Shown one piece after another: positions 1 through 54,021 of a stretch of 54,021 nt of DNA (position 1 is its first letter; each line of letters begins with the position of its first letter). The stretch lies in NCBI GenBank assembly GCA_913030665.1, contig CAJWFS010000007.1, positions 1-54,021 of the forward strand. Reading direction: 5' to 3'. Made by a program: the position numbers and the translations under genes. The stretch comes from an uncultured Acidimicrobiaceae bacterium (lineage in GTDB: Bacteria > Actinomycetota > Acidimicrobiia > Acidimicrobiales > MedAcidi-G1). A model generated the notes under the pieces. It was not told the DNA's origin, ran no database searches, and saw nothing but the letters and a program-made list of their open reading frames with translations.

Positions 1-187
1 GCTGGGTGGTAGTGGTCGTGGGGGCGGTGGTCGGCGGGGTGGTAGTGGTCGTGGGGGCGGTGGTCGGCTGGGCGGCGGTCCCGGAGTTGTTCGTAGGTGC
101 GCCCACTGGCTCGAGGGCGTCCTGTCCGGCACAGGCAGACATCAGCACCACGGTCGCAACTGTGATTGCTGCTGACCGCCGGGTCAT
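1..187 (-). CDS. Secreted lipoprotein, N-terminal part (cut by window edge)
   Basis: The 62 codons read a short basic N-terminus (MTRRS), a hydrophobic stretch and a lipobox LMSAC with Cys19 as the predicted lipidated residue. A Thr/Pro linker follows, containing two copies of an 11-residue unit (PPTTAPTTTTT type). The reading frame runs off the left edge, so the extracellular domain and its function are unknown. The ATG shares bases with the stop of the upstream oxidoreductase (ATGA), which implies translational coupling. Such linkers usually hold a folded domain away from the membrane. Confidence 0.75.
   Translation of the reverse strand, partial: MTRRSAAITVATVVLMSACAGQDALEPVGAPTNNSGTAAQPTTAPTTTTTPPTTAPTTTTTQ
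5..68. repeat. Two-copy direct repeat, 33-bp period
   Basis: Positions 5-35 and 38-68 are identical over 31 bases. The period is exactly 11 codons, so the repeat encodes a duplicated Thr/Pro linker unit in the lipoprotein on the minus strand. It may continue beyond the window. Confidence 0.9.
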
Positions 188-1437
188 GGCTGGACGGTAG
201 GTGGAGGAATCCGGTAGTTCGGGTCCATCGTCCGTGGGCCCTCGCGTCGAGCCAGGGCCGCAGACACGGCGCCGGTCAGTCGTTCGTCCCTGGCCACCAC
301 GTGGGCCGGGTCCCGTTCGGCGAACTCACCCATGACCTCGCGGGCGAAGAGCTCCATCGACTCGCAGATGTGCTCGTGCCGATTGCGTCCCGCCTGGCTC
401 ACGAAGATCACCTGGTCGATGCCGGCTGCCTCGTACTCCCGGAGCAGTTGGCGGATCTGGTCCGGCGTGCCTATGGCCCCCCTCAGCGAGAGCAGCCCCT
501 CACCCTCCATCCGTGCCCTCAGGCTGACCGCCGTCTGGGAAGCCGTCTTCCGGTCGAACCCGAAGGCGCTGCGGTTCTCCTGGAACTCAGCCCAGATGTC
601 GGTTGTCCCAGGACGGTGGTCGCCGAAACCGTAGAAGTGGCCGAGGGAATAGCCGAAGAAGTGGGCACCGTCGATGCCGCGCTCCAGGGCCGTCTCCTCG
701 TCCTCGTGGCACATGAACGGCAGCACGCAGGCGATGTTGGGGTTGACGGCGAATCCGGCAGGCACGCAGGCCTCGGAGGCGATGATGTCGTGGTACTCGC
801 CCACCCACTGTTCGGCCTCGCCGGGTTCCACGAAGGCGAAGGTGAGGGCGCCCATTCCCTTCTGGGCGGCCAGGTGGATGGTCTCGCGCTGGCTGCAGGC
901 CACCCATAGCGGTGGATGCGGGCGTTGGTACGGCTTGGGTACCACGTTGCGGGGAGGCATCTGGAGCCACGGGCCGTCCCATCCGGTGAACGGTTCCTCG
1001 ACCATCATCCGGGTGGCGGCCTCGATGTGGTCCAGCCACTGCTCCCGCTTGGTGGTCCGGTCTATGGCGAAGCCGTCCAGCTCGGCGTTGGATGACGACT
1101 CGCCTGAGCCGAAGTCGACCCGGCCGTCGGACAGGATGTCCAGCGTGTTGATGCGCTCGACGACCCGGGCCGTGTGGTTGTAGGCGCTGGGCAGGAGGGT
1201 GATGCCGTGTCCCAGCCGGATCCTCTGCGTGCGCTGGCTGGCAGCGGCCAGGAACACCTCCGGTGCGGAACTGTGGCTGTACTCCTCGAGGAAGTGGTGT
1301 TCGACCTCCCACACGTAGTCGTAGCCGAGTCGGTCGGCCAGCTCGACCTGGTCCAGGGCGTCCTTGAGGAGCCGGTGTTCGTCGCCGTCGGACCATGGGC
1401 GGGGCAGTTGGTGCTCGTAGAAGATTCCGAACTTCAT
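184..1437 (-). CDS. LLM class flavin-dependent oxidoreductase (luciferase-like, probably F420 or FMN)
   Basis: The 417-residue protein has the bacterial-luciferase TIM barrel layout: MKFGIFYEHQ at the N-terminus, an EVEHHF segment, LGHGITLLP and then VERINTLDILSDGRVDFGSGES, a hallmark of the family. It should be a cytosolic two-electron oxidoreductase using F420 or FMN; the substrate cannot be read. The start is the ATG at 1437, because homology begins there and a -10 box lies eight bases upstream; the open frame continues upstream but looks non-coding. About 40 C-terminal residues extend past the usual barrel. It is followed by a lipoprotein gene with a 4-base overlap. Confidence 0.88.
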   Translation of the reverse strand: MKFGIFYEHQLPRPWSDGDEHRLLKDALDQVELADRLGYDYVWEVEHHFLEEYSHSSAPEVFLAAASQRTQRIRLGHGITLLPSAYNHTARVVERINTLDILSDGRVDFGSGESSSNAELDGFAIDRTTKREQWLDHIEAATRMMVEEPFTGWDGPWLQMPPRNVVPKPYQRPHPPLWVACSQRETIHLAAQKGMGALTFAFVEPGEAEQWVGEYHDIIASEACVPAGFAVNPNIACVLPFMCHEDEETALERGIDGAHFFGYSLGHFYGFGDHRPGTTDIWAEFQENRSAFGFDRKTASQTAVSLRARMEGEGLLSLRGAIGTPDQIRQLLREYEAAGIDQVIFVSQAGRNRHEHICESMELFAREVMGEFAERDPAHVVARDERLTGAVSAALARREGPRTMDPNYRIPPPTVQP

Positions 1438-1445
1438 CGCACCCG

Positions 1446-1451
1446 ACCTTA
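1446..1451 (-). promoter_or_regulatory. -10 box for the LLM oxidoreductase
   Basis: TAAGGT ends eight bases before the ATG at 1437, with no Shine-Dalgarno between. Transcription would start at or next to the start codon (leaderless). No -35 is recognisable. Confidence 0.5.
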
Positions 1452-1491
1452 GGAGTCGGGGCGCGACAGGGACCGATCGGGAGGCGGGACC

Positions 1492-1497
1492 TAGGGT
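1492..1497 (+). promoter_or_regulatory. -10 box for the YceI gene
   Basis: TAGGGT ends six bases before the ATG at 1504. The six intervening bases (CGGAGG) look like a Shine-Dalgarno but touch the start codon, so they are badly spaced and a leaderless start fits better. Confidence 0.45.
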
Positions 1498-1503
1498 CGG
1501 AGG

Positions 1504-2319
1504 ATGAACAGGCGACGGCTGGCCCGGATGGTTCTCGGTGTTGTGGCGGTGGTCGTCGTCGGCTGGTGGTTCGTGCTCCGATCCGACGCCCCACCCGCCC
1601 CCGACCTGGCATCGGCGGTAGAGACCGCCAGCGTGGCCCAGACCGGTTCCACGGGCGCCACCACCGCTGCTCCCGCTTCCAGCACCGCGACGTCGACGAC
1701 AGCGCCTGCTTACGACGCCACGACGTCGACAACCTCCGCTGCCTCCACCACGGCCCTGCCGGTTGTCGGCCCGGCGGGAACCTGGGCGGTGGATACGAGC
1801 ATCGGCTCGTTCAGCGACTTCACCTCGACCTGGGTCGGCTATCGGGTCGAGGAGGTCTTGGGCAACGGAATCGGATCCAACACGGCGGTTGGGCGCACAC
1901 CCCTGGTGGCCGGGTCCGTGGAACTCTCCGGCGACGCCCTCCTGGCGGTAGAGGTGAGGGCGGACCTGCGCGGCCTGCGGTCCGACAAGGTGTACCGGGA
2001 CGGAAGGGTCGGTAGCGCACTCCACACGGACGACCATCCGACGGCGATCTTCACCCTCGTCGGACCTTTCGCCCTCGGGGACCTGGATGGCGACGGGGTA
2101 TCGGTCGAGGCTGTTGTGGCCGGCACGGTCACAATCAACGGAATGGCCGGCCCGGTCGAGGTGACCATGGCTGCGACCCTGGTCGGTGACGTGGTCACGG
2201 TGGTCGGTTCGTTCCCGATCGTGTTCTCCGACCACGCCGTCGAGGCTCCCGGTGCGTCGATCGTGGTTTCGGTCGAGGACCACGGCATCGTCGAGTTCCA
2301 GTTGTTCTTGACCCGGTGA
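1504..2319 (+). CDS. Membrane-anchored YceI-family protein
   Basis: The 271 residues start with a basic stretch and one membrane anchor (about residues 9-25). A Ser/Thr/Ala-rich linker runs to about residue 85, and a YceI-like lipocalin-fold domain fills the rest: GTWAVDTSIGSFSDFTSTWVG, then VELSGDALLAVEVRADLRGLRSDK and the DDHPTAIFTL segment typical of the family. YceI proteins bind isoprenoid-like or amphiphilic ligands outside the membrane; the ligand here is unknown. Its stop overlaps the start of the MFS gene (GTGA), so the two are probably co-expressed. Confidence 0.85.
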   Translation: MNRRRLARMVLGVVAVVVVGWWFVLRSDAPPAPDLASAVETASVAQTGSTGATTAAPASSTATSTTAPAYDATTSTTSAASTTALPVVGPAGTWAVDTSIGSFSDFTSTWVGYRVEEVLGNGIGSNTAVGRTPLVAGSVELSGDALLAVEVRADLRGLRSDKVYRDGRVGSALHTDDHPTAIFTLVGPFALGDLDGDGVSVEAVVAGTVTINGMAGPVEVTMAATLVGDVVTVVGSFPIVFSDHAVEAPGASIVVSVEDHGIVEFQLFLTR

Positions 2320-3701
2320 GCGGCTCGGCCAGATCGGCCGGGCCGGGAGATCCGGATCGGGCCGGACCGGCAACCGGCGCCAGCCCGTTCAGTTCCCTAC
2401 GCCATCCGGCCTTCGCCCGCTTCGCCGCAGGCCAGGCCCTCTGCGGGACCGCCCAGTTCCTGGGTGGCCTGGCCACGCCCTTCCTGGTGAACCAGCTCAC
2501 CGACTCGAACACGTGGGTGGGGGCCTCGTCATTCGTGGCGCTCATCCCGGCCGTGGTCGGTACCCCTCTCTCAGGCACGCTGGCCGATCGGATGGACCGT
2601 CGCATGCTGCTGCTCGTCGGCCTGTCCCTCCAGGTGCTGGTCATGTCGGTCGTCGTCGGCCTTTACGCGACCGGCGGGTTGACCCCGTGGCGCATCCTCC
2701 TCCTGAACTTCGTAGGCGGCTCGGCGGCTTCGTTCCAGTGGGCACCGATCCAGTCCATGGCGGCGGTGCTGGTGCCCCGGGAATCGCTGGTCGCAGCTGT
2801 TCGGATGGTGTCGATCACCTTCACGGTGGGGCGGTCGGTGGGTCCCGCCATTGCGGCGGTGACCCTCGCCTTCCATGGGCCGGGCCTCGCCTTCGTCGTT
2901 TCGCTGGGCCTCTACGTGGTGGGCCTGGGCATCCTCGCAACCGTGCGTACGACGTGGGCGCCCTCCGGGGCCGACGGGTCCCTCGGCGACCAGTTCCGCG
3001 AGGGTCTGGCGTACGTCCGGGCGAGGCCTGAGATGCGCGTCGCCTTCCGTCTGGCGTTCAGCGTGGCGGGTCTCGGAGCGGTGTTCGCCTTCGCGTTGGC
3101 CGCCGGTGTCGCCGATGACCTGTTCGGGAGGGGCGGTGGTGGGCTGGGGGTTCTGTCCACGAGCCTCGGTGTGGGAGCCCTGCTGGCGAGCGCCTTCATC
3201 AGTGGCCGGGGCGGGCGCATGTCCCGTGCGGTCCTGGAGCGCCGCTCCATCCTCCTCTACGGGGCGGGCCTGCTGGTCGTGGCTTCGTCGTCATGGTTGG
3301 GCGTCGGGATGTTCGGCTACCTCCTGATGGGTGGTGCCCACATGCTCCACGGCACCACGCTGAGTACCTCCCTCCAGCTTCGGGTGGACGAGGAGTTCCG
3401 GGGCCGGGTGATGTCGGTGTTCCTGGTGGCGATCCTGAGCGGGATCCCGATCGGTGGGCTGGCGTTCGGGGTCATCGGTGACCTGGTTGGGTTGCGGTGG
3501 GTCGTCCTGGGAGCGGGGCTGGCGCTCTGGCTGGATGTGGCCGTGACCGGCCGCCGGGGGGCCTTCGCCCTACTCGACCGCGAGGTCGATGAAGTTGGAG
3601 GGTCGGCCGGTGCACCTACCGACGGTCCAGCCGGCCCGTTTGCCGATTCGCCGGATTCGGGGGATGATCGGAGTACTGAAGGTAGGGAGGACCATGGCTG
3701 A
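2316..3701 (+). CDS. MFS transporter
   Basis: The 461-residue protein has about 12 hydrophobic segments beginning near FARFAAGQALCGTAQFLGG, and an MFS loop 2-3 motif (GTLADRMDRRMLLLV). The pattern suits MFS_3/enterobactin-exporter-like efflux carriers; the substrate is unknown. The GTG start at 2316 overlaps the YceI stop. The last 45 residues are a hydrophilic, acidic, Pro/Gly-rich tail, and the next gene begins inside its final codons. Confidence 0.85.
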   Translation: MSGSARSAGPGDPDRAGPATGASPFSSLRHPAFARFAAGQALCGTAQFLGGLATPFLVNQLTDSNTWVGASSFVALIPAVVGTPLSGTLADRMDRRMLLLVGLSLQVLVMSVVVGLYATGGLTPWRILLLNFVGGSAASFQWAPIQSMAAVLVPRESLVAAVRMVSITFTVGRSVGPAIAAVTLAFHGPGLAFVVSLGLYVVGLGILATVRTTWAPSGADGSLGDQFREGLAYVRARPEMRVAFRLAFSVAGLGAVFAFALAAGVADDLFGRGGGGLGVLSTSLGVGALLASAFISGRGGRMSRAVLERRSILLYGAGLLVVASSSWLGVGMFGYLLMGGAHMLHGTTLSTSLQLRVDEEFRGRVMSVFLVAILSGIPIGGLAFGVIGDLVGLRWVVLGAGLALWLDVAVTGRRGAFALLDREVDEVGGSAGAPTDGPAGPFADSPDSGDDRSTEGREDHG

Positions 3702-3939
3702 CAACCGATCTGAACAACTACTCGGCGTGATCGACGCGCTTGATGAGTTGGCTGGTTCCTGTACGCCCGCTGAGGCGGCTGAGCAGTTGGACCCGGTTGT
3801 CCTACAGGCGTTCTGGCGTGACTGGCCACACACCAGCGTGTGGGCCGGCAACCTCTGGCGCACCCTGAACCGCGACCTCGAGGCACCGGCCAGTGAGAGA
3901 CTGGACCGCGATGTCGACGAGGTGGGGGGAAGCGGTTGA
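3694..3939 (+). CDS. Hypothetical small protein (81 aa)
   Basis: No family is recognised. The protein is helical-looking and acidic, beginning MADNRSEQLLGVIDALDELAG and rich in Trp near the centre (FWRDWPHTSVWAGNLW). The ATG at 3694 has a strong GGGAGG at 3685-3690, favouring it over longer upstream readings. The gene overlaps the MFS gene by 8 bases and its stop shares a base with the ATG of the CBS gene. It is therefore embedded in an operon, which supports it being real. Confidence 0.65.
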   Translation: MADNRSEQLLGVIDALDELAGSCTPAEAAEQLDPVVLQAFWRDWPHTSVWAGNLWRTLNRDLEAPASERLDRDVDEVGGSG

Positions 3940-4316
3940 TGGTCGCCCTCGCCGATGTCATGACGCCCGACGTGGTCACCCTCTCGTCCGAAGCCTCGGT
4001 TGGTGATGCCGCCAAGGTGATGGTGCGCGGGGGATTCGGGTCGGTGGTCATCGTCCAGGGTCGGATGCTGCTGGGGATCCTCACCGAACGTGACGTGCTG
4101 CGCGCCGCTGCAGCGGAAGACGACCTCCGGGCCGCTCCGGTTGAGCGGTGGATGACTCCCGAGCCTGATACAGCGCTACCGGACCTTGACACCGAGGAGG
4201 CGGTATCTCTGATGCTGAGCCGCGGCTTCCGACACCTACCGGTGGTCCTCGACGGTGAGCTGCTCGGCATGGTCAGCCTGCGCGACGTTCTCAGCGCCCG
4301 TATAGCGCGTCGCTGA
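3939..4316 (+). CDS. CBS-domain pair protein
   Basis: The 125 residues consist almost only of two CBS motifs: VADVMTPDVVTLSSEASVGD-type followed by LGILTERDVLRA, then VERWMTPEPDTALP followed by LLGMVSLRDVLSARI. Stand-alone CBS pairs (Bateman modules) sense adenine nucleotides or similar ligands. The partner is not obvious. The ATG at 3939 is preferred over the TTG three bases earlier because GGTGGGGGGA at 3921-3930 is better placed. It is coupled by one base to the 81-residue ORF. Confidence 0.85.
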   Translation: MVALADVMTPDVVTLSSEASVGDAAKVMVRGGFGSVVIVQGRMLLGILTERDVLRAAAAEDDLRAAPVERWMTPEPDTALPDLDTEEAVSLMLSRGFRHLPVVLDGELLGMVSLRDVLSARIARR

Positions 4317-4356
4317 GAGGTCTGGCTGAGTCGTCCAGACGGGTTCCGGAGGGACC

Positions 4357-5040
4357 ATGGATTCGGACAGTCAGGACCGTGCGCGGCACACCAACGTGGC
4401 CTGGACGGCGGGCCCCGTATACCTGACCGTCCGGTCTCTCGTCCGGTGCCTGCTCTGGCCCTACTTGCGGACCCGGGTCAGCGGCCGGGAGCACATCCCA
4501 CCGGATGGACCGGTGATCCTGGCCCCTGTCCACCGCTCCAATCTGGACTCCCTGATGCTCTCGCCGTTGACGCGTCGGCGCCTTCGGGCCCTGGCCAAGG
4601 AGAGCCTGTTCAAGGCAGCGCCGATGGCGTGGCTGCTCGCCTCCCTGGGGGCCTTCCCGGTGCGTCGGGACTCGGCCGACCGGGAATCGATGCGCATCGC
4701 CCGGGAACTGCTGGCCGAGGAAAATCTGCTCCTCGTCTTTCCGGAGGGGACGCGGCACGAAGGTGACCGGGTGGCCGAGTTGTTCGACGGGACGGCGTGG
4801 TTGGCTGCAAGGACGGGATCCAGGGTCGTGCCCGTGGGCATAGCCGGTACCGGCCATGCGATGCCGACCGGGGCACGGCTGCCACGGCCTGCGAAGGTCC
4901 GGATGGTCGTCGGGCCGGCCATCCCGCCGCCGGAGCCGAAGGCCTCACGAAGTGCCCTGCGGGCCTGGACGGAGGGCCTGGCTTCCGCCCTGCAGGCCGC
5001 ACAGGACGAGGCGGTAGGGGGCCGGACGGGAAGGGACTGA
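4357..5040 (+). CDS. plsC: 1-acyl-sn-glycerol-3-phosphate acyltransferase family protein
   Basis: The 227-residue PlsC-fold enzyme has the HX4D catalytic motif (H59-R-S-N-L-D64) and the FPEGTR phosphate-binding motif at 128-133, with GRE near 43-45 ahead of them. It probably acylates lysophosphatidate or a related glycerophospholipid at the membrane. GGAGGG sits just before the ATG. It follows the CBS gene after 40 bp on the same strand. Substrate specificity cannot be told from the sequence. Confidence 0.88.
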   Translation: MDSDSQDRARHTNVAWTAGPVYLTVRSLVRCLLWPYLRTRVSGREHIPPDGPVILAPVHRSNLDSLMLSPLTRRRLRALAKESLFKAAPMAWLLASLGAFPVRRDSADRESMRIARELLAEENLLLVFPEGTRHEGDRVAELFDGTAWLAARTGSRVVPVGIAGTGHAMPTGARLPRPAKVRMVVGPAIPPPEPKASRSALRAWTEGLASALQAAQDEAVGGRTGRD

Positions 5041-5059
5041 GCCTGGTCGCTGCCTGTCC

Positions 5060-5104
5060 GGGCCGGGTCGGCCCTACAGCGGTCGGACTTCCGACGGGTC
5101 GCTG
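5060..5104 (+). terminator. Two hairpins after plsC
   Basis: GGGCCG-GGT-CGGCCC (5060-5074) is followed by CAGCG-GTCGG-ACTT-CCGAC-GGGT-CGCTG (5077-5104). They lie just after the plsC stop. No U-tract follows, so intrinsic termination is uncertain. Confidence 0.35.
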
Positions 5105-5197
5105 CCGAGGTTCTGTCGCCGGTCTGTGAGGGTCTTGCCGCCGGGCCACGAAGGTTCCGACACCGGTCTGCTGCTCCGGGGGTGGCAGGGTGGACCA

Positions 5198-6070
5198 GTG
5201 CAGGTTCAGGCGGCGCGGGGCCGTGCAGCGGCGATCAGTGCCGTCGGCTTCTTGGCGCTCGGTCCGAGCATCGTCAAGAAGGTGTCGATGGATGAGATCG
5301 CCTTCGTGTTCTGGCGCCTGGCCGTGGCGGCCCTGCTGTACGGGATAGTGCTCCTCGCCTCGGGGAAGCGCCTCAGCCTCCACGACATCCGGCGTTCGAT
5401 GTTGGGCGGCCTCCTGTTCGGCGTCAACCTGGTGTTCTTCATCTTCGCCATGCGGCGTACGAGCGCCGCCAACGCCGTGGTCATAGCATCGTTGCAGCCC
5501 GTGGTCCTGCTGGCCGTGGCAGGACCCATGTTCGGGGAGCGCCCGGATCGTGCCATCTACGGGTGGTCGGTGGTGGCGTTCGGCGGCGTGGTGCTGGCCA
5601 TGTACTCCTCGGGTGCCAGCGATGTGGCCACCAGACAGGGTGACCTGCTGGCCCTCGTGATGATGCTCCTGTTCTCCGCCTACTACGTGGTGAGCAAGCG
5701 CGCCCGGGAGACCATCGCCTCGGCCAACTACCAACTTGCCCTCACCCTCGTGGCCCTCGTGGCCGTGCTGCCGTTCGCGTTGGTGATGGAGGGCGGTGTG
5801 GCACTACCGGGAAGTGACGACTGGTTCCTGATCGTCGCCATGGCGGCCCTGCCGGGAACCGGCCACCTGCTCACCAACTACGCCCACGGCCATACGACCC
5901 TGACCATGATGAGCCTCATCAACCTGCTCTTCACGGCCGTGGCGCCGCTCTACGCGTGGTGGCTGGTGGGCGAGCGCATCGGCGGCCTCCAGGCGGTGGG
6001 TCTGGGAGTGGTCATGGCCGCCCTCGCCTTCGTGGTGACCCGACCGGTAGAGGTGGTGGACCGGGTCTAG
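5198..6070 (+). CDS. EamA/DMT-family transporter
   Basis: The 290-residue protein shows ten hydrophobic segments arranged as two EamA repeats. The first contains FWRLAVAALLYG and AMRRTSAANAVVIASLQPVVLL; the second contains LTNYAHGHTTLTMMSLINLLFTAVAPLYAWWLVGE read in pieces. Such permeases export amino acids or other small metabolites. The GTG at 5198 is chosen because homology begins there; an in-frame GTG at 5126 would add 24 unconvincing residues. Its TAG lies in CTAG, shared with the stop of the convergent amidotransferase gene. Confidence 0.85.
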   Translation: MQVQAARGRAAAISAVGFLALGPSIVKKVSMDEIAFVFWRLAVAALLYGIVLLASGKRLSLHDIRRSMLGGLLFGVNLVFFIFAMRRTSAANAVVIASLQPVVLLAVAGPMFGERPDRAIYGWSVVAFGGVVLAMYSSGASDVATRQGDLLALVMMLLFSAYYVVSKRARETIASANYQLALTLVALVAVLPFALVMEGGVALPGSDDWFLIVAMAALPGTGHLLTNYAHGHTTLTMMSLINLLFTAVAPLYAWWLVGERIGGLQAVGLGVVMAALAFVVTRPVEVVDRV

Positions 6071-6798
6071 TCGACCCGGCTGGCCGACTGGACCGTGTCG
6101 CCGCGCAGGAACCGGAGCATCCACTCCGCCACCTCCACCCGGTGGAGCGGCGCGTCGATCGTCGCCAGTGCATCGTCCAGCACGCCTGGTGCACCGGACG
6201 ACGAGTACCTGCCCCGGTAGAGGACCTCTGCGTAGGTGGCGTCGAACTCCGGGTGGGCCTGGATGCCGAGGAGATGGTCGCCCACGGCCAGGGCGGCCAC
6301 CGGACAGTGGGCCGACGAGGCGATGCGGCGGGCGCTGCGCGGCAGGTCGAGCACCTGGTCGTGGTGGCAGTGGAAGATCCCGACAGTGTCGTGCCCCGGG
6401 GTCATCCAGCCCTCGCGCTGGTCCACGTGAACCGCCCGGTTGCCTATGCCCAATGTCTGTACGCGCTCGACCCTGCCTCCGAGTGCCTCGGCGATGACCT
6501 GGTGACCGAAGCAGACGCCCACCGTCGGGGCCCTGGCGGAGTCGAGGTCCCGCACCAGGTCCAGCAGGTCGTGGATCCACGGCTCGTCCTCGTAGGCGCC
6601 GCGTGCAGATCCGGTGATCAGCCAGCCGTCCTGTTCGTCAGGTGCTGACGGGAACGTGCCCTCCATGACCGGGTAGTCGACGAGTTCTACACCGGGTCGG
6701 ACTGCCGAGAAGAGGTCGGTGAAGAGTTTCTGGTAACCCTCGTAGCGCGGGCGTAGGCCCTCGAAGATCTCGTCGCAGCGCAGCAGCCCGATCCGCAT
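6067..6798 (-). CDS. Class I glutamine amidotransferase-like protein
   Basis: The 243-residue protein has the triad of class I amidotransferases: Cys96 in GVCFGHQ, and His182 and Glu184 in QAHPEF. It resembles stand-alone GMP-synthase-type glutaminase domains that often act as gamma-glutamyl hydrolases or peptidases. The start is the ATG at 6798; upstream codons look non-coding and a -10 box sits seven bases before it. It is divergent from rarD and overlaps the EamA gene stop-to-stop. Confidence 0.85.
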   Translation of the reverse strand: MRIGLLRCDEIFEGLRPRYEGYQKLFTDLFSAVRPGVELVDYPVMEGTFPSAPDEQDGWLITGSARGAYEDEPWIHDLLDLVRDLDSARAPTVGVCFGHQVIAEALGGRVERVQTLGIGNRAVHVDQREGWMTPGHDTVGIFHCHHDQVLDLPRSARRIASSAHCPVAALAVGDHLLGIQAHPEFDATYAEVLYRGRYSSSGAPGVLDDALATIDAPLHRVEVAEWMLRFLRGDTVQSASRVD

Positions 6799-6805
6799 CC
6801 GGCAA

Positions 6806-6811
6806 AATGTA
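6806..6811 (-). promoter_or_regulatory. -10 box for the amidotransferase gene
   Basis: TACATT ends seven bases before the ATG at 6798, and no Shine-Dalgarno lies between them. Confidence 0.5.
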
Positions 6812-6834
6812 GTGGAGGATGATCCTCGGGCGGC

Positions 6835-6840
6835 GAGACT
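6835..6840 (+). promoter_or_regulatory. Variant -10 box for rarD
   Basis: GAGACT ends six bases before the GTG at 6847. It keeps the second-position A and final T of the -10 consensus but not the first T. Confidence 0.3.
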
Positions 6841-6846
6841 CCGCCG

Positions 6847-7728
6847 GTGCGTCGGGGACTCTTGTTCATTCTGGCCTCGCAGGTCATGTGGGGCGTTTCG
6901 CCGGCCTTCTGGCGTGGCGTAGCGGCCATTCCGGCGGTGGACGTGTTGGCGCACAGGGTTTGCTGGACGTTTGTGGCCATGTCCGTCGTGCACCTGGCGC
7001 GCCGGTCCTGGCGGGAGGTCAGGGAGGCTGCACGCTCACCCAGGATCCTCGGCCTGGAGGCTCTGGCCGGGGTCCTGCTCGGCTCGAACTGGTTGGTCTG
7101 GTTGTGGGCCGTCAACAACGAGAGGGTCCTGGAGGGGAGCCTCGGCTACTTCATCACCCCGCTCGTCAGCATCCTGCTGGGCGTGCTCGTCATCGGCGAA
7201 CGCCTGCGGCGTGGCCAGTGGCTCGCCGTGTCATTCGGTGTTGCCAGCGTGGTGTGGTTGACCATCGACATGGGGCGCCTGCCCTGGGTTTCGCTGTGCC
7301 TGGCTGCGACCTTCGGCAGCTATGGGCTCATCAAGAAGAAGGTGGACATGCCACCGCTGGACATGCTTGCCATCGAGCTGTCGGTGATGCTGCCGGTGAC
7401 CCTCGGGTTCCTGGCGTTCCGGACGGCCGGCGGCCACGAGGCCCTGATATCAGGCACCCCCGTCGAGGCACTGATCCTGGTGGCCAGTGGGGCCTTCACC
7501 GCGGTACCCCTGCTCTTCTTCGCCGGGGGCGTCCGGCGCGTGCCGTTGGCGGTCATCGGCGTCCTGCAGTACCTGTCACCGTCGATCAACTTCCTGCTGG
7601 GCGTCCTGGCGTTCGGTGAGGCATTCGACGTCGGTCGCCTTGTCGGCTTCGCCCTGGCTTGGGTGGGACTCGCCGTCTTCACCGTGGACGGGATCAGGTC
7701 GACCCGCCCACCACGACGCCGGGTCTGA
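6847..7728 (+). CDS. rarD: RarD-type EamA transporter
   Basis: The 293-residue, ten-span permease opens with RGLLFILASQVMWGVSPAFW followed by LAHRVCWTF, the RarD signature. NWLVWLWAVNNERVLEGSLGYFI-type sequence follows in the second repeat. RarD homologues are named after chloramphenicol sensitivity, but their natural substrate is poorly known. The GTG start lacks a Shine-Dalgarno and lies just downstream of a weak -10. Confidence 0.85.
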   Translation: MRRGLLFILASQVMWGVSPAFWRGVAAIPAVDVLAHRVCWTFVAMSVVHLARRSWREVREAARSPRILGLEALAGVLLGSNWLVWLWAVNNERVLEGSLGYFITPLVSILLGVLVIGERLRRGQWLAVSFGVASVVWLTIDMGRLPWVSLCLAATFGSYGLIKKKVDMPPLDMLAIELSVMLPVTLGFLAFRTAGGHEALISGTPVEALILVASGAFTAVPLLFFAGGVRRVPLAVIGVLQYLSPSINFLLGVLAFGEAFDVGRLVGFALAWVGLAVFTVDGIRSTRPPRRRV

Positions 7729-7734
7729 GGAGAG

Positions 7735-7747
7735 CCGCCACCGGCGG
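7735..7747. terminator. Weak hairpin between convergent genes
   Basis: CCGCC-ACC-GGCGG lies in the 105-bp spacer between the convergent rarD and flavodoxin genes. The stem is short and has no U-tract. Nothing else is recognisable in this spacer. Confidence 0.2.
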
Positions 7748-7833
7748 TAGGACTGATGCCTGCAGGCGAGGGAATCGGCCCGGTGCTAGCCGGCCTGGCT
7801 GCCGTCGGTTCCAGCGGCCGTGGAGCGGGTGGC

Positions 7834-8262
7834 TCAGGTAGCGGCACCCACGGCGGCCAGCACCTCGGCGACGAACGCCGGTGCCTCGACCTCGAGGCGA
7901 CGACGATTCAGGGAACGGGCAGCTACGACCTCGGCGCCGTTTCCGCTGAGCAGGCCGGCCAGCTTGTCGGCAGCGTTGCCGGGGTTCAGGGCGTGCGTCA
8001 TGAAGGCGACCACCTTCTTGTCCCATAGCGGGGGGATCTGTGAGACCTTCCCGGCGTCGCCCGGCCGGTGGCCGAAGAGGACCAGCCCGTCGACCCAGGT
8101 GCCGACGAACACGAGGTCGGCCAGGGCCAGTTCCGCGTAGTCGAGGTTGCCGACCGGTCGCACGGCGACCGTGGCTCCGGTCGCTGCGACGGCTCCGCCG
8201 ATCAACTCGGCCGCCCGCCGGGTGTTGCCGGTGCGACTCTGGTGGATGACGACCACGTTCAC
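7834..8262 (-). CDS. Flavodoxin-like protein
   Basis: The 142-residue Rossmann-like flavodoxin has the FMN phosphate loop SRTGNTRRAAE at residues 9-19, then a DLVFVGTWVDG strand-loop. The family carries FMN and acts as an electron carrier or FMN-dependent reductase. The GTG start is immediately before the first strand (NVVVIHQ). It is divergent from the FmdB gene with a 46-bp spacer. The electron partner is unknown. Confidence 0.82.
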   Translation of the reverse strand: MNVVVIHQSRTGNTRRAAELIGGAVAATGATVAVRPVGNLDYAELALADLVFVGTWVDGLVLFGHRPGDAGKVSQIPPLWDKKVVAFMTHALNPGNAADKLAGLLSGNGAEVVAARSLNRRRLEVEAPAFVAEVLAAVGAAT

Positions 8263-8268
8263 GGCCTC

Positions 8269-8274
8269 AGTGTG
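8269..8274 (-). promoter_or_regulatory. Variant -10 box for the flavodoxin gene
   Basis: CACACT ends six bases before the GTG at 8262. It matches the -10 at positions 2 and 6 only. Confidence 0.3.
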
Positions 8275-8295
8275 CCCCCACAGGTTGGGTAGTCC

Positions 8296-8301
8296 TACAC
8301 T
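8296..8301 (+). promoter_or_regulatory. -10 box for the FmdB-like gene
   Basis: TACACT ends seven bases before the GTG at 8309. Confidence 0.45.
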
Positions 8302-8308
8302 CGCCGCT

Positions 8309-8524
8309 GTGCCGACCTATGACTACCGATGCGGTGTGTGCGAGGCGGTCTTCGAGCGGCGACGTCCGATGGCTGAGTCGTCGGACCCAGCAGCCTGTCC
8401 GGACGGGCACGATGGAGCGCGTCGCGTGCTCTCGGTGTTCGCTGCCGTGGGCGGCTCCGGGCCGAACCGTTCTGCTGCTCCGATGGGCGGTTGCGGTGGG
8501 GCCTGCGCCTGCCATCCCGGGTGA
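8309..8524 (+). CDS. FmdB-family zinc-ribbon protein
   Basis: The 71-residue protein begins PTYDYRCGVCEAVFE, the hallmark of the FmdB/CxxC putative regulatory family, with a second Cys site at AACPDGH. A Gly/Cys-rich tail (GGCGGACACHPG) follows. Function is not established; a role as a small regulatory or metal-binding protein is only presumed. The GTG at 8309 exactly precedes the family's conserved PTYDY. It is followed 13 bp later by the dehydrogenase gene. Confidence 0.82.
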   Translation: MPTYDYRCGVCEAVFERRRPMAESSDPAACPDGHDGARRVLSVFAAVGGSGPNRSAAPMGGCGGACACHPG

Positions 8525-8537
8525 GTAGGGAGCATCC

Positions 8538-9311
8538 ATGACGGGACGTCTAGAGGGAAGGATCGCCTGCATCACCGGTGCCGGTTCCGGCCTGGGTAGG
8601 GCCATGGCGATCCGGTTCGCCGAAGAGGGGGCCACGGTGGCCGCCCAGGACCTCCGCTGGGAGGCTGCCGACGAGACCCTGAACCTCCTGAATGGTGACG
8701 GACACCGGGCGTTCGCCGGTGACGTGTCCGATGAGGAGGCGATGGGCGCGGTCTTTGCGGAGATCTACGGTGCCTACGGACAGCTCGACATCCAGGTCAA
8801 CAACGCCGGCGTGGATCGACTCCCGGGCGACGGCTTCGACGAGATGCTGGCCGGCGAGGGCCCGCAGATCTCGCTCATGGACCACGGTGCCTTCATCCGG
8901 ATGCTGGCCATCCATGTCGGTGGCACCTTCCTGTGCACCCGCGAGGCGGTGAAGCTCATGGACCGGGGTGGCTCGGTCATCACGCTGTCCAGCATCGCCG
9001 GACTGGCCGGGTGGGGACCGCTCCACTACGCCTCAGCTAAGGGCGCGATCCTGGGATTCACGAAGGCGGCCTGCAGGGAGCTGGGGGCAATGGGCATTCG
9101 CATCAACGCCATCGCACCCGGGGTGATCGACACTCCGATGACCGCCAGCGTGGACGAGGCTCTGCTGGCGCCGCTTGTCATGATGACGCCGTTGGGGAGG
9201 AAGGGGACGGCTGAGGAGATCGCCGCCACCGCCCTCTACCTGGCGTCGGACGAGAGTTCGTTCACCACCGGCCAGTGGTTGTCGCCCAATGGGGGCCTGA
9301 TAACGATCTAG
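8538..9311 (+). CDS. Short-chain dehydrogenase/reductase (classical SDR)
   Basis: The 257-residue enzyme has the nucleotide motif TGAGSGLG (13-20), NNAG near residue 92, and the catalytic Ser (SSIAG) and Tyr-Lys (YASAK). It is an NAD(P)-dependent alcohol/ketone oxidoreductase of the FabG-like class. An insertion after NNAGVD (about 25 residues, containing DEMLAGEGPQ) distinguishes it from typical FabG. The substrate is not inferable. Confidence 0.87.
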   Translation: MTGRLEGRIACITGAGSGLGRAMAIRFAEEGATVAAQDLRWEAADETLNLLNGDGHRAFAGDVSDEEAMGAVFAEIYGAYGQLDIQVNNAGVDRLPGDGFDEMLAGEGPQISLMDHGAFIRMLAIHVGGTFLCTREAVKLMDRGGSVITLSSIAGLAGWGPLHYASAKGAILGFTKAACRELGAMGIRINAIAPGVIDTPMTASVDEALLAPLVMMTPLGRKGTAEEIAATALYLASDESSFTTGQWLSPNGGLITI

Positions 9312-9338
9312 GCGGTCCCGGCCCGAGCGCCGATCGGA

Positions 9339-9370
9339 CATGCCCGGGCAGGTGGCGCGTACCGGGCATG
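9339..9370. terminator. Inverted repeat between convergent genes
   Basis: CATGCCCGG (9339-9347) and CCGGGCATG (9362-9370) form a perfect 9-bp stem with a 14-base loop. It lies in the 90-bp spacer between two convergent genes and could act on both strands. No U-tract is present. Confidence 0.4.
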
Positions 9371-9401
9371 CAGCCCGGATGGCCTGGTCAGGTCGAGAAG
9401 C

Positions 9402-9986
9402 TCAGTTGGTCAGGTCCAGGTCCAGCAGGTGGCGCTCCGCCACCTCGTCGGACAGTCCCATTTCCGCCATACCGGCGGCCAGGACCAGACGGTAGGAGGA
9501 GCTGGGTGGTGCTGCCGGCGGCAGCCGGCTGGAGGCCAGGGTGCACGCGGGGTATCCGTCGATGGCTTCCATGCCGAGGAGCAGGTCGATGACGCCGTCG
9601 AGCACCCGAACGGAGTCGCCGGGACCGGGCACCCTGTCGGGGAGCGAGGCCGCCGAGGTCGGGAGGCCGTTCTCCTGGGCAACGATGTCGGCCAGCTGGT
9701 TCCATGTGACCAACCAGGCCCGTCCGACCACCGGTAGCCGTTCCTCCGACGGGGGTTCGGCGGGGCAGAAGCAGCAGGCGCCGTCCCAGCGTCGGGAGTG
9801 GCCCCCGAAGTACACCGGGTGCGGGACTACTACCCGTCGGTCGCCCGTCGGCAGGGTGGCGTCGGCGCTGCCGCGGTGGGCGCCCCAGACGGTGTCGTCG
9901 CCGCAACCGGTTATGTACGCGAGGAAGCGGGCGGTCAGCAGGTTCGAGCCGTAGGCCACGTACCAGACGGGTGCGGTGGAGTTCAC
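9402..9986 (-). CDS. Gamma-glutamylcyclotransferase-fold protein
   Basis: The 194-residue protein begins with VWYVAYGSNL, the YGSNL loop that binds substrate in the GGCT/AIG2 fold. The rest is less conserved and the fold's catalytic Glu cannot be placed with confidence. GGCT-fold enzymes cleave gamma-glutamyl amides to oxoproline. It lies 28 bp after surE on the same strand and probably shares its transcript. The GTG at 9986 lacks a clear Shine-Dalgarno. Confidence 0.7.
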   Translation of the reverse strand: MNSTAPVWYVAYGSNLLTARFLAYITGCGDDTVWGAHRGSADATLPTGDRRVVVPHPVYFGGHSRRWDGACCFCPAEPPSEERLPVVGRAWLVTWNQLADIVAQENGLPTSAASLPDRVPGPGDSVRVLDGVIDLLLGMEAIDGYPACTLASSRLPPAAPPSSSYRLVLAAGMAEMGLSDEVAERHLLDLDLTN

Positions 9987-10014
9987 AGGTCGGGCCCGCA
10001 GCGGCGAGCGACCA

Positions 10015-10836
10015 TCAGCCCAGGAGGCGGGCCAGGCCCTCGGCGGCCGGGTCGCCCTCCGGGGGAGGCTCGTCTTGCAGGCGGTTCAGCCAGGAGAGGC
10101 TGACGTAGCCGGCCATCACGGCTCCGCCGTCGGTCTCCGGTGGCAGGTCGCCGGGCTCGTCCCAGTCCATCTCCACCCGGTAGGTGCCCGCATGGCCTTC
10201 CTTTGGAACCAGGCCCGAGGTTGTCAGGCTCCGTGGTGGTGCCGAGCCGGTCACGGTGTGGCGCCAGCCCTTCAGTTCGTCCACCGCAAGGTTGGGCACG
10301 TTCACGTTCAGGACCGACGGAGTCGACGGCGGGGCGGCTAGGACCCCGGCGACGACGGCATTCGCCACGGTTGCGGCAGTCGACCACCGTTGGTCGATCA
10401 GGACCTCGTCGGCTCCCTGGCCCTCGACTCCCCAGCCGGTGACTGCCTGGCTGACGGCGATGCCGGTGATCTTCCCGTTGCGTGCGGTGAGGGCGGCGCC
10501 CACGGTGCCTGAGTGGTACACGGATCGGCCGACGTTCATCCCCGGGTTGATTCCGGCCACGACCAGGTCGAACGGGTCGCCGAAGAGGCCGAGGCGGCTG
10601 TAGATGACGCAGAGGCCGGGTGGTCCGCTGACCGACCACGCCCGGTCCACACCGTCAATGTGGGCGTCGTGGACCTCGGGTCGGATGAGGTGCATGGCGC
10701 CCAGTGAGGCCCCGGCACCCGAGTACTCGGCGTCGGGGGCCACCACCGTGACGTCGCCCAGGTCCACGAGGGCCCGCGCCAGCTCGTGGAGGCCGTCGGA
10801 GTCGATGCCGTCGTCGTTGGTGACCAGGATCCTCAT
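10015..10836 (-). CDS. surE: 5'/3'-nucleotidase SurE
   Basis: The 273-residue protein begins MRILVTNDDGIDSDGL, with the metal-binding Asp8-Asp9 of SurE. VSGPPGLC and GINPGMNVGRSVYHSGTVGAA, read as two conserved blocks, follow. It hydrolyses nucleoside monophosphates in the cytosol. The ATG at 10836 is the family start and has a -10 box eight bases before it; an in-frame ATG 24 bases further up would place residues before the conserved first strand. Confidence 0.92.
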   Translation of the reverse strand: MRILVTNDDGIDSDGLHELARALVDLGDVTVVAPDAEYSGAGASLGAMHLIRPEVHDAHIDGVDRAWSVSGPPGLCVIYSRLGLFGDPFDLVVAGINPGMNVGRSVYHSGTVGAALTARNGKITGIAVSQAVTGWGVEGQGADEVLIDQRWSTAATVANAVVAGVLAAPPSTPSVLNVNVPNLAVDELKGWRHTVTGSAPPRSLTTSGLVPKEGHAGTYRVEMDWDEPGDLPPETDGGAVMAGYVSLSWLNRLQDEPPPEGDPAAEGLARLLG

Positions 10837-10844
10837 GGCAGGCG

Positions 10845-10850
10845 ACCGTA
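10845..10850 (-). promoter_or_regulatory. -10 box for surE
   Basis: TACGGT ends eight bases before the ATG at 10836, inside the 36-bp gap after the ABC-F gene. surE therefore probably has its own transcript. Confidence 0.45.
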
Positions 10851-10872
10851 CCGGCGGCACGGTGCCGGGGCG

Positions 10873-12810
10873 TCAGCCGCCGAGTCGGGTGCTGAGGCGC
10901 TCCCACTCGGCCATCAAACGGGCTGCGGCGTCCTTCGCCGCCTCGTGCTCGGCCACGACTGTGGCGGCCCGGTCCGGGTCCTGGTAAAGGTCCGGGTCGG
11001 CCAGGCGGTCCTGTACCTCCAGGACGCCCGCCTCTGCGGCCTCCCAGTCGCGTTCGGCCCGTTGGAGGCGTCGCCGGATCCCCTGGTCGGGGTCCTTCGG
11101 CTTGCCCTTCTTCTGCTTCTTCGCCGCGGATCCTGCCCTTTCGGCAGGCCGGGTGCCCGCCTTGTGGACCGTGGGTGCCGGTGCGGCGTCAGGCCGCGTC
11201 GGGTAGAGGATCCGGTCCGGGACACCTTCGTGCCACACGGCTCGTCCGTCCCTCACCTCAACCAGCACGTCGGCCACCGACCTGATGAGGTGCCTGTCGT
11301 GGGTGATCAGCACCACGGTCCCCGGGTAGGCCTCCAGCGCGTCCTCCAGGACGTCGCAGCTGGGGAGGTCCAGGTGGTTGGTCGGCTCATCCAGGATCAG
11401 GAGGTTCACCGGCACGGCGAGGGTCTTGGCCAGCGCCAGTCGGGTCTGTTCGCCACCTGAGAGGTCCCCGACCCGCCGGTCCACGGCGTCGCCGCGGAAG
11501 CCGAACGATGCCAGGTAGGTCCGGAGATTGCGGCCGTCGGTCCCGATGCCCGAAACGGTCTTGAACTCCTCGAGCACCGTGCGCCGGTCATCCAGGATCT
11601 CGGCCTGGAGCTGGTCGAAGTGGGACATGTCCACGTTCGTTCCACGGGTGACGCGGCCGGTCAACGGTGCCATCTCGCCTGTGAGGAGGCGGACGAGGGT
11701 CGTCTTGCCGGCGCCGTTGGGGCCGACCAGTGCGACCGTGCGTCCGCGTTCGATATCGAACGTCACGTTCCGGAGCACGATCTCGGGCTCCACGCCGTCG
11801 CAGTCGTCGTATCCCGCCGTTACCCCTTCCAGCTCGGCCACCAGGCGTGAGGAGCGGCGTGGCTTCGGGAATCCGAACCGGGAAGCGGGAACGTTCGGCC
11901 GGTCGACCACCACCCTGTCCAGCTTCTCGAGGGACTTGATCCTGCTCTGGACCTGCCGGGACTTCGTGGCCTTGTACCGGAAGCGTTCGATGAACCTCTC
12001 CGTATGGGCCACCTGTCGCGACTGCTGCGCGGCCATGGCCTGCTGGAGGACCAACTTCTCCTCGCGTGCCACCACGAAGTCGGCGAAGCCGCCGACGTAC
12101 TCGGTCAGGCGTCCGCCGGCGAGTTCCATGACGCGGTTGGCGACGGCGTCGATGAAGTCCCGATCGTGGCTCACGAACAGCAGGCCGCCCGACCAGGCGG
12201 CCAGGTGCTGCTCCAGCCATGCCACGCTGTCCACGTCCAGGTGGTTGGTGGGCTCGTCCATGATGAGCAGGTCCGGGGCCGAGAGCAGCAGGCGGGCGAG
12301 GGCCACCCGCATGCGCCATCCTCCCGACATCTCGTCCATGGGCCGACCGTGGTCCGCAGGGTCGAATCCCAGCCCGGAGAGGATCCGGTGGGCGTCGGAC
12401 TCCACGGCGTACCCGCCGATCTGCTCGAAGCGCGACTGGGCCTCGCCGAAGTCGGCCAGGGCCTGTTCCTGCTCGGCCCCGGAGGTCTCCCCGATCCTGA
12501 TTCCCAGGGCCTCGACCTGGTGGGCCAGTTCCGTGACGGGACCGGCACCCAGCATCACCTGTTCGAAGACTGACCTACCGGTCTCGGTGGGTAGTTCCTG
12601 GGGCAGGTAGCCGATCCGGAGGTCCCGGGGGCGGTGGACCTCGCCGGTGTCCGCGTCCTGCAGGCCGACGATGGTCTCGATCAGGGTGGTCTTGCCGGTG
12701 CCGTTTCCGCCCACCAGGGCGATCCGTCGGCCCGGCCCCAACTGCAGGGAGGCATCCGTGAAGAGGGTTCGGGGCCCGAAGGATCGGGACAGTCCGGAGG
12801 CGGTCAGCAC
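10873..12810 (-). CDS. ABC-F family ATPase
   Basis: The 645-residue cytosolic protein has two ABC domains without membrane segments. Walker A motifs are GGNGTGKTT and GPNGAGKTT, signatures are MSGGWRMR and LSGGEQTR, and Walker B motifs are [12 protein letters not shown] and [13 protein letters not shown] basic linker of the ABC-F type ([18 protein letters not shown]) joins them and a charged C-terminal coiled-coil-like tail follows. ABC-F proteins act on ribosomes (translation factors or antibiotic protection). The GTG start has an adjacent -10 box. Confidence 0.9.
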
Positions 12811-12816
12811 CCCGGG

Positions 12817-12822
12817 AGGGTA
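12817..12822 (-). promoter_or_regulatory. -10 box for the ABC-F gene
   Basis: TACCCT ends six bases before the GTG at 12810. Confidence 0.5.
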
Positions 12823-12859
12823 TCGCCGCGCCGGTTGGTGCCCCGGCGGCGTCAGCCCG

Positions 12860-13795
12860 TCAGTAGGACGGTGGGTCCCATCGGATGACGGCCGCCGCAG
12901 AGGACATCCCGGCTCCGAAGCCGACCATGAGCATCAGGTCTCCGGGCGCCACCCGGTCGTCGTCGAGGGCGTCCACCAGCGCCAAGGGGATGGATGCCGC
13001 CGACGTGTTCCCGGTCCTCTCGAGGACCATTGCGGCCTTCTCGCGGGGAATGTCCAGGCGTTTCATGGCTGCGTCGATGATCCTGATGTTGGCCTGGTGC
13101 GGCACCACGAGGGTTATGTCGTCCATCGTCACGCCGGCCCGGTCCATGGCGTTGCGGGCCGCACTCTCCATGGCAAGCACGGCCCTGCGGAACACCTCCT
13201 TGCCGTTCATGAAGATCTTGCCGCCATGTTCGCAGGAGAGGATCCCGGCGGCTGACCCGTCCGACATGAGGTCCCAGCCGAGCAGGGTCGGGGAGTCGGC
13301 CGATCGTTGGATCACCACGGCCCCTGCACCGTCCCCGAACAGCACGCACGTCCCGCGGTCGGTCCAGTCGACCACGCTGGAGAGGGCGTCGCTGCCGATG
13401 AGCAGGATCGTGTCCACGCCGCCTTCGGTGAACTGCATGGCTGTCACCAGGCCGTACACGAAGCCCGAGCACGCAGCGTTCATGTCGATCGCTCCGCACC
13501 TCAGCCCCAGCTTGTGCTGGACGACCGATGCGCTGGCCGGAAACTGCTGGTCGGAGCTGCAGGTGGCCAGGAGTAGGAGGCCGACGTCGGTCGGGTCGAC
13601 ACCGGCCATGGCCAGGGCATCGCGTCCGGCGATGGTCGACATCTCGGTGACCTTGCCGTCGACGTGCCTGGCGGCGATCCCGCTGCGCTCCCTGATCCAC
13701 TCGTCGGTGGTGTCCACGAACTCGGCCAGGTCGTGGTTGGTGAGCCGTCGCTCGGGGAGGTGGGTCGCCCAACCGGTGATGCGGCCGTGGGCCAT
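12860..13795 (-). CDS. fabH: FabH-like 3-oxoacyl-ACP synthase III
   Basis: The 311-residue thiolase-fold enzyme has the FabH triad: Cys109 (NAACSGF), His233 (VVPHQAN) and Asn263 (TGNTSAAS). The N-terminal [12 protein letters not shown] block is typical of KAS III. It condenses an acyl-CoA with malonyl-ACP to start fatty-acid chains, though related enzymes make other products. No acpP or fabD lies nearby, so this may be an accessory copy. A GGAG six bases before the ATG makes this a Shine-Dalgarno-led start. Confidence 0.87.
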
Positions 13796-13915
13796 GGGGT
13801 GCTCCGATGTGGTATTCGGGGGCCGAACGGTGACAGGCCCACTGAGAGGGTAGTCAAGCGGGGATGCGAGCCGTGGCGGTCAGGGTGCGGGGCCGCTGGC
13901 CGGAGGTGGTCGGGT

Positions 13916-13921
13916 TAGGGT
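13916..13921 (+). promoter_or_regulatory. -10 box for the CysQ-like gene
   Basis: TAGGGT ends nine bases before the ATG at 13931. The spacing is slightly longer than at the other sites, so a very short leader is possible. Confidence 0.4.
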
Positions 13922-13930
13922 CGGACCAGC

Positions 13931-14668
13931 ATGCAGGATCACGAGGTCGCCGGACTCCTGGCCGGCGAGGCCGGGGACCTCCTGCTCGAGATCCGGGACC
14001 GGGCGATGGCTGAGGGGTGGTCCCCCAACCGGCTCCGGGAGGTGGGTGACAGACAGGCCCACAGGCTCCTGGCCGACCGCCTGTCCGGGCTGCGACCCCA
14101 CGACGCCCTGCTTTCCGAGGAGGGTCACGATGACGGCGGGCGTGTTGACGCCGACCGGGTCTGGATCGTGGATCCGTTGGACGGCACCCACGACTTCGGT
14201 CGACCGGGGAGCATCGAGTGGGCCGTCCACGTAGCCCTCGTGGTGGACGGTTCGCCGTCAGCGGCGGCAGTGTGCCTGCCGGCGAGTCGTCGTCTCTACG
14301 GGACGGCGATGTCCACCGCAGCGCGCCCATCGGAACGGGACCGTCCGGTCGTCATCACCAGCCGGTCACAGTGGGGGGACGCCGAGGAGGTCGCGGCGGC
14401 GATCGGGGGAGTGGTCCGGTCCTGTGGGTCGGCAGGGGTGAAGGCCATGGCCGTGGTGGCCGGATCGGCGGACGTGTACGTGCACCCGTCAGGGCTCTAC
14501 GAGTGGGATGCATGTGCACCGGCCGGGGTGGCGATGGCGGCCGGGCTGGACGTTCACGGCGTGGACGGTTCCCGCCTCGAGTTCAACAAGGCCCGCCCGG
14601 TCGTACCGGGCCTCGTCATAAGTCGACCCGAGTACACGGTGTCGGTGCTCGGCGCCCTCCGCTGGTAG
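13931..14668 (+). CDS. CysQ-like 3'(2'),5'-bisphosphate nucleotidase (inositol-monophosphatase superfamily)
   Basis: The 245-residue protein carries the metal-binding motifs of the superfamily: Glu63-Glu64 (LLSEEG), Asp81 and Asp84 in WIVDPLDGTHDF, and the C-terminal EWDACAP. The WIVDPLDGT-DF version and short length resemble CysQ, which recycles PAP formed in sulfate assimilation, but inositol monophosphatase activity cannot be excluded. It converges on coaE with 9 bp between the stops. Confidence 0.82.
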   Translation: MQDHEVAGLLAGEAGDLLLEIRDRAMAEGWSPNRLREVGDRQAHRLLADRLSGLRPHDALLSEEGHDDGGRVDADRVWIVDPLDGTHDFGRPGSIEWAVHVALVVDGSPSAAAVCLPASRRLYGTAMSTAARPSERDRPVVITSRSQWGDAEEVAAAIGGVVRSCGSAGVKAMAVVAGSADVYVHPSGLYEWDACAPAGVAMAAGLDVHGVDGSRLEFNKARPVVPGLVISRPEYTVSVLGALRW

Positions 14669-14677
14669 CCGGGTCCG

Positions 14678-15280
14678 TCAGGCCACCAGCAGGCAGAGCA
14701 GTTCGTCGACCTGCTCCGCCAGGGCGGCCTCGTCAGCGTTGTTGACCACGACGTGGTCCGCCACGGCGCGACGGTCCGCATCAGTGGCCTGGGCGGCCAT
14801 TCGCGACCGGGCATCGTCGACAGCCATGCCCCTGGCGACCAGCCGCTCCAGTCGCACCTCGGCCCTGGCCTCCACTACGACCACCTCGGTGTAACCGCGC
14901 CCATCGGCCAACTTTCCGAGGTCGCTCTCTACGAGCACAGCCATGTCCAGCACCAGCAGGTCCGGCGGGTCTTCGGACAGGGCCTCCATGCACCGTGCGA
15001 TCTCGCGGTCGATGGCGGGGTGGCTGATCGCCTCCAGGTCGGTGAGGCGACCCTCGCAGGAGAACACCTCGCGGGCCAGCGCCGCCCGGTCTATCTCACC
15101 GTTGGCGTCCAGCACGCTGTCGCCGAACTCGGATACCACGGCACGTCGGACCTCGTCGTGGGTGAGGACGCTGCGCCCCAGGGCGTCGACGTCGACCACC
15201 ACCGCACCCCGTTCGGCAAGCAACCCGGCGACGGTGGACTTGCCAGCGCCAATGCCCCCGCAGATGCCGACGACCTTCAC
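14678..15280 (-). CDS. coaE: Dephospho-CoA kinase
   Basis: The 200-residue P-loop kinase has GGIGAGKST near the N-terminus, then VDVDALGRSVL and AISHPAI, characteristic of CoaE. It phosphorylates dephospho-CoA at the 3'-OH in the last step of coenzyme A synthesis. The GTG start lies 7 bp after the stop of the hibernation-factor gene, so the two are likely co-transcribed. Confidence 0.93.
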   Translation of the reverse strand: MKVVGICGGIGAGKSTVAGLLAERGAVVVDVDALGRSVLTHDEVRRAVVSEFGDSVLDANGEIDRAALAREVFSCEGRLTDLEAISHPAIDREIARCMEALSEDPPDLLVLDMAVLVESDLGKLADGRGYTEVVVVEARAEVRLERLVARGMAVDDARSRMAAQATDADRRAVADHVVVNNADEAALAEQVDELLCLLVA

Positions 15281-15287
15281 CTCCCGG

Positions 15288-16055
15288 TCAGATGGCCGGA
15301 GAGATCAGGCCGTAGTGGCCGTCGAATCGCCGGTAGAGCACCTGGCCCCGACCCGAGTCGGGTTCGGCGAAGAACACGAACGGTTCGTCGCCTTCGTCCA
15401 GGAGGACCTCGGCCTCGAGCAACGGAAGGTGGTTCAGGACCAGGGGCGTCGGATGGATCGGGGGGCGGGTGTCGCCGGGCAGGACCTCACCGTCAACGGC
15501 GGGTACGACGTGGATGGCGCCGTCTCCGTTGTGGAACACGACGCGGTCGATGTCGTGGTCGGTGTCCAAGTACAGGTAGAAGCCATGGTCCAGGAGGTCC
15601 ATCTCGTCAGCCGCCTCCTCGACCGTCATGGGGTGCATGGCGAGCGACTTGTGGCGTACCACCTCGCGTTCGTCGGGTGGGATCGAGGCGAATCCGGGAT
15701 GGCTGGCGGCTGGCTCCGGCTCAGGGCGGTGTCGCCTGTCCTGGAGGCGCTTGCGGTGTCGTCGGAGCCGTCGTCCCAGGCGATCCTCGAGCCTGTCGAT
15801 GGCCTCGATCATCGTGTCGGCCGAGGCGTGCGCCCGGATCGCCACGCCGTTCAGGTCGAGCGTGGCCTCCGCTATGGCGGGCAGCGAATCGGAACTGTCC
15901 TCGCGGAGCCTCAGTTTGACCACGGCGGTGAGCACCGGCTCATGTCCTAACTCGCACAGCGCACGAACCTTCCCTGTCGCATGTTCCCGATCACCGACCC
16001 TCACCGGTCCCAGGGTGAGAAGTTCGACTTCACAGACGGCATGTGGCTTGGCCAA
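15288..16055 (-). CDS. hpf: Long-form ribosome hibernation promoting factor
   Basis: The 255-residue protein has an S30AE/RaiA-like N-terminal domain to about residue 105 and a charged linker. Two C-terminal modules follow: one around VVRHKSLAMHPMTVEEAADEM, the other ending VLYRRFDGHYGLISP, each resembling the dimerisation domain of long HPF. It should inactivate ribosomes in stationary phase. No ATG or GTG suits the N-terminus; the TTG at 16055 follows AAGGAGGAGG and gives the right domain length. A very long upstream frame exists but is the shadow of the hydrolase gene. Confidence 0.8.
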   Translation of the reverse strand: MAKPHAVCEVELLTLGPVRVGDREHATGKVRALCELGHEPVLTAVVKLRLREDSSDSLPAIAEATLDLNGVAIRAHASADTMIEAIDRLEDRLGRRLRRHRKRLQDRRHRPEPEPAASHPGFASIPPDEREVVRHKSLAMHPMTVEEAADEMDLLDHGFYLYLDTDHDIDRVVFHNGDGAIHVVPAVDGEVLPGDTRPPIHPTPLVLNHLPLLEAEVLLDEGDEPFVFFAEPDSGRGQVLYRRFDGHYGLISPAI

Positions 16056-16109
16056 GCCTCCTCCTTCATGTGTCGGCCCCGGTCCATCACCGCCGGGTCG
16101 TGCCAGCCC

Positions 16110-16138
16110 ATCATGGCGCGTGGGGGTCGCGTTGTCAG
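16110..16138 (-). promoter_or_regulatory. Candidate -35/-10 promoter for hpf
   Basis: CTGACA (16138-16133) and CATGAT (16115-16110) are 17 bp apart on the minus strand. A transcript from here would have a leader of about 50 bases that includes the AAGGAGGAGG of hpf. This contrasts with the leaderless pattern elsewhere. Confidence 0.35.
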
Positions 16139-16194
16139 CCCCTGCCGGACCCCTGGGCACGGTTCGACGGCGAGGGAATCCCGCACATCCCGGC

Positions 16195-16200
16195 GAGACT
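16195..16200 (+). promoter_or_regulatory. Variant -10 box for the FAH-family gene
   Basis: GAGACT ends eight bases before the ATG at 16209. It is the same variant hexamer as that before rarD. Confidence 0.28.
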
Positions 16201-16208
16201 GGCGGCCT

Positions 16209-17081
16209 ATGGCATTTCGACTGGGAAACCTCCGCGACGGCAGGGCCGTCCTCATGGACGGTGGTCTGATAGCGGCAGTCGACGGTGCCACAGCCCGCTG
16301 GTGGGACCTTGGCCGTCTGACCGAAGGCCGACTGGCCGACCCGATGGACGCCCTCGCCGACCCGGCGGCCCTGCACACACTGACCGATGTGGCGGGCATT
16401 CCCGCCGGTGCGGCGGATGGCTCGGTAGGCCTGGATGGCCTGGGTCCGGCCGTGCCCAGGCCCCGGAAGGTCTTCGGCATCGGCATGAACTACCTGACCC
16501 ACATCGAAGAGATGCGCCGGCCTCCGTCGACCGCCCCCGTCATCTTCACCAAGTTCCCGTCCTGCCTGGCGGGTCCGGCCGACGACGTCGTGTTGGTCGG
16601 GGATCGCACCGACTACGAGGTGGAGCTGGTGATCGTGGTGGGTCGACGGTGCCGCCACCTCGCCGAGTCCGACGTGTGGGATGCCGTGGCCGGCGTGACC
16701 GTGGGCCAGGACATCTCGGAGCGGGCGCTCCAGACAGCCTCGGAGCCAGCCCAGTTCAGCCTCGGCAAGAGCTACGACACGTTCGGGCCCATCGGTCCGA
16801 ACGTCGTGTCCATCGACCTGCTGGAGGAGAGGGACGACCTCCTCCTCGGCTGCTCGGTGGATGGTGAGGTCCGACAGGACAGTCGGACCAGTGAGATGAT
16901 CGTCGGGGTGAGGCAGCTGGTCGCCTACCTCTCGGGCATCTGCACGCTCGAGCCGGGCGACCTGGTGTTCACGGGTACGCCGGCCGGCGTGGGTGATGCC
17001 CAGGACCGGTGCCTGCGCCGCGGCCAACGTATCGAATCCCACATTGCCGGGGTCGGCCACATGGCCAACGACTGCGTCTGA
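16209..17081 (+). CDS. Fumarylacetoacetate hydrolase family protein
   Basis: The 290-residue protein has the FAH core: GIGMNYLTH, FTKFPSCLAGP, the metal-binding DYEVELVIVVG and VTVGQDISER, then SYDTFGPIGP and PGDLVFTGTPAGVG. The family hydrolyses or decarboxylates acylpyruvates and 2-keto-3-deoxy acids with a divalent metal. The ATG at 16209 is chosen over upstream in-frame starts because the extra residues would cover the promoter region. It converges on the fumarase gene. Confidence 0.87.
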   Translation: MAFRLGNLRDGRAVLMDGGLIAAVDGATARWWDLGRLTEGRLADPMDALADPAALHTLTDVAGIPAGAADGSVGLDGLGPAVPRPRKVFGIGMNYLTHIEEMRRPPSTAPVIFTKFPSCLAGPADDVVLVGDRTDYEVELVIVVGRRCRHLAESDVWDAVAGVTVGQDISERALQTASEPAQFSLGKSYDTFGPIGPNVVSIDLLEERDDLLLGCSVDGEVRQDSRTSEMIVGVRQLVAYLSGICTLEPGDLVFTGTPAGVGDAQDRCLRRGQRIESHIAGVGHMANDCV

Positions 17082-17138
17082 CCACAGCCATGGCGCTGGT
17101 TGGTCCTGACCGGGCGTCGGGAGGTCGGAACCGGGCAC

Positions 17139-18791
17139 CTAGCCCAGGTTCACCGCCGTGGAGACCTCGTCGAAGAAGTCCCCACCCTTGTCGTCGACCA
17201 CGATGAACGCCGGGAAGTCCTCCACCCGGATGCGCCAGATGGCTTCCATGCCGAACTCCGGGTACTCCAGGACCTCGACGCTACGGATGGAGTCCTGGGC
17301 CAGGCGGGCGGCCGGCCCACCGATCGACCCGAGGTAGAAGCCGCCGTGGCGTGCACACGCCTCGGTCACCTGTCGGGAACGGTTCCCCTTCGCCAACATG
17401 ACGAGGCTCCCGCCGGCCGCCTGGAAGCGCTCTACGTAGCTGTCCATCCGGCCCGCCGTGGTCGGCCCGAACGATCCAGAGGCATGACCCTCCGGTGTCT
17501 TGGCGGGACCTGCGTAGTAGACGGGATGGTCCCGCAGGTAGGTGGGCATAGGTTCTCCGGCATCGAGCAGCTCGGCGATCCTGGCGTGGGCGATGTCGCG
17601 GGCCACCACGAGGGTCCCGGTCAGCGAGAGCCGGGTCTTCACCGGATGCTTCGACAGCTCGCTGCGGATGGCGTCCATGGGCTGGTCCAGGTCGATGGGG
17701 ACCACCGCGGACGAGAGGTCGTCGTCGACCACGTCGGGAAGGAACCGGGCCGGGTCCTCCTCCAGCTGCTCCAGGAAGACACCCTCGGCGCTGATCTTCC
17801 CCAGGGCCTGCCGGTCGGCGGAGCACGAGACGGCGATCCCCACGGGGTTGGAGGCGCCGTGCCGGGGGAGTCGGACCACCCGGACGTCGTGGCAGAAGTA
17901 CTTGCCACCGAACTGGGCCCCGATCCCGAAGCCACGTGTCATCTCCAGGATCTCCGCCTCCCATTCGAGGTCACGGAAGCCGTGGCCGGACGGGCTACCG
18001 CTGGTGGGGAGGTCGTCGAGGTAGTGGGCCGAGGCGTACTTGGCGGTCCGCAGGGTGTGCTCGGCCGAGGTGCCGCCGATGACGACGGCCAGGTGGTACG
18101 GCGGACAGGCCGAGGTGCCCAGCGTCCGCAGCTTCTCGTCCAGGAACCGGGCCAGGCTCTCGGGGTTGAGCAGGGCCTTCGTCTCGTGGAAGAGGAAGCT
18201 CTTGTTGGCCGAGCCGCCGCCCTTGGCCATGAACAGGAACTTGTAGGAATCGCCGGGCACCGACTCGATCTCGATCTGGGCGGGGAGGTTCGTCCCGGTG
18301 TTGCGTTCGGTGAACATGTCCAGCGGGGCCAACTGCGAGTAGCGCAGGTTGGACGTCAGGAAGGTGTCGTATACGCCGCGGGAGATTGCTTCCCTGTCGT
18401 CGCCGCCGGTGAGTACCAGGTCGCCCTTCCTGGCCGACACGATGGCCGTGCCCGTGTCCTGGCATGAGGGGAGCACGCCGCCGGCTGCGATGCAGGCGTT
18501 CTGGAGGAGTTCGGAGGCCACGAAACTGTCGTTGGCGGAGGCCTCGGGGTCATCCAGGATGGCTGTCAGCTGCTCCAGGTGGCTGGTCCGCAGGAGGTGG
18601 GAGATGTCGTGCATCGCCGTGGCGGTGAGCAGGCGGATCGCCTCGGAGTCGACCTCCAGGAAGGTCCGCCCGCCTGGGCCTCCCACGGCCGACACCCCAT
18701 CGGCGGTGAGCCTCCGGAAGGTGGTGGTGGAGTACGGATCCCGGAGCAGTGGGAGCAGGTCGGCGTATGCGAACTCCTCCTGGCCGGCCAT
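17139..18791 (-). CDS. fum: Fumarate hydratase class I, iron-sulfur dependent
   Basis: The 550-residue protein fuses the alpha (to about residue 340) and beta parts like E. coli FumA. Cys110 (LPSCQDTGT), Cys229 (SACPPYH) and Cys323 (VSCSADR) match the three cluster ligands, and [14 protein letters not shown] is the beta-domain signature. It interconverts fumarate and malate in the TCA cycle with an oxygen-sensitive [4Fe-4S]. The ATG at 18791 follows a -10 box by six bases. Confidence 0.92.
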
Positions 18792-18797
18792 GGGTGA

Positions 18798-18803
18798 AAC
18801 CTA
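18798..18803 (-). promoter_or_regulatory. -10 box for the fumarase gene
   Basis: TAGGTT ends six bases before the ATG at 18791. Confidence 0.5.
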
Positions 18804-18904
18804 CCCGGCGACCGGGTACGCGACGGTGGTGGATGGCACGCTTGGCGACGTTCGGATGTCAGACGTGTCGCCTACCCGGCATGGGTTGCCGGGGGGAGGG
18901 GCAC

Positions 18905-19927
18905 TCAGGAGGCGAGGTCCGCCACGATCGGTTCCCAGAAGTCCGGTCCGGCCTCGGAGCCCGTGGAGTAGAAGCTGAGCCGGTCGATGCAGTCGCCGTA
19001 CCGGTCGCGGAACCCCTGTGCGATGGCGTCCTGTTCGCCGACCACGGCGAACGTGGAGAGGATCTCGTCGTCGATGAGTTCGCCCATGGCCTCCCACTCG
19101 CCCTGCTTGGACATCCGGTTCAGGTCGGCCTGGAGGTCGCCCCAGCCGTGCACCTCCAGCACCGGGCGGTAGGCGGGGGTGGAACCGTAGAAGGCGATCT
19201 GCTGGCGTACGCCGGTGGCGGCCCTGGCCATGGCCTCCTCGGTCTCGCCGGTCACGACGAAGCTGGGCCCGACGAATTCGAAGTCGGCCAGGGTGCGACC
19301 GGACTTCTCCAGGCCCCGCTCCACGGCGGGGATGGTGACCTCCCGGAGGTACCTCTCGGTGCTGAAGGCGTGGCAGATCAGCCCGTCGCAGGCCTCGCCG
19401 GCCACCTCGCTCATGAGTGGCCCGACCGCTGCCAGGAACACCTTCGGTGGGCCACAGTCGTTGGGGCCCGGGTCGAAGAACGGCGTCATGAGGGTGTGTC
19501 GGTAGAAGTCGCCACGAAAGTCCAGCTTCGTCCCCTCGTTCCACGTGGACCAGATGGCCCGGACAGCGCTGATCATCTCGCGCATGCGGGCCGCCGGATG
19601 CGACCACTCCATCGAGAACCGCTTGGTTATGTGGGGCTTGATCTGGGTGCCGAGGCCGAGGATGAAGCGACCGTTGGTGTAGCGCTGGAGGTCGTGGCCG
19701 AGGTTCGCCAGGAGCATCGGGTTGCGGGCGAAGGCCACCGCGATGGAGGTGCCCAACTCGATCCGATCGGTGTGCTCCGCTGCCAGCATGTGGGGGAGGA
19801 ACGGGTCATGGCTCGTCTCGGCGGTCCATGCGCCCGCATAGCCGGCATCCTCGAGTTGCCGTGCCGATTCGCCGATTGCGGCGAGGCCGCCGGCGCCAGC
19901 TCCGCTTATTCCTCCGTCGATCTTCAT
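18905..19927 (-). CDS. LLM class F420-dependent oxidoreductase
   Basis: The 340-residue TIM-barrel protein has RIELGTSIAVAFARNPMLLA, followed by DLQRYTNGRFILGLGTQIKPH, which is typical of the F420-dependent LLM branch. A TIGR03617-like overall layout is suspected but cannot be confirmed by eye. It is only distantly similar to the oxidoreductase at 184-1437. The ATG at 19927 is used; upstream residues are non-coding in character. It is divergent from the phosphatase gene (49-bp spacer). The substrate is unknown. Confidence 0.86.
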   Translation of the reverse strand: MKIDGGISGAGAGGLAAIGESARQLEDAGYAGAWTAETSHDPFLPHMLAAEHTDRIELGTSIAVAFARNPMLLANLGHDLQRYTNGRFILGLGTQIKPHITKRFSMEWSHPAARMREMISAVRAIWSTWNEGTKLDFRGDFYRHTLMTPFFDPGPNDCGPPKVFLAAVGPLMSEVAGEACDGLICHAFSTERYLREVTIPAVERGLEKSGRTLADFEFVGPSFVVTGETEEAMARAATGVRQQIAFYGSTPAYRPVLEVHGWGDLQADLNRMSKQGEWEAMGELIDDEILSTFAVVGEQDAIAQGFRDRYGDCIDRLSFYSTGSEAGPDFWEPIVADLAS

Positions 19928-19934
19928 GCTGCCG

Positions 19935-19940
19935 ACGGTA
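19935..19940 (-). promoter_or_regulatory. -10 box for the second LLM gene
   Basis: TACCGT ends seven bases before the ATG at 19927. Confidence 0.5.
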
Positions 19941-19960
19941 CCCGTGGGACCGGCCGGCGT

Positions 19961-19966
19961 TAGTGT
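19961..19966 (+). promoter_or_regulatory. Possible -10 box for the histidine phosphatase gene
   Basis: TAGTGT ends ten bases before the ATG at 19977. This is the longest spacing among the sites listed, so a leader of two or three bases is likely. Confidence 0.3.
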
Positions 19967-19976
19967 CCGGCCGGCC

Positions 19977-20600
19977 ATGGAACTGCTCCTCATCCGACAC
20001 GCCCTCCCGGTCACCGTGGACAACACGGCCACCGGGGAGGAGGCCGATCCCTGCCTTTCGGCCCTTGGACTACGCCAGGCCGAGGCCCTGGCCGACTGGC
20101 TGACAGAGGGTCCGACGGCCGAGGCGGGCATCGACGCCGTCTACACCAGCCCCAAGGCCCGGGCTCGTGAGACGGTGGCGCCCCTGGCTCGACGCCTGGG
20201 CCTGGAAATGGCCATCGAGCCGATGGTGACCGAGTACGACGAGGGCGAGGTCGAGTACGTGCCCATGGAGCGGCTGAAGGCCATGGGCGACCCCCGCTGG
20301 GACCAGATAATGGCCGGCGACGACATCTCCGATCCCGAGGCCTTCCGTGACCAGGTGGTGACCGGGATGGACCGGATAATCGCCGCCAACCCGGGTCGGA
20401 CGGTGGCCGTGGGCTGCCACGGAGGCGTGGTCTCCGCCTATCTGTCGCACGTCCTGGGCATCAATTCCGTGCTGTTCTACGAGGCCCGTTACACGTCGAT
20501 CAGCCGGGTGGCTGCGTCGTCGTCCGGGCATCGCACCATGAGGTCCGTGAACGAACTGGGCCACCTCCAGGTGGCCGGTGTGCCGTTGCACGAGTTCTGA
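19977..20600 (+). CDS. Histidine phosphatase family protein (phosphoglycerate-mutase-like)
   Basis: The 207-residue protein has the catalytic Arg7-His8 (LLIRHALP), YTSPKARARET and the second catalytic His in GCHGG. Members dephosphorylate sugar phosphates or other small molecules through a phosphohistidine. The substrate is not inferable. It converges on the acetoacetyl-CoA synthetase gene. Confidence 0.86.
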   Translation: MELLLIRHALPVTVDNTATGEEADPCLSALGLRQAEALADWLTEGPTAEAGIDAVYTSPKARARETVAPLARRLGLEMAIEPMVTEYDEGEVEYVPMERLKAMGDPRWDQIMAGDDISDPEAFRDQVVTGMDRIIAANPGRTVAVGCHGGVVSAYLSHVLGINSVLFYEARYTSISRVAASSSGHRTMRSVNELGHLQVAGVPLHEF

Positions 20601-20632
20601 TCTGACGCTACGGGTGCCGCGGCGCCGGGTAT

Positions 20633-22564
20633 TCAGTCGGACAGGTCGGGCAGATTCCTGAAGTGGTCCAGCGAGGCGGGATTGGCCAGCGCCTCGGCGT
20701 TGGTCACCGGTAGGCCCTCCACGACGTTCCTCACGGCCAGCTCCACCAGCTTGCCTGAGCGGGTCCTGGGGACCTCGGGGACCTCGATGATGATCGACGG
20801 CACGTGCCGTGGCGAGGCTCCCGTCCGGATCTCGGAACGGATGCGGGAGCGCAGGTCGTCGTCGAGGGTGGTTCCGGCGGTGGTCACCACGAACAGCACC
20901 ACCCTGGTGTCTCCCTTCCATGGCTGGCCTATGACCAGGGCTTCGGATATCCCGGGGAGGCCTTCGACCCGTCGGTAGATCTCGGCCGTGCCGATGCGAA
21001 CTCCACCCGGGTTCAGCGTGGCGTCGGATCGCCCGTGGATCACGAAACCGCCCTCCGCGGTCCGCTCGGCGAAGTCGCCCTGGTGCCAGATGCCCACGAA
21101 ACGGTCGAAGTAGGCAGCGTGGTAGCGCTGGTCGCCCGGATCGTCCCAGAACCCGAGCGGCATGGATGGGAAGGCCGAGCGGCACACCAACTCGCCACGA
21201 GTGCCGGGTCCGACGGTGGAGCCCTCCTCGTCCACGACGTCGATGTCCATGCCCAGCATCGGGCCCTGGATCTGGCCGGCGTGGACCGGTCCGGTCGGCT
21301 GGCCGCCCACGAGGCAGCCGCAGAGGTCGGTGCCGCCTGAGATCGACGCAAGGTGGACGTCTGCCTTCCAGTCGGCGTGGACGTGAGCGAAGCCCTCGGG
21401 GCTGAGGGGGCTACCGGTGGAGCAGATGGTCCGCAGGCTGCCGAGGTCGTGGGTCCGGATCGGACGCAGCCCGGCCCCGGCCACCGAGTCGATGAACCTG
21501 GCCGACACGCCGAACAACGTCACGTCACAGTCGTCGACGAGGTCGAACAGGCGGTTGCCGTCAGGATGGAACGGCGATCCGTCGTAGAGGACCAGAGCGG
21601 CGTCGGCCGCCAGGCTGGAGGCCAGCCAGTTCCACATCATCCAACCCGCCGTCGTGAAGTAGAAGACCCGATCGCCGGCACGGACGTCGCAGTGGAGGCG
21701 GTGCTCGACCAGGTGCTTGAGGAGGATCCCACCGGCCCGGTGGACGATGCACTTGGGCTTCCCGGTGGTTCCCGACGAGTACAGGACGTAGAGGGGGTGG
21801 TCGAAGGGCAGGTCCAGGTACCGGACCGGCCCTGCCGCGTGCGGTTCCAGGAACGCCTCGAGGGCCACGCAGCCACCGGGTAGCGGTGTGTCAGCGCCGC
21901 CGCCGACGACCACGACTCGTCGCAGGGTGGGTAGGCCCGCCGCCACGTCGGCCAGCCTGGCGGTGACGTCGTGGTGGCGTCCGGCGTAGTGGTAGCCGTC
22001 CGTGGCGAACAGCACGACAGGTCGGATCTGTCCGAACCGGTCGAGTACCCCCTCGGTACCGAAGTCGGGGGAGGTGGAGGAGAACACGGCTCCGATGGAT
22101 GCCGAGGCGAGCATCACGGCGTAGGTCTCGGGGATGTTGGGTAGCCACGCCGCCACCCGGTCGCCGGGCTCCACGCCCAGTTCCAGGAGCGCCTGTTGGA
22201 TCCGCGCTACGAGGTCGTGCAGGTCGCTGCGCGAGAGGTCCCGGCGGATGCCGTCCTCTCCCCGATACAGGATCGCCGGCGAGTCGTCGGCGTTGTGCAG
22301 GAGGTTCTCGGCGAAGTTCAGGTGGCCGTCGGGGAAGAAGCGGGTGCCAGTCGGATGGTTCCCGGTGGAGAGGATCGGTAGGGAACCCGGGTCGCCTACT
22401 ACGCCGAGATGTTCCCAGGCCGCCTGCCAGAAGTCGCCGGGGTGTTCGACCGACCATCGGTGGAGATCCCGGTAACCGCCATCTACGCCCACGGCTGAGC
22501 GGAACTCCTCGACCTGGCTCGTGGAACGGCGATGCGCATCGGGAGTCCAGAGGGGTGCGATCAT
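20633..22564 (-). CDS. Acetoacetyl-CoA synthetase
   Basis: The 643-residue ANL-superfamily enzyme has the P-loop [14 protein letters not shown], and [13 protein letters not shown], which separates acetoacetyl-CoA from acetyl-CoA synthetases. ISGGTDLCG is the adenylation-core motif and a SGKLVE lysine segment lies near the C-terminus. It activates acetoacetate with ATP and CoA, feeding ketone-body or polyhydroxybutyrate turnover. The ATG at 22564 is set by homology and the -10 box; the frame stays open upstream through the MaoC gene. Confidence 0.9.
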
Positions 22565-22571
22565 CGCCCGG

Positions 22572-22577
22572 AGGTTA
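22572..22577 (-). promoter_or_regulatory. -10 box for acetoacetyl-CoA synthetase
   Basis: TAACCT ends seven bases before the ATG at 22564. Confidence 0.5.
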
Positions 22578-22609
22578 GGTCCGTCTCTGCGGTGCCGGTG
22601 TCGGTCGGC

Positions 22610-22615
22610 CAGACT
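22610..22615 (+). promoter_or_regulatory. Variant -10 box for the MaoC gene
   Basis: CAGACT ends six bases before the ATG at 22622. Confidence 0.3.
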
Positions 22616-22621
22616 GCACCC

Positions 22622-23107
22622 ATGGACGGTGATGGCATCGTGGAACCGGTGGATGGAGCGGGGGGCCGCTGGTTCGAGGAGCTCCCCGTGGGCCTGGTGG
22701 TTCGCCACGCCCTCACCCGCACGGTCACTGAGGCCGACAACATCATGTTCTGTGCCCTCACGCACAACCCCCAGCCCCTGCACCTGGATGCCACGTTCGC
22801 TGCGGCCACGGAGTTCGGGGAACGCCTGGTCAACAGCCTGTTCACGCTCGGCCTCGTGGTTGGGGTGAGCGTCGGCGACACCACGCTGGGAACCACGGTC
22901 GCCAACCTGGGGTTCGACGAGTCGGCGTTCCCGGCACCGGTGTTCATCGGCGACACGCTGAGGTTTGAGACCGAGGTGGTGGCCGCCCGGGCCTCCGGGT
23001 CGCGTCCCGACGCCGGCATCGTGACCTTCGAGCACCGGGCGCACAACCAGCGTGACGAGTTGGTCTGCCGGACCCGGCGCAATGCCCTGATGTGCCGCCG
23101 ACCCTGA
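22622..23107 (+). CDS. MaoC-family dehydratase
   Basis: The 161-residue hot-dog protein has [12 protein letters not shown], then [19 protein letters not shown] in place of the usual hydratase motif, and [16 protein letters not shown]. The catalytic His (His54) is present, but the Asp of the canonical GDxNPxH motif is absent at its usual place. This pattern occurs in mesaconyl-CoA-type hydratases, as I recall. It is divergent from acetoacetyl-CoA synthetase with a 57-bp spacer, suggesting linked acyl-CoA metabolism. Confidence 0.82.
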
Positions 23108-23157
23108 GGTGGGTCACGACTCGTTCTCATGGATTCCCGGTACTCGCTGGCCTGGCA

Positions 23158-23163
23158 TAGGCT
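23158..23163 (+). promoter_or_regulatory. -10 box for the Fur-family gene
   Basis: TAGGCT ends eight bases before the ATG at 23172; the gap is TGGCGCCC, which has no ribosome-binding character. Confidence 0.5.
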
Positions 23164-23171
23164 TGGCGCCC

Positions 23172-23642
23172 ATGGACGACGACCACCCGGACGTGCACGA
23201 AGGGGCCATTGACGACCTGCACGTGACGGTGGGTCGCCGGCTACGCGTCGCCGGGATGCGCTACAGCCGATCCCGCTACGCCGTGGTCGAGGTGATGGCC
23301 GGCGCCGGTCGGCCGCTGACCCTTTCCGAGATCCTGGCGGTCGATGCCGGCCGGCGACTGGCCCAGAGTTCCGCGTACCGCAACCTGGCCGAGCTGGTCG
23401 ACGTCGGGGTGGCTCGACGTGTCGATGCCGGCGACGATCGCTCCCGGTTCGAGCTGCACGAGTCCCTGACCGGACACCACCACCACCTGGTTTGCGATTC
23501 CTGCGGTCGGGTGGAGGACTTCCACGTGCCGGACGAGTTCGAGAAGCAGGTCGCAGCCCTGGTGGAGGTGGCGGCCGACGGAGGGTTCCGGGTGGACGCC
23601 CACCGCTTCGACATGTTGGGCCGCTGCGCTGAATGCCGATGA
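23172..23642 (+). CDS. Fur-family transcriptional regulator
   Basis: The 156-residue protein has a winged helix (RYSRSRYAVVEVM and then SSAYRNLAELVDVGVARRV), the histidine-rich metal site GHHHHLVCDSCGRVEDF and a second CAEC. The two CxxC pairs form the structural zinc site of Fur/Zur/PerR proteins. Which metal it senses is not clear, though four consecutive residues with three or more His would fit Zur or Fur. No Fur box was recognised nearby. Confidence 0.87.
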   Translation: MDDDHPDVHEGAIDDLHVTVGRRLRVAGMRYSRSRYAVVEVMAGAGRPLTLSEILAVDAGRRLAQSSAYRNLAELVDVGVARRVDAGDDRSRFELHESLTGHHHHLVCDSCGRVEDFHVPDEFEKQVAALVEVAADGGFRVDAHRFDMLGRCAECR

Positions 23643-23680
23643 CGGGCCGCCCGTAAGGGTCGGGCCCATCCATTCGCAAC

Positions 23681-23686
23681 TAGGTT
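23681..23686 (+). promoter_or_regulatory. -10 box for the Nudix gene
   Basis: TAGGTT ends eight bases before the ATG at 23695, within the 52-bp gap after the Fur-family gene. Confidence 0.5.
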
Positions 23687-23694
23687 CGCCGCCC

Positions 23695-24186
23695 ATGTTC
23701 CTCAGACGACCGGCTGCCCGGGTGGTGCTCCTGGATGGCGACGGGCGGATCTTCATGGTCAACGCCGAGGATCCGCTGGATCCCTACAAGCCCGCCTGGT
23801 GGGAGATCCCCGGAGGGGGAATCGACCGGGGGGAGGACTCGGCCACGGCCGCGGCCCGAGAGCTCGTCGAAGAGACCGGCATAGAGGACGTTGAGATGGG
23901 TCCGGTGATCTGGACGCAGCACGTCCAGTTCACCTTCGGTGGCTACTTCTTTGACAGCTACGAGAAGATCCACGTGGCGTGGTGCGACGGCGGAGAGTAC
24001 CGACCCAGGCATCTCGAGGCCCTGGAGGCAGCGGCGTTCATGGGTGCACGCTGGTGGACGCTGGACGACCTCCTGGCATCCACCCAGCCGGTCCTGCCGG
24101 CGCTGCTACGCGAGCACCTGGCGCCGATAGTGGCGGGTGACCTGCCAGAGGTGCCGATAGACATCTCGCCGGTACCCCTCGACTGA
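23695..24186 (+). CDS. Nudix hydrolase
   Basis: The 163-residue protein has a complete Nudix box GX5EX7REUXEEXGU from GGGIDRGED to REL-VEETG at about residues 40-62. The family hydrolyses nucleoside-diphosphate derivatives with magnesium. FMVNAEDP and a WWEIPGGG lead-in are typical of housekeeping members. The substrate is unknown. Confidence 0.88.
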   Translation: MFLRRPAARVVLLDGDGRIFMVNAEDPLDPYKPAWWEIPGGGIDRGEDSATAAARELVEETGIEDVEMGPVIWTQHVQFTFGGYFFDSYEKIHVAWCDGGEYRPRHLEALEAAAFMGARWWTLDDLLASTQPVLPALLREHLAPIVAGDLPEVPIDISPVPLD

Positions 24187-24206
24187 TTGGAGCGGGTCCG
24201 GTCGCC

Positions 24207-24232
24207 GGCCCCGGGTCGCTGTCGTCCCGGCC
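24207..24232. terminator. Imperfect hairpin between Nudix and TetR genes
   Basis: CCGGG (24211-24215) pairs with CCCGG (24226-24230), extended by GG/CC with a two-base bulge. It lies in the 56-bp spacer between convergent genes. No U-tract is present. Confidence 0.25.
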
Positions 24233-24242
24233 TCCTCTGCCC

Positions 24243-24821
24243 TCAGGCCAGCGATTTGAGGCCGCCCCACGCCAGGCGGGCGGCCAGCGCCGCCATCTCC
24301 TCGGCGGGACGTGGGTCCTCCTCGTGCATCCAGTGGCGGATCATCCCCTCGGACAACCCGTTGATCCCCGCGGCCATGGCCAGCGCCGACTCGTGGTCCA
24401 CCGTCTGGATGAGGCCGGCGAGGTACTCGGCGAACGTGTCCCTGACCCGTCTGGCGTCCCGACGGAAGTCCGGGTCGACGGCGAGGCTGGTGCCGTAGAG
24501 CAGGGCGAAGGCCGCAGGCCGCTCCTCGAAGAACCTGAAGAAGGACCGGAAGCCGGCCTCTACCCGTCGACGCGGCGTGTCCTCCACCTCGGAGGCTTCT
24601 ATGGCGCGCATCAGGCGGTCGCCGGTCTCTGACAGCAGTTCCTCGAACAGGTCGTGCTTGGAGGCGAAGTGCTGGTAGAGCACCGGCTTGGTCACCCCGG
24701 CCTCGGCGGCCAGGGCGCTCATCGACGTCTCGTGGTAGCCGTGGCGGGCGAACACCTCGAGGCCGACGTCCAGAACCTGTCGTCGTCGATCGGCTGCCGA
24801 CATTCGGGAGCGGGCGACCAT
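24243..24821 (-). CDS. TetR-family transcriptional regulator
   Basis: The 192-residue protein has the N-terminal helix-turn-helix RQVLDVGLEVFARHGYHETSM, then AAEAGVTKPVLYQHFASKHDLFEELL split as usual. The all-helical C-terminal ligand domain holds no recognisable signature. It may control neighbours or the fatty-acid genes nearby, but no operator was identified. The ATG at 24821 follows a -10 by six bases. Confidence 0.88.
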   Translation of the reverse strand: MVARSRMSAADRRRQVLDVGLEVFARHGYHETSMSALAAEAGVTKPVLYQHFASKHDLFEELLSETGDRLMRAIEASEVEDTPRRRVEAGFRSFFRFFEERPAAFALLYGTSLAVDPDFRRDARRVRDTFAEYLAGLIQTVDHESALAMAAGINGLSEGMIRHWMHEEDPRPAEEMAALAARLAWGGLKSLA

Positions 24822-24827
24822 CCTGTG

Positions 24828-24833
24828 ACGGTA
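24828..24833 (-). promoter_or_regulatory. -10 box for the TetR gene
   Basis: TACCGT ends six bases before the ATG at 24821. The regulator is thus separable from the membrane-protein gene upstream. Confidence 0.5.
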
Positions 24834-24885
24834 GGCACACCCGACCCGCCAGCGCGAACCGGGCGGAGGATTCCGACGGAGCCGG

Positions 24886-25170
24886 TCAGTGTCCGGAGCC
24901 GCCGCGGTCCTCGTGGTCTGCCGCCCGCGCCGCGTGGTGGAGCACGATCGACGGCGCCAGCACGAACGAGCCGGCGACCAGCAGGGCGACGAGAGAGGTG
25001 GCCACATTGTCGGTGAAACCCGTGGACATACCGACCGCGAACACCACTATCGAGACGACAAACGCCAGGTAGCCCAACCGCTGGCCCAGACGGGCGAGGA
25101 GAGCCAGGCGGGCCCGCCGTTCCAGCACAGGGTCCTCGTGTGGGGGCGACGTGTCTCCGACGGTGTTCAC
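24886..25170 (-). CDS. Small two-span membrane protein
   Basis: The 94 residues contain two hydrophobic segments (about 33-50 and 58-76) between charged ends. No family is recognised. The GTG start overlaps the stop of the glycosyltransferase gene in GTGA, so it is translated with that gene. Confidence 0.7.
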   Translation of the reverse strand: MNTVGDTSPPHEDPVLERRARLALLARLGQRLGYLAFVVSIVVFAVGMSTGFTDNVATSLVALLVAGSFVLAPSIVLHHAARAADHEDRGGSGH

Positions 25171-26240
25171 GGGAGCCAGCCTGCCGTGGACAGGAGGGAT
25201 TCCAGACGATCGGCCATTCGATCCAGCGAGAGCTCGCGCACCGCCACCGCCCGGTCGGCGGCCAGCAACGACTGTCGCCGCTCCGGGGGTGACCCCAGCC
25301 AGGCACGGAGCGGACCCAGGTCATCGGCGTCGAACCAGCTGAAACCCAGCTCCCTCAGCTCGTCGGCGACCGGATAGCGGCCCACCACGACCGGCCGCAG
25401 GGCCAGCGAGGCCTCCACCGGCGGATTTCCGAAGCCCTCCCATGTGGAGGGGAACGCCACCACGTCGGCAGCGGCGTAGAGGTCGGCCCGGTCGGCCAGC
25501 GGAGCGTGGATGACAGGGCAGCGGGCGGCCGCCAGCTGTCGTGCCAGCTCGGGGCCGTATCCGTCCTCGGCCGGACCCAGGAGCCAGTAGGTGGCGCCCA
25601 GCTCCTCTGCGATCGCCACGGCACGGCCCACTGCCTTGCGGGGGATGGCCCGGACCGGGTGGACGACCAGGAGTTCGTCGGGTGGCAGGCCGAGTCGGTT
25701 ACGGGTGGATTGGCGGTCGCCGGCTGGTGGGTCCGTCCTGAAGCCGTTGCGGATCGTGGTGGCGGCTATCCCGCGCTCCGCCATCTGCCGGCGGGTCAGG
25801 TCGTTAATGGTGACGTGCAGCCACCCTTCGTCATCGGGCGGAAGGTCTGTCACGTGGGCGAATCGGTCCCGCTGCCACGGTGGGTCGTGGTGGTGTATGA
25901 CCGCCGGTCGACCCCGGAGTGCCCCGGCCACAGCCGCCGAGGCCCGGGGATTCAGCGGAATGGTGCAGAGGTTCTCGACCACGACCAGGTCGGATCCTGC
26001 CAGTGCGGCCGCCAGGGCGTCTGGATCCGGCGGAGGTCCGGCGTCGATCCCGAGCCCCTCCACCAGGGTCAGTGGCCGGTCATCGGCCCAGCCCGGCTCG
26101 ACGTCGCCGGCCACCCAGTCGACGTCGAATCCCATCCCGAAGAGCGCGTCGGCCCAGTTACGTGCTACTACCGAGACCCCGTCGGTGGGCCCGAATCGGA
26201 AGGAGACGATTGTGCAGCGACGCTTGCTGGTGGATGGCAA
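25167..26240 (-). CDS. GT4-type glycosyltransferase
   Basis: The 357-residue GT-B protein has an N-terminal acceptor half (IVSFRFGPTDGVSVVARNWADAL). The C-terminal donor half contains the family motif FPSTWEGFGNPPVEASLA, with the EX7E-type glutamates. It should transfer a sugar from a nucleotide-sugar; neither donor nor acceptor is known. The TTG at 26240 is preceded by GGGGAG and is the only start that keeps the first beta strand; the next start would remove about 30 residues. Its first 29 bases overlap the divergent glycosidase gene. Confidence 0.8.
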   Translation of the reverse strand: MPSTSKRRCTIVSFRFGPTDGVSVVARNWADALFGMGFDVDWVAGDVEPGWADDRPLTLVEGLGIDAGPPPDPDALAAALAGSDLVVVENLCTIPLNPRASAAVAGALRGRPAVIHHHDPPWQRDRFAHVTDLPPDDEGWLHVTINDLTRRQMAERGIAATTIRNGFRTDPPAGDRQSTRNRLGLPPDELLVVHPVRAIPRKAVGRAVAIAEELGATYWLLGPAEDGYGPELARQLAAARCPVIHAPLADRADLYAAADVVAFPSTWEGFGNPPVEASLALRPVVVGRYPVADELRELGFSWFDADDLGPLRAWLGSPPERRQSLLAADRAVAVRELSLDRMADRLESLLSTAGWLP

Positions 26241-27417
26241 TGGTCTCCCCGACCCGTCGTACGGCGATCTCCGGGCCGCCGTTGGACGACTGCTCGGGAA
26301 CCACTGGGTGCCGGAAGGCTACGCAGCACCCAACTCGAGGGTCTATCCGTGGCAGTGGTTGTGGGACTCCTGCTTCCACGTACTGGTCTGGCAGGCGCTG
26401 GACGAGGGAGGGCGCGCCCAGCGCGAGTTGGAGGCGGTCTTCGGCCCGCAGGCCCCCTCCGGGTTCGTACCCCACATCAACTACGCCCGGGATCCCGGAT
26501 TCCACGAGGACCTCTGGGGGCGTCGGGACGGTTCGTCCATCACGCAACCGCCCATGTACGGCCACGCTGTGGCCGAACTGGTACGGGCGGGCTCGCCACC
26601 ACCTGACCGAGTGGTGGAGGCGGCGGTGGCCGGCCTGCGCTTCCTGCTCGACCAACGCGCCCGGGACCGGTCGGGCCTGCTGCTGGTCTGCCACCCGTGG
26701 GAGACCGGTAGCGACGACTCGCCGCGTTGGGACGACGCCTGCCCCGGTGGCTACGACCGGAAGCGGTGGGCGGTGGTGAAGGACCACCTGGTGTCGACGA
26801 TCCAGGTTGGTCCGGATGGCTCCCCGGTGGCCAACCCGGATTTCCCGGTGGCCTCCGTCGGGTTCAACGCCCTCGTGGCCTTCAACGCCGGCGAGTTGGC
26901 GGCCGTGGTCGGAGACGAGCGGCTGGCCGCCGGGTCGACCGAGCTGGCGGAGGCGCTGACGGGGCGGTGGTCCGACGAGGTCGGCACCTGGGTGGATGCC
27001 GGACCCATGGCCGACGGGTCGGGACGGGTCCGGACGCTGGACAGCCTCCTGCCGCTCCTCGTCGATGACGACCCGGGTCGGGCGGCCATCGTCATGGGCC
27101 AGCTGACGGACACGGCCGCACACGGGGGTCGGACCGGTCCGACCGGCGTCCATCGTGGGGAGCCGACGTTCGACCCGGATGCCTACTGGCGCGGGCCCGT
27201 GTGGCCGCAACTGGCCTACCTAATGGTCCTGGCCGCCGATCGGCATTCTCCCGAGGTGGCGGCCGACCTCTCGCGGACGACTGTTGCCGGAGCGTGGGCT
27301 TCAGGTATGGCCGAGTACTGGAATCCGGACTCGGGTGCGGGCCTGGGTGCAGTCCCCCAGTCGTGGACGGGCCTGGCCCTGCTACTTGCCGCACGACGTG
27401 ACGCCGCTGCGGCCTGA
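26212..27417 (+). CDS. (alpha/alpha)6-barrel glycoside hydrolase, GH63-like
   Basis: The 401-residue protein resembles the GH63/GH37-type clan that includes mannosyl- and glucosylglycerate hydrolases: WQWLWDSCFH (WDS at 51-53), SGFVPHINY, SITQPPMYGHAV, YWRGPVWPQLAYLM, and near the end GMAEYWNPDSGAG followed by PQSWTG. It probably cleaves an alpha-glucoside or mannoside in the cytosol, as no signal peptide is seen. GGAAGGAG at 26198-26205 precedes the GTG. The neighbouring glycosyltransferase suggests synthesis and breakdown of one small glycoside. Confidence 0.75.
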   Translation: MQRRLLVDGNGLPDPSYGDLRAAVGRLLGNHWVPEGYAAPNSRVYPWQWLWDSCFHVLVWQALDEGGRAQRELEAVFGPQAPSGFVPHINYARDPGFHEDLWGRRDGSSITQPPMYGHAVAELVRAGSPPPDRVVEAAVAGLRFLLDQRARDRSGLLLVCHPWETGSDDSPRWDDACPGGYDRKRWAVVKDHLVSTIQVGPDGSPVANPDFPVASVGFNALVAFNAGELAAVVGDERLAAGSTELAEALTGRWSDEVGTWVDAGPMADGSGRVRTLDSLLPLLVDDDPGRAAIVMGQLTDTAAHGGRTGPTGVHRGEPTFDPDAYWRGPVWPQLAYLMVLAADRHSPEVAADLSRTTVAGAWASGMAEYWNPDSGAGLGAVPQSWTGLALLLAARRDAAAA

Positions 27418-27434
27418 CGCATCCCCCGCCCTGG

Positions 27435-28013
27435 TCAGCGACGGCTGTCCCTTGCCGAGCCGACCATCTCCTCGCTGTCACCACGCTGCACGTAGCAGTG
27501 GATTCCGCGGAACCGGGCCTTCTCGTGCTCGAAGTCGGCCCTGGTCGGGGTCAGGTACCCGAGCTCCAGTTCCGACAACTCGTAGATCTCGCCCACGAAA
27601 TCGGCGAAGGCCCCGTAGCACTGGGTCCTGGCGAACGCCTCCATCTCACGGTCGCCCGGCCACGGGGCGCCGGCCCGGGCCGGGTGCTCGGTCCGGAGGT
27701 AGACCTCGTACTGGTGGGGGCCGATGCACGACACACGGGTGTCGATCTCGACCTGCCGGTCGTCCTGAACCCACGAGTAGCGGTTGAAGCAGGAGCCGTC
27801 CTCCAGGTCGTGGAGGTTCACCACGTCGCCCACCCAGTTCGGAATGCCCTCGTCGGCGAGGGTGGGTCGCGTCTCCGGGATCGAGGTGGTGGCCGCCCCG
27901 GGACCGGCGCTCGGCGAGGCCGGGGCGGATGGATCGTCCGTGCAGGCGGCCAGCAGGACCACCATCGCAGTCGATGCGAACAACCGTCGACCAGTCGTCC
28001 GGAGTGCGGGCAT
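27435..28013 (-). CDS. Septum-formation-domain lipoprotein
   Basis: The 192-residue protein has a signal peptide ending in lipobox LLAAC (Cys24), a Ser/Pro-rich linker, then a domain with paired cysteines: DGSCFNRYSW, RVSCIGPHQYEVY and RTQCYGAFADFVG. The GDC-type start and C-x-PH-EV pattern match the actinobacterial Septum_form domain. It is presumably exposed outside the membrane and may have a cell-envelope role. It is divergent from the Ccm operon with only 35 bp between starts. Confidence 0.75.
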   Translation of the reverse strand: MPALRTTGRRLFASTAMVVLLAACTDDPSAPASPSAGPGAATTSIPETRPTLADEGIPNWVGDVVNLHDLEDGSCFNRYSWVQDDRQVEIDTRVSCIGPHQYEVYLRTEHPARAGAPWPGDREMEAFARTQCYGAFADFVGEIYELSELELGYLTPTRADFEHEKARFRGIHCYVQRGDSEEMVGSARDSRR

Positions 28014-28019
28014 GGGGTC

Positions 28020-28025
28020 AGGGTA
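28020..28025 (-). promoter_or_regulatory. -10 box for the septum-formation lipoprotein
   Basis: TACCCT ends six bases before the ATG at 28013. Confidence 0.5.
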
Positions 28026-28036
28026 TGGGCGACCGG

Positions 28037-28042
28037 TACCGT
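28037..28042 (+). promoter_or_regulatory. -10 box for the ccm operon
   Basis: TACCGT ends six bases before the GTG at 28049. This decides between GTG 28049 and the in-frame ATG 28025 as the ccmA start. Confidence 0.5.
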
Positions 28043-28048
28043 GGCGGG

Positions 28049-28732
28049 GTGCCGGTGGTCGAGCTACGAGGAGCGGTGGCGCTGCTCGGGAACTTCCCGG
28101 CCCTCGCCGGGGTCGACCTCACCGTGGAATCCGGCGAGGTCGTGCTGCTCCGGGGGCCGAACGGGGCCGGCAAGACCACCCTGCTGCGCCTCTGTGCCGG
28201 CCTGATACGACCCGAGTCGGGGTCCGTCGAGGTACTCGGCCACGATCTCGTCCATGAACGTCGGTCGGTCCGCAGGCGGGTCGCCCTCCTAGGCCACTCC
28301 ACCGGCCTCTACGCCGACCTGACGGTCACCCAGAACGTGTATTTCTGGGCTCGGGCAGCGGGGTTGACCGTCGCAGAGGCCACCCAACGGGTGGCCTCTG
28401 CGCTGCTCCGCATGGGACTTTCCGAGAGGCTGCTGGGGCAGCCGGTCCACACCCTGTCGGCCGGGCAGCGGCGGAGGGCGTCGCTGGCTGCCCTCGTCGT
28501 CAGACGACCTGAGTTGTGGCTCCTGGACGAGCCCCATGCGGGCCTCGACCAGTCGGGCCGGGACGTGGTCGACGCCCTGGTCGGCGATGCCGTGGCAGCC
28601 GGCGCCACGGTGCTGGTCTCTTCCCACGAGTTGGAACGCGTCGCCGGGTTGGGCCCGAGGGTGGTGACCATCTCAGGCGGGGTGGTGGTGGACGACACAG
28701 GTCCAGCCGACGGGGGAGGGCCCCGTGTCTGA
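28049..28732 (+). CDS. ccmA: Cytochrome c maturation ABC ATPase CcmA
   Basis: The 227-residue ATPase has Walker [10 protein letters not shown], the CcmA-type signature LSAGQRRRASLA and Walker B LWLLDEPHAGLD. With CcmB and CcmC it drives release of holo-CcmE in System I heme delivery. The start at GTG 28049 fits the promoter and places the protein directly before the first strand (PVVELRG). It overlaps ccmB by 8 bases. Confidence 0.88.
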   Translation: MPVVELRGAVALLGNFPALAGVDLTVESGEVVLLRGPNGAGKTTLLRLCAGLIRPESGSVEVLGHDLVHERRSVRRRVALLGHSTGLYADLTVTQNVYFWARAAGLTVAEATQRVASALLRMGLSERLLGQPVHTLSAGQRRRASLAALVVRRPELWLLDEPHAGLDQSGRDVVDALVGDAVAAGATVLVSSHELERVAGLGPRVVTISGGVVVDDTGPADGGGPRV

Positions 28733-29408
28733 AGTGCGCAGGTTCCTGGGGGACGCCCGGCTGGTGGCGGCCCGTGACCTAAGGATCGAGTTCCGGTCCC
28801 GCGTGGTGGTCGGTCAGGTGGTGCCGTTCGCCCTGCTGGTGCTCGTGCTGTTCGGCTTCGCCCTGGACGCCGACCACCGCACCCTCCGGACGTTCGCGTC
28901 GGGCCTGTTCTGGGTGGCGGTGCTGCTCAGTGCCCTGCTGGCGGTCCACAGGTCGGCGGCCCTAGAGCAGTCGGACGGGACCCTGGACGCGCTGCGGATG
29001 TCGGGCCTTCCACCGGCTGCCCTGTTCATCGGCAAGGCAACGGCCGTGTTCGTGCAGCTGGTGGTGCTGGAGGTGGTCCTGCTTGGCGGCCTGCTGGTGC
29101 TCTACGGGGTGCAGGTCGTGGATCCGGTGCTGCTGGTGGTCGCCGGGCTGCTGGCCGGGGTCGCTGTGGCGGCTGCAGGTACCCTCTACGGCGCGCTGGC
29201 CTCGGGGCTGGGGGTGCGGGAGACCCTCCTGCCCATCCTCCTGCTTCCGGTACTGGCGCCGGTGCTGATCGGGGCCACCCGGGCGTTCGACGATGCCCTC
29301 GGGGCCGTGGCGGTTGACGGTTGGGCCTGGACCGGGCTACTGGCCGTGGCCGCCCTGATCGCCACCGTGGTCGGCGCACTGGCCCATGGCGTGTTGATCG
29401 AGGACTGA
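28725..29408 (+). CDS. ccmB: Heme exporter subunit CcmB
   Basis: The 227-residue protein has about six membrane spans. The cytosolic N-terminus ARDLRIEFRSR, the AALEQSDGTLDALRMSGL loop and the LPILLLPVLAPVLIG span are recognisable as CcmB. It is the membrane partner of CcmA. Twelve bases containing a GGGAG separate it from ccmC, the only gap within the operon. Confidence 0.88.
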   Translation: MSEVRRFLGDARLVAARDLRIEFRSRVVVGQVVPFALLVLVLFGFALDADHRTLRTFASGLFWVAVLLSALLAVHRSAALEQSDGTLDALRMSGLPPAALFIGKATAVFVQLVVLEVVLLGGLLVLYGVQVVDPVLLVVAGLLAGVAVAAAGTLYGALASGLGVRETLLPILLLPVLAPVLIGATRAFDDALGAVAVDGWAWTGLLAVAALIATVVGALAHGVLIED

Positions 29409-29420
29409 CCGGGAGCCCTG

Positions 29421-30245
29421 ATGGCCGGACGAGACGAGAGACCAGGCACCACGGGATCGCGCGGCTCGCGCCTCCTGGGCTGCGTCGCCCTGGCGAGCCT
29501 CGTGGTCCTCGGCGTGCTGGCCTTCTTCCTGACCGGGCCGGACGTCCGCATTCACCCCACCACCGGTGAGGAGTTCGGCCAGTTCGACGCCGTCCGCATG
29601 CTGTACCTGCACGTACCGATGGCCGTCCTCATGTACGCCTCGTTCATGCTGTGTGCCGCGGCCAGCGTCGGGGTGTTGGTGAAGCGGACCCCCTGGTGGG
29701 ACGTGATGGCCCACTCGACGGCGGAGGTGGGCACCGTGCTGTGCGGCCTGGTGCTGGTGACCGGGTCCATCTGGGGTCGCCCGGTCTGGAACACGTGGTG
29801 GGAGTGGGGCGACGTTCGCCTCATGACCACGCTGGTGCTGTTCCTGTTGTTCGCCGGATACCTGGCCCTGCGCCGTACCACCACAGACCCCCGGCGCCAG
29901 GAGCGTCAGGCGGCCGTGGTGGCCCTCGTGGCGGTGCTGGACATACCGCTCGTCAACCGTTCAGTGGCATGGTGGGAGAACCGCACGCTCCACCAGAGGT
30001 CCACGCTGGAGGAACTCAAGATCGAGGACCTCACGTTGTTCACCCTCATGTTCAGCTTCCTGACCTTCGGCCTGGTGGTCTGGTGGTTGACGCTGCAGAG
30101 GTTCCGGGTCGGATGGCTGGAGCGGGCGGCGATCGACCACGCGGTCGGGTCGGCCATCGCCGACCGTCGCTCCGAGACGTCGGCCGACGAGCTTGACGCC
30201 GCCATCGGGGTCACCGATGAACAGGTCGGGGAGGCGTCGCCATGA
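29421..30245 (+). CDS. ccmC: Heme-binding membrane protein CcmC
   Basis: The 274-residue protein has about six spans, a conserved FDAVRMLYLHVPMAVLMY block and a tryptophan-rich WWD-type segment TGSIWGRPVWNTWWEWGDVRL. CcmC loads heme onto CcmE outside the membrane. The Trp motif reads WWEWGD rather than the WW-x-WD I expect, so it may have one extra residue. A C-terminal hydrophilic tail of about 40 residues follows the last span. The stop overlaps ccmD in ATGA. Confidence 0.88.
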   Translation: MAGRDERPGTTGSRGSRLLGCVALASLVVLGVLAFFLTGPDVRIHPTTGEEFGQFDAVRMLYLHVPMAVLMYASFMLCAAASVGVLVKRTPWWDVMAHSTAEVGTVLCGLVLVTGSIWGRPVWNTWWEWGDVRLMTTLVLFLLFAGYLALRRTTTDPRRQERQAAVVALVAVLDIPLVNRSVAWWENRTLHQRSTLEELKIEDLTLFTLMFSFLTFGLVVWWLTLQRFRVGWLERAAIDHAVGSAIADRRSETSADELDAAIGVTDEQVGEASP

Positions 30246-30400
30246 CCCACCTCGGATACCTGATGGCGGGTTGGGGCATCTCACTGGTGGTGCTGGGTGG
30301 GTACGCAGTTCGCCTGGTCCGACGCGGCCGTTCCCTGATCGCCCTGGTACCCGAGGACCGCCGCAGGTGGCTGGAGTCACCCGGGACAGACCGTGACTGA
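30242..30400 (+). CDS. ccmD: CcmD-like small membrane protein
   Basis: Fifty-two codons start at an ATG overlapping the ccmC stop and end 8 bases into ccmE. The product has one hydrophobic span (about residues 9-24, including MAGWGISLVVLGGYAVRL) followed by a basic stretch RLVRRGR and a charged tail. Size, topology and position between ccmC and ccmE are those of CcmD, which helps release holo-CcmE. Sequence conservation in CcmD is low, so the call rests on context. Confidence 0.75.
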   Translation: MTHLGYLMAGWGISLVVLGGYAVRLVRRGRSLIALVPEDRRRWLESPGTDRD

Positions 30401-30922
30401 CGACGCCGGGCCGGAACCACCGTCCTTCGATCTCACGCCCCGACCCGCCAGGCCTGCGTCAGGTACGCGACGCGGCGCCCTCACCCTGCTGCTGCTGCTC
30501 GTGGGTGGCATGGTCTTCGTACTGCTGCGAACGCTGGGCGATGCCTCGTTGTTCTTCTACGACGTGGCCGAGGCGGTGGAGTTGCGTTCCGAGTTGGGCG
30601 ACGGCCGGTTCCGCGTGGTCGGAACCCCGCAGCCCGGCCTCGTGGTCACGGAGTCGGACGGCGGATCCGCCGTCGTGTTCACGCTGTGCGCTGGCGACGT
30701 GCTGGCCGATGTGGTCCACCAGGGCGACCCTGCCGAGCTGTTCCAACCGGGTGTCCCGGTGGTGCTCCAGGGGGCCTGGACCGCTGGCAGGCCAACCGCC
30801 CTGGATGGCCTCTCCAATGCGGCTGGTGACGGCTGGTACCTGCGTACCGACCACATGGTGGTGAAGCACGACAACGACTACCGGGCGGATGGTGCCGAGT
30901 TGGCGCCCTGTGGGGCCGCCGG

Positions 30923-30926
<4 letters not shown>
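30393..30926 (+). CDS. ccmE: Heme chaperone CcmE
   Basis: The 177-residue protein has an N-terminal anchor (about residues 28-45), an OB-fold domain and the heme-binding segment MVVKHDNDY. The conserved His and the Tyr four residues on (HxxxY) are present, so this is the His-type, not the Cys-type, CcmE. The GTG start lies inside ccmD and the stop overlaps ccmF in TTGA. Confidence 0.88.
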
Positions 30927-32880
<1,954 letters not shown>

Positions 32881-32884
<4 letters not shown>

Positions 32885-33414
32885 ACCCCGTCAGGACGAC
32901 GGCGATGGCCGTGGGCCTCGTGCTGGCTCTCCTCATCGCCGTGTTCGCCACCCGTGACACGAGTCGGGACAGGATGACGACACACCTGGTCGGAGCGGTG
33001 GCGCCTGCGGTGGTCGGTGTGACGCTGGATGGTTCCTCCTGGGACCTGGATGACCAACGGGGTCGCTGGGTGGTCGTCAACTTCTTCTCCACGACGTGCG
33101 TGCCGTGCATCAGGGAGCATCCCGAACTGGTGGCCTTCGCTGCCGCACACGCCGAGGCCGGCGACGTGAGGCTCGTCACCGTCGCATTCGACGACAGGCC
33201 ATCGGCTGTGGCGGCCTTCTTCGCCGAGAATGGGGGCGACTGGCCCGTGCTGACCGTCGATACGGGGCGTATAGCCGTGGACTGGGGGGTGGTCGGGGTC
33301 CCGGAGTCGTACCTGGTCACGCCCTCGGGCCACGTTGCGGCCAAGGTGATCGGCGGCGTGGAGATGGAGGAGTTGGACGACCTTCTGGCTCGTGCCGTGG
33401 CGGCCGTCTCGTGA
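32881..33414 (+). CDS. ccmG: Thioredoxin-like thiol reductase CcmG/DsbE
   Basis: The 177-residue protein has an N-terminal anchor and an extracytoplasmic thioredoxin fold with the active site TTCVPCIREHPEL (CVPC). GVPESYLVTPSGH is the cis-Pro loop region. It keeps the CxxCH cysteines of apocytochromes reduced. Both start and stop overlap neighbours in GTGA. Confidence 0.88.
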
Positions 33415-34661
33415 GGCCCGGAGACCGGAACCTGCGCCTTGCCTGGCTGCTGGTCGCCATCGTCGTGGTCGGGAGCCTGGTTGGCTCTGAGCTGGCGGAT
33501 CGGCCACCGCTCACCAACGCCGATCGCGTCCACGACCTTGCCGGTGACTTCGCCTGCCCGGTGTGCCAGGGGCAGTCCCTGGGCGAGTCCGACGTGCCGA
33601 TCGCACGCACCATCCGTTCGACCATCAGGACCATGGTGGACCGTGGCCGCACCGATGCCGAGATCAGGTCGATGCTGGTGACGAGGTTCGGCGAGGACAT
33701 TGACTACACGCCAAGTGGCGACGGCCTGGTCGGCCTGGTGTGGGTCCTGCCGGTTCTGGTGGGCGGCACGGCCATGGCCGGCGCGGCGGTGTCCATCAGG
33801 CGGTGGCAGGGTCGCTTCACCGGTGGCTCGGCCACGCCGGGACGACCCGTCGTCCTGGTCATGGTGGCGGTCGTCGTGGTCCTGGCCGGGGTCCTCGTGG
33901 CCCGTTCAGCCGGCGACCGTTTAGCGGGCGACACGCTGAGTGGCGACATCCGCTCGTCGACCCGCACCCTCCTCGCCGATGCCGGCGTGGCGTCACCCGA
34001 CGAGGCCATCTCCCTCTACTCCAGGGTGCTCGAGATCCAGCCGTCCAACGTCGAGGCCTTGGCCTACCGGGGCTGGTCGCACTGGAGGGCCGGTGACGAG
34101 GCCCCGGGGCGTTCAGACCTGGATGAGGCCGTGGCCGTGGATCCGACGTATCCGGACGTCCGCGTCTTCAGGGCCTCGCAGCGTCATGCCGACGGGGACC
34201 ACGCCGGGGCCGCCGAGGACCTCGTCGCGCTGGATGGCCTGGAGGCTTCGCCCATAGTCGGCGACCTGCTGGCGGCCAGCCGCCTCCGCCAGCGGATCGC
34301 CACCGGCCTGGCCGCCTCAGGCGACCTGCTGGTCGCCTTGGAGCTGTTGGACTCCGGCCTGGATGCCAGGCCGGATGCCGCCCACCTGCTCGCCGAACGG
34401 GGGTGGCTGCTGGTGGCCTCCCGGTCACCGGAACTGGTCGACAGGGGTGTGGAGAACCTGGACGAGGCCCTGGCTCTGGACCCTCTGGACCCTTACGGCC
34501 TCGCCTATCGGGCGGTGGTGCTGGCCACCGTGGCCGACCGGGCCGCCGACGCAGCGGTCGACCTGGCGAGGTTCGCCGGTCTGGCCGTTCAGCCCGCCGA
34601 CCTGGTCGACCTGCTGGTCGTGGTGGGACTGCTGGAGCCTCAGCCGAAGGACGGTTCCTGA
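33411..34661 (+). CDS. ccmH: CcmH-CcmI fusion
   Basis: The 416-residue protein begins with a membrane anchor, then the CcmH module with FACPVCQGQSLGES and VTRFGEDIDYTP. A second span (about 105-120) and a third near 160 lead into TPR-like helices from about residue 190 on (EAISLYSRVLEIQPSNVEALAYRGW in pieces). It combines the CxxC thiol protein with the apocytochrome-binding TPR domain of CcmI. It ends the operon. Confidence 0.85.
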   Translation: MRPGDRNLRLAWLLVAIVVVGSLVGSELADRPPLTNADRVHDLAGDFACPVCQGQSLGESDVPIARTIRSTIRTMVDRGRTDAEIRSMLVTRFGEDIDYTPSGDGLVGLVWVLPVLVGGTAMAGAAVSIRRWQGRFTGGSATPGRPVVLVMVAVVVVLAGVLVARSAGDRLAGDTLSGDIRSSTRTLLADAGVASPDEAISLYSRVLEIQPSNVEALAYRGWSHWRAGDEAPGRSDLDEAVAVDPTYPDVRVFRASQRHADGDHAGAAEDLVALDGLEASPIVGDLLAASRLRQRIATGLAASGDLLVALELLDSGLDARPDAAHLLAERGWLLVASRSPELVDRGVENLDEALALDPLDPYGLAYRAVVLATVADRAADAAVDLARFAGLAVQPADLVDLLVVVGLLEPQPKDGS

Positions 34662-34683
34662 CCTACTCGCAGCGGGTGCTGGG

Positions 34684-34703
34684 CGAGGCGCCGTCCGGCC
34701 TCG
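34684..34703. terminator. Hairpin between ccmH and sixA-like genes
   Basis: CGAGGC (34684-34689) and GCCTCG (34698-34703) form a 6-bp stem in the 45-bp spacer between convergent genes. No U-tract is present. Confidence 0.3.
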
Positions 34704-34706
34704 GGT

Positions 34707-35183
34707 TCAGGGAGTCGACCGGTAGTGGGCGTGCACGATCTGGCCGTCGGTGGTCGTGAGCTCCCAGATGGATGCGTATGCGCAGCCCCGACCGCCACTC
34801 AGGCCGACGCCATCGGTGGCCAGGTCCCGGATGACCTCGGGGATCACGTCGGAATGGCTGCAAAGGATGGTGACCGTCCCGTTCTCGGCCGCCCCTGCGA
34901 GGTCCCGGACAAGGCGGGTGGTGCGGTCCGCGGCCCCCTCGAACAGGTCGTCCTCCACCTCGGCATGGACCCCGTGACGTTCGCTCAGCGGTCCCACCGT
35001 CTGTAGGCACCGGGTGGCGCGACTGCTCAGGACCCTGGTGACTGGTAGGCCCATTTCGGAGACGACGCCATCCAGCCGGATCGCCTGGGTCGCCCCGGCG
35101 GCGTCCAATGGCCGGTCGACGTCGTCGCCCGACCAGCGATAGGGGTCGCCGGCGGATCCATGGCGTACCAGGAGGATCGTCAT
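34707..35183 (-). CDS. SixA-like histidine phosphatase
   Basis: The 158-residue protein has the catalytic Arg7-His8 (LLVRHGSAG), VLSSRATRCLQT and a second His in CSHSD. Short single-domain members resemble SixA, which dephosphorylates phosphohistidine proteins. The ATG has no Shine-Dalgarno and overlaps the stop of the 65-codon frame upstream (ATGA), so coupling is likely. Confidence 0.82.
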   Translation of the reverse strand: MTILLVRHGSAGDPYRWSGDDVDRPLDAAGATQAIRLDGVVSEMGLPVTRVLSSRATRCLQTVGPLSERHGVHAEVEDDLFEGAADRTTRLVRDLAGAAENGTVTILCSHSDVIPEVIRDLATDGVGLSGGRGCAYASIWELTTTDGQIVHAHYRSTP

Positions 35184-35377
35184 CGCAGGGACCGGAGGCC
35201 GGCGAGGATTCCGGGGAGGGCGTCCAGGGCGGCCTCCACGGCGTGGCGGGCGACCATGGCATCGTGGTGGACCCATCCCGGATCTCCGACGGCGCCCATG
35301 AGCGCCGCAGCCATGGCTGCAGCCGACACTGGGCGTAGCGGCGACGTCGAGGCGTGGTCGAGGCAGTGGCGGGTCAA
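35180..35377 (-). CDS. Hypothetical 65-aa protein upstream of sixA-like gene
   Basis: The frame opens at a TTG and ends in ATGA with the phosphatase start. It is rich in Ala with several Met and His, and has a high third-position GC. No family or domain is recognised. Support comes only from the coupling and from filling the gap; the start codon lacks a Shine-Dalgarno. A later ATG start is possible. Confidence 0.4.
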   Translation of the reverse strand: MTRHCLDHASTSPLRPVSAAAMAAALMGAVGDPGWVHHDAMVARHAVEAALDALPGILAGLRSLR

Positions 35378-35411
35378 GACGGTTGGACGGGCTCGGGGTG
35401 GGTCTACGGCT

Positions 35412-36131
35412 TCAGATCGTCACGTCGGTGGCGCACACGGAATCACCCATGGGAAGTGAGGACCGCATCTCGGCCGTCGTCTTGCCGTAGAGGGCGCTCA
35501 GCATGCCCGTCACGAGGCCACGGTCCACGGCGCAGATCACCGGGTGTTCGATGGCGACATTCCCGAACGGACAGTGTTCGGAGACGATCCGCAGGCGGTC
35601 GTCGCCGATGCGCTCCGCCCTGGCGGCGAAGCCGTGTGCGGTGAGTGCCTCCGCCACGACCTGGAGCGCCGACTGGAACGAACGGTGCACCTCGTGTTCT
35701 CCGATGGCCTCAGCCATGCTGCGACCCACCTCGGCACCGACCTCCTCGGCCATCGCTTCAGCCTGGGCGGACGGCAGGAGGCTGAGGGCCCGACCCAGGA
35801 GGCTCACCAGGACGGCGTCCTGACGGACTGGCACCTCGAGTGCGGATCCGGGGTCGCTGACCCGGTAGGACTTCGACGGCCGTCCGGCCGAGGCACCTTC
35901 GTGGCGTTCCACCACGACCTCCAGGTAGCCGCCGGCAGCCAACTTGTCCAGGTGGTGGCGTGCCACGTTCGGGTGGAGGTCGAATGCCTCGGCCGTGTCG
36001 ACAGCGGTCACCCCGTGCTCGATGTCGCGGGCGCGCAGGTAGATGTTGCGGCGAGTCGGATCGCCGAAGGCACTGGTTATGGCGGTGACCGCCGAGGCGA
36101 ACTCGGTGGCCGTGAGGGGGGGTCCGTCCAT
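35412..36131 (-). CDS. Winged-helix regulator with C-terminal cysteines (SufR-like)
   Basis: The 239-residue protein has an ArsR/MarR-like winged helix (AFGDPTRRNIYL, then HPNVARHHLDKLAAGGYL with a wing RPSKSYRV). The C-terminal domain has Cys-x12-Cys (EHCPFGN to VICAVD) and a third Cys 33 residues on (SVCATD). This arrangement resembles SufR-type Fe-S sensing repressors. Its divergent neighbour is the Fe-S carrier Mrp. Cluster binding is inferred only. Confidence 0.78.
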   Translation of the reverse strand: MDGPPLTATEFASAVTAITSAFGDPTRRNIYLRARDIEHGVTAVDTAEAFDLHPNVARHHLDKLAAGGYLEVVVERHEGASAGRPSKSYRVSDPGSALEVPVRQDAVLVSLLGRALSLLPSAQAEAMAEEVGAEVGRSMAEAIGEHEVHRSFQSALQVVAEALTAHGFAARAERIGDDRLRIVSEHCPFGNVAIEHPVICAVDRGLVTGMLSALYGKTTAEMRSSLPMGDSVCATDVTI

Positions 36132-36137
36132 ACGGCT

Positions 36138-36143
36138 ATTCTA
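36138..36143 (-). promoter_or_regulatory. -10 box for the SufR-like regulator
   Basis: TAGAAT, the closest match to TATAAT in this set, ends six bases before the ATG at 36131. Confidence 0.55.
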
Positions 36144-36195
36144 CCGAACCCGGCTCCCCGGCCATCTGGTCGGATCAGCCGGCGGTACCGGTCGT

Positions 36196-36201
36196 TAGGC
36201 T
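36196..36201 (+). promoter_or_regulatory. -10 box for mrp
   Basis: TAGGCT lies nine bases before the GTG at 36211, an in-frame alternative start, and 66 bases before the Shine-Dalgarno-led GTG at 36268. CGGTACCG (36183-36190) just upstream is a perfect 8-bp palindrome and a possible operator. Confidence 0.4.
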
Positions 36202-36267
36202 GGCTCCCCGGTGGATGCCGGTGAGAACCGAGGGTGGGCCCGGTCCCACCGCAGCCGAGGAGCACCC

Positions 36268-37407
36268 GTGACGGTCACCGAAACGCAGGTCATGGAGGCC
36301 CTTGGGCCCGTCCAGGATCCCGAACTCCGTCGGAGCATCGTGGACCTCGGCATGGTCCGTGGGATCCACGTGGATGGACCTCGGGTCGAGGTGCAGATCG
36401 CCCTGACGGCGCCCGGGTGCCCGATGAAGGTGGAGATCCAGGAGTCGGTGGGCAGCGCCGTCCTGCTCCTGGATGGGGTGGAGGCAGTCAGGGTCGACTT
36501 CACCGTGATGACGGACGAGCAGCTGGGTGAGCTCCGGGAGCGCCTCCACGGGGATCCATCGGCCACGGCGGGAACCAACTCCACCTACGGCCATTCCGAG
36601 GGCCGTGCAGTTCCGTTCGCCGAGGCCAACTCGACGACCCGGGTGCTTCTGATCGCGTCGGGCAAGGGCGGTGTCGGCAAGTCGTCGGTGACCACCAACC
36701 TGGCTGTCGCCCTCGCCGGACGGGATCGGGACGTGGCGGTGGTGGACGCCGACGTGTGGGGCTTCTCCATCCCGCGGATGCTGGGCGTGTCACGCCCGCC
36801 GACGGTCATAGACGGGATGCTCATTCCGCCGGAGGCCCACGGCGTGCGCTGCATCTCCATGGGCTTCTTCGCCGAGGAGGACCAGCCGATCATCTGGCGT
36901 GGCCCGATGCTCCACAAGGCCCTGGAGCAGTTCCTGACCGACGTCTACTGGGACGAGCCCGACTACCTGCTCGTCGACCTGCCCCCCGGTACCGGTGACA
37001 TCTCGATCTCGCTGGCCGGCTTCCTCCCGACGGCCGAGATGTACGTGGTGACCACCCCCCAGGTGGTCGCGCAGACGGTGGCCCAGCGTGCGGCGTTCAT
37101 GGCCGAGAAGGTCAACCTCAAGGTCCACGGCATCATCGAGAACATGTCGTGGTTCACCGGCGACGACGGCGCCCGCTACGAACTGTTCGGAGCGGGCGGC
37201 GGCCAGGCTCTGGCTGACCGCCTGGAGGTACCCCTGATCGGGCAGGTGCCGCTCGTGCCTGCCCTGCGCGATGGTGCCGACAACGGACGGCCGGTGGCGG
37301 GAGATCCATCGACCGAGGTGGGAGCGTTGTTCGCCGAGATCGCCAGGACGATCGACGTGGACATGAAGCCGACGAAGCGTCGGCACAAGGAACTCAGGAT
37401 CATCTGA
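36268..37407 (+). CDS. mrp: Mrp/NBP35-type Fe-S cluster carrier ATPase
   Basis: The 379-residue protein has an N-terminal MIP18/DUF59 domain (ALGPVQDPELRRSIVDLGMV, APGCPMKVEIQ) and a deviant Walker A SGKGGVGKSSVTTNLA followed by DADVWGFSIPRMLG. It should carry Fe-S clusters to apoproteins. The CxxC that bridges the cluster in other Mrp proteins is replaced by GDDG (WFTGDDGARYELFG). GTG 36268 with GAGGAG upstream is preferred; GTG 36211 would add 19 residues and could be used on a leaderless transcript. Confidence 0.88.
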   Translation: MTVTETQVMEALGPVQDPELRRSIVDLGMVRGIHVDGPRVEVQIALTAPGCPMKVEIQESVGSAVLLLDGVEAVRVDFTVMTDEQLGELRERLHGDPSATAGTNSTYGHSEGRAVPFAEANSTTRVLLIASGKGGVGKSSVTTNLAVALAGRDRDVAVVDADVWGFSIPRMLGVSRPPTVIDGMLIPPEAHGVRCISMGFFAEEDQPIIWRGPMLHKALEQFLTDVYWDEPDYLLVDLPPGTGDISISLAGFLPTAEMYVVTTPQVVAQTVAQRAAFMAEKVNLKVHGIIENMSWFTGDDGARYELFGAGGGQALADRLEVPLIGQVPLVPALRDGADNGRPVAGDPSTEVGALFAEIARTIDVDMKPTKRRHKELRII

Positions 37408-37451
37408 GCCTGTGGCTCGGACAAGTACCGGATACCCCGGAGGAGCGTGAC

Positions 37452-37682
37452 GTGGACCTGCGAATCGGTGTTACCGACAACCCGAAGGAGATCAGGGTCG
37501 AACTGGCCGACGACACCGACGTGGCCGCCCTGCGGTCCGAGGTGGATGCGACGGTGGCCGGCGGTGGCCCGGTGCTGTGGTTGACCGACATCAGGGGTCG
37601 CCAGGTGGGCGTGCCCGCCGGGAAGATCGCCTACGTGGACATCGGCGCCCCCGGATCCGACAACCCGGTCGGCTTCGGCTGA
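37452..37682 (+). CDS. DUF3107 family protein
   Basis: The 76-residue protein matches DUF3107: DLRIGVTDNPKEIRVEL at the start and DIRGRQVGVPAGKIAYVDIG near the end. The family is small, cytosolic, found in actinobacteria and of unknown function. CGGAGGAGCGTGAC precedes the GTG. It sits between mrp and the sensor kinase on the same strand. Confidence 0.85.
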   Translation: MDLRIGVTDNPKEIRVELADDTDVAALRSEVDATVAGGGPVLWLTDIRGRQVGVPAGKIAYVDIGAPGSDNPVGFG

Positions 37683-37711
37683 GCGCTGGCCGCTGACAGC
37701 GGGGTCGGAAC

Positions 37712-39241
37712 GTGGCGACGCTGGCCGACCTGGCCCGTTCGCATACAGACCTCGACGAGGTGGAGGTGGGGCACCTTCAGGACCTCGTAAGCATCTGGGG
37801 GCTCTTAGCGGACCTCTCCTTCGCCGACCTGCTCCTCTACGGCCGTAGGCGCGGTGATCCCGTGGCTCCGGTGGTACTCCTGGGGCACGTTCGACCCACC
37901 ACCGGTACCACCCTCTACCGGGCGGACCTGGTGGGCCAGTCCTTCGAGCCGCGTCGTCGGCCGCTCGTGGCCGAGGCGTTCTCGACCGGTTCCACGATGT
38001 CAGGAACGGTCAACGTCGGAGCCGACAGGGATGTGAACCTGCTCGCCGTGCCGGTCCGACGCCTCGATACGACCCTCGCCGTGCTGGCGCGGGAGCGGAT
38101 ACGGCCCGTCGATCGTCCGACCAGTGAGCAGGAGCGGACCTACCTGACCGTGTTCGACCGGTTCGCCAGGATGCTCGAGGCCGGTGAGTTCCCCTACCGC
38201 GATGAGGAACGCCTTCGCCACCGGACGCCGCGGGTGGGCGACGGCCTCCTCCTGGTCGACTCGAACGGTCGAGTCGAGTTCGCATCCCCCAACGCCGTCT
38301 CACTCCTCCACCGCCTCGGAATGACCCGGGGCGTCACAGGGGCCCGGTTCGACGACACGGGGCTGGGTTCGTCGATGCTGCGTGCCGCCTTCGCCCGTCG
38401 ATCCGCCGTGATCGACGATATGGAGCGGCACGACGAGGTGGCGGTGGTCAGCCACTGCTTTCCACTCTTGGAGTCGGGGCTGGCCACGGGCGCCATCGTG
38501 CTGGTCCGCGACGTGACCGAGCTGCGTCGGCGGGATCGCCAACTGGTGTCCAAGGACGCCACGATCCGGGAGATCCACCACCGGGTGAAGAACAACCTGC
38601 AGACGATCTCGTCACTGCTGCGCCTCCAGGCACGGCGCCTGAAGGGAGATGAGGCGAGGGCGGCGCTCGGCGAGTCCGTGCGACGCATCGGGGCGATCTC
38701 GGTGGTGCACGAGACGCTCGCCCAGAGTGCCGAGGATGACGTGGCGTTCTCGGAGATCGTGCGGCCGCTGGTCCGCGTGGTGGAGGAGAGCGTGTCGTCG
38801 CCCCTGCGGCCCCTGGCCTTCACCGTGACCGGCGATGCGGGCGTGCTGCCGGGGCAGGTCACGACGACGATGGCTGTGGTCCTCACCGAACTCCTCCAGA
38901 ATGCCGTGGACCACGCCTTCCCATCGGATGCCGGGGTGCCCGACGGGGATTCCCGGGATGGCTCGGTTCCCGCAGGCCAGGTCCGCATCGAGTTGGACCG
39001 ACGGCCCGACGGCCTTTCCGTCCGGGTGGTCGACGACGGGGTGGGCCTACCGGAGGGCTTCGACCTTGCTGAGGCGACCGGCCTGGGCCTGACGATCGTG
39101 CGCACGTTCGTGGAGGGTGAGTTGGGTGGCCGGATCAGGTTGCTGTCGGTGGAGGGGGGGAGCGGGACCATGGCCGAGGTGTGGGTGCCGGCGGCCTGCC
39201 TGGTCGGACCTTGGGGCGACGCCAATGATCCGACCACCTGA
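37712..39241 (+). CDS. pdtaS: PdtaS-like sensor histidine kinase
   Basis: The 509-residue protein has no membrane span. A GAF-like domain fills about residues 1-155, a PAS domain about 165-275 (GDGLLLVDSNGRVEFASPNA in pieces), a HisKA_2 dimerisation helix EIHHRVKNNLQTISSLL (phospho-acceptor His289 or 290), and a HATPase domain with LLQNAVDHAF and DDGVGLPEGF. This is the layout of PdtaS, which signals to the ANTAR-domain antiterminator PdtaR. No response regulator is in the window. Confidence 0.86.
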   Translation: MATLADLARSHTDLDEVEVGHLQDLVSIWGLLADLSFADLLLYGRRRGDPVAPVVLLGHVRPTTGTTLYRADLVGQSFEPRRRPLVAEAFSTGSTMSGTVNVGADRDVNLLAVPVRRLDTTLAVLARERIRPVDRPTSEQERTYLTVFDRFARMLEAGEFPYRDEERLRHRTPRVGDGLLLVDSNGRVEFASPNAVSLLHRLGMTRGVTGARFDDTGLGSSMLRAAFARRSAVIDDMERHDEVAVVSHCFPLLESGLATGAIVLVRDVTELRRRDRQLVSKDATIREIHHRVKNNLQTISSLLRLQARRLKGDEARAALGESVRRIGAISVVHETLAQSAEDDVAFSEIVRPLVRVVEESVSSPLRPLAFTVTGDAGVLPGQVTTTMAVVLTELLQNAVDHAFPSDAGVPDGDSRDGSVPAGQVRIELDRRPDGLSVRVVDDGVGLPEGFDLAEATGLGLTIVRTFVEGELGGRIRLLSVEGGSGTMAEVWVPAACLVGPWGDANDPTT

Positions 39242-39256
39242 CCCGGGTCGTCGCCC

Positions 39257-39262
39257 TAGGGT
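39257..39262 (+). promoter_or_regulatory. -10 box for the mini-ORF and gdpD
   Basis: TAGGGT ends seven bases before the GTG at 39270, which opens a 16-codon frame, and 54 bases before the phosphodiesterase start. Confidence 0.45.
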
Positions 39263-39269
39263 CGGCTAC

Positions 39270-39320
39270 GTGAACGGTCGACCGCCCGCGTCGGGCATCC
39301 ATGCACGGAGGCCCTCGTGA
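39270..39320 (+). CDS. Leaderless 16-codon mini-ORF (possible leader peptide)
   Basis: A GTG seven bases after a -10 box opens a frame of 16 codons, MNGRPPASGIHARRPS, rich in Arg and Pro. Its TGA overlaps the GTG of the phosphodiesterase gene (GTGA). It also contains that gene's GGAGG. Placement suggests a coupled leader peptide, but nothing proves translation. Confidence 0.35.
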   Translation: MNGRPPASGIHARRPS

Positions 39321-40036
39321 CCAGCCTCGTGAACGACGGGCGGCCGCTGGTCCTGGCCCACCGTGGCGCCTCGTACGACAGGCCGGAGAACTCGGAGGCG
39401 GCATTCGCCGAGGCCCGGCTCCAGGGTGCCGACTGGGTGGAGCTGGACGTCCGACTCTCGGCCGACGACGTCCTGGTGGTCAACCACGATGCCCACTACG
39501 CCGATGGCCGCCTGGTGCGCGAGGTCATGGCCTGCGATGCGCCCACCGACGTCCTGAACTTGGCCGAGGCACTGGAGGCCTGCGAGGGCATGGGGGTGAA
39601 CGTGGAGGTGAAGAACCTCCCAGGTGAACCGGACCACGACGCCTCCGACCTGGTCTGCGAGGCGGTTGCCGGCCTGGTGGGCGCCTACCGACCGATCGAC
39701 CAGCTGCTGGTCTCCTCGTTCGACATCACGGCGGTGGACCGCATCCGGGCAGCCGAACCCTCGCTGCCCACCGGATGGTTGGTGGTGGCACGGCTCGGCG
39801 CCGACCTGATGCTGGACCGGATGGTGGCGCACGGGCACCCGACGGTGTGCCTGTGGGATGCCCTGGTTGACGAGTCCATCGTCGTGTCGGCCCGCGAGCG
39901 GGGTCTGAGGGTCGTGGTCTGGACGGTCGACGAGCCTGATCGGATCACCCATCTGGCCGACTGGGCGGTGGACGGCATAATCACCAACCGACCGGGGTTG
40001 GCACGTTCGGTGATCGACGGACACCTCGACGGCTGA
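39317..40036 (+). CDS. Glycerophosphodiester phosphodiesterase
   Basis: The 239-residue TIM-barrel protein has VLAHRGASYDRPENSEAAF with the catalytic His and the PEN-S/T block, VELDVRLSADDVLVVNHD with the metal-binding Glu-x-Asp, and WTVDEPDRI near the end. It releases glycerol 3-phosphate from glycerophosphodiesters and appears cytosolic. GGAGG (39307-39311) precedes GTG 39317. It may be paired functionally with the lipid kinase that converges on it. Confidence 0.88.
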   Translation: MTSLVNDGRPLVLAHRGASYDRPENSEAAFAEARLQGADWVELDVRLSADDVLVVNHDAHYADGRLVREVMACDAPTDVLNLAEALEACEGMGVNVEVKNLPGEPDHDASDLVCEAVAGLVGAYRPIDQLLVSSFDITAVDRIRAAEPSLPTGWLVVARLGADLMLDRMVAHGHPTVCLWDALVDESIVVSARERGLRVVVWTVDEPDRITHLADWAVDGIITNRPGLARSVIDGHLDG

Positions 40037-40064
40037 GGAGTCATGTGAAGGAAGCGGGGTGGGG

Positions 40065-40086
40065 CCTCAGCCGAAGGCGGCTGAGG
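40065..40086. terminator. Strong hairpin between gdpD and lipid kinase genes
   Basis: CCTCAGCCG-AAGG-CGGCTGAGG is a perfect 9-bp stem with a 4-base loop. It overlaps the last codons and stop of the minus-strand kinase gene and could end transcripts from both sides. No U-tract is present. Confidence 0.5.
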
Positions 40087-41032
40087 CGAGGGGTACCACC
40101 AGGTCCAGCGCATCGGGTTCATGCCTGACCAAGAGGGTCGTGGCCTCGCCCAGGTGGTCGCCGTCGACCTGCCATGGCACCGGACGCGACGCGCTGACGG
40201 CGGCCTCCACCACATCGGTCCTCACGTCGATCGAGGAGCTGGACCCTGCGGTCACCCGTCCGATCCCCAGGGCGCCGGCGAGCACCGGTAGGAGCCTCCC
40301 GGGCGAGAGCGACCGGAACGTGACGATGGCTAGCGGTGTGTCCAGCGTCGCCTCGGGGACCAGCGACAGGCCCCGGGTTCCCAGGTAGGTGTACGGGTCG
40401 GTGTTCAGGCACACGGTGAACATGCCCGGAACGCCCGTTGCCGGATCGGGTGGTTCCGACTGCCCCAGGCTTCGGCTGGCGACCCGGAAAGCGGGCCGCC
40501 GGTGGTCGTAGTGGCGGACCCAGGTGTCGACGGTGGCGGCGATGAACAGTGGATGCCCGGCGAACCGCTTGAGCAGGCCACCGCGGCGCTCCACCTGCTC
40601 GACCACGGCGGCGTCGAAGCCGATGCCGGCGTGGAACAGGAAGTACCGGTCGTTGATGGCTCCAAGGCCGATCCGACGGATGGAAGCGGCCTCGATGGCG
40701 TCCAGCAGGGCGCCCGTGGCCTCGACGGCGTCATCCGGTAGGCCGATGGTGCGGGCGAAGACGTTGGTCGACCCGCCGGGCAGTGCCGCCAGGGCCGTAT
40801 CGGTCCCCGCCAGGCCGTTGGCGGCCTCGTTCAGCGTGCCGTCGCCGCCCAGGACCACGACCACGTCCATGCCGTCGTTGGCGGCGCTCTGGGCCAGCCG
40901 CGTGGCGTGGCCCCGGCGGGTGGTAGCCGCCACCTCCAGGCGATGGTCGGCCGAGAGGGCCTTCTGGATGACGATGCGGGTGCGTGCGGTCACCGACGAG
41001 GCCGACGGGTTCACGATCAGAAGCAGCTTCAC
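40067..41032 (-). CDS. Diacylglycerol/sphingosine kinase-like lipid kinase
   Basis: The 321-residue protein starts KLLLIVNPSASSVTARTR and carries the nucleotide motif VVVLGGDGTLNEAANGL plus PGGSTNVFARTIGLP. These mark the DAGK catalytic family, which phosphorylates diacylglycerol or related lipids. GAGGAG precedes the GTG, and the gene starts 10 bp after the remnant of a serine-hydrolase gene. Confidence 0.85.
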   Translation of the reverse strand: MKLLLIVNPSASSVTARTRIVIQKALSADHRLEVAATTRRGHATRLAQSAANDGMDVVVVLGGDGTLNEAANGLAGTDTALAALPGGSTNVFARTIGLPDDAVEATGALLDAIEAASIRRIGLGAINDRYFLFHAGIGFDAAVVEQVERRGGLLKRFAGHPLFIAATVDTWVRHYDHRRPAFRVASRSLGQSEPPDPATGVPGMFTVCLNTDPYTYLGTRGLSLVPEATLDTPLAIVTFRSLSPGRLLPVLAGALGIGRVTAGSSSSIDVRTDVVEAAVSASRPVPWQVDGDHLGEATTLLVRHEPDALDLVVPLASAAFG

Positions 41033-41042
41033 CGGTGGCTCC

Positions 41043-41262
41043 TCATCCGACGGCGGCGATCATGGCGTCCAGCAGGGGCTGCATCACGCTGTCCAGCAGG
41101 GTCGAGGGGGGTCGTGGGGCTGAACCCATGTGGTCCACGACGATGTCGGACTGGCGGTCGATGGCCAGGGCCTGGCCGTGGGTCCCGCGCCATCGGTCGG
41201 ATGCGGGCTTCCGGTGGCGGTGGGAATCCCTCCATCCACATGACCTGGTCTGGTTGGGCCAT
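41043..41262 (-). pseudogene. Remnant of a serine-hydrolase (beta-lactamase/NylB-like) gene
   Basis: From the ATG at 41262 one frame reads MAQPDQVMWMEGFPPPPEARI, like the N-termini of beta-lactamase-family serine hydrolases. From about 41192 a different frame reads GTHGQALAIDRQSDIVVDHMG, then SVMQPLLDAMIAAVG, matching the C-terminal end of 6-aminohexanoate-dimer hydrolase relatives (HGQ-x-DP-xxD-x-VIVxLSS). The roughly 300-residue middle with the SxxK site is missing. This is therefore a gene with an internal deletion and frameshift. Confidence 0.6.
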
Positions 41263-41268
41263 CGCCGA

Positions 41269-41274
41269 ACCATA
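41269..41274 (-). promoter_or_regulatory. -10 box retained by the gene remnant
   Basis: TATGGT ends six bases before the ATG at 41262. It may now drive the lipid kinase gene downstream. Confidence 0.45.
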
Positions 41275-41362
41275 GGTCGGGTCAGGCGCTGGTCGGTCCG
41301 GGTGACCGAATACTGCTTCCAAAACCCTGTGCGCGGATGGTCTGGTTGATCCCTTTGCAGGG

Positions 41363-41368
41363 CACACT
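41363..41368 (+). promoter_or_regulatory. Variant -10 box for etfB
   Basis: CACACT ends seven bases before the ATG at 41376, and no Shine-Dalgarno is present. Confidence 0.3.
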
Positions 41369-41375
41369 CCTCGGC

Positions 41376-42155
41376 ATGATCGTCGTGGTATGTGTCAAGC
41401 AGATTCCCGATCCGGCGGACCCCGGTGCGCTGGATCCCGAAACGAGGACCCTCAAGCGGGACGTCAAGCTCATCCTGGATGAGTCCGACTCTTACGGGGT
41501 CGAGATGGGCCTGCAGTTGGTGGACGCCGCCGGTGAAGGCGAGGTGAGGCTCGTCTCGATGGCCCCAAACAACGAGGTCGGCGGCCTGCGCACCGCTCTG
41601 GCCATGGGAGCGGCGAGCGCCGTGCTGGTCAGCGATGAGGCACTTGCCGGATCCGACGCCCTTTCGACCGCCAAGGTACTGGCCGCCGCCATCCGGCGTT
41701 GCGAGCCCGATCTGGTCCTGACCGCAACCGAGTCCAGCGACGGCTACACCGGCACGGTTCCGGTCCAGATCGCTGAACTCCTGGGCCTTCCGTCGGTGAC
41801 GTTCGGCAAGGAGATTGAGGTGACCGATGGTGTCGCCACGGTGAAGCGCCAGACCGAGGCCGGGTTCGACCAGGTGGAGTGCCCGCTGCCGGCCGTCGTT
41901 TCGGTGACGGCCGGTGTGGTCGAGCCCCGCTACCCCTCCTTCAAGGGGATCATGGGAGCCAAGAACAAGCCCGTCGACGAGTTGGACCTCGCCGGCCTGG
42001 GCATCGATCCTGCGACCGTCGGCTGGTCCGGAGCCCGCCAGGAGATCACTGACGTGGCCGTCGCTCCCGCCCGGGATGCCGGCCAGGTTGTCCATGACGA
42101 GGGCGACGCCCATGAGCGCATCCTGGCGTTCCTGGACGACCTCAAGGTCCTTTAG
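41376..42155 (+). CDS. etfB: Electron transfer flavoprotein beta subunit
   Basis: The 259-residue protein has VVCVKQIPDP at the start and the EtfB signature around VEPRYPSFKGIMGAKNKPVDE. It binds AMP and forms a heterodimer with EtfA that takes electrons from acyl-CoA dehydrogenases. Its TAG forms part of the AGGAG Shine-Dalgarno of etfA. Confidence 0.93.
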   Translation: MIVVVCVKQIPDPADPGALDPETRTLKRDVKLILDESDSYGVEMGLQLVDAAGEGEVRLVSMAPNNEVGGLRTALAMGAASAVLVSDEALAGSDALSTAKVLAAAIRRCEPDLVLTATESSDGYTGTVPVQIAELLGLPSVTFGKEIEVTDGVATVKRQTEAGFDQVECPLPAVVSVTAGVVEPRYPSFKGIMGAKNKPVDELDLAGLGIDPATVGWSGARQEITDVAVAPARDAGQVVHDEGDAHERILAFLDDLKVL

Positions 42156-42164
42156 GAGTTCGTG

Positions 42165-43133
42165 ATGGGAATCTCGAAGATCTGGGTGTTCGGCGAGGCC
42201 ACCGATGCGGGTGTCACCGCCTCCACGTTGGAGCTACTCACTAAGGCCCACCAGTTGGCCGACACGGTGGAGGTCGTCATGTCCGGCGACGCCGCTGCCG
42301 TGGCCGGGGTGTTGGGCGCCCACGGCGCCACCGCAGTCCACACCATCGGCCCGATCGAAGGGTCGCTCGGCGGTCCCCGCATCGCCTCGGCGATCGCCGG
42401 GGCCGTGGAGGCCGGCACCGGTCCCGACGCGGTGATCTGCTCCACCTCCTACGACGGTCGTGACGTGGCAGGTCGTCTCTCGGCCAAGATCGATCGTCCG
42501 GTCATCACCAACGTCGTGGACCTGGTCGCCGATGGTGACCGCCTGCTGGGTTCCGAGCCCGTGTTCGGTGGAACCACCGACGTGACGACAGGCTTCACCG
42601 ACAGCGGTACCGCCATCTTCCTGGTGCGCCCCAAGTCGTTCGTCGCCGAGGAATCGGGCGGCGGTCCGGCCGAGGTCATTGAGATCGCCGTGGGCGATCT
42701 CGGCGACACCGGGTCGGCCACGGTGAAGGAGCGGTTCGTCGAGGAGAGCAGTGGCCCGAAGCTGGACGAGGCCGCCATAGTGGTGTCCGGTGGTCGTGGT
42801 CTCGGCGATGCCGAGAAGTACAAGATGATCGAGACCCTGGCCAAGTTGGTGAAAGGGGCGCCCGGTGCGTCCCGTGCGGTGGTGGATGCCGGTTGGGTGC
42901 CCTACTCCTATCAGGTGGGCCAGACCGGCAAGGTCGTGAAGCCCACCGTCTACCTGGCGTGCGGCATCTCGGGTGCCACCCAGCACCTGGTGGGCATGAA
43001 GGGTTCGGCCAACATCATCGCCATCAACAAGGACGAGGAGGCGCCGATCTTCGGCATCGCCGACCTCGGCATCGTGGGTGACGTGCACAAGGTGCTACCC
43101 AAGCTGATCGAGGCCCTCGAAGCCAGGGGTTGA
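42165..43133 (+). CDS. etfA: Electron transfer flavoprotein alpha subunit
   Basis: The 322-residue protein has the FAD-binding C-terminal domain: [70 protein letters not shown] in blocks, and [20 protein letters not shown]. It shuttles electrons between dehydrogenases and the respiratory chain. ATG 42165 is preferred to GTG 42162 because AGGAG (42154-42158) is then six bases away. Confidence 0.93.
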
Positions 43134-43146
43134 GTCCCGGCGTGGC

Positions 43147-43164
43147 CGGCGGCACAGGCCGCCG
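43147..43164. terminator. Hairpin after etfA
   Basis: CGGCGGC-ACAG-GCCGCCG is a perfect 7-bp stem in the 39-bp spacer between convergent genes. No U-tract is present. Confidence 0.4.
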
Positions 43165-43172
43165 CCGCGGGT

Positions 43173-44180
43173 TCAACCGATCGGTGTGGCCGAGTCGCCT
43201 GCACTGAGTGCCCATGCGAGGCCGTCCAGGGGGTCCTCGACGGCTATCTGTAGGTGCCAACCGGACGGCGGCGTGCCGTCGTCGAAGCGCCACCAGTCCA
43301 GTTCGCCTATGGCTCTCCCCATCTCGTCGACGGAGGGCAGCCAGTCGGTGTCCAACCCCGCGAGGGCAGCGGCGCACCACCACGCCTCAAACCGCCCACG
43401 GGCCATGCCCCGTCGCCGGCCATGGGCGCCCCCTGAGGCCCCGGCCCAGGCCAGCAGGGCGAGGGCCTCTTCGGCGGGGAGGGAGCGTCTGCGACCCGCC
43501 GTTCCGGTGAGCGTCGCCACGGCCTGGGCTGCGTTGCCGTGGACGCCCACAGCGGACCGTTGGCCGTTGGACTGCTCGGCCCACACGCAGGTCAGTTCCA
43601 GGAGGGCGCTCAGCCCGGGTGCGGTATCAGGTCCGCCGGCCTCGGCAGGACCGGCGGGTTCCACCTCGTCGAGTCGTCCGGCGGCGGGCACCGGGTCGTC
43701 GATGGCGTAGGCACCGATCGTTGGCCCGGCGGGCGCCGGCTCCCATGTGGTGAGTCGCAGCGGCAGGCCGATCGGATCCTCGAACAACTCGACGCCGGTC
43801 AGGTCCTCACCGCGTGCCACCCGCTCGTGGGCCACCACGGAGCGCAGCGGTCCGACGGCGACCGTGCCCAGGTGGGCGTCAAGCTCGCCCCAGGTGTGGG
43901 TCGAGGCGGCCACCTCGGCCAGGGCGGCGATGCCGAAGGTCACGGCATCGCGGAGCACAGCGGCGGCGGCCTGGGCGGCGGGGGCCTCCAGCGCCAGGCG
44001 GTGTTCGGCATGGTCGGCCGCCGGCCAGAGCTGGTGGCCCCGCTCGTGGGCGGGTCGGGATCGGACGGCGACCTGCTCCAGGACGTCCCAGTCGCCGTCG
44101 TCGCAGGCATCGTCGATCAGCCGGAGGAGGCCGTCCAGGTCGCCGTCGGCTAGTGCCCGGTCCAGGCGTCTCCCGCTCAT
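43173..44180 (-). CDS. Unknown protein in the kinase/phosphatase operon
   Basis: The 335-residue protein is Ala-rich and cytosolic-looking, and I do not recognise the family. Visible blocks are [30 protein letters not shown] (helical repeats, in pieces), [29 protein letters not shown], and a Trp-rich C-terminus ([30 protein letters not shown] in pieces). It starts 25 bp after the SCO1664-type kinase gene and ends that operon. A partner or substrate of the kinase is a guess from position only. Confidence 0.7.
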
Positions 44181-44205
44181 CGGACCGGCCCTCCGGCCCC
44201 AATCC

Positions 44206-45009
44206 TCAGACCAGTGGCCACGGGACCCGCCGCCCGCTGGCGTCGACGGGAAGTTCACCCGCCTTGACCACGGCGCGGACCCTCGCCAGCACGGCGTCGC
44301 GCTCGAAGGCGTCCAGTAGCCGGGCGAGGTTCGGGGACAGGCCTTCTTCGAGGAGGCGGACCATGTCGTTGGTCGGCCCCTCGCCTATCGGCTGGCCGGC
44401 GAAGTCCCAGATGACCGTCCTGACCTTGAACTGGTGGTGGAAGCAGAGGGCGTTGTCGATGGCCCAGAGGTGGCCGTCGAGGCCGGCCAGCACGTGGCCG
44501 GACTTGCGGTCGGTGTTGTTGGCCACGAGGTCGAAGATAGCTAGCCGTCGGAGGTCGTCGAACCGGTCTGGATCCTCCCGGATGGTGAAGTAGTGCTGCT
44601 CGTAGTCGCACGGCACGTACAGCTGGACCGAGCCCTCGCCGAACGGCCCGTCCCTGATGATCGTGGGAGGTACCAGGCCCCAGCCGAGTTGGTGGGCCAG
44701 TTCCCACGCGGCTGCCTCCCGCCGGTACAGGCCGGTGGGGAAGTCATGGAGAGGGCGTTCCCCTCTGCCCGGCTTGTACACGCCCTGGAGCAGGGGTTCG
44801 TCGCCGGTGTCCGGGTGGGTGACGTCGACCAGGAACGTGGCGTTCGACGTCCACGGCATGCGACCCAGCACCTGGATCTCCCCGGAGGAGAGGATCTCGA
44901 CGGCCACCTCGTCGTCCACGGGCTCTCGTGCCCGGAACGGATCGGTGGCCTCCTGGTCCGGGGGTGCGTCCGTCGGCATACCAGTGGAGGCAGCCGGGTC
45001 AGTTGACAC
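44206..45009 (-). CDS. SCO1664-family protein with PI3/PI4-kinase-like fold
   Basis: The 267-residue protein has kinase-type sites: Lys79 (GVYKPGRGE), a catalytic loop FDLVANNTDRKSGH with Asp167, and a metal-binding Asp185 (WAIDNALCF). The layout is like PI3/PI4-kinase and HipA folds. The family is conserved in actinobacteria next to DUF3090 and a histidine phosphatase. The substrate is unknown. GTG 45009 overlaps the DUF3090 gene by 11 bases; an in-frame ATG 30 bases later is an alternative. Confidence 0.82.
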   Translation of the reverse strand: MSTDPAASTGMPTDAPPDQEATDPFRAREPVDDEVAVEILSSGEIQVLGRMPWTSNATFLVDVTHPDTGDEPLLQGVYKPGRGERPLHDFPTGLYRREAAAWELAHQLGWGLVPPTIIRDGPFGEGSVQLYVPCDYEQHYFTIREDPDRFDDLRRLAIFDLVANNTDRKSGHVLAGLDGHLWAIDNALCFHHQFKVRTVIWDFAGQPIGEGPTNDMVRLLEEGLSPNLARLLDAFERDAVLARVRAVVKAGELPVDASGRRVPWPLV

Positions 45010-45496
45010 AGGGGCACCAGCCGTCGACCGTGGGGTCCAACGGGGCGCCGCACCACGGGCAGGGTGGCCTTCCGGCGGACACCAGTTGACGGGCCCGGAT
45101 GATGAACGCCGCCACCAACTCCCGACGCATCGGGAACCTGGCCTGGGCTCCGACGAGGTCCTCGTCCCGGAGGAGCTCCTCGGCTATGAGCACGAGGCGG
45201 TCCGTGGACTGCTGGTAGGTGATGCCGAGGCTTCCGACGACCCAGTCGGCCTCGACCGGGTCGTCGAACCCGGTCTCCGTCGCCAGGTCGGTGGCTGGCC
45301 CGTCGACGGGCGGGAGGTCGCCCATGATGCCGTCCAGGAATTCGGCCAGCCCGACCACCTGCTGCTTCTCCAACTTGAGGGACACCACCTGTCCGGCACG
45401 GCGTGCCTGGATGAAGAAGACCCGTCGCCCGGCCGGGCCGACGGTGCCCACGGTGAAGGCGTCCGTGTCATCCCAGTCGATCTCGGGTCGTTCCAT
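44999..45496 (-). CDS. DUF3090 family protein
   Basis: The 165-residue protein matches DUF3090: FTVGTVGPAGRRVFFIQARR early and a C-terminal zinc-ribbon-like CPWCGAPLDPTVDGWCPC. The function is unknown. It always travels, to my knowledge, with SCO1664-like kinases in actinobacteria. It has its own -10 box seven bases before the ATG, so it can be transcribed apart from the phosphatase upstream. Confidence 0.87.
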   Translation of the reverse strand: MERPEIDWDDTDAFTVGTVGPAGRRVFFIQARRAGQVVSLKLEKQQVVGLAEFLDGIMGDLPPVDGPATDLATETGFDDPVEADWVVGSLGITYQQSTDRLVLIAEELLRDEDLVGAQARFPMRRELVAAFIIRARQLVSAGRPPCPWCGAPLDPTVDGWCPCVN

Positions 45497-45503
45497 CGAC
45501 GGG

Positions 45504-45509
45504 AGCCTA
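45504..45509 (-). promoter_or_regulatory. -10 box for DUF3090
   Basis: TAGGCT ends seven bases before the ATG at 45496. Confidence 0.5.
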
Positions 45510-45538
45510 GGAGTCGGTGGGTGTCTTGCCGGTAGTGG

Positions 45539-46195
45539 TCACGAGGGGCCCAGTCCGACCAGCCGCCCGGTCGAGTTGACGGTCAGCACCGTGGGCCTCT
45601 CAGGGCCGTGGAGCACCGCGCTGACAGAGCACGGGCCGACCACGAGGCGTTGGAACAGGTCCAGGGGGGTGCCGAGGGCCTGGGCCAGCGCCGCCTTGAT
45701 GGGATCCGCATGCGACACGCAGACGATGGTCTCGCCGGGGTGGCGTGCGACCAGGTCGGCGACCTGGCCGGTGATCCGGGCCTGCATCTCGGCGAACGAC
45801 TCGCCCTTCGGGAACCTGAAGGCCGAGGGTTGGCGCTGCACCGTGGACCACGCCTTCAGCTTTATGAGGTCCTTCAGGCGACGCCCGGTCCAGGCGCCGA
45901 ACTCGCACTCGATGAGCCCGGAAGCGGTCCGGACCCGTCTACCGACAGCCCGGGCGATCGGTGCGGCGGTCTCCCGCGTGCGTTCCATGGGCGAGGAGTA
46001 GACGGCGGCCACGCCTCGGCCGGGTAGGTGGTCTGCCACCTCGGCCACGTGCGCGGCCACCGCCTCGGCCTGGGAGCGGCCCTCGTCGGAGAGGTGCAGG
46101 CCCGGTGCCCGGCCGGGGAGTCGGGCACCGGTGGTCGGGGTGCGTCCGTGGCGTACATAGAGAACCAGCGTCGGTGACCGGTTGTTTGCTGCCAT
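45539..46195 (-). CDS. MSMEG_4193-family histidine phosphatase
   Basis: The 218-residue protein has the catalytic Arg15-His16 (LYVRHGRTP), VYSSPMERTRET, a conserved CEFGAWTGRRLKDL and VSHADPIK with the second His. This matches the actinobacterial putative phosphomutase family whose type is MSMEG_4193. It probably opposes or complements the kinase two genes downstream. It starts 24 bp from the divergent DNA glycosylase. Confidence 0.85.
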   Translation of the reverse strand: MAANNRSPTLVLYVRHGRTPTTGARLPGRAPGLHLSDEGRSQAEAVAAHVAEVADHLPGRGVAAVYSSPMERTRETAAPIARAVGRRVRTASGLIECEFGAWTGRRLKDLIKLKAWSTVQRQPSAFRFPKGESFAEMQARITGQVADLVARHPGETIVCVSHADPIKAALAQALGTPLDLFQRLVVGPCSVSAVLHGPERPTVLTVNSTGRLVGLGPS

Positions 46196-46203
46196 GGCCG
46201 CCG

Positions 46204-46213
46204 AACCTACCCT
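46204..46213. promoter_or_regulatory. Overlapping divergent -10 boxes (phosphatase and UDG genes)
   Basis: On the minus strand TAGGTT (46209-46204) ends eight bases before ATG 46195. On the plus strand TACCCT (46208-46213) ends six bases before ATG 46220. The two hexamers share the TA at 46208-46209, in a spacer of only 24 bp. Confidence 0.55.
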
Positions 46214-46219
46214 GCCACC

Positions 46220-46897
46220 ATGGACGGACGCCGACTGCTGCTGGCGGTGCACGACGAGGTGGTGGAATGCCGTGCCTGCCCGCGTCTGGTGGAGTGGCGG
46301 GAGCAGGTGGCGATCCGGAAGCGGGCCGCCTACCTGGACCAGGACTACTGGGGGAGACCGGTACCGGGGTTCGGCGACCCGCGCGCCCGGATACTCATCG
46401 TGGGCCTGGCGCCTGCGGCCCACGGGGCCAACCGGACAGGCCGGGTGTTCACCGGCGACCGGTCGGGTGACTTCCTGTTCGCTGCGCTCCACCGGGTCGG
46501 GTTGGCCAACCAGCCGGAGGCGGTCGGGCCCGACGACGGCCTCCGGCTGACCGACGTGTTCATCACAGCGCCTGTCAAGTGCGCCCCGCCGGCGAACAAG
46601 CCGACTCCGGACGAGAGGGCGGCCTGCCGACCCTTCTTCCAGCGGGAGGTGGCCGCCTTGGATCGGGTCGGCGTAGTGGTGGTCCTGGGCCAGATCGGCT
46701 ACGTGGCCACAGCGGCGGAGCTCGGGCTACGGCCCCGACCGAAGTTCGGCCATGGCGTGGAGGCCCGGCTTTCCGACGGTCGGACGATCCTCTGCTCGTA
46801 TCACGTCAGCCAGCAGAACACCTTCACCGGTCGCCTCACGGAGCCCATGTTCGATGCGGTGCTGGTACGAGCCATGGAGCTGGCTGCAGCGGTTTGA
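46220..46897 (+). CDS. Type 5 uracil-DNA glycosylase (UdgB-like)
   Basis: The 225-residue protein has the family 5 motif LIVGLAPAAHGANRTGR, which replaces the catalytic residue pattern of family 1. YHVSQQNTFTGRLT is the second motif. Cysteines at ECRACPRL, VKCAPP and AACRPF are placed as in [4Fe-4S] UDGs. It removes uracil and other deaminated bases from DNA. Confidence 0.88.
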   Translation: MDGRRLLLAVHDEVVECRACPRLVEWREQVAIRKRAAYLDQDYWGRPVPGFGDPRARILIVGLAPAAHGANRTGRVFTGDRSGDFLFAALHRVGLANQPEAVGPDDGLRLTDVFITAPVKCAPPANKPTPDERAACRPFFQREVAALDRVGVVVVLGQIGYVATAAELGLRPRPKFGHGVEARLSDGRTILCSYHVSQQNTFTGRLTEPMFDAVLVRAMELAAAV

Positions 46898-46925
46898 TCC
46901 CGCCCGGAGGTCGGGGGACCGCCGA

Positions 46926-46931
46926 TAGCCT
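46926..46931 (+). promoter_or_regulatory. -10 box for the small lipoprotein
   Basis: TAGCCT ends seven bases before the GTG at 46939. Confidence 0.5.
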
Positions 46932-46938
46932 CTGCGCC

Positions 46939-47289
46939 GTGATCCGATTCCGCCGCCTCCTCGCCCTGGTCGCCGTCATGTTCCTGGTCGCAGGCTGCAT
47001 GGCTTCCGGTGAGCCGGTCTCGTGGGAGGACCAGGCGGACGAGTCCGGCGAGGGACTCGTGGAACGCGAGTTCACCGCCGCCTGCATGGAGGCCAATGAC
47101 GACCTCTCCGAGGCGAAGTCCAGGGGGTTCTGCGAATGCGTGCTGGACGGGGTGCAGGCAGCGGTCACCTTCGAGCAGTTCACCGAACTCGACGACTTCA
47201 TCGACAAGCACCGCGACGACGTGACCGCGGCGATGCTGGGAGAGCACTTCGGCTGGTTGGTGGAGGCCACGGACGCCTGCGCCACCTGA
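46939..47289 (+). CDS. Small lipoprotein of unknown function
   Basis: The 116-residue protein has a signal peptide and lipobox LVAGC, then an acidic helical domain with a cysteine pair in AKSRGFCECVLDGVQ and further Cys at AACMEAND and TDACAT. The spacing resembles small actinobacterial lipoproteins of unknown role. The GTG at 46939 is fixed by the signal peptide and by the -10 box. Confidence 0.75.
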   Translation: MIRFRRLLALVAVMFLVAGCMASGEPVSWEDQADESGEGLVEREFTAACMEANDDLSEAKSRGFCECVLDGVQAAVTFEQFTELDDFIDKHRDDVTAAMLGEHFGWLVEATDACAT

Positions 47290-47320
47290 TCGATCCTCGG
47301 ATGGGGAGCCCCGTTCGACC

Positions 47321-47335
47321 GCCGGCCCTGCCGGC
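47321..47335. terminator. Hairpin between convergent lipoprotein and FrhB-like genes
   Basis: GCCGGC-CCT-GCCGGC lies in the 86-bp spacer between the two stops. The loop is tight and no U-tract follows. Confidence 0.25.
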
Positions 47336-47375
47336 TCCCGCTGGTGCTCGTGTCGAGGGTTCCAGTTTCGCCGGT

Positions 47376-48530
47376 TCAGCCGGCCCTGACCGGTAGGCCG
47401 ACCCGGGCGCTGTCGTTGGCCCAGACCGGCCACCGGGCCCGGCTCTTGGCGGCCAGCTTGTGCATCAGGGCGATGGCTCCGGGGTCGCTGTCGCCCGGCC
47501 GACCTTCGATCACACCCTCCTCGAGCATCTTCATGATGATCTGACGGCCCAACTCGGTCCGCACGACCGTGAGGGTCCAGTCGTTGTTCTCACCGATGCC
47601 ACCGGTCGAGATGTCGGCGTGCTCGGCGGCGAAGTCGGGGCAGAGGGTGCAGCCCTCACGGGTCCAGGCGTGGCACTCCTTGAGGTTCACCTCGTGGTAG
47701 TCGCCGTTTCGCATCCAGATCTGGAACACGCCCTTGATGTTCATCTTGACCATCTCCTCCTTGCGGAGGCGGTACTTGGCCCAGAACAACTCCTCGAAGA
47801 TCGAGTCGTCGAACGACTTGGAGCAGAGCAGGCCGATGTTCAACTTGATGGGCCTGCCTGCCTTGCCGACCCGGCGGTGCCACATGACGGGTCCGATCGA
47901 GGTCTGGCAGCTCATGCCGACCAGCGCCAGGGCGCTCAGCCCCTGTTCGAGGGCCTGCGGCATGGCCAGCGTGTTGGCCGAGTAGGTGTAGCGGCTGCCG
48001 GCGCCTGCCAGGACCGACTCCCTGTCGGTGGCCAGTGCCGGGACGGCCTTCCAGCTACTGGACCCGTCGGCACCCGGCTTCTCCAGGTGGCTGGTCAGGG
48101 CGCCGTCGATGATCCCGTTCTCGAGGCACCAGATGAGGATGGCCGAGACCAGGCCGCCGTCCTGGCCCATGGCATGGACCGTCTCGTCGCTGGCCCGGGT
48201 GAGCAGGACGTCCTTGTAGACGCCGGACATCTCGTCCGGGCGGCGCTCCCGTCCGAAGAGGTGCTGGTCGGCCTCGGTCTCCCAGCTGCGGAACCGGGGG
48301 CAGGCCCGTGTGCACGACGTACAGCCCTTCTGGCCGTGGCCGCAGTCGGTCGCTCCTAGGTCGTCTTCCAGGTGGAACGGCGTGTACTTCCCGGGCTCGT
48401 GCTCGTATCCGATGACGTCGTGTGGACACGCGATCACACAACCTGCGCAACCCGTGCAGAGGCCGGTGTCGATGACCTCCTCGTAGAGCTCCTTCCACTG
48501 GAAGGACCATTTCTCGCGGGTTGCGGCCAT
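47376..48530 (-). CDS. Coenzyme F420 hydrogenase/dehydrogenase beta-subunit (FrhB) family protein
   Basis: The 384-residue protein opens with a two-cluster ferredoxin domain (TGCAGCVIACP, then DCGHGQKGCTSCTRACP). The FrhB core follows, with GQDGGLVSAILIWCLENG, VGMSCQTS, LNIGLLCSKSF and CTLCPDFAAEHADIS. FrhB proteins move electrons between F420H2, FAD and Fe-S centres. No hydrogenase subunits are nearby, so the partner is unknown. ATG 48530 is set by the ferredoxin start and a -10 box. Confidence 0.85.
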   Translation of the reverse strand: MAATREKWSFQWKELYEEVIDTGLCTGCAGCVIACPHDVIGYEHEPGKYTPFHLEDDLGATDCGHGQKGCTSCTRACPRFRSWETEADQHLFGRERRPDEMSGVYKDVLLTRASDETVHAMGQDGGLVSAILIWCLENGIIDGALTSHLEKPGADGSSSWKAVPALATDRESVLAGAGSRYTYSANTLAMPQALEQGLSALALVGMSCQTSIGPVMWHRRVGKAGRPIKLNIGLLCSKSFDDSIFEELFWAKYRLRKEEMVKMNIKGVFQIWMRNGDYHEVNLKECHAWTREGCTLCPDFAAEHADISTGGIGENNDWTLTVVRTELGRQIIMKMLEEGVIEGRPGDSDPGAIALMHKLAAKSRARWPVWANDSARVGLPVRAG

Positions 48531-48537
48531 CGGTGTC

Positions 48538-48543
48538 ACCCTA
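48538..48543 (-). promoter_or_regulatory. -10 box for the FrhB-like gene
   Basis: TAGGGT ends seven bases before the ATG at 48530. GGGT within it could also serve as a weak Shine-Dalgarno. Confidence 0.45.
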
Positions 48544-48622
48544 CCCATCGGCGTTGGAGGCAGCCGGATCCGAGCCGGACGCGACGAAGTGCCGCTCGCC
48601 CCTTGGGTTGGCGGCACCTTGA

Positions 48623-48697
48623 TGGTGCCCCTGGCGGGACTCGAACCCACGCTCACGGCTCCGGAAGCCGATGCTCTATCCACTGAGCTACAGGGGC
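48623..48697 (-). tRNA. tRNA-Arg (anticodon CCG), CCA encoded
   Basis: On the minus strand the acceptor stem GCCCCTG pairs with CAGGGGC, the D stem GCTC with GAGC, and the anticodon loop reads TTCCGGA (CCG at 34-36). The T arm is GTGGG-TTCGAGT-CCCGC. The discriminator is A and the next three bases are CCA, so the 3' end is encoded. The first anticodon-stem pair is a U-U mismatch and the variable loop has four bases. Confidence 0.93.
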
Positions 48698-48979
48698 TGG
48701 GACGGGTCAGGCTACCGGCCCGGTAGTCGGGCACGGCCGGGTGTCGACGGCTGCATCTGGCTACTTCCCGCAGGTAGGTGCCTTCGCCATGGACAAGGCC
48801 AGGCCGATTGAGGCAACGGGCGTGACGAATGGCCAAGGACGCCACCGCCCCTGGCCCACCGCTCTTCCTTCGAGTTGCAGCCTCCCGGTCGCCATCCGAG
48901 ATCCCCAGGCGGCCGATCGCTGCTGACGCCTACGATCCCCAAGCCCGGACAGAAGAAAGAATGAAGTGCAGGAGGAACA
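48698..48979. other. Intergenic region between tRNA-Arg and dienelactone hydrolase
   Basis: About 280 bp without a credible gene. TACGAT at 48931-48936 is a possible -10, giving a leader of roughly 37 bases that carries AGGAGG at 48970-48975. No -35 match or structured RNA was recognised. It is the longest gene-free stretch in the window. Confidence 0.5.
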
Positions 48980-49678
48980 ATGAGCGGAACAACGGTCGAG
49001 TTCGCGGCCAACGGGACGACGGCTGGTGGCTACCTGGCGTTGCCGGACGGAGGGAGCGGACCCGGCGTGGTCGTCCTCCAGGAGTGGTGGGGCCTGGTGC
49101 CCCAGATCCGGGGGGTCTGTGATCGCCTGGCCGGTGAGGGCTTCGTGGCCCTCGCCCCCGACCTCTACCACGGCGAGTTCGCCGAGCACACGGAGATGGA
49201 CAGGGCCGGGGAGCTCATGACCTCGTTGCCGCCGGACCGGGCAGCCCGAGACATGTCGGGCGCCATCGACTTCCTCCTGGCCGACGAGGCGACCACCGGA
49301 GATGTCGTCGGGGTGACGGGCTTCTGCATGGGCGGGATGCTTACCCTGATGATTGCCGCCCTTGAGGGTGACCGGGTGGCTGCGGCGGCGCCGTTCTACG
49401 GGGCGCCACTCGGTCGAGAACAATTCGACATGGACTGGTCGGGCCTGAGCGCGAAGGTCGAGGGCCACTTCGCCGCCAACGACGACTTCTTCCCACCGGA
49501 GGCCATCACGGCCCTGGGCGACGACCTCCGGGAGGCGGGCCACGACGTTGTGTTCCACGTGTACGAGGGGACCGGGCACGGCTTCGCCAACGAGGAAAAC
49601 CCGCTGGGCACCTGGGACGAGGCAGCGGCCGCCACGGCGTGGGGTAGGACCGTGGAGTTCCTTCGCTCCCACCTCTGA
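48980..49678 (+). CDS. Dienelactone hydrolase family protein
   Basis: The 232-residue alpha/beta hydrolase has the DLH features: Glu35 (QEWWGL), nucleophile Cys116 (TGFCMGG), an Asp at 168-169 (AANDDF) and His200 (GTGHGFAN). It hydrolyses enol-lactones or related esters in the cytosol; the substrate here is unknown. It is one of the few genes with a textbook Shine-Dalgarno (AGGAGG, 48970-48975). Confidence 0.88.
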   Translation: MSGTTVEFAANGTTAGGYLALPDGGSGPGVVVLQEWWGLVPQIRGVCDRLAGEGFVALAPDLYHGEFAEHTEMDRAGELMTSLPPDRAARDMSGAIDFLLADEATTGDVVGVTGFCMGGMLTLMIAALEGDRVAAAAPFYGAPLGREQFDMDWSGLSAKVEGHFAANDDFFPPEAITALGDDLREAGHDVVFHVYEGTGHGFANEENPLGTWDEAAAATAWGRTVEFLRSHL

Positions 49679-49737
49679 TCCCGCAGGGATCTCCGTGGGT
49701 CGGTGCCCCAGAGGCCCGTCATTCCCGGTGGTAACCC

Positions 49738-50676
49738 TCAGGCCGGGTCAGAGGCCAGAAGCGCCGCACCCAGCGCCCCGGCATCGGCTCCTAGTTGGGC
49801 CAGCACCACGTCGACCACCGGACGGGAATCGGCTCCCGGCAGGAGGCCACCCAGCGCCGCGGCCACGCCTGCCCGCAGGGGCTCGCCCACGTCGGCCAGT
49901 CCGCCACCCAGCACGATGCGCGACAGGTCCAGGAGCACGACCAGGTTGGCCACGCCCCTGGCCACCTCGGTGCACCAGTCGGTGAAGACGGCCTGTGCGG
50001 GCTGGTCGCCCTCGGCAACGGCATCCATCACGTGGTGGCCGGTGATTCCCCCGGCCGACCCGGCCAACTGGATTCCCCGGGGGAACGTTCCGGTCGAGGC
50101 AGCCTCCCGTCCAAGGCGTCCCAGGGCGTTTCCCGAGGCGTAGTACTCCCATGGCCCGCGGTGTCCGGTGAGGTGTACTGGGCCGTCGGCCGACACCACC
50201 ATGTGCCCGGGCTCTCCTGAGAAGCCGTTGGCACCCGTGTGGAGCCGTCCTCCCAGGACGAAGCCGCCTCCGATCCCCGTACCCAGGGTGACCAGGGCGA
50301 AGTCGTCGCAGTCCCGGCCCGCACCCAGCCTGGCTTCGGCGAGCGTGGCGGTGGTGGCGTCGTTGCCAACGGCAACCGGTAGTCCGACGGCGCGTTCCAG
50401 GTCCGGGCCGACCGGGTGGCCGACTGCTCCGGGCAGGTTCGGCGACCAGGCGACGGTTCCGGAGCGCCCGGCCAACCCGGCGATACCCAGGCCCACGGCG
50501 CTTACCGGTTCTGGGCTGTGCTTCCGGAGGCCGCCCACCATCGTCGCCAGGCTCTCCACTAGAGCGGGCCCGTTGCCATGGCTGGTGGTGCGTTCCCGTC
50601 CGACGATGGCCCAGGTGGTCGGATCCACCAGCAGAGCGGATGCCTTGCTGCCCCCGACGTCGATGCCGATCAGCAT
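49738..50676 (-). CDS. ROK-family sugar kinase or regulator-like protein
   Basis: The 312-residue protein has the phosphate loop GIDVGGSKASALLVD, catalytic Asp in VGNDATTATLAEA and the ROK block LGTGIGGGFVLGGRL, GANGFSGEPGHM. The zinc-binding CxCGxxGC is lost: the segment reads HLTGHRGPWEYYASG with all three cysteines replaced. N-terminal DNA-binding helices are absent, so it is a kinase, not a repressor. It has its own promoter downstream of the phn genes. Confidence 0.83.
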   Translation of the reverse strand: MLIGIDVGGSKASALLVDPTTWAIVGRERTTSHGNGPALVESLATMVGGLRKHSPEPVSAVGLGIAGLAGRSGTVAWSPNLPGAVGHPVGPDLERAVGLPVAVGNDATTATLAEARLGAGRDCDDFALVTLGTGIGGGFVLGGRLHTGANGFSGEPGHMVVSADGPVHLTGHRGPWEYYASGNALGRLGREAASTGTFPRGIQLAGSAGGITGHHVMDAVAEGDQPAQAVFTDWCTEVARGVANLVVLLDLSRIVLGGGLADVGEPLRAGVAAALGGLLPGADSRPVVDVVLAQLGADAGALGAALLASDPA

Positions 50677-50683
50677 GGTTCCG

Positions 50684-50689
50684 AGGCTA
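50684..50689 (-). promoter_or_regulatory. -10 box for the ROK gene
   Basis: TAGCCT ends seven bases before the ATG at 50676, within the 36-bp gap after the second permease. Confidence 0.5.
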
Positions 50690-50712
50690 GGTCGGGCCCG
50701 ACCAGAGTGGGC

Positions 50713-51606
50713 TCAGTGGCGTAAGCCGGTCAGGTCGGCCAGCACGGCGGCGTTCCGATCGCCGTCTGTCCCGTTGCCCGGTGCCCGCCCGGCGCCCCGG
50801 ATGATCCTTCGCCTGACGGCTGCCGAGACGGTGTCGATGGTCAGCACCACCACGATCGTCATGAGCAGCACGGCGCCCACGGCCGGGAAGTTCCGGAACA
50901 CCAGTTGCGACACCAGTTCGGAACCCACGCCGCCGGCACCGATCATGCCCAATACGGCCGAGGCGCGGACGTTGATCTCGAATCTGAACAGCCACTGTGA
51001 GGTGACGACAGGCAGGATCTGGGGTAGTACGCCCCAACGCATGCCAGATGCCCATCGACCCCCCGTGGCGGCCACGGCCTCCAGTGGTCCCTCGTCGATT
51101 CCCTCGATGGCCTCGGTTGCCCACTTGCCCAGGGTTCCGATGGAGTGCACGCCGATGGCCAGTGCCCCGGCCCACGGTCCCAAGCCGGTGACAGGGATGA
51201 GGATCATGGCCAGAATCAACTCGGGGACGGCCCTGATGACGTTGAACAGTTGGCGCACCGGGACGCGGACCCAGGCCGGTGCGAGGTTGCCGGCCGCCAG
51301 GAATGCTAGGGGCAGGGAGATCAGGGCGCCGATGAGGGTGCCGATCCAGGCGATGTGCACCGACTCGAAGACCTTGCCGACCACTCCCCGTTCGGCGGCT
51401 TCGGCGAAGGCCGGTGGGAACATGCGGCGGAATATGTCCCAGGCGTCGCCCGGGGCGCCGAGAAGTCGGTCGATGGTGATTTCCAACCCGGTGAGCGACC
51501 AGCCGACGAGGATGACCAGTAGGGCACCGAGCGCCATGCGTCTCGAGGCCGTGCCGGTCGGCGCCGGTGGCCTGCCGTCGGTTCCGGTCGTCGGGCCGGC
51601 CGCCAT
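50713..51606 (-). CDS. phnE: Phosphonate-type ABC transporter permease (second)
   Basis: The 297-residue protein has about six spans and the permease EAA-like loop ALAIGVHSIGTLGKWATEAIEGIDEGPLEAVAATGG in pieces. ASAVLGMIGAGGVGSEL, typical of PhnE, follows. It pairs with the other PhnE-like subunit to form the channel. It starts one base after the stop of the preceding permease gene. Confidence 0.85.
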   Translation of the reverse strand: MAAGPTTGTDGRPPAPTGTASRRMALGALLVILVGWSLTGLEITIDRLLGAPGDAWDIFRRMFPPAFAEAAERGVVGKVFESVHIAWIGTLIGALISLPLAFLAAGNLAPAWVRVPVRQLFNVIRAVPELILAMILIPVTGLGPWAGALAIGVHSIGTLGKWATEAIEGIDEGPLEAVAATGGRWASGMRWGVLPQILPVVTSQWLFRFEINVRASAVLGMIGAGGVGSELVSQLVFRNFPAVGAVLLMTIVVVLTIDTVSAAVRRRIIRGAGRAPGNGTDGDRNAAVLADLTGLRH

Positions 51607-51607
51607 G

Positions 51608-52405
51608 TCAGACCAGCCGCTTACGGACGGCCACGCTGACCTGTTCGATGACGATGACGACCACTAACACGAGCAGCAGGATGCCCAGCACCCGGTCGAA
51701 CCTGAAGTACTGGCGCTGTGCCTCGATCACCCGGCCTATGCCACCGGCGCCGACCAGGCCCAGCACCACCGATGCGCGGATGTTTAGCTCGAACACGTAC
51801 AGCCCGTAGGCGACGTACTCGGGTAGCACCGTCGGCAGGACCCCGGTTCGGATTACGGGAAGGCGTCGACCACCGGTGGCCCTCGCCGCCTCGAGGGGTC
51901 TGGGATCAGCGCCGTCCACCGTCTCTGAGAACAGCTTCACCATCACCGCCAGCGAGAACACCGACAGGGCCCACGAGCCGGCGAACGCCCCGATGCCCAC
52001 GGCGGTGACGAGGAGCTTTGCCCAGAACAGGTCGGGTACGGCCCGCACCACGTTCATGACCGACCGACTCACGACCATGGTCGTACGGTTGGGGCTGGTA
52101 AGTGGCGACATGGCGAAGGCTAGGGGAAGGGCCAGGCCGCAGCCCACGAGCGTCGCCACCACGGCGATCTGGAAGGTCTCCAGGAGGGGGTCGAGCACGT
52201 TGTGCCAGTCCAGCACCCAGTCCCACGGAACCGGCCAGAACTTTTCCCAGAGAGGGTTCGACCAGACATTCCAGAACGTGGAGATGTCGAACCCGACCTG
52301 GCGGCCGGCGAACACGGTGTAGGTGATCAGGACCCCGAGGACGACCCAGGTGCGGGCACCCGGACGTGGACGGGTCGGCCTGGCGGCGATCGTCGGTCCG
52401 TTCAC
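51608..52405 (-). CDS. phnE: Phosphonate-type ABC transporter permease (first)
   Basis: The 265-residue protein has about six spans, FSLAVMVKLFSETVDGADPRPLEAARATGG in pieces as the EAA loop, and RASVVLGLVGAGGIGRVIE. It is the heteromeric partner of the next permease. The GTG start overlaps the phnC stop in GTGA. Confidence 0.85.
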   Translation of the reverse strand: MNGPTIAARPTRPRPGARTWVVLGVLITYTVFAGRQVGFDISTFWNVWSNPLWEKFWPVPWDWVLDWHNVLDPLLETFQIAVVATLVGCGLALPLAFAMSPLTSPNRTTMVVSRSVMNVVRAVPDLFWAKLLVTAVGIGAFAGSWALSVFSLAVMVKLFSETVDGADPRPLEAARATGGRRLPVIRTGVLPTVLPEYVAYGLYVFELNIRASVVLGLVGAGGIGRVIEAQRQYFRFDRVLGILLLVLVVVIVIEQVSVAVRKRLV

Positions 52406-53184
52406 TCCGTCGGCTCGTCGTCTACGGCGAGGAGGTCGTCGTCGGTGATGGCCCTGCCGTAGATGTGACGGAAGGTCTCGTCGGTGACGTCGGCGATGTC
52501 GCCGTCGAAGACAACCTCGCCGTCGCGTAGCCCGACGAGGCGGCGGCCGAACTCCCGGGCCAGGTCCAGGAAGTGGAGGTTGACCATGGTGGTGATGCCC
52601 ATCTCCTGGTTGATGCGCCTCAGGTCGCCCATGATCTGACGGCTGGTCACCGGATCCAAGGCGGCCACCGGCTCGTCGGCCAGCATCACAGATGGCTCCT
52701 GGGCCAGTGCCCGGGCGATCCCCACCCGTTGCTGCTGGCCCCCGGAGAGGTCTGCAGCCCGGACGTACGCCTTCTCGACGATGCCGACCCTCTCGAGTGC
52801 CTGCATGGCGATCTCGGTGTCTGTCGCCGGCCAGAGGCCGGTTGTGGACCGCCAGGCCGGAACCGATGCCAGACGACCCATCAGCACGTTGTTCAGCACC
52901 GAGGTGCGGTTCACCAGGTTGAACGTCTGGAAGATCATCCCGATCCGGGACCGGATGGCCCGCAGTTCGGCGCTCTGGGCCCCGACCACCTCGGTCCCGT
53001 GGATGGTGATGGATCCCGAGGTGGCGGGGACGAGGCCGTTAAGGGCCCGCAGGAGTGTGGACTTGCCTGCTCCGGAGAGACCGACGACCACGACGAACTC
53101 GCCGTCGTCGATCCTGAGGTCGACGTTGCGTAGTGCCCGAACACCGCCCCGGTAGGTGACCGAGACGTCGTTAAACCGGATCAC
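52402..53184 (-). CDS. phnC: Phosphonate-type ABC transporter ATPase
   Basis: The 260-residue ATPase has Walker A GLSGAGKSTLLRALNGL, the signature LSGGQQQRVGIARAL and Walker B VMLADEPVAALDPVTSRQIM. RIGMIFQTFNLVNRTSVLNNVLMGRL, read in two blocks, is diagnostic of PhnC. It powers uptake of phosphonate, phosphite or a related anion. GTG 53184 precedes the first conserved strand (IRFNDVSVTY). Confidence 0.88.
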   Translation of the reverse strand: MIRFNDVSVTYRGGVRALRNVDLRIDDGEFVVVVGLSGAGKSTLLRALNGLVPATSGSITIHGTEVVGAQSAELRAIRSRIGMIFQTFNLVNRTSVLNNVLMGRLASVPAWRSTTGLWPATDTEIAMQALERVGIVEKAYVRAADLSGGQQQRVGIARALAQEPSVMLADEPVAALDPVTSRQIMGDLRRINQEMGITTMVNLHFLDLAREFGRRLVGLRDGEVVFDGDIADVTDETFRHIYGRAITDDDLLAVDDEPTE

Positions 53185-53233
53185 GGTCGGCGCGCTGCGT
53201 TCTGTCGGTGGTCGTCGGCTACCCGTCCAGAAG

Positions 53234-54021
53234 TCAGCCCAGGGGCTCGGTGATGCCCAGGGCCTCGGCGGCGTTGCGTACGACGTCGAAGTCGGACTCG
53301 GTGGCCCGGCGGATCGACGTCCAGCCGTAGGTCTCGTCAAACACTGCCTCACCCTCGTCGGTCTCCAGGTAGGCGTAGATGGCGTTGTAGATGGCGGTCC
53401 TCAGCGAGGCCGGCAGAAGGGTGCTGGCGGCCACCACGTCGTTGGGTACCTCCGGAGTGACGTTGAACACGATCACCTTGTCGCCCACGTCGGTCTTCTC
53501 CTTGCGGAGTGAACGACGGGCGTCGTCGTAGGACACGCCGATGTCGGCGTCGCCGTTGTAGACGGCGACAACAGCGGCATCGTGTCCGCCGGTGAAGATC
53601 GGCGTGATGTCGTTGATCGGGTCGATCCCGGCCTCGATGAGCTGCAGGGCCGGGAACAGGTAGCCGGAGGTCGACGACTCGGAGGTGAACGCCACGCGCT
53701 TGCCCCTGATCTTGGACAGGTCGGCGATGCACGAGGTTCCCGGTGACACGTCGCCGGCGTCCACCGACTCGCCCAGGGCCTTGCCGGAATCGCCGAAGTA
53801 GACGCCGACCTGCAAGGCGATGGCATCAAGTGCCCCGACCTGGACCATGCCCTTGTCCGTGTTCTCCAGCGCCGTCGCCGATTCCGGGGCGGTCTCGCAC
53901 AACGACGGGTCGTTGGTCATCCACTGCCCGTGGTAGGTGGCCGCCCCGTAGCGAACGGCCTGGATCAGCACCTCCATGTTGCCGAACTGCTGCTGGGCCA
54001 GCGTGTAGCCGAACGGCCCGA
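53234..54021 (-). CDS. phnD: Phosphonate-type substrate-binding protein, C-terminal part (cut by window edge)
   Basis: About 262 residues are visible, starting GPFGYTLAQQQFGN at the right edge, so the signal peptide and first lobe are missing. Typical PhnD features are VFTGGHDAAVVAVYNGDADIGVSYDD (in blocks; note VA-V-N-G-x-DIG), KVIVFNVTPEVPNDVVAAS and the helical C-terminus. It captures the ligand outside the cell. Ligand choice among phosphonate, phosphite and phosphate cannot be read. It is the first gene of the importer operon as seen. Confidence 0.85.
   Translation of the reverse strand, partial: GPFGYTLAQQQFGNMEVLIQAVRYGAATYHGQWMTNDPSLCETAPESATALENTDKGMVQVGALDAIALQVGVYFGDSGKALGESVDAGDVSPGTSCIADLSKIRGKRVAFTSESSTSGYLFPALQLIEAGIDPINDITPIFTGGHDAAVVAVYNGDADIGVSYDDARRSLRKEKTDVGDKVIVFNVTPEVPNDVVAASTLLPASLRTAIYNAIYAYLETDEGEAVFDETYGWTSIRRATESDFDVVRNAAEALGITEPLG

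What the first reader, a model, noticed from the sequence alone, without database searches (positions are those of the whole stretch)
1437..50689. Leaderless-transcript promoter signature before most transcription units
A TANNNT hexamer ends 6-8 bases (9 for the CysQ-like gene, 10 for the phosphatase at 19977) before the start codon of about 25 frames at 1437, 1504, 6798, 8309, 10836, 12810, 13931, 18791, 19927, 19977, 22564, 23172, 23695, 24821, 28013, 28049, 36131, 39270, 41262, 45496, 46195, 46220, 46939, 48530 and 50676. Five more starts (6847, 8262, 16209, 22622, 41376) have xANNNT variants at the same distance. Most lack a Shine-Dalgarno, while genes inside operons have one or overlap the preceding stop. 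This is what a -10 element placed for transcription starting at the A/G of the start codon would give. Leaderless mRNAs are known to be common in actinobacteria; the density and rigid spacing here suggest they are the default for first genes in this lineage, with hpf and the dienelactone hydrolase as leadered exceptions.
Basis: partly seen in the sequence, partly recalled or inferred. Interest (0 to 1): 0.72.

Follow-up and report, generated by a model that had tools for sequence, protein, structure and literature searches.

The report
Leaderless gene promoters in Acidimicrobiia
In this uncultured actinobacterium a six-base promoter box sits so close to many start codons that the messenger RNA should begin at the start codon itself, a known habit of the phylum; here the box is also kept out of genes about sevenfold, and one copy serves two opposite genes in many members of the order.

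Summary
Observation confirmed: all 25 listed starts have TANNNT 6-10 bases upstream. With starts called blind to the motif in 43% of the genome, TANNNT stands at gaps 6-9 before 144 of 814 starts against 4.2 expected. Orthologues in seven relatives keep it (116 of 136 cells, against 10 of 193 for other starts). Shine-Dalgarno-like motifs are rare there (8 of 144) and no -35 signal is seen. Leaderless transcription from -10-only promoters is the best reading; no 5' end was mapped. It is a known kind: Streptomyces and Actinomadura loci give the same peak, and Zheng 2011 and Cortes 2013 describe it. 'Default' is overstated: about half of divergent first genes (129 of 230, about 9% background). 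Beyond the finding: TANNNT is depleted in coding DNA on both strands (ratio 0.14; E. coli 0.8); the five variants fit a second motif, [CG]A[GC]ACT; and the 46195/46220 pair shares one bidirectional -10 box, present in 24 of 24 readable family genomes and 17 of 27 other order genomes where the genes adjoin.

The parts
1446..1451 (-). TAAGGT, -10 for start 1437 (-), gap 8
   Evidence: orthologues 4 of 4
1492..1497 (+). TAGGGT, -10 for start 1504 (+), gap 6
   Evidence: orthologues 2 of 3
6806..6811 (-). TACATT, -10 for start 6798 (-), gap 7
   Evidence: orthologues 5 of 6
8296..8301 (+). TACACT, -10 for start 8309 (+), gap 7
   Evidence: orthologues 3 of 3
10845..10850 (-). TACGGT, -10 for start 10836 (-), gap 8
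   Evidence: orthologues 7 of 7
12817..12822 (-). TACCCT, -10 for start 12810 (-), ABC-F protein, gap 6
   Evidence: orthologues 5 of 7
13916..13921 (+). TAGGGT, -10 for start 13931 (+), inositol-monophosphatase family, gap 9
   Evidence: orthologues 5 of 7
18798..18803 (-). TAGGTT, -10 for start 18791 (-), class I fumarase, gap 6
   Evidence: orthologues 7 of 7
19935..19940 (-). TACCGT, -10 for start 19927 (-), luciferase-like monooxygenase, gap 7
   Evidence: orthologues 7 of 7
19961..19966 (+). TAGTGT, -10 for start 19977 (+), gap 10 (8-10 in orthologues)
   Evidence: orthologues 7 of 7
22572..22577 (-). TAACCT, -10 for start 22564 (-), gap 7
   Evidence: orthologues 5 of 5
23158..23163 (+). 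TAGGCT, -10 for start 23172 (+), gap 8
   Evidence: orthologues 4 of 5
23681..23686 (+). TAGGTT, -10 for start 23695 (+), gap 8, not conserved
   Evidence: orthologues 0 of 7
24828..24833 (-). TACCGT, -10 for start 24821 (-), gap 6
   Evidence: orthologues 3 of 6
28020..28025 (-). TACCCT, -10 for start 28013 (-), gap 6
   Evidence: orthologues 4 of 4
28037..28042 (+). TACCGT, -10 for start 28049 (+), gap 6; start 36 bases from 28013
   Evidence: orthologues 7 of 7
36138..36143 (-). TAGAAT, -10 for start 36131 (-), gap 6
   Evidence: orthologues 7 of 7
39257..39262 (+). TAGGGT before GTG 39270: a 16-codon reading frame whose stop overlaps the start of the gene at 39317
   Evidence: frame read from the sequence
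41269..41274 (-). TATGGT, -10 for start 41262 (-), gap 6
   Evidence: orthologues 1 of 1
45504..45509 (-). TAGGCT, -10 for start 45496 (-), gap 7
   Evidence: orthologues 6 of 7
46204..46213 (.). AACCTACCCT: one bidirectional -10 box; minus hexamer 46204-46209 for start 46195 (histidine phosphatase superfamily), plus hexamer 46208-46213 for start 46220 (uracil-DNA glycosylase superfamily); the TA at 46208-46209 is common to both
   Evidence: shared box in 24 of 24 readable family genomes and 17 of 27 other order genomes with the genes adjacent
46926..46931 (+). TAGCCT, -10 for start 46939 (+), gap 7
   Evidence: orthologues 4 of 4
48538..48543 (-). TAGGGT, -10 for start 48530 (-), gap 7
   Evidence: orthologues 5 of 6
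50684..50689 (-). TAGCCT, -10 for start 50676 (-), gap 7
   Evidence: orthologues 4 of 5
6835..6840 (+). GAGACT, second-motif -10 for start 6847 (+), gap 6
8269..8274 (-). CACACT, second-motif -10 for start 8262 (-), gap 6
16195..16200 (+). GAGACT, second-motif -10 for start 16209 (+), gap 8
22610..22615 (+). CAGACT, second-motif -10 for start 22622 (+), gap 6
41363..41368 (+). CACACT, second-motif -10 for start 41376 (+), ETF-domain protein, gap 7

Best explanation
The TANNNT boxes are -10 elements of housekeeping-type promoters that need no recognisable -35 element. RNA polymerase starts about 6-9 bases downstream of the box, at or within about three bases of the A or G of the start codon, so the mRNAs are leaderless and are translated without a Shine-Dalgarno. 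Genes inside operons and roughly half of divergent first genes use Shine-Dalgarno-led or other starts instead. Because a bare TANNNT is nearly enough to fire, selection keeps it out of coding DNA on both strands. A second, rarer -10 form ([CG]A[GC]ACT) at the same distance works the same way for a subset of genes. Shown: position, enrichment, conservation, lack of Shine-Dalgarno, depletion in coding DNA. Inferred: the transcription start points, the sigma factor, the translation route, selection as the cause of the depletion.
For: 25 of 25 boxes present. Motif-blind peak at gaps 6-9, near zero at neighbouring gaps and at internal start-like codons. Orthologous starts keep TANNNT in 116 of 136 cells against 10 of 193 for other starts (seven related genomes, so cells are not independent). 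Shine-Dalgarno-like 4-mers before 8 of 144 TANNNT starts, 120 of 325 other first genes, 140 of 327 remaining genes, 2410 of 16257 internal controls. No -35 information upstream of 207 aligned boxes, as Cortes 2013 reports for M. tuberculosis (passages). TANNNT depleted in coding DNA, observed/expected 0.14 (95% bootstrap 0.126-0.156), while TANNNA/C/G are 0.65-1.05. 205 of the 810 TANNNT in 829 kb lie 6-9 bases before a start (starts refined with the motif in the model). No TTG among 144 such starts.
Against: No transcript data. Gaps of 9-11 would leave a few untranslated bases. 23695 is not conserved (0 of 7) and 24821 only half (3 of 6). The mixture model of 227 mostly operon-internal genes leaderless, and applied to shuffled upstream sequence it still of 444 against 159 real, so its fractions are upper estimates. 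When starts may be moved, decoy hexamers rise too (GANNNT 79 against TANNNT 121). The start-anchored base-identity profile shows only a modest rise at the box, which I put down to shifts of the gap by a base or two.
Confidence: 0.93

Rival explanations
1. The boxes are real promoters but the assigned start codons are wrong: the true starts lie further downstream and the mRNAs carry short leaders with Shine-Dalgarno sites.
For: It holds for at least one listed site: 39270 lies 47 bases upstream of the start 39317, which has a predicted Shine-Dalgarno.
Against: Starts chosen by coding score alone already give the peak; orthologues align from within the first 12 residues with the box at a similar distance; Shine-Dalgarno-like motifs are rarer before these starts (8 of 144) than before internal start-like codons (2410 of 16257).
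Confidence: 0.04
2. The boxes are not promoters but an AT-rich, unstructured patch that helps translation initiation on leadered mRNAs.
For: AT-rich starts are known to help initiation (recalled, not from a call).
Against: In the fitted matrix only T, A and the last T are fixed and the middle is mostly G or C; TNNNAT and ANNNTA are far rarer at the same distance (blind 14 and 2 against 84; the commonest decoy, GANNNT, 22); the depletion is on both strands of coding DNA; the 46195/46220 box fits both strands.
Confidence: 0.02
3. The five xANNNT variants are just weak TANNNT boxes of the same promoter class.
For: Same distance to the start, same lack of Shine-Dalgarno (1 of 17); xAGGAT (9 against 3.0) and xAGGCT (6 against 2.0) are mildly raised in the own genome, and degenerate xANNNT as a whole is raised in the Streptomyces group (93 against 50.7) and Actinomadura (41 against 20.0); the sigma-factor link tested for a separate class failed.
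Against: [CG]A[GC]ACT stands out in the own genome (17 of 814 starts against 2.2 expected) while the remaining xANNNT, those two included, are not raised (58 against 69.0). Replication in four other family genomes: 5 of 385 against 0.83, other xANNNT 47 against 47.2. Orthologues of 6847, 8262, 16209 and 22622 never switch to TANNNT (0 of 23 cells).
Confidence: 0.35

Closest known systems
Bacterial leaderless genes with TA-like signals (Zheng et al. 2011, PMC3160421; passages read)
   Same: TANNNT about 12 bases upstream of the start, counted from its first T; actinobacterial average 19.2% of genes (range 2.3-29.8).
   Different: Little: here 144 of 814 blind starts (18%), or 260 of 821 by the mixture model (32%, inflated by false positives). 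'Acidimicrobium' does not occur in that paper's main text.
Mycobacterium tuberculosis leaderless transcriptome (Cortes et al. 2013, PMC3898074; passages read)
   Same: TANNNT -10, no -35 consensus, 26% of genes with a primary start site leaderless; close divergent promoters, with one pair (prpD and its regulator) both leaderless.
   Different: About 16,400 TANNNT in that genome; here 810 in 829 kb, roughly a quarter of that density if its genome is 4.4 Mb (size recalled), not corrected for base composition.
Bidirectional bacterial promoters (Warman 2021, not held; read through passages of PMC10268837, and PMC12825309)
   Same: Two start points from one symmetrical -10 region; 18 bp is the usual spacing, 10 and 23 bp are also common, with small variations.
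   Different: At 46195/46220 both transcripts would be leaderless mRNAs, so the box also sets both start codons, 25-26 bases apart in the family; the two papers read do not mention leaderless (0 occurrences in each).
Selection against spurious -10 motifs (Froula and Francino 2007, PMC1939733; passages read)
   Same: -10 motifs under-represented in coding DNA of 24 of 42 genomes (over-represented in 9).
   Different: They counted sets of hexamers against shuffled sequence; here one three-letter motif is at 0.14 of a synonymous-codon shuffle.

Membership tests
Leaderless genes with a TANNNT -10 (actinobacterial type) | TANNNT at a fixed distance of about 6-9 bases from the start codon, above chance | tested here: met
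Leaderless genes with a TANNNT -10 (actinobacterial type) | No Shine-Dalgarno before the start | tested here: met
   8 of 144 against 120 of 325 and 140 of 327
Leaderless genes with a TANNNT -10 (actinobacterial type) | Conserved in orthologues | tested here: met
   116 of 136 cells against 10 of 193
Leaderless genes with a TANNNT -10 (actinobacterial type) | Primary 5' end at the start codon | not testable with these tools
   no RNA data among the tools
Bidirectional promoter at 46195/46220 | Overlapping -10 hexamers on opposite strands with a conserved symmetric core | tested here: met
   AACCTACCCT with shared TA; 24 of 24 family, 17 of 27 other order genomes
Bidirectional promoter at 46195/46220 | Transcription in both directions | not testable with these tools
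   no RNA data among the tools
Extended -10 promoter (for the [CG]A[GC]ACT motif) | G at -14 just upstream of the hexamer | tested here: inconclusive
   10 of 13 own sites outside the window against 58 of 144 TANNNT sites; replication 3 of 5, below the 70% set beforehand
Promoters of the third sigma factor (for the [CG]A[GC]ACT motif) | Motif present where the sigma gene is present and absent where it is not | tested here: not met
   4 of 332 genes in four genomes with it, 5 of 373 in four without

The most novel reading that the evidence does not exclude
In this order of Acidimicrobiia the promoter has shrunk to a bare TANNNT placed one discriminator length from the start codon; it is so nearly sufficient that coding DNA is purged of it about sevenfold on both strands, a second leaderless -10 ([CG]A[GC]ACT, its AGACT form concentrated in this family) serves a separate gene set, and a single ten-base bidirectional box has held the two start codons of a phosphatase/uracil-DNA glycosylase pair 23-31 bases apart in most order members read where the two genes adjoin.
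Probability: 0.5. Interest if true: 0.68.

Novelty: new member of a known kind. Interest (0 to 1): 0.5.

Why it matters
Leaderless transcription is documented in mycobacteria, corynebacteria, streptomycetes and others (search listing); a search for 'leaderless' with 'Acidimicrobiia' found one paper, which names the class only in an anti-Shine-Dalgarno table (the library lacks most subscription journals). If true, start codons in these uncultured lineages can be set from DNA alone, promoter maps can be drawn from sequence, and the depth of the depletion gives a sequence-only gauge of how sufficient a -10 box is for transcription. The shared box is a natural model of how one RNA polymerase site serves two genes.

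Tried and rejected
One search gave 0 of 488 for the Streptomyces group; I put this down to the gene caller having trained on wrong frames. Seeded with the own model it called the fumarase gene in 80 of 80 loci and gave 127 of 664; one search is discarded.

Idea that a third sigma factor (contig C11, region 2.4 reading YATFWIRQAIGRAL, with G where E. coli sigma-70 has T440; the E. coli residue is recalled) reads [CG]A[GC]ACT: the sigma gene is patchy in the order, but the motif does not follow it. Rejected.

Idea that the [CG]A[GC]ACT genes form an acyl-CoA regulon: 4 of 17 against 7 of 144 TANNNT genes (Fisher p 0.018, post hoc). Pfam tallies: 26 of the 28 own hits, and 80 of the 164 TANNNT proteins. 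Left as a lead.

G at -14 in that set missed its preset replication threshold (3 of 5).

A second own-genome pair with the same geometry (Mur ligase / D-Ala-D-Ala ligase, contig C1 29812/29837): the ten-base box ACCCTACGAT is visible in 15 of 15 readable same-genus loci, but with in-frame starts both genes are leaderless from it in only 6 of 15; in other genera of the family 0 of 6 adjacent, in other families 2 of 4 adjacent, with box sequences of their own. A third regex match (C23 9391/9415) was not followed up.

For the 46220 gene, loci of 66 genomes were looked at (25 family, 30 other order, 11 other class). In one search only the best 30 of 84 matching genomes had loci, so only 11 of the 61 matching genomes outside the order were read.

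Full report
WHAT THE WINDOW IS. The window is contig C7 of a 1.94 Mb, 177-contig, 88% complete genome, GC about 69%. Its fumarase is 97% identical to that of an Acidimicrobiia MAG, UWMA-0264, and 82-83% to those of an Acidimicrobiia MAG (SZUA-1145) and an Actinomycetota MAG (NIOZ-UU63). No 16S gene was found in the assembly, so the anti-Shine-Dalgarno was not read; PMC10783764 lists UCACCUCCUU for Acidimicrobiia (passages).

THE OBSERVATION. All 25 listed starts have TANNNT at gap 6-10 and all five variants are as described. To avoid circularity I wrote a dicodon gene caller that picks starts by coding score and a start-codon prior only. On 454 kb (window plus 20 stretches) it gave 459 genes. 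Before 440 usable starts TANNNT occurs 33, 26, 15 and 10 times at gaps 6, 7, 8 and 9 and 0-4 times at every other gap from 0 to 39. Shuffling each upstream 45-mer gives 4.2 on average for gaps 6-8, at most 11 in 200 rounds, against 74 observed; 9390 internal in-frame start-like codons give a flat profile. Decoy hexamers at the same gaps are rarer: the commonest, GANNNT, 22 (some of these are the second motif below), then TNNNAT, TCNNNT and CANNNT 14 each, ANNNTA 2, against 84. When starts may be moved within a coding-score limit the contrast is smaller (TANNNT 121, GANNNT 79, CANNNT 56). With 829 kb (821 genes) the counts at gaps 6-9 are 56, 46, 26 and 14, and 144 of 814 starts with at least 50 bases upstream against 4.2 expected from gaps 14-37.

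WHO HAS IT. A three-part mixture model (leaderless -10, Shine-Dalgarno, neither) that may move a start when coding evidence is weak finds the leaderless class in 129 of 230 divergent genes, 46 of 101 genes with a 41-80 base gap, 32 of 125 with a longer gap, 28 of 123 with 11-40 and 20 of 227 with 10 or less. The last group is mostly operon-internal and serves as a false-positive guide; on shuffled upstream sequence the smaller-sample model still of 444 against 159 real. So about half of divergent first genes are leaderless, and 'default' is too strong. Counting the table, the window has 24 of 39 first-gene candidates in the class, more than the sample's 207 of 456.

NO SHINE-DALGARNO, NO -35. 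AGGA, GGAG or GAGG occurs in the 14 bases ending 3 bases before the start for 8 of 144 TANNNT starts, 120 of 325 other first genes, 140 of 327 remaining genes and 2410 of 16257 internal start-like codons. Aligning 207 boxes, no position upstream of the hexamer exceeds 0.12 bits of information; the -35 region is at or below 0.07.

CONSERVATION. The window is largely syntenic in the family. I fetched the matching stretches from seven relatives. At starts where the own genome has TANNNT, 116 of 136 orthologue cells have TANNNT at gap 6-10 of a start within eight codons; at other starts, the five variants left out, 10 of 193. The seven relatives are related to each other, so cells are not independent.

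OTHER GROUPS. Same pipeline, TANNNT at 6-9 before blind starts: three nearest named relatives 21 of 61, other Acidimicrobiia 42 of 189, Streptomyces group 127 of 664, Actinomadura 40 of 211, other Actinobacteria 24 of 190; eight genomes from other families of the order together 105 of 705 (5 of 87 to 20 of 104 each); four more family genomes 51 of 385.

THE DEPLETION. Only 810 TANNNT occur on both strands of 829 kb, and 205 of them lie 6-9 bases before a (refined) start. Against within-gene synonymous-codon shuffles, TANNNT in coding DNA is at 207/1396 (0.15) on the sense and 169/1286 (0.13) on the antisense strand; TANNNA is 0.71/0.65, TANNNC 0.85/0.85, TANNNG 1.05/1.05. The bootstrap interval over 803 genes is 0.126-0.156. 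After a TAC codon the next codon ends in T in 65 of 3827 cases, after GAC in 1118 of 14426. The same test gives 0.30/0.29 and 0.34/0.34 in two sets of other family genomes, 0.07-0.38 (sense) and 0.08-0.43 (antisense) in eight other order genomes (where TANNNA is also low, 0.36-0.74), 0.21/0.23 in other Acidimicrobiia, 0.33/0.29 in the Streptomyces group, 0.53/0.32 in Actinomadura, 0.26/0.25 in other Actinobacteria and 0.79/0.80 in 42 kb of E. coli coding DNA, where 45 annotated starts show no peak at 6-9 (1 hit). So the depletion is shared by the actinobacterial sets tested and deepest in parts of this order. AGACT, the core of the second motif, is also depleted (0.49 sense, 0.32 antisense), with other hexamers at 0.62/0.98 (CAGTCA), 0.94/0.91 (GAGACA) and 0.84/0.76 (CAGACC); this is weaker evidence. 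Selection against spurious promoters is described (PMC1939733, passages; PMC4128351, passages). My searches listed no report that I recognised as a depletion this deep, but I read only passages of those two papers and most subscription journals are not held.

SECOND MOTIF. I chose this motif after seeing them. In 814 own blind starts it occurs 17 times at gap 6-9 against 2.2 expected from upstream gaps, 13 of them outside the window; the other xANNNT with x not T are at 58 against 69.0, though within them xAGGAT (9 against 3.0) and xAGGCT (6 against 2.0) are raised. It occurs in 12 of 364 starts of the syntenic relatives (partly orthologues of the window sites), 6 of 61 in the nearest named relatives, 4 of 189 in other Acidimicrobiia, 1 of 190 in other Actinobacteria and 1 of 64 in unclassified actinobacterial MAGs, but 0 of 664 in the Streptomyces group and 0 of 211 in Actinomadura (these loci surround one gene and are not independent). 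In eight genomes of other families of the order it is at 9 of 705 with controls summing to about 1.1, but its AGACT form at only 1 of 705, against 15 of 814 in the own genome. A preset replication in four other family genomes gave 5 of 385 against 0.83, a sixfold excess as predicted. From the orthologue rows printed, counted by eye, 17 of 23 cells of 6847, 8262, 16209 and 22622 keep [CG]A[GC]ACT at the start and 0 of 23 have TANNNT; 41376 is left out because that table used start 41337, though one search lists its orthologues with the motif in G006, G001, G003 and G021. Which sigma factor reads it is open.

THE SHARED BOX. Starts 46195 (histidine phosphatase superfamily) and 46220 (uracil-DNA glycosylase superfamily) are 25 bases apart. 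Their -10 hexamers overlap so that the TA of one is the TA of the other: CAT-N8-AACCTACCCT-N6-ATG. By my geometry this is the 23-bp class of bidirectional promoters reported for E. coli, with small variation allowed (PMC12825309, passage). In the family 24 of 24 readable loci (of 25) have the shared box between in-frame starts 25 or 26 bases apart; in other families of the order 17 of 27 loci where the two genes are adjacent (of 30 readable), at 23-31 bases; outside the order the genes are adjacent in 0 of 11 loci read. Ten adjacent order loci lack it; some of these show two separate boxes by eye. Across the Acidimicrobiia sets 12 of 359 divergent gene pairs have ANNNTANNNT so placed, 6 of them this same pair in related genomes, against 3 hits in total for seven decoy patterns; in the Streptomyces, Actinomadura and other set 0 of 230, decoys 3. 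A paper search for leaderless, bidirectional promoter and divergent together listed three papers, none about such a bacterial pair by title and start of abstract.

VERDICT. The finding is right in substance and of a known kind. What is worth a second look is the depth of the depletion, the second -10 motif and the conserved shared box.

Noticed in passing
window 39257-39320: TAGGGT before a 16-codon frame (GTG 39270) whose stop TGA overlaps the GTG of the gene at 39317: a possible leaderless upstream ORF coupled to it. In relatives G003 and G012 TANNNT sits directly before a start of that gene.
   Followed up: partly
G000 contig C1 29812/29837 (L162 9812/9837): Mur ligase and D-Ala-D-Ala ligase genes diverge from one shared -10 box; both leaderless from it in 6 of 15 same-genus loci with adjacent genes.
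   Followed up: yes
L242/L245 (G000 contig C11, 3-521): A third sigma-70-like protein with a region 2.4/3.0 unlike the two others; its 173-aa piece is 91-99% identical in 21 of 24 other family genomes and patchy in the rest of the order.
   Followed up: partly
genes with [CG]A[GC]ACT starts, for example window 22622 and 41376: Several encode acyl-CoA or electron-transfer-flavoprotein functions; 4 of 17 against 7 of 144 TANNNT genes, post hoc.
   Followed up: partly
window 28013/28049 and 6798/6847: Other very close divergent pairs called leaderless on both sides, start codons 36 and 49 bases apart, so each promoter's upstream region runs close to or into the other gene.
   Followed up: no
window 19961-19966: The box for 19977 keeps an unusual gap of 8-10 in 7 of 7 relatives, so a leader of a few bases may be kept there.
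   Followed up: no
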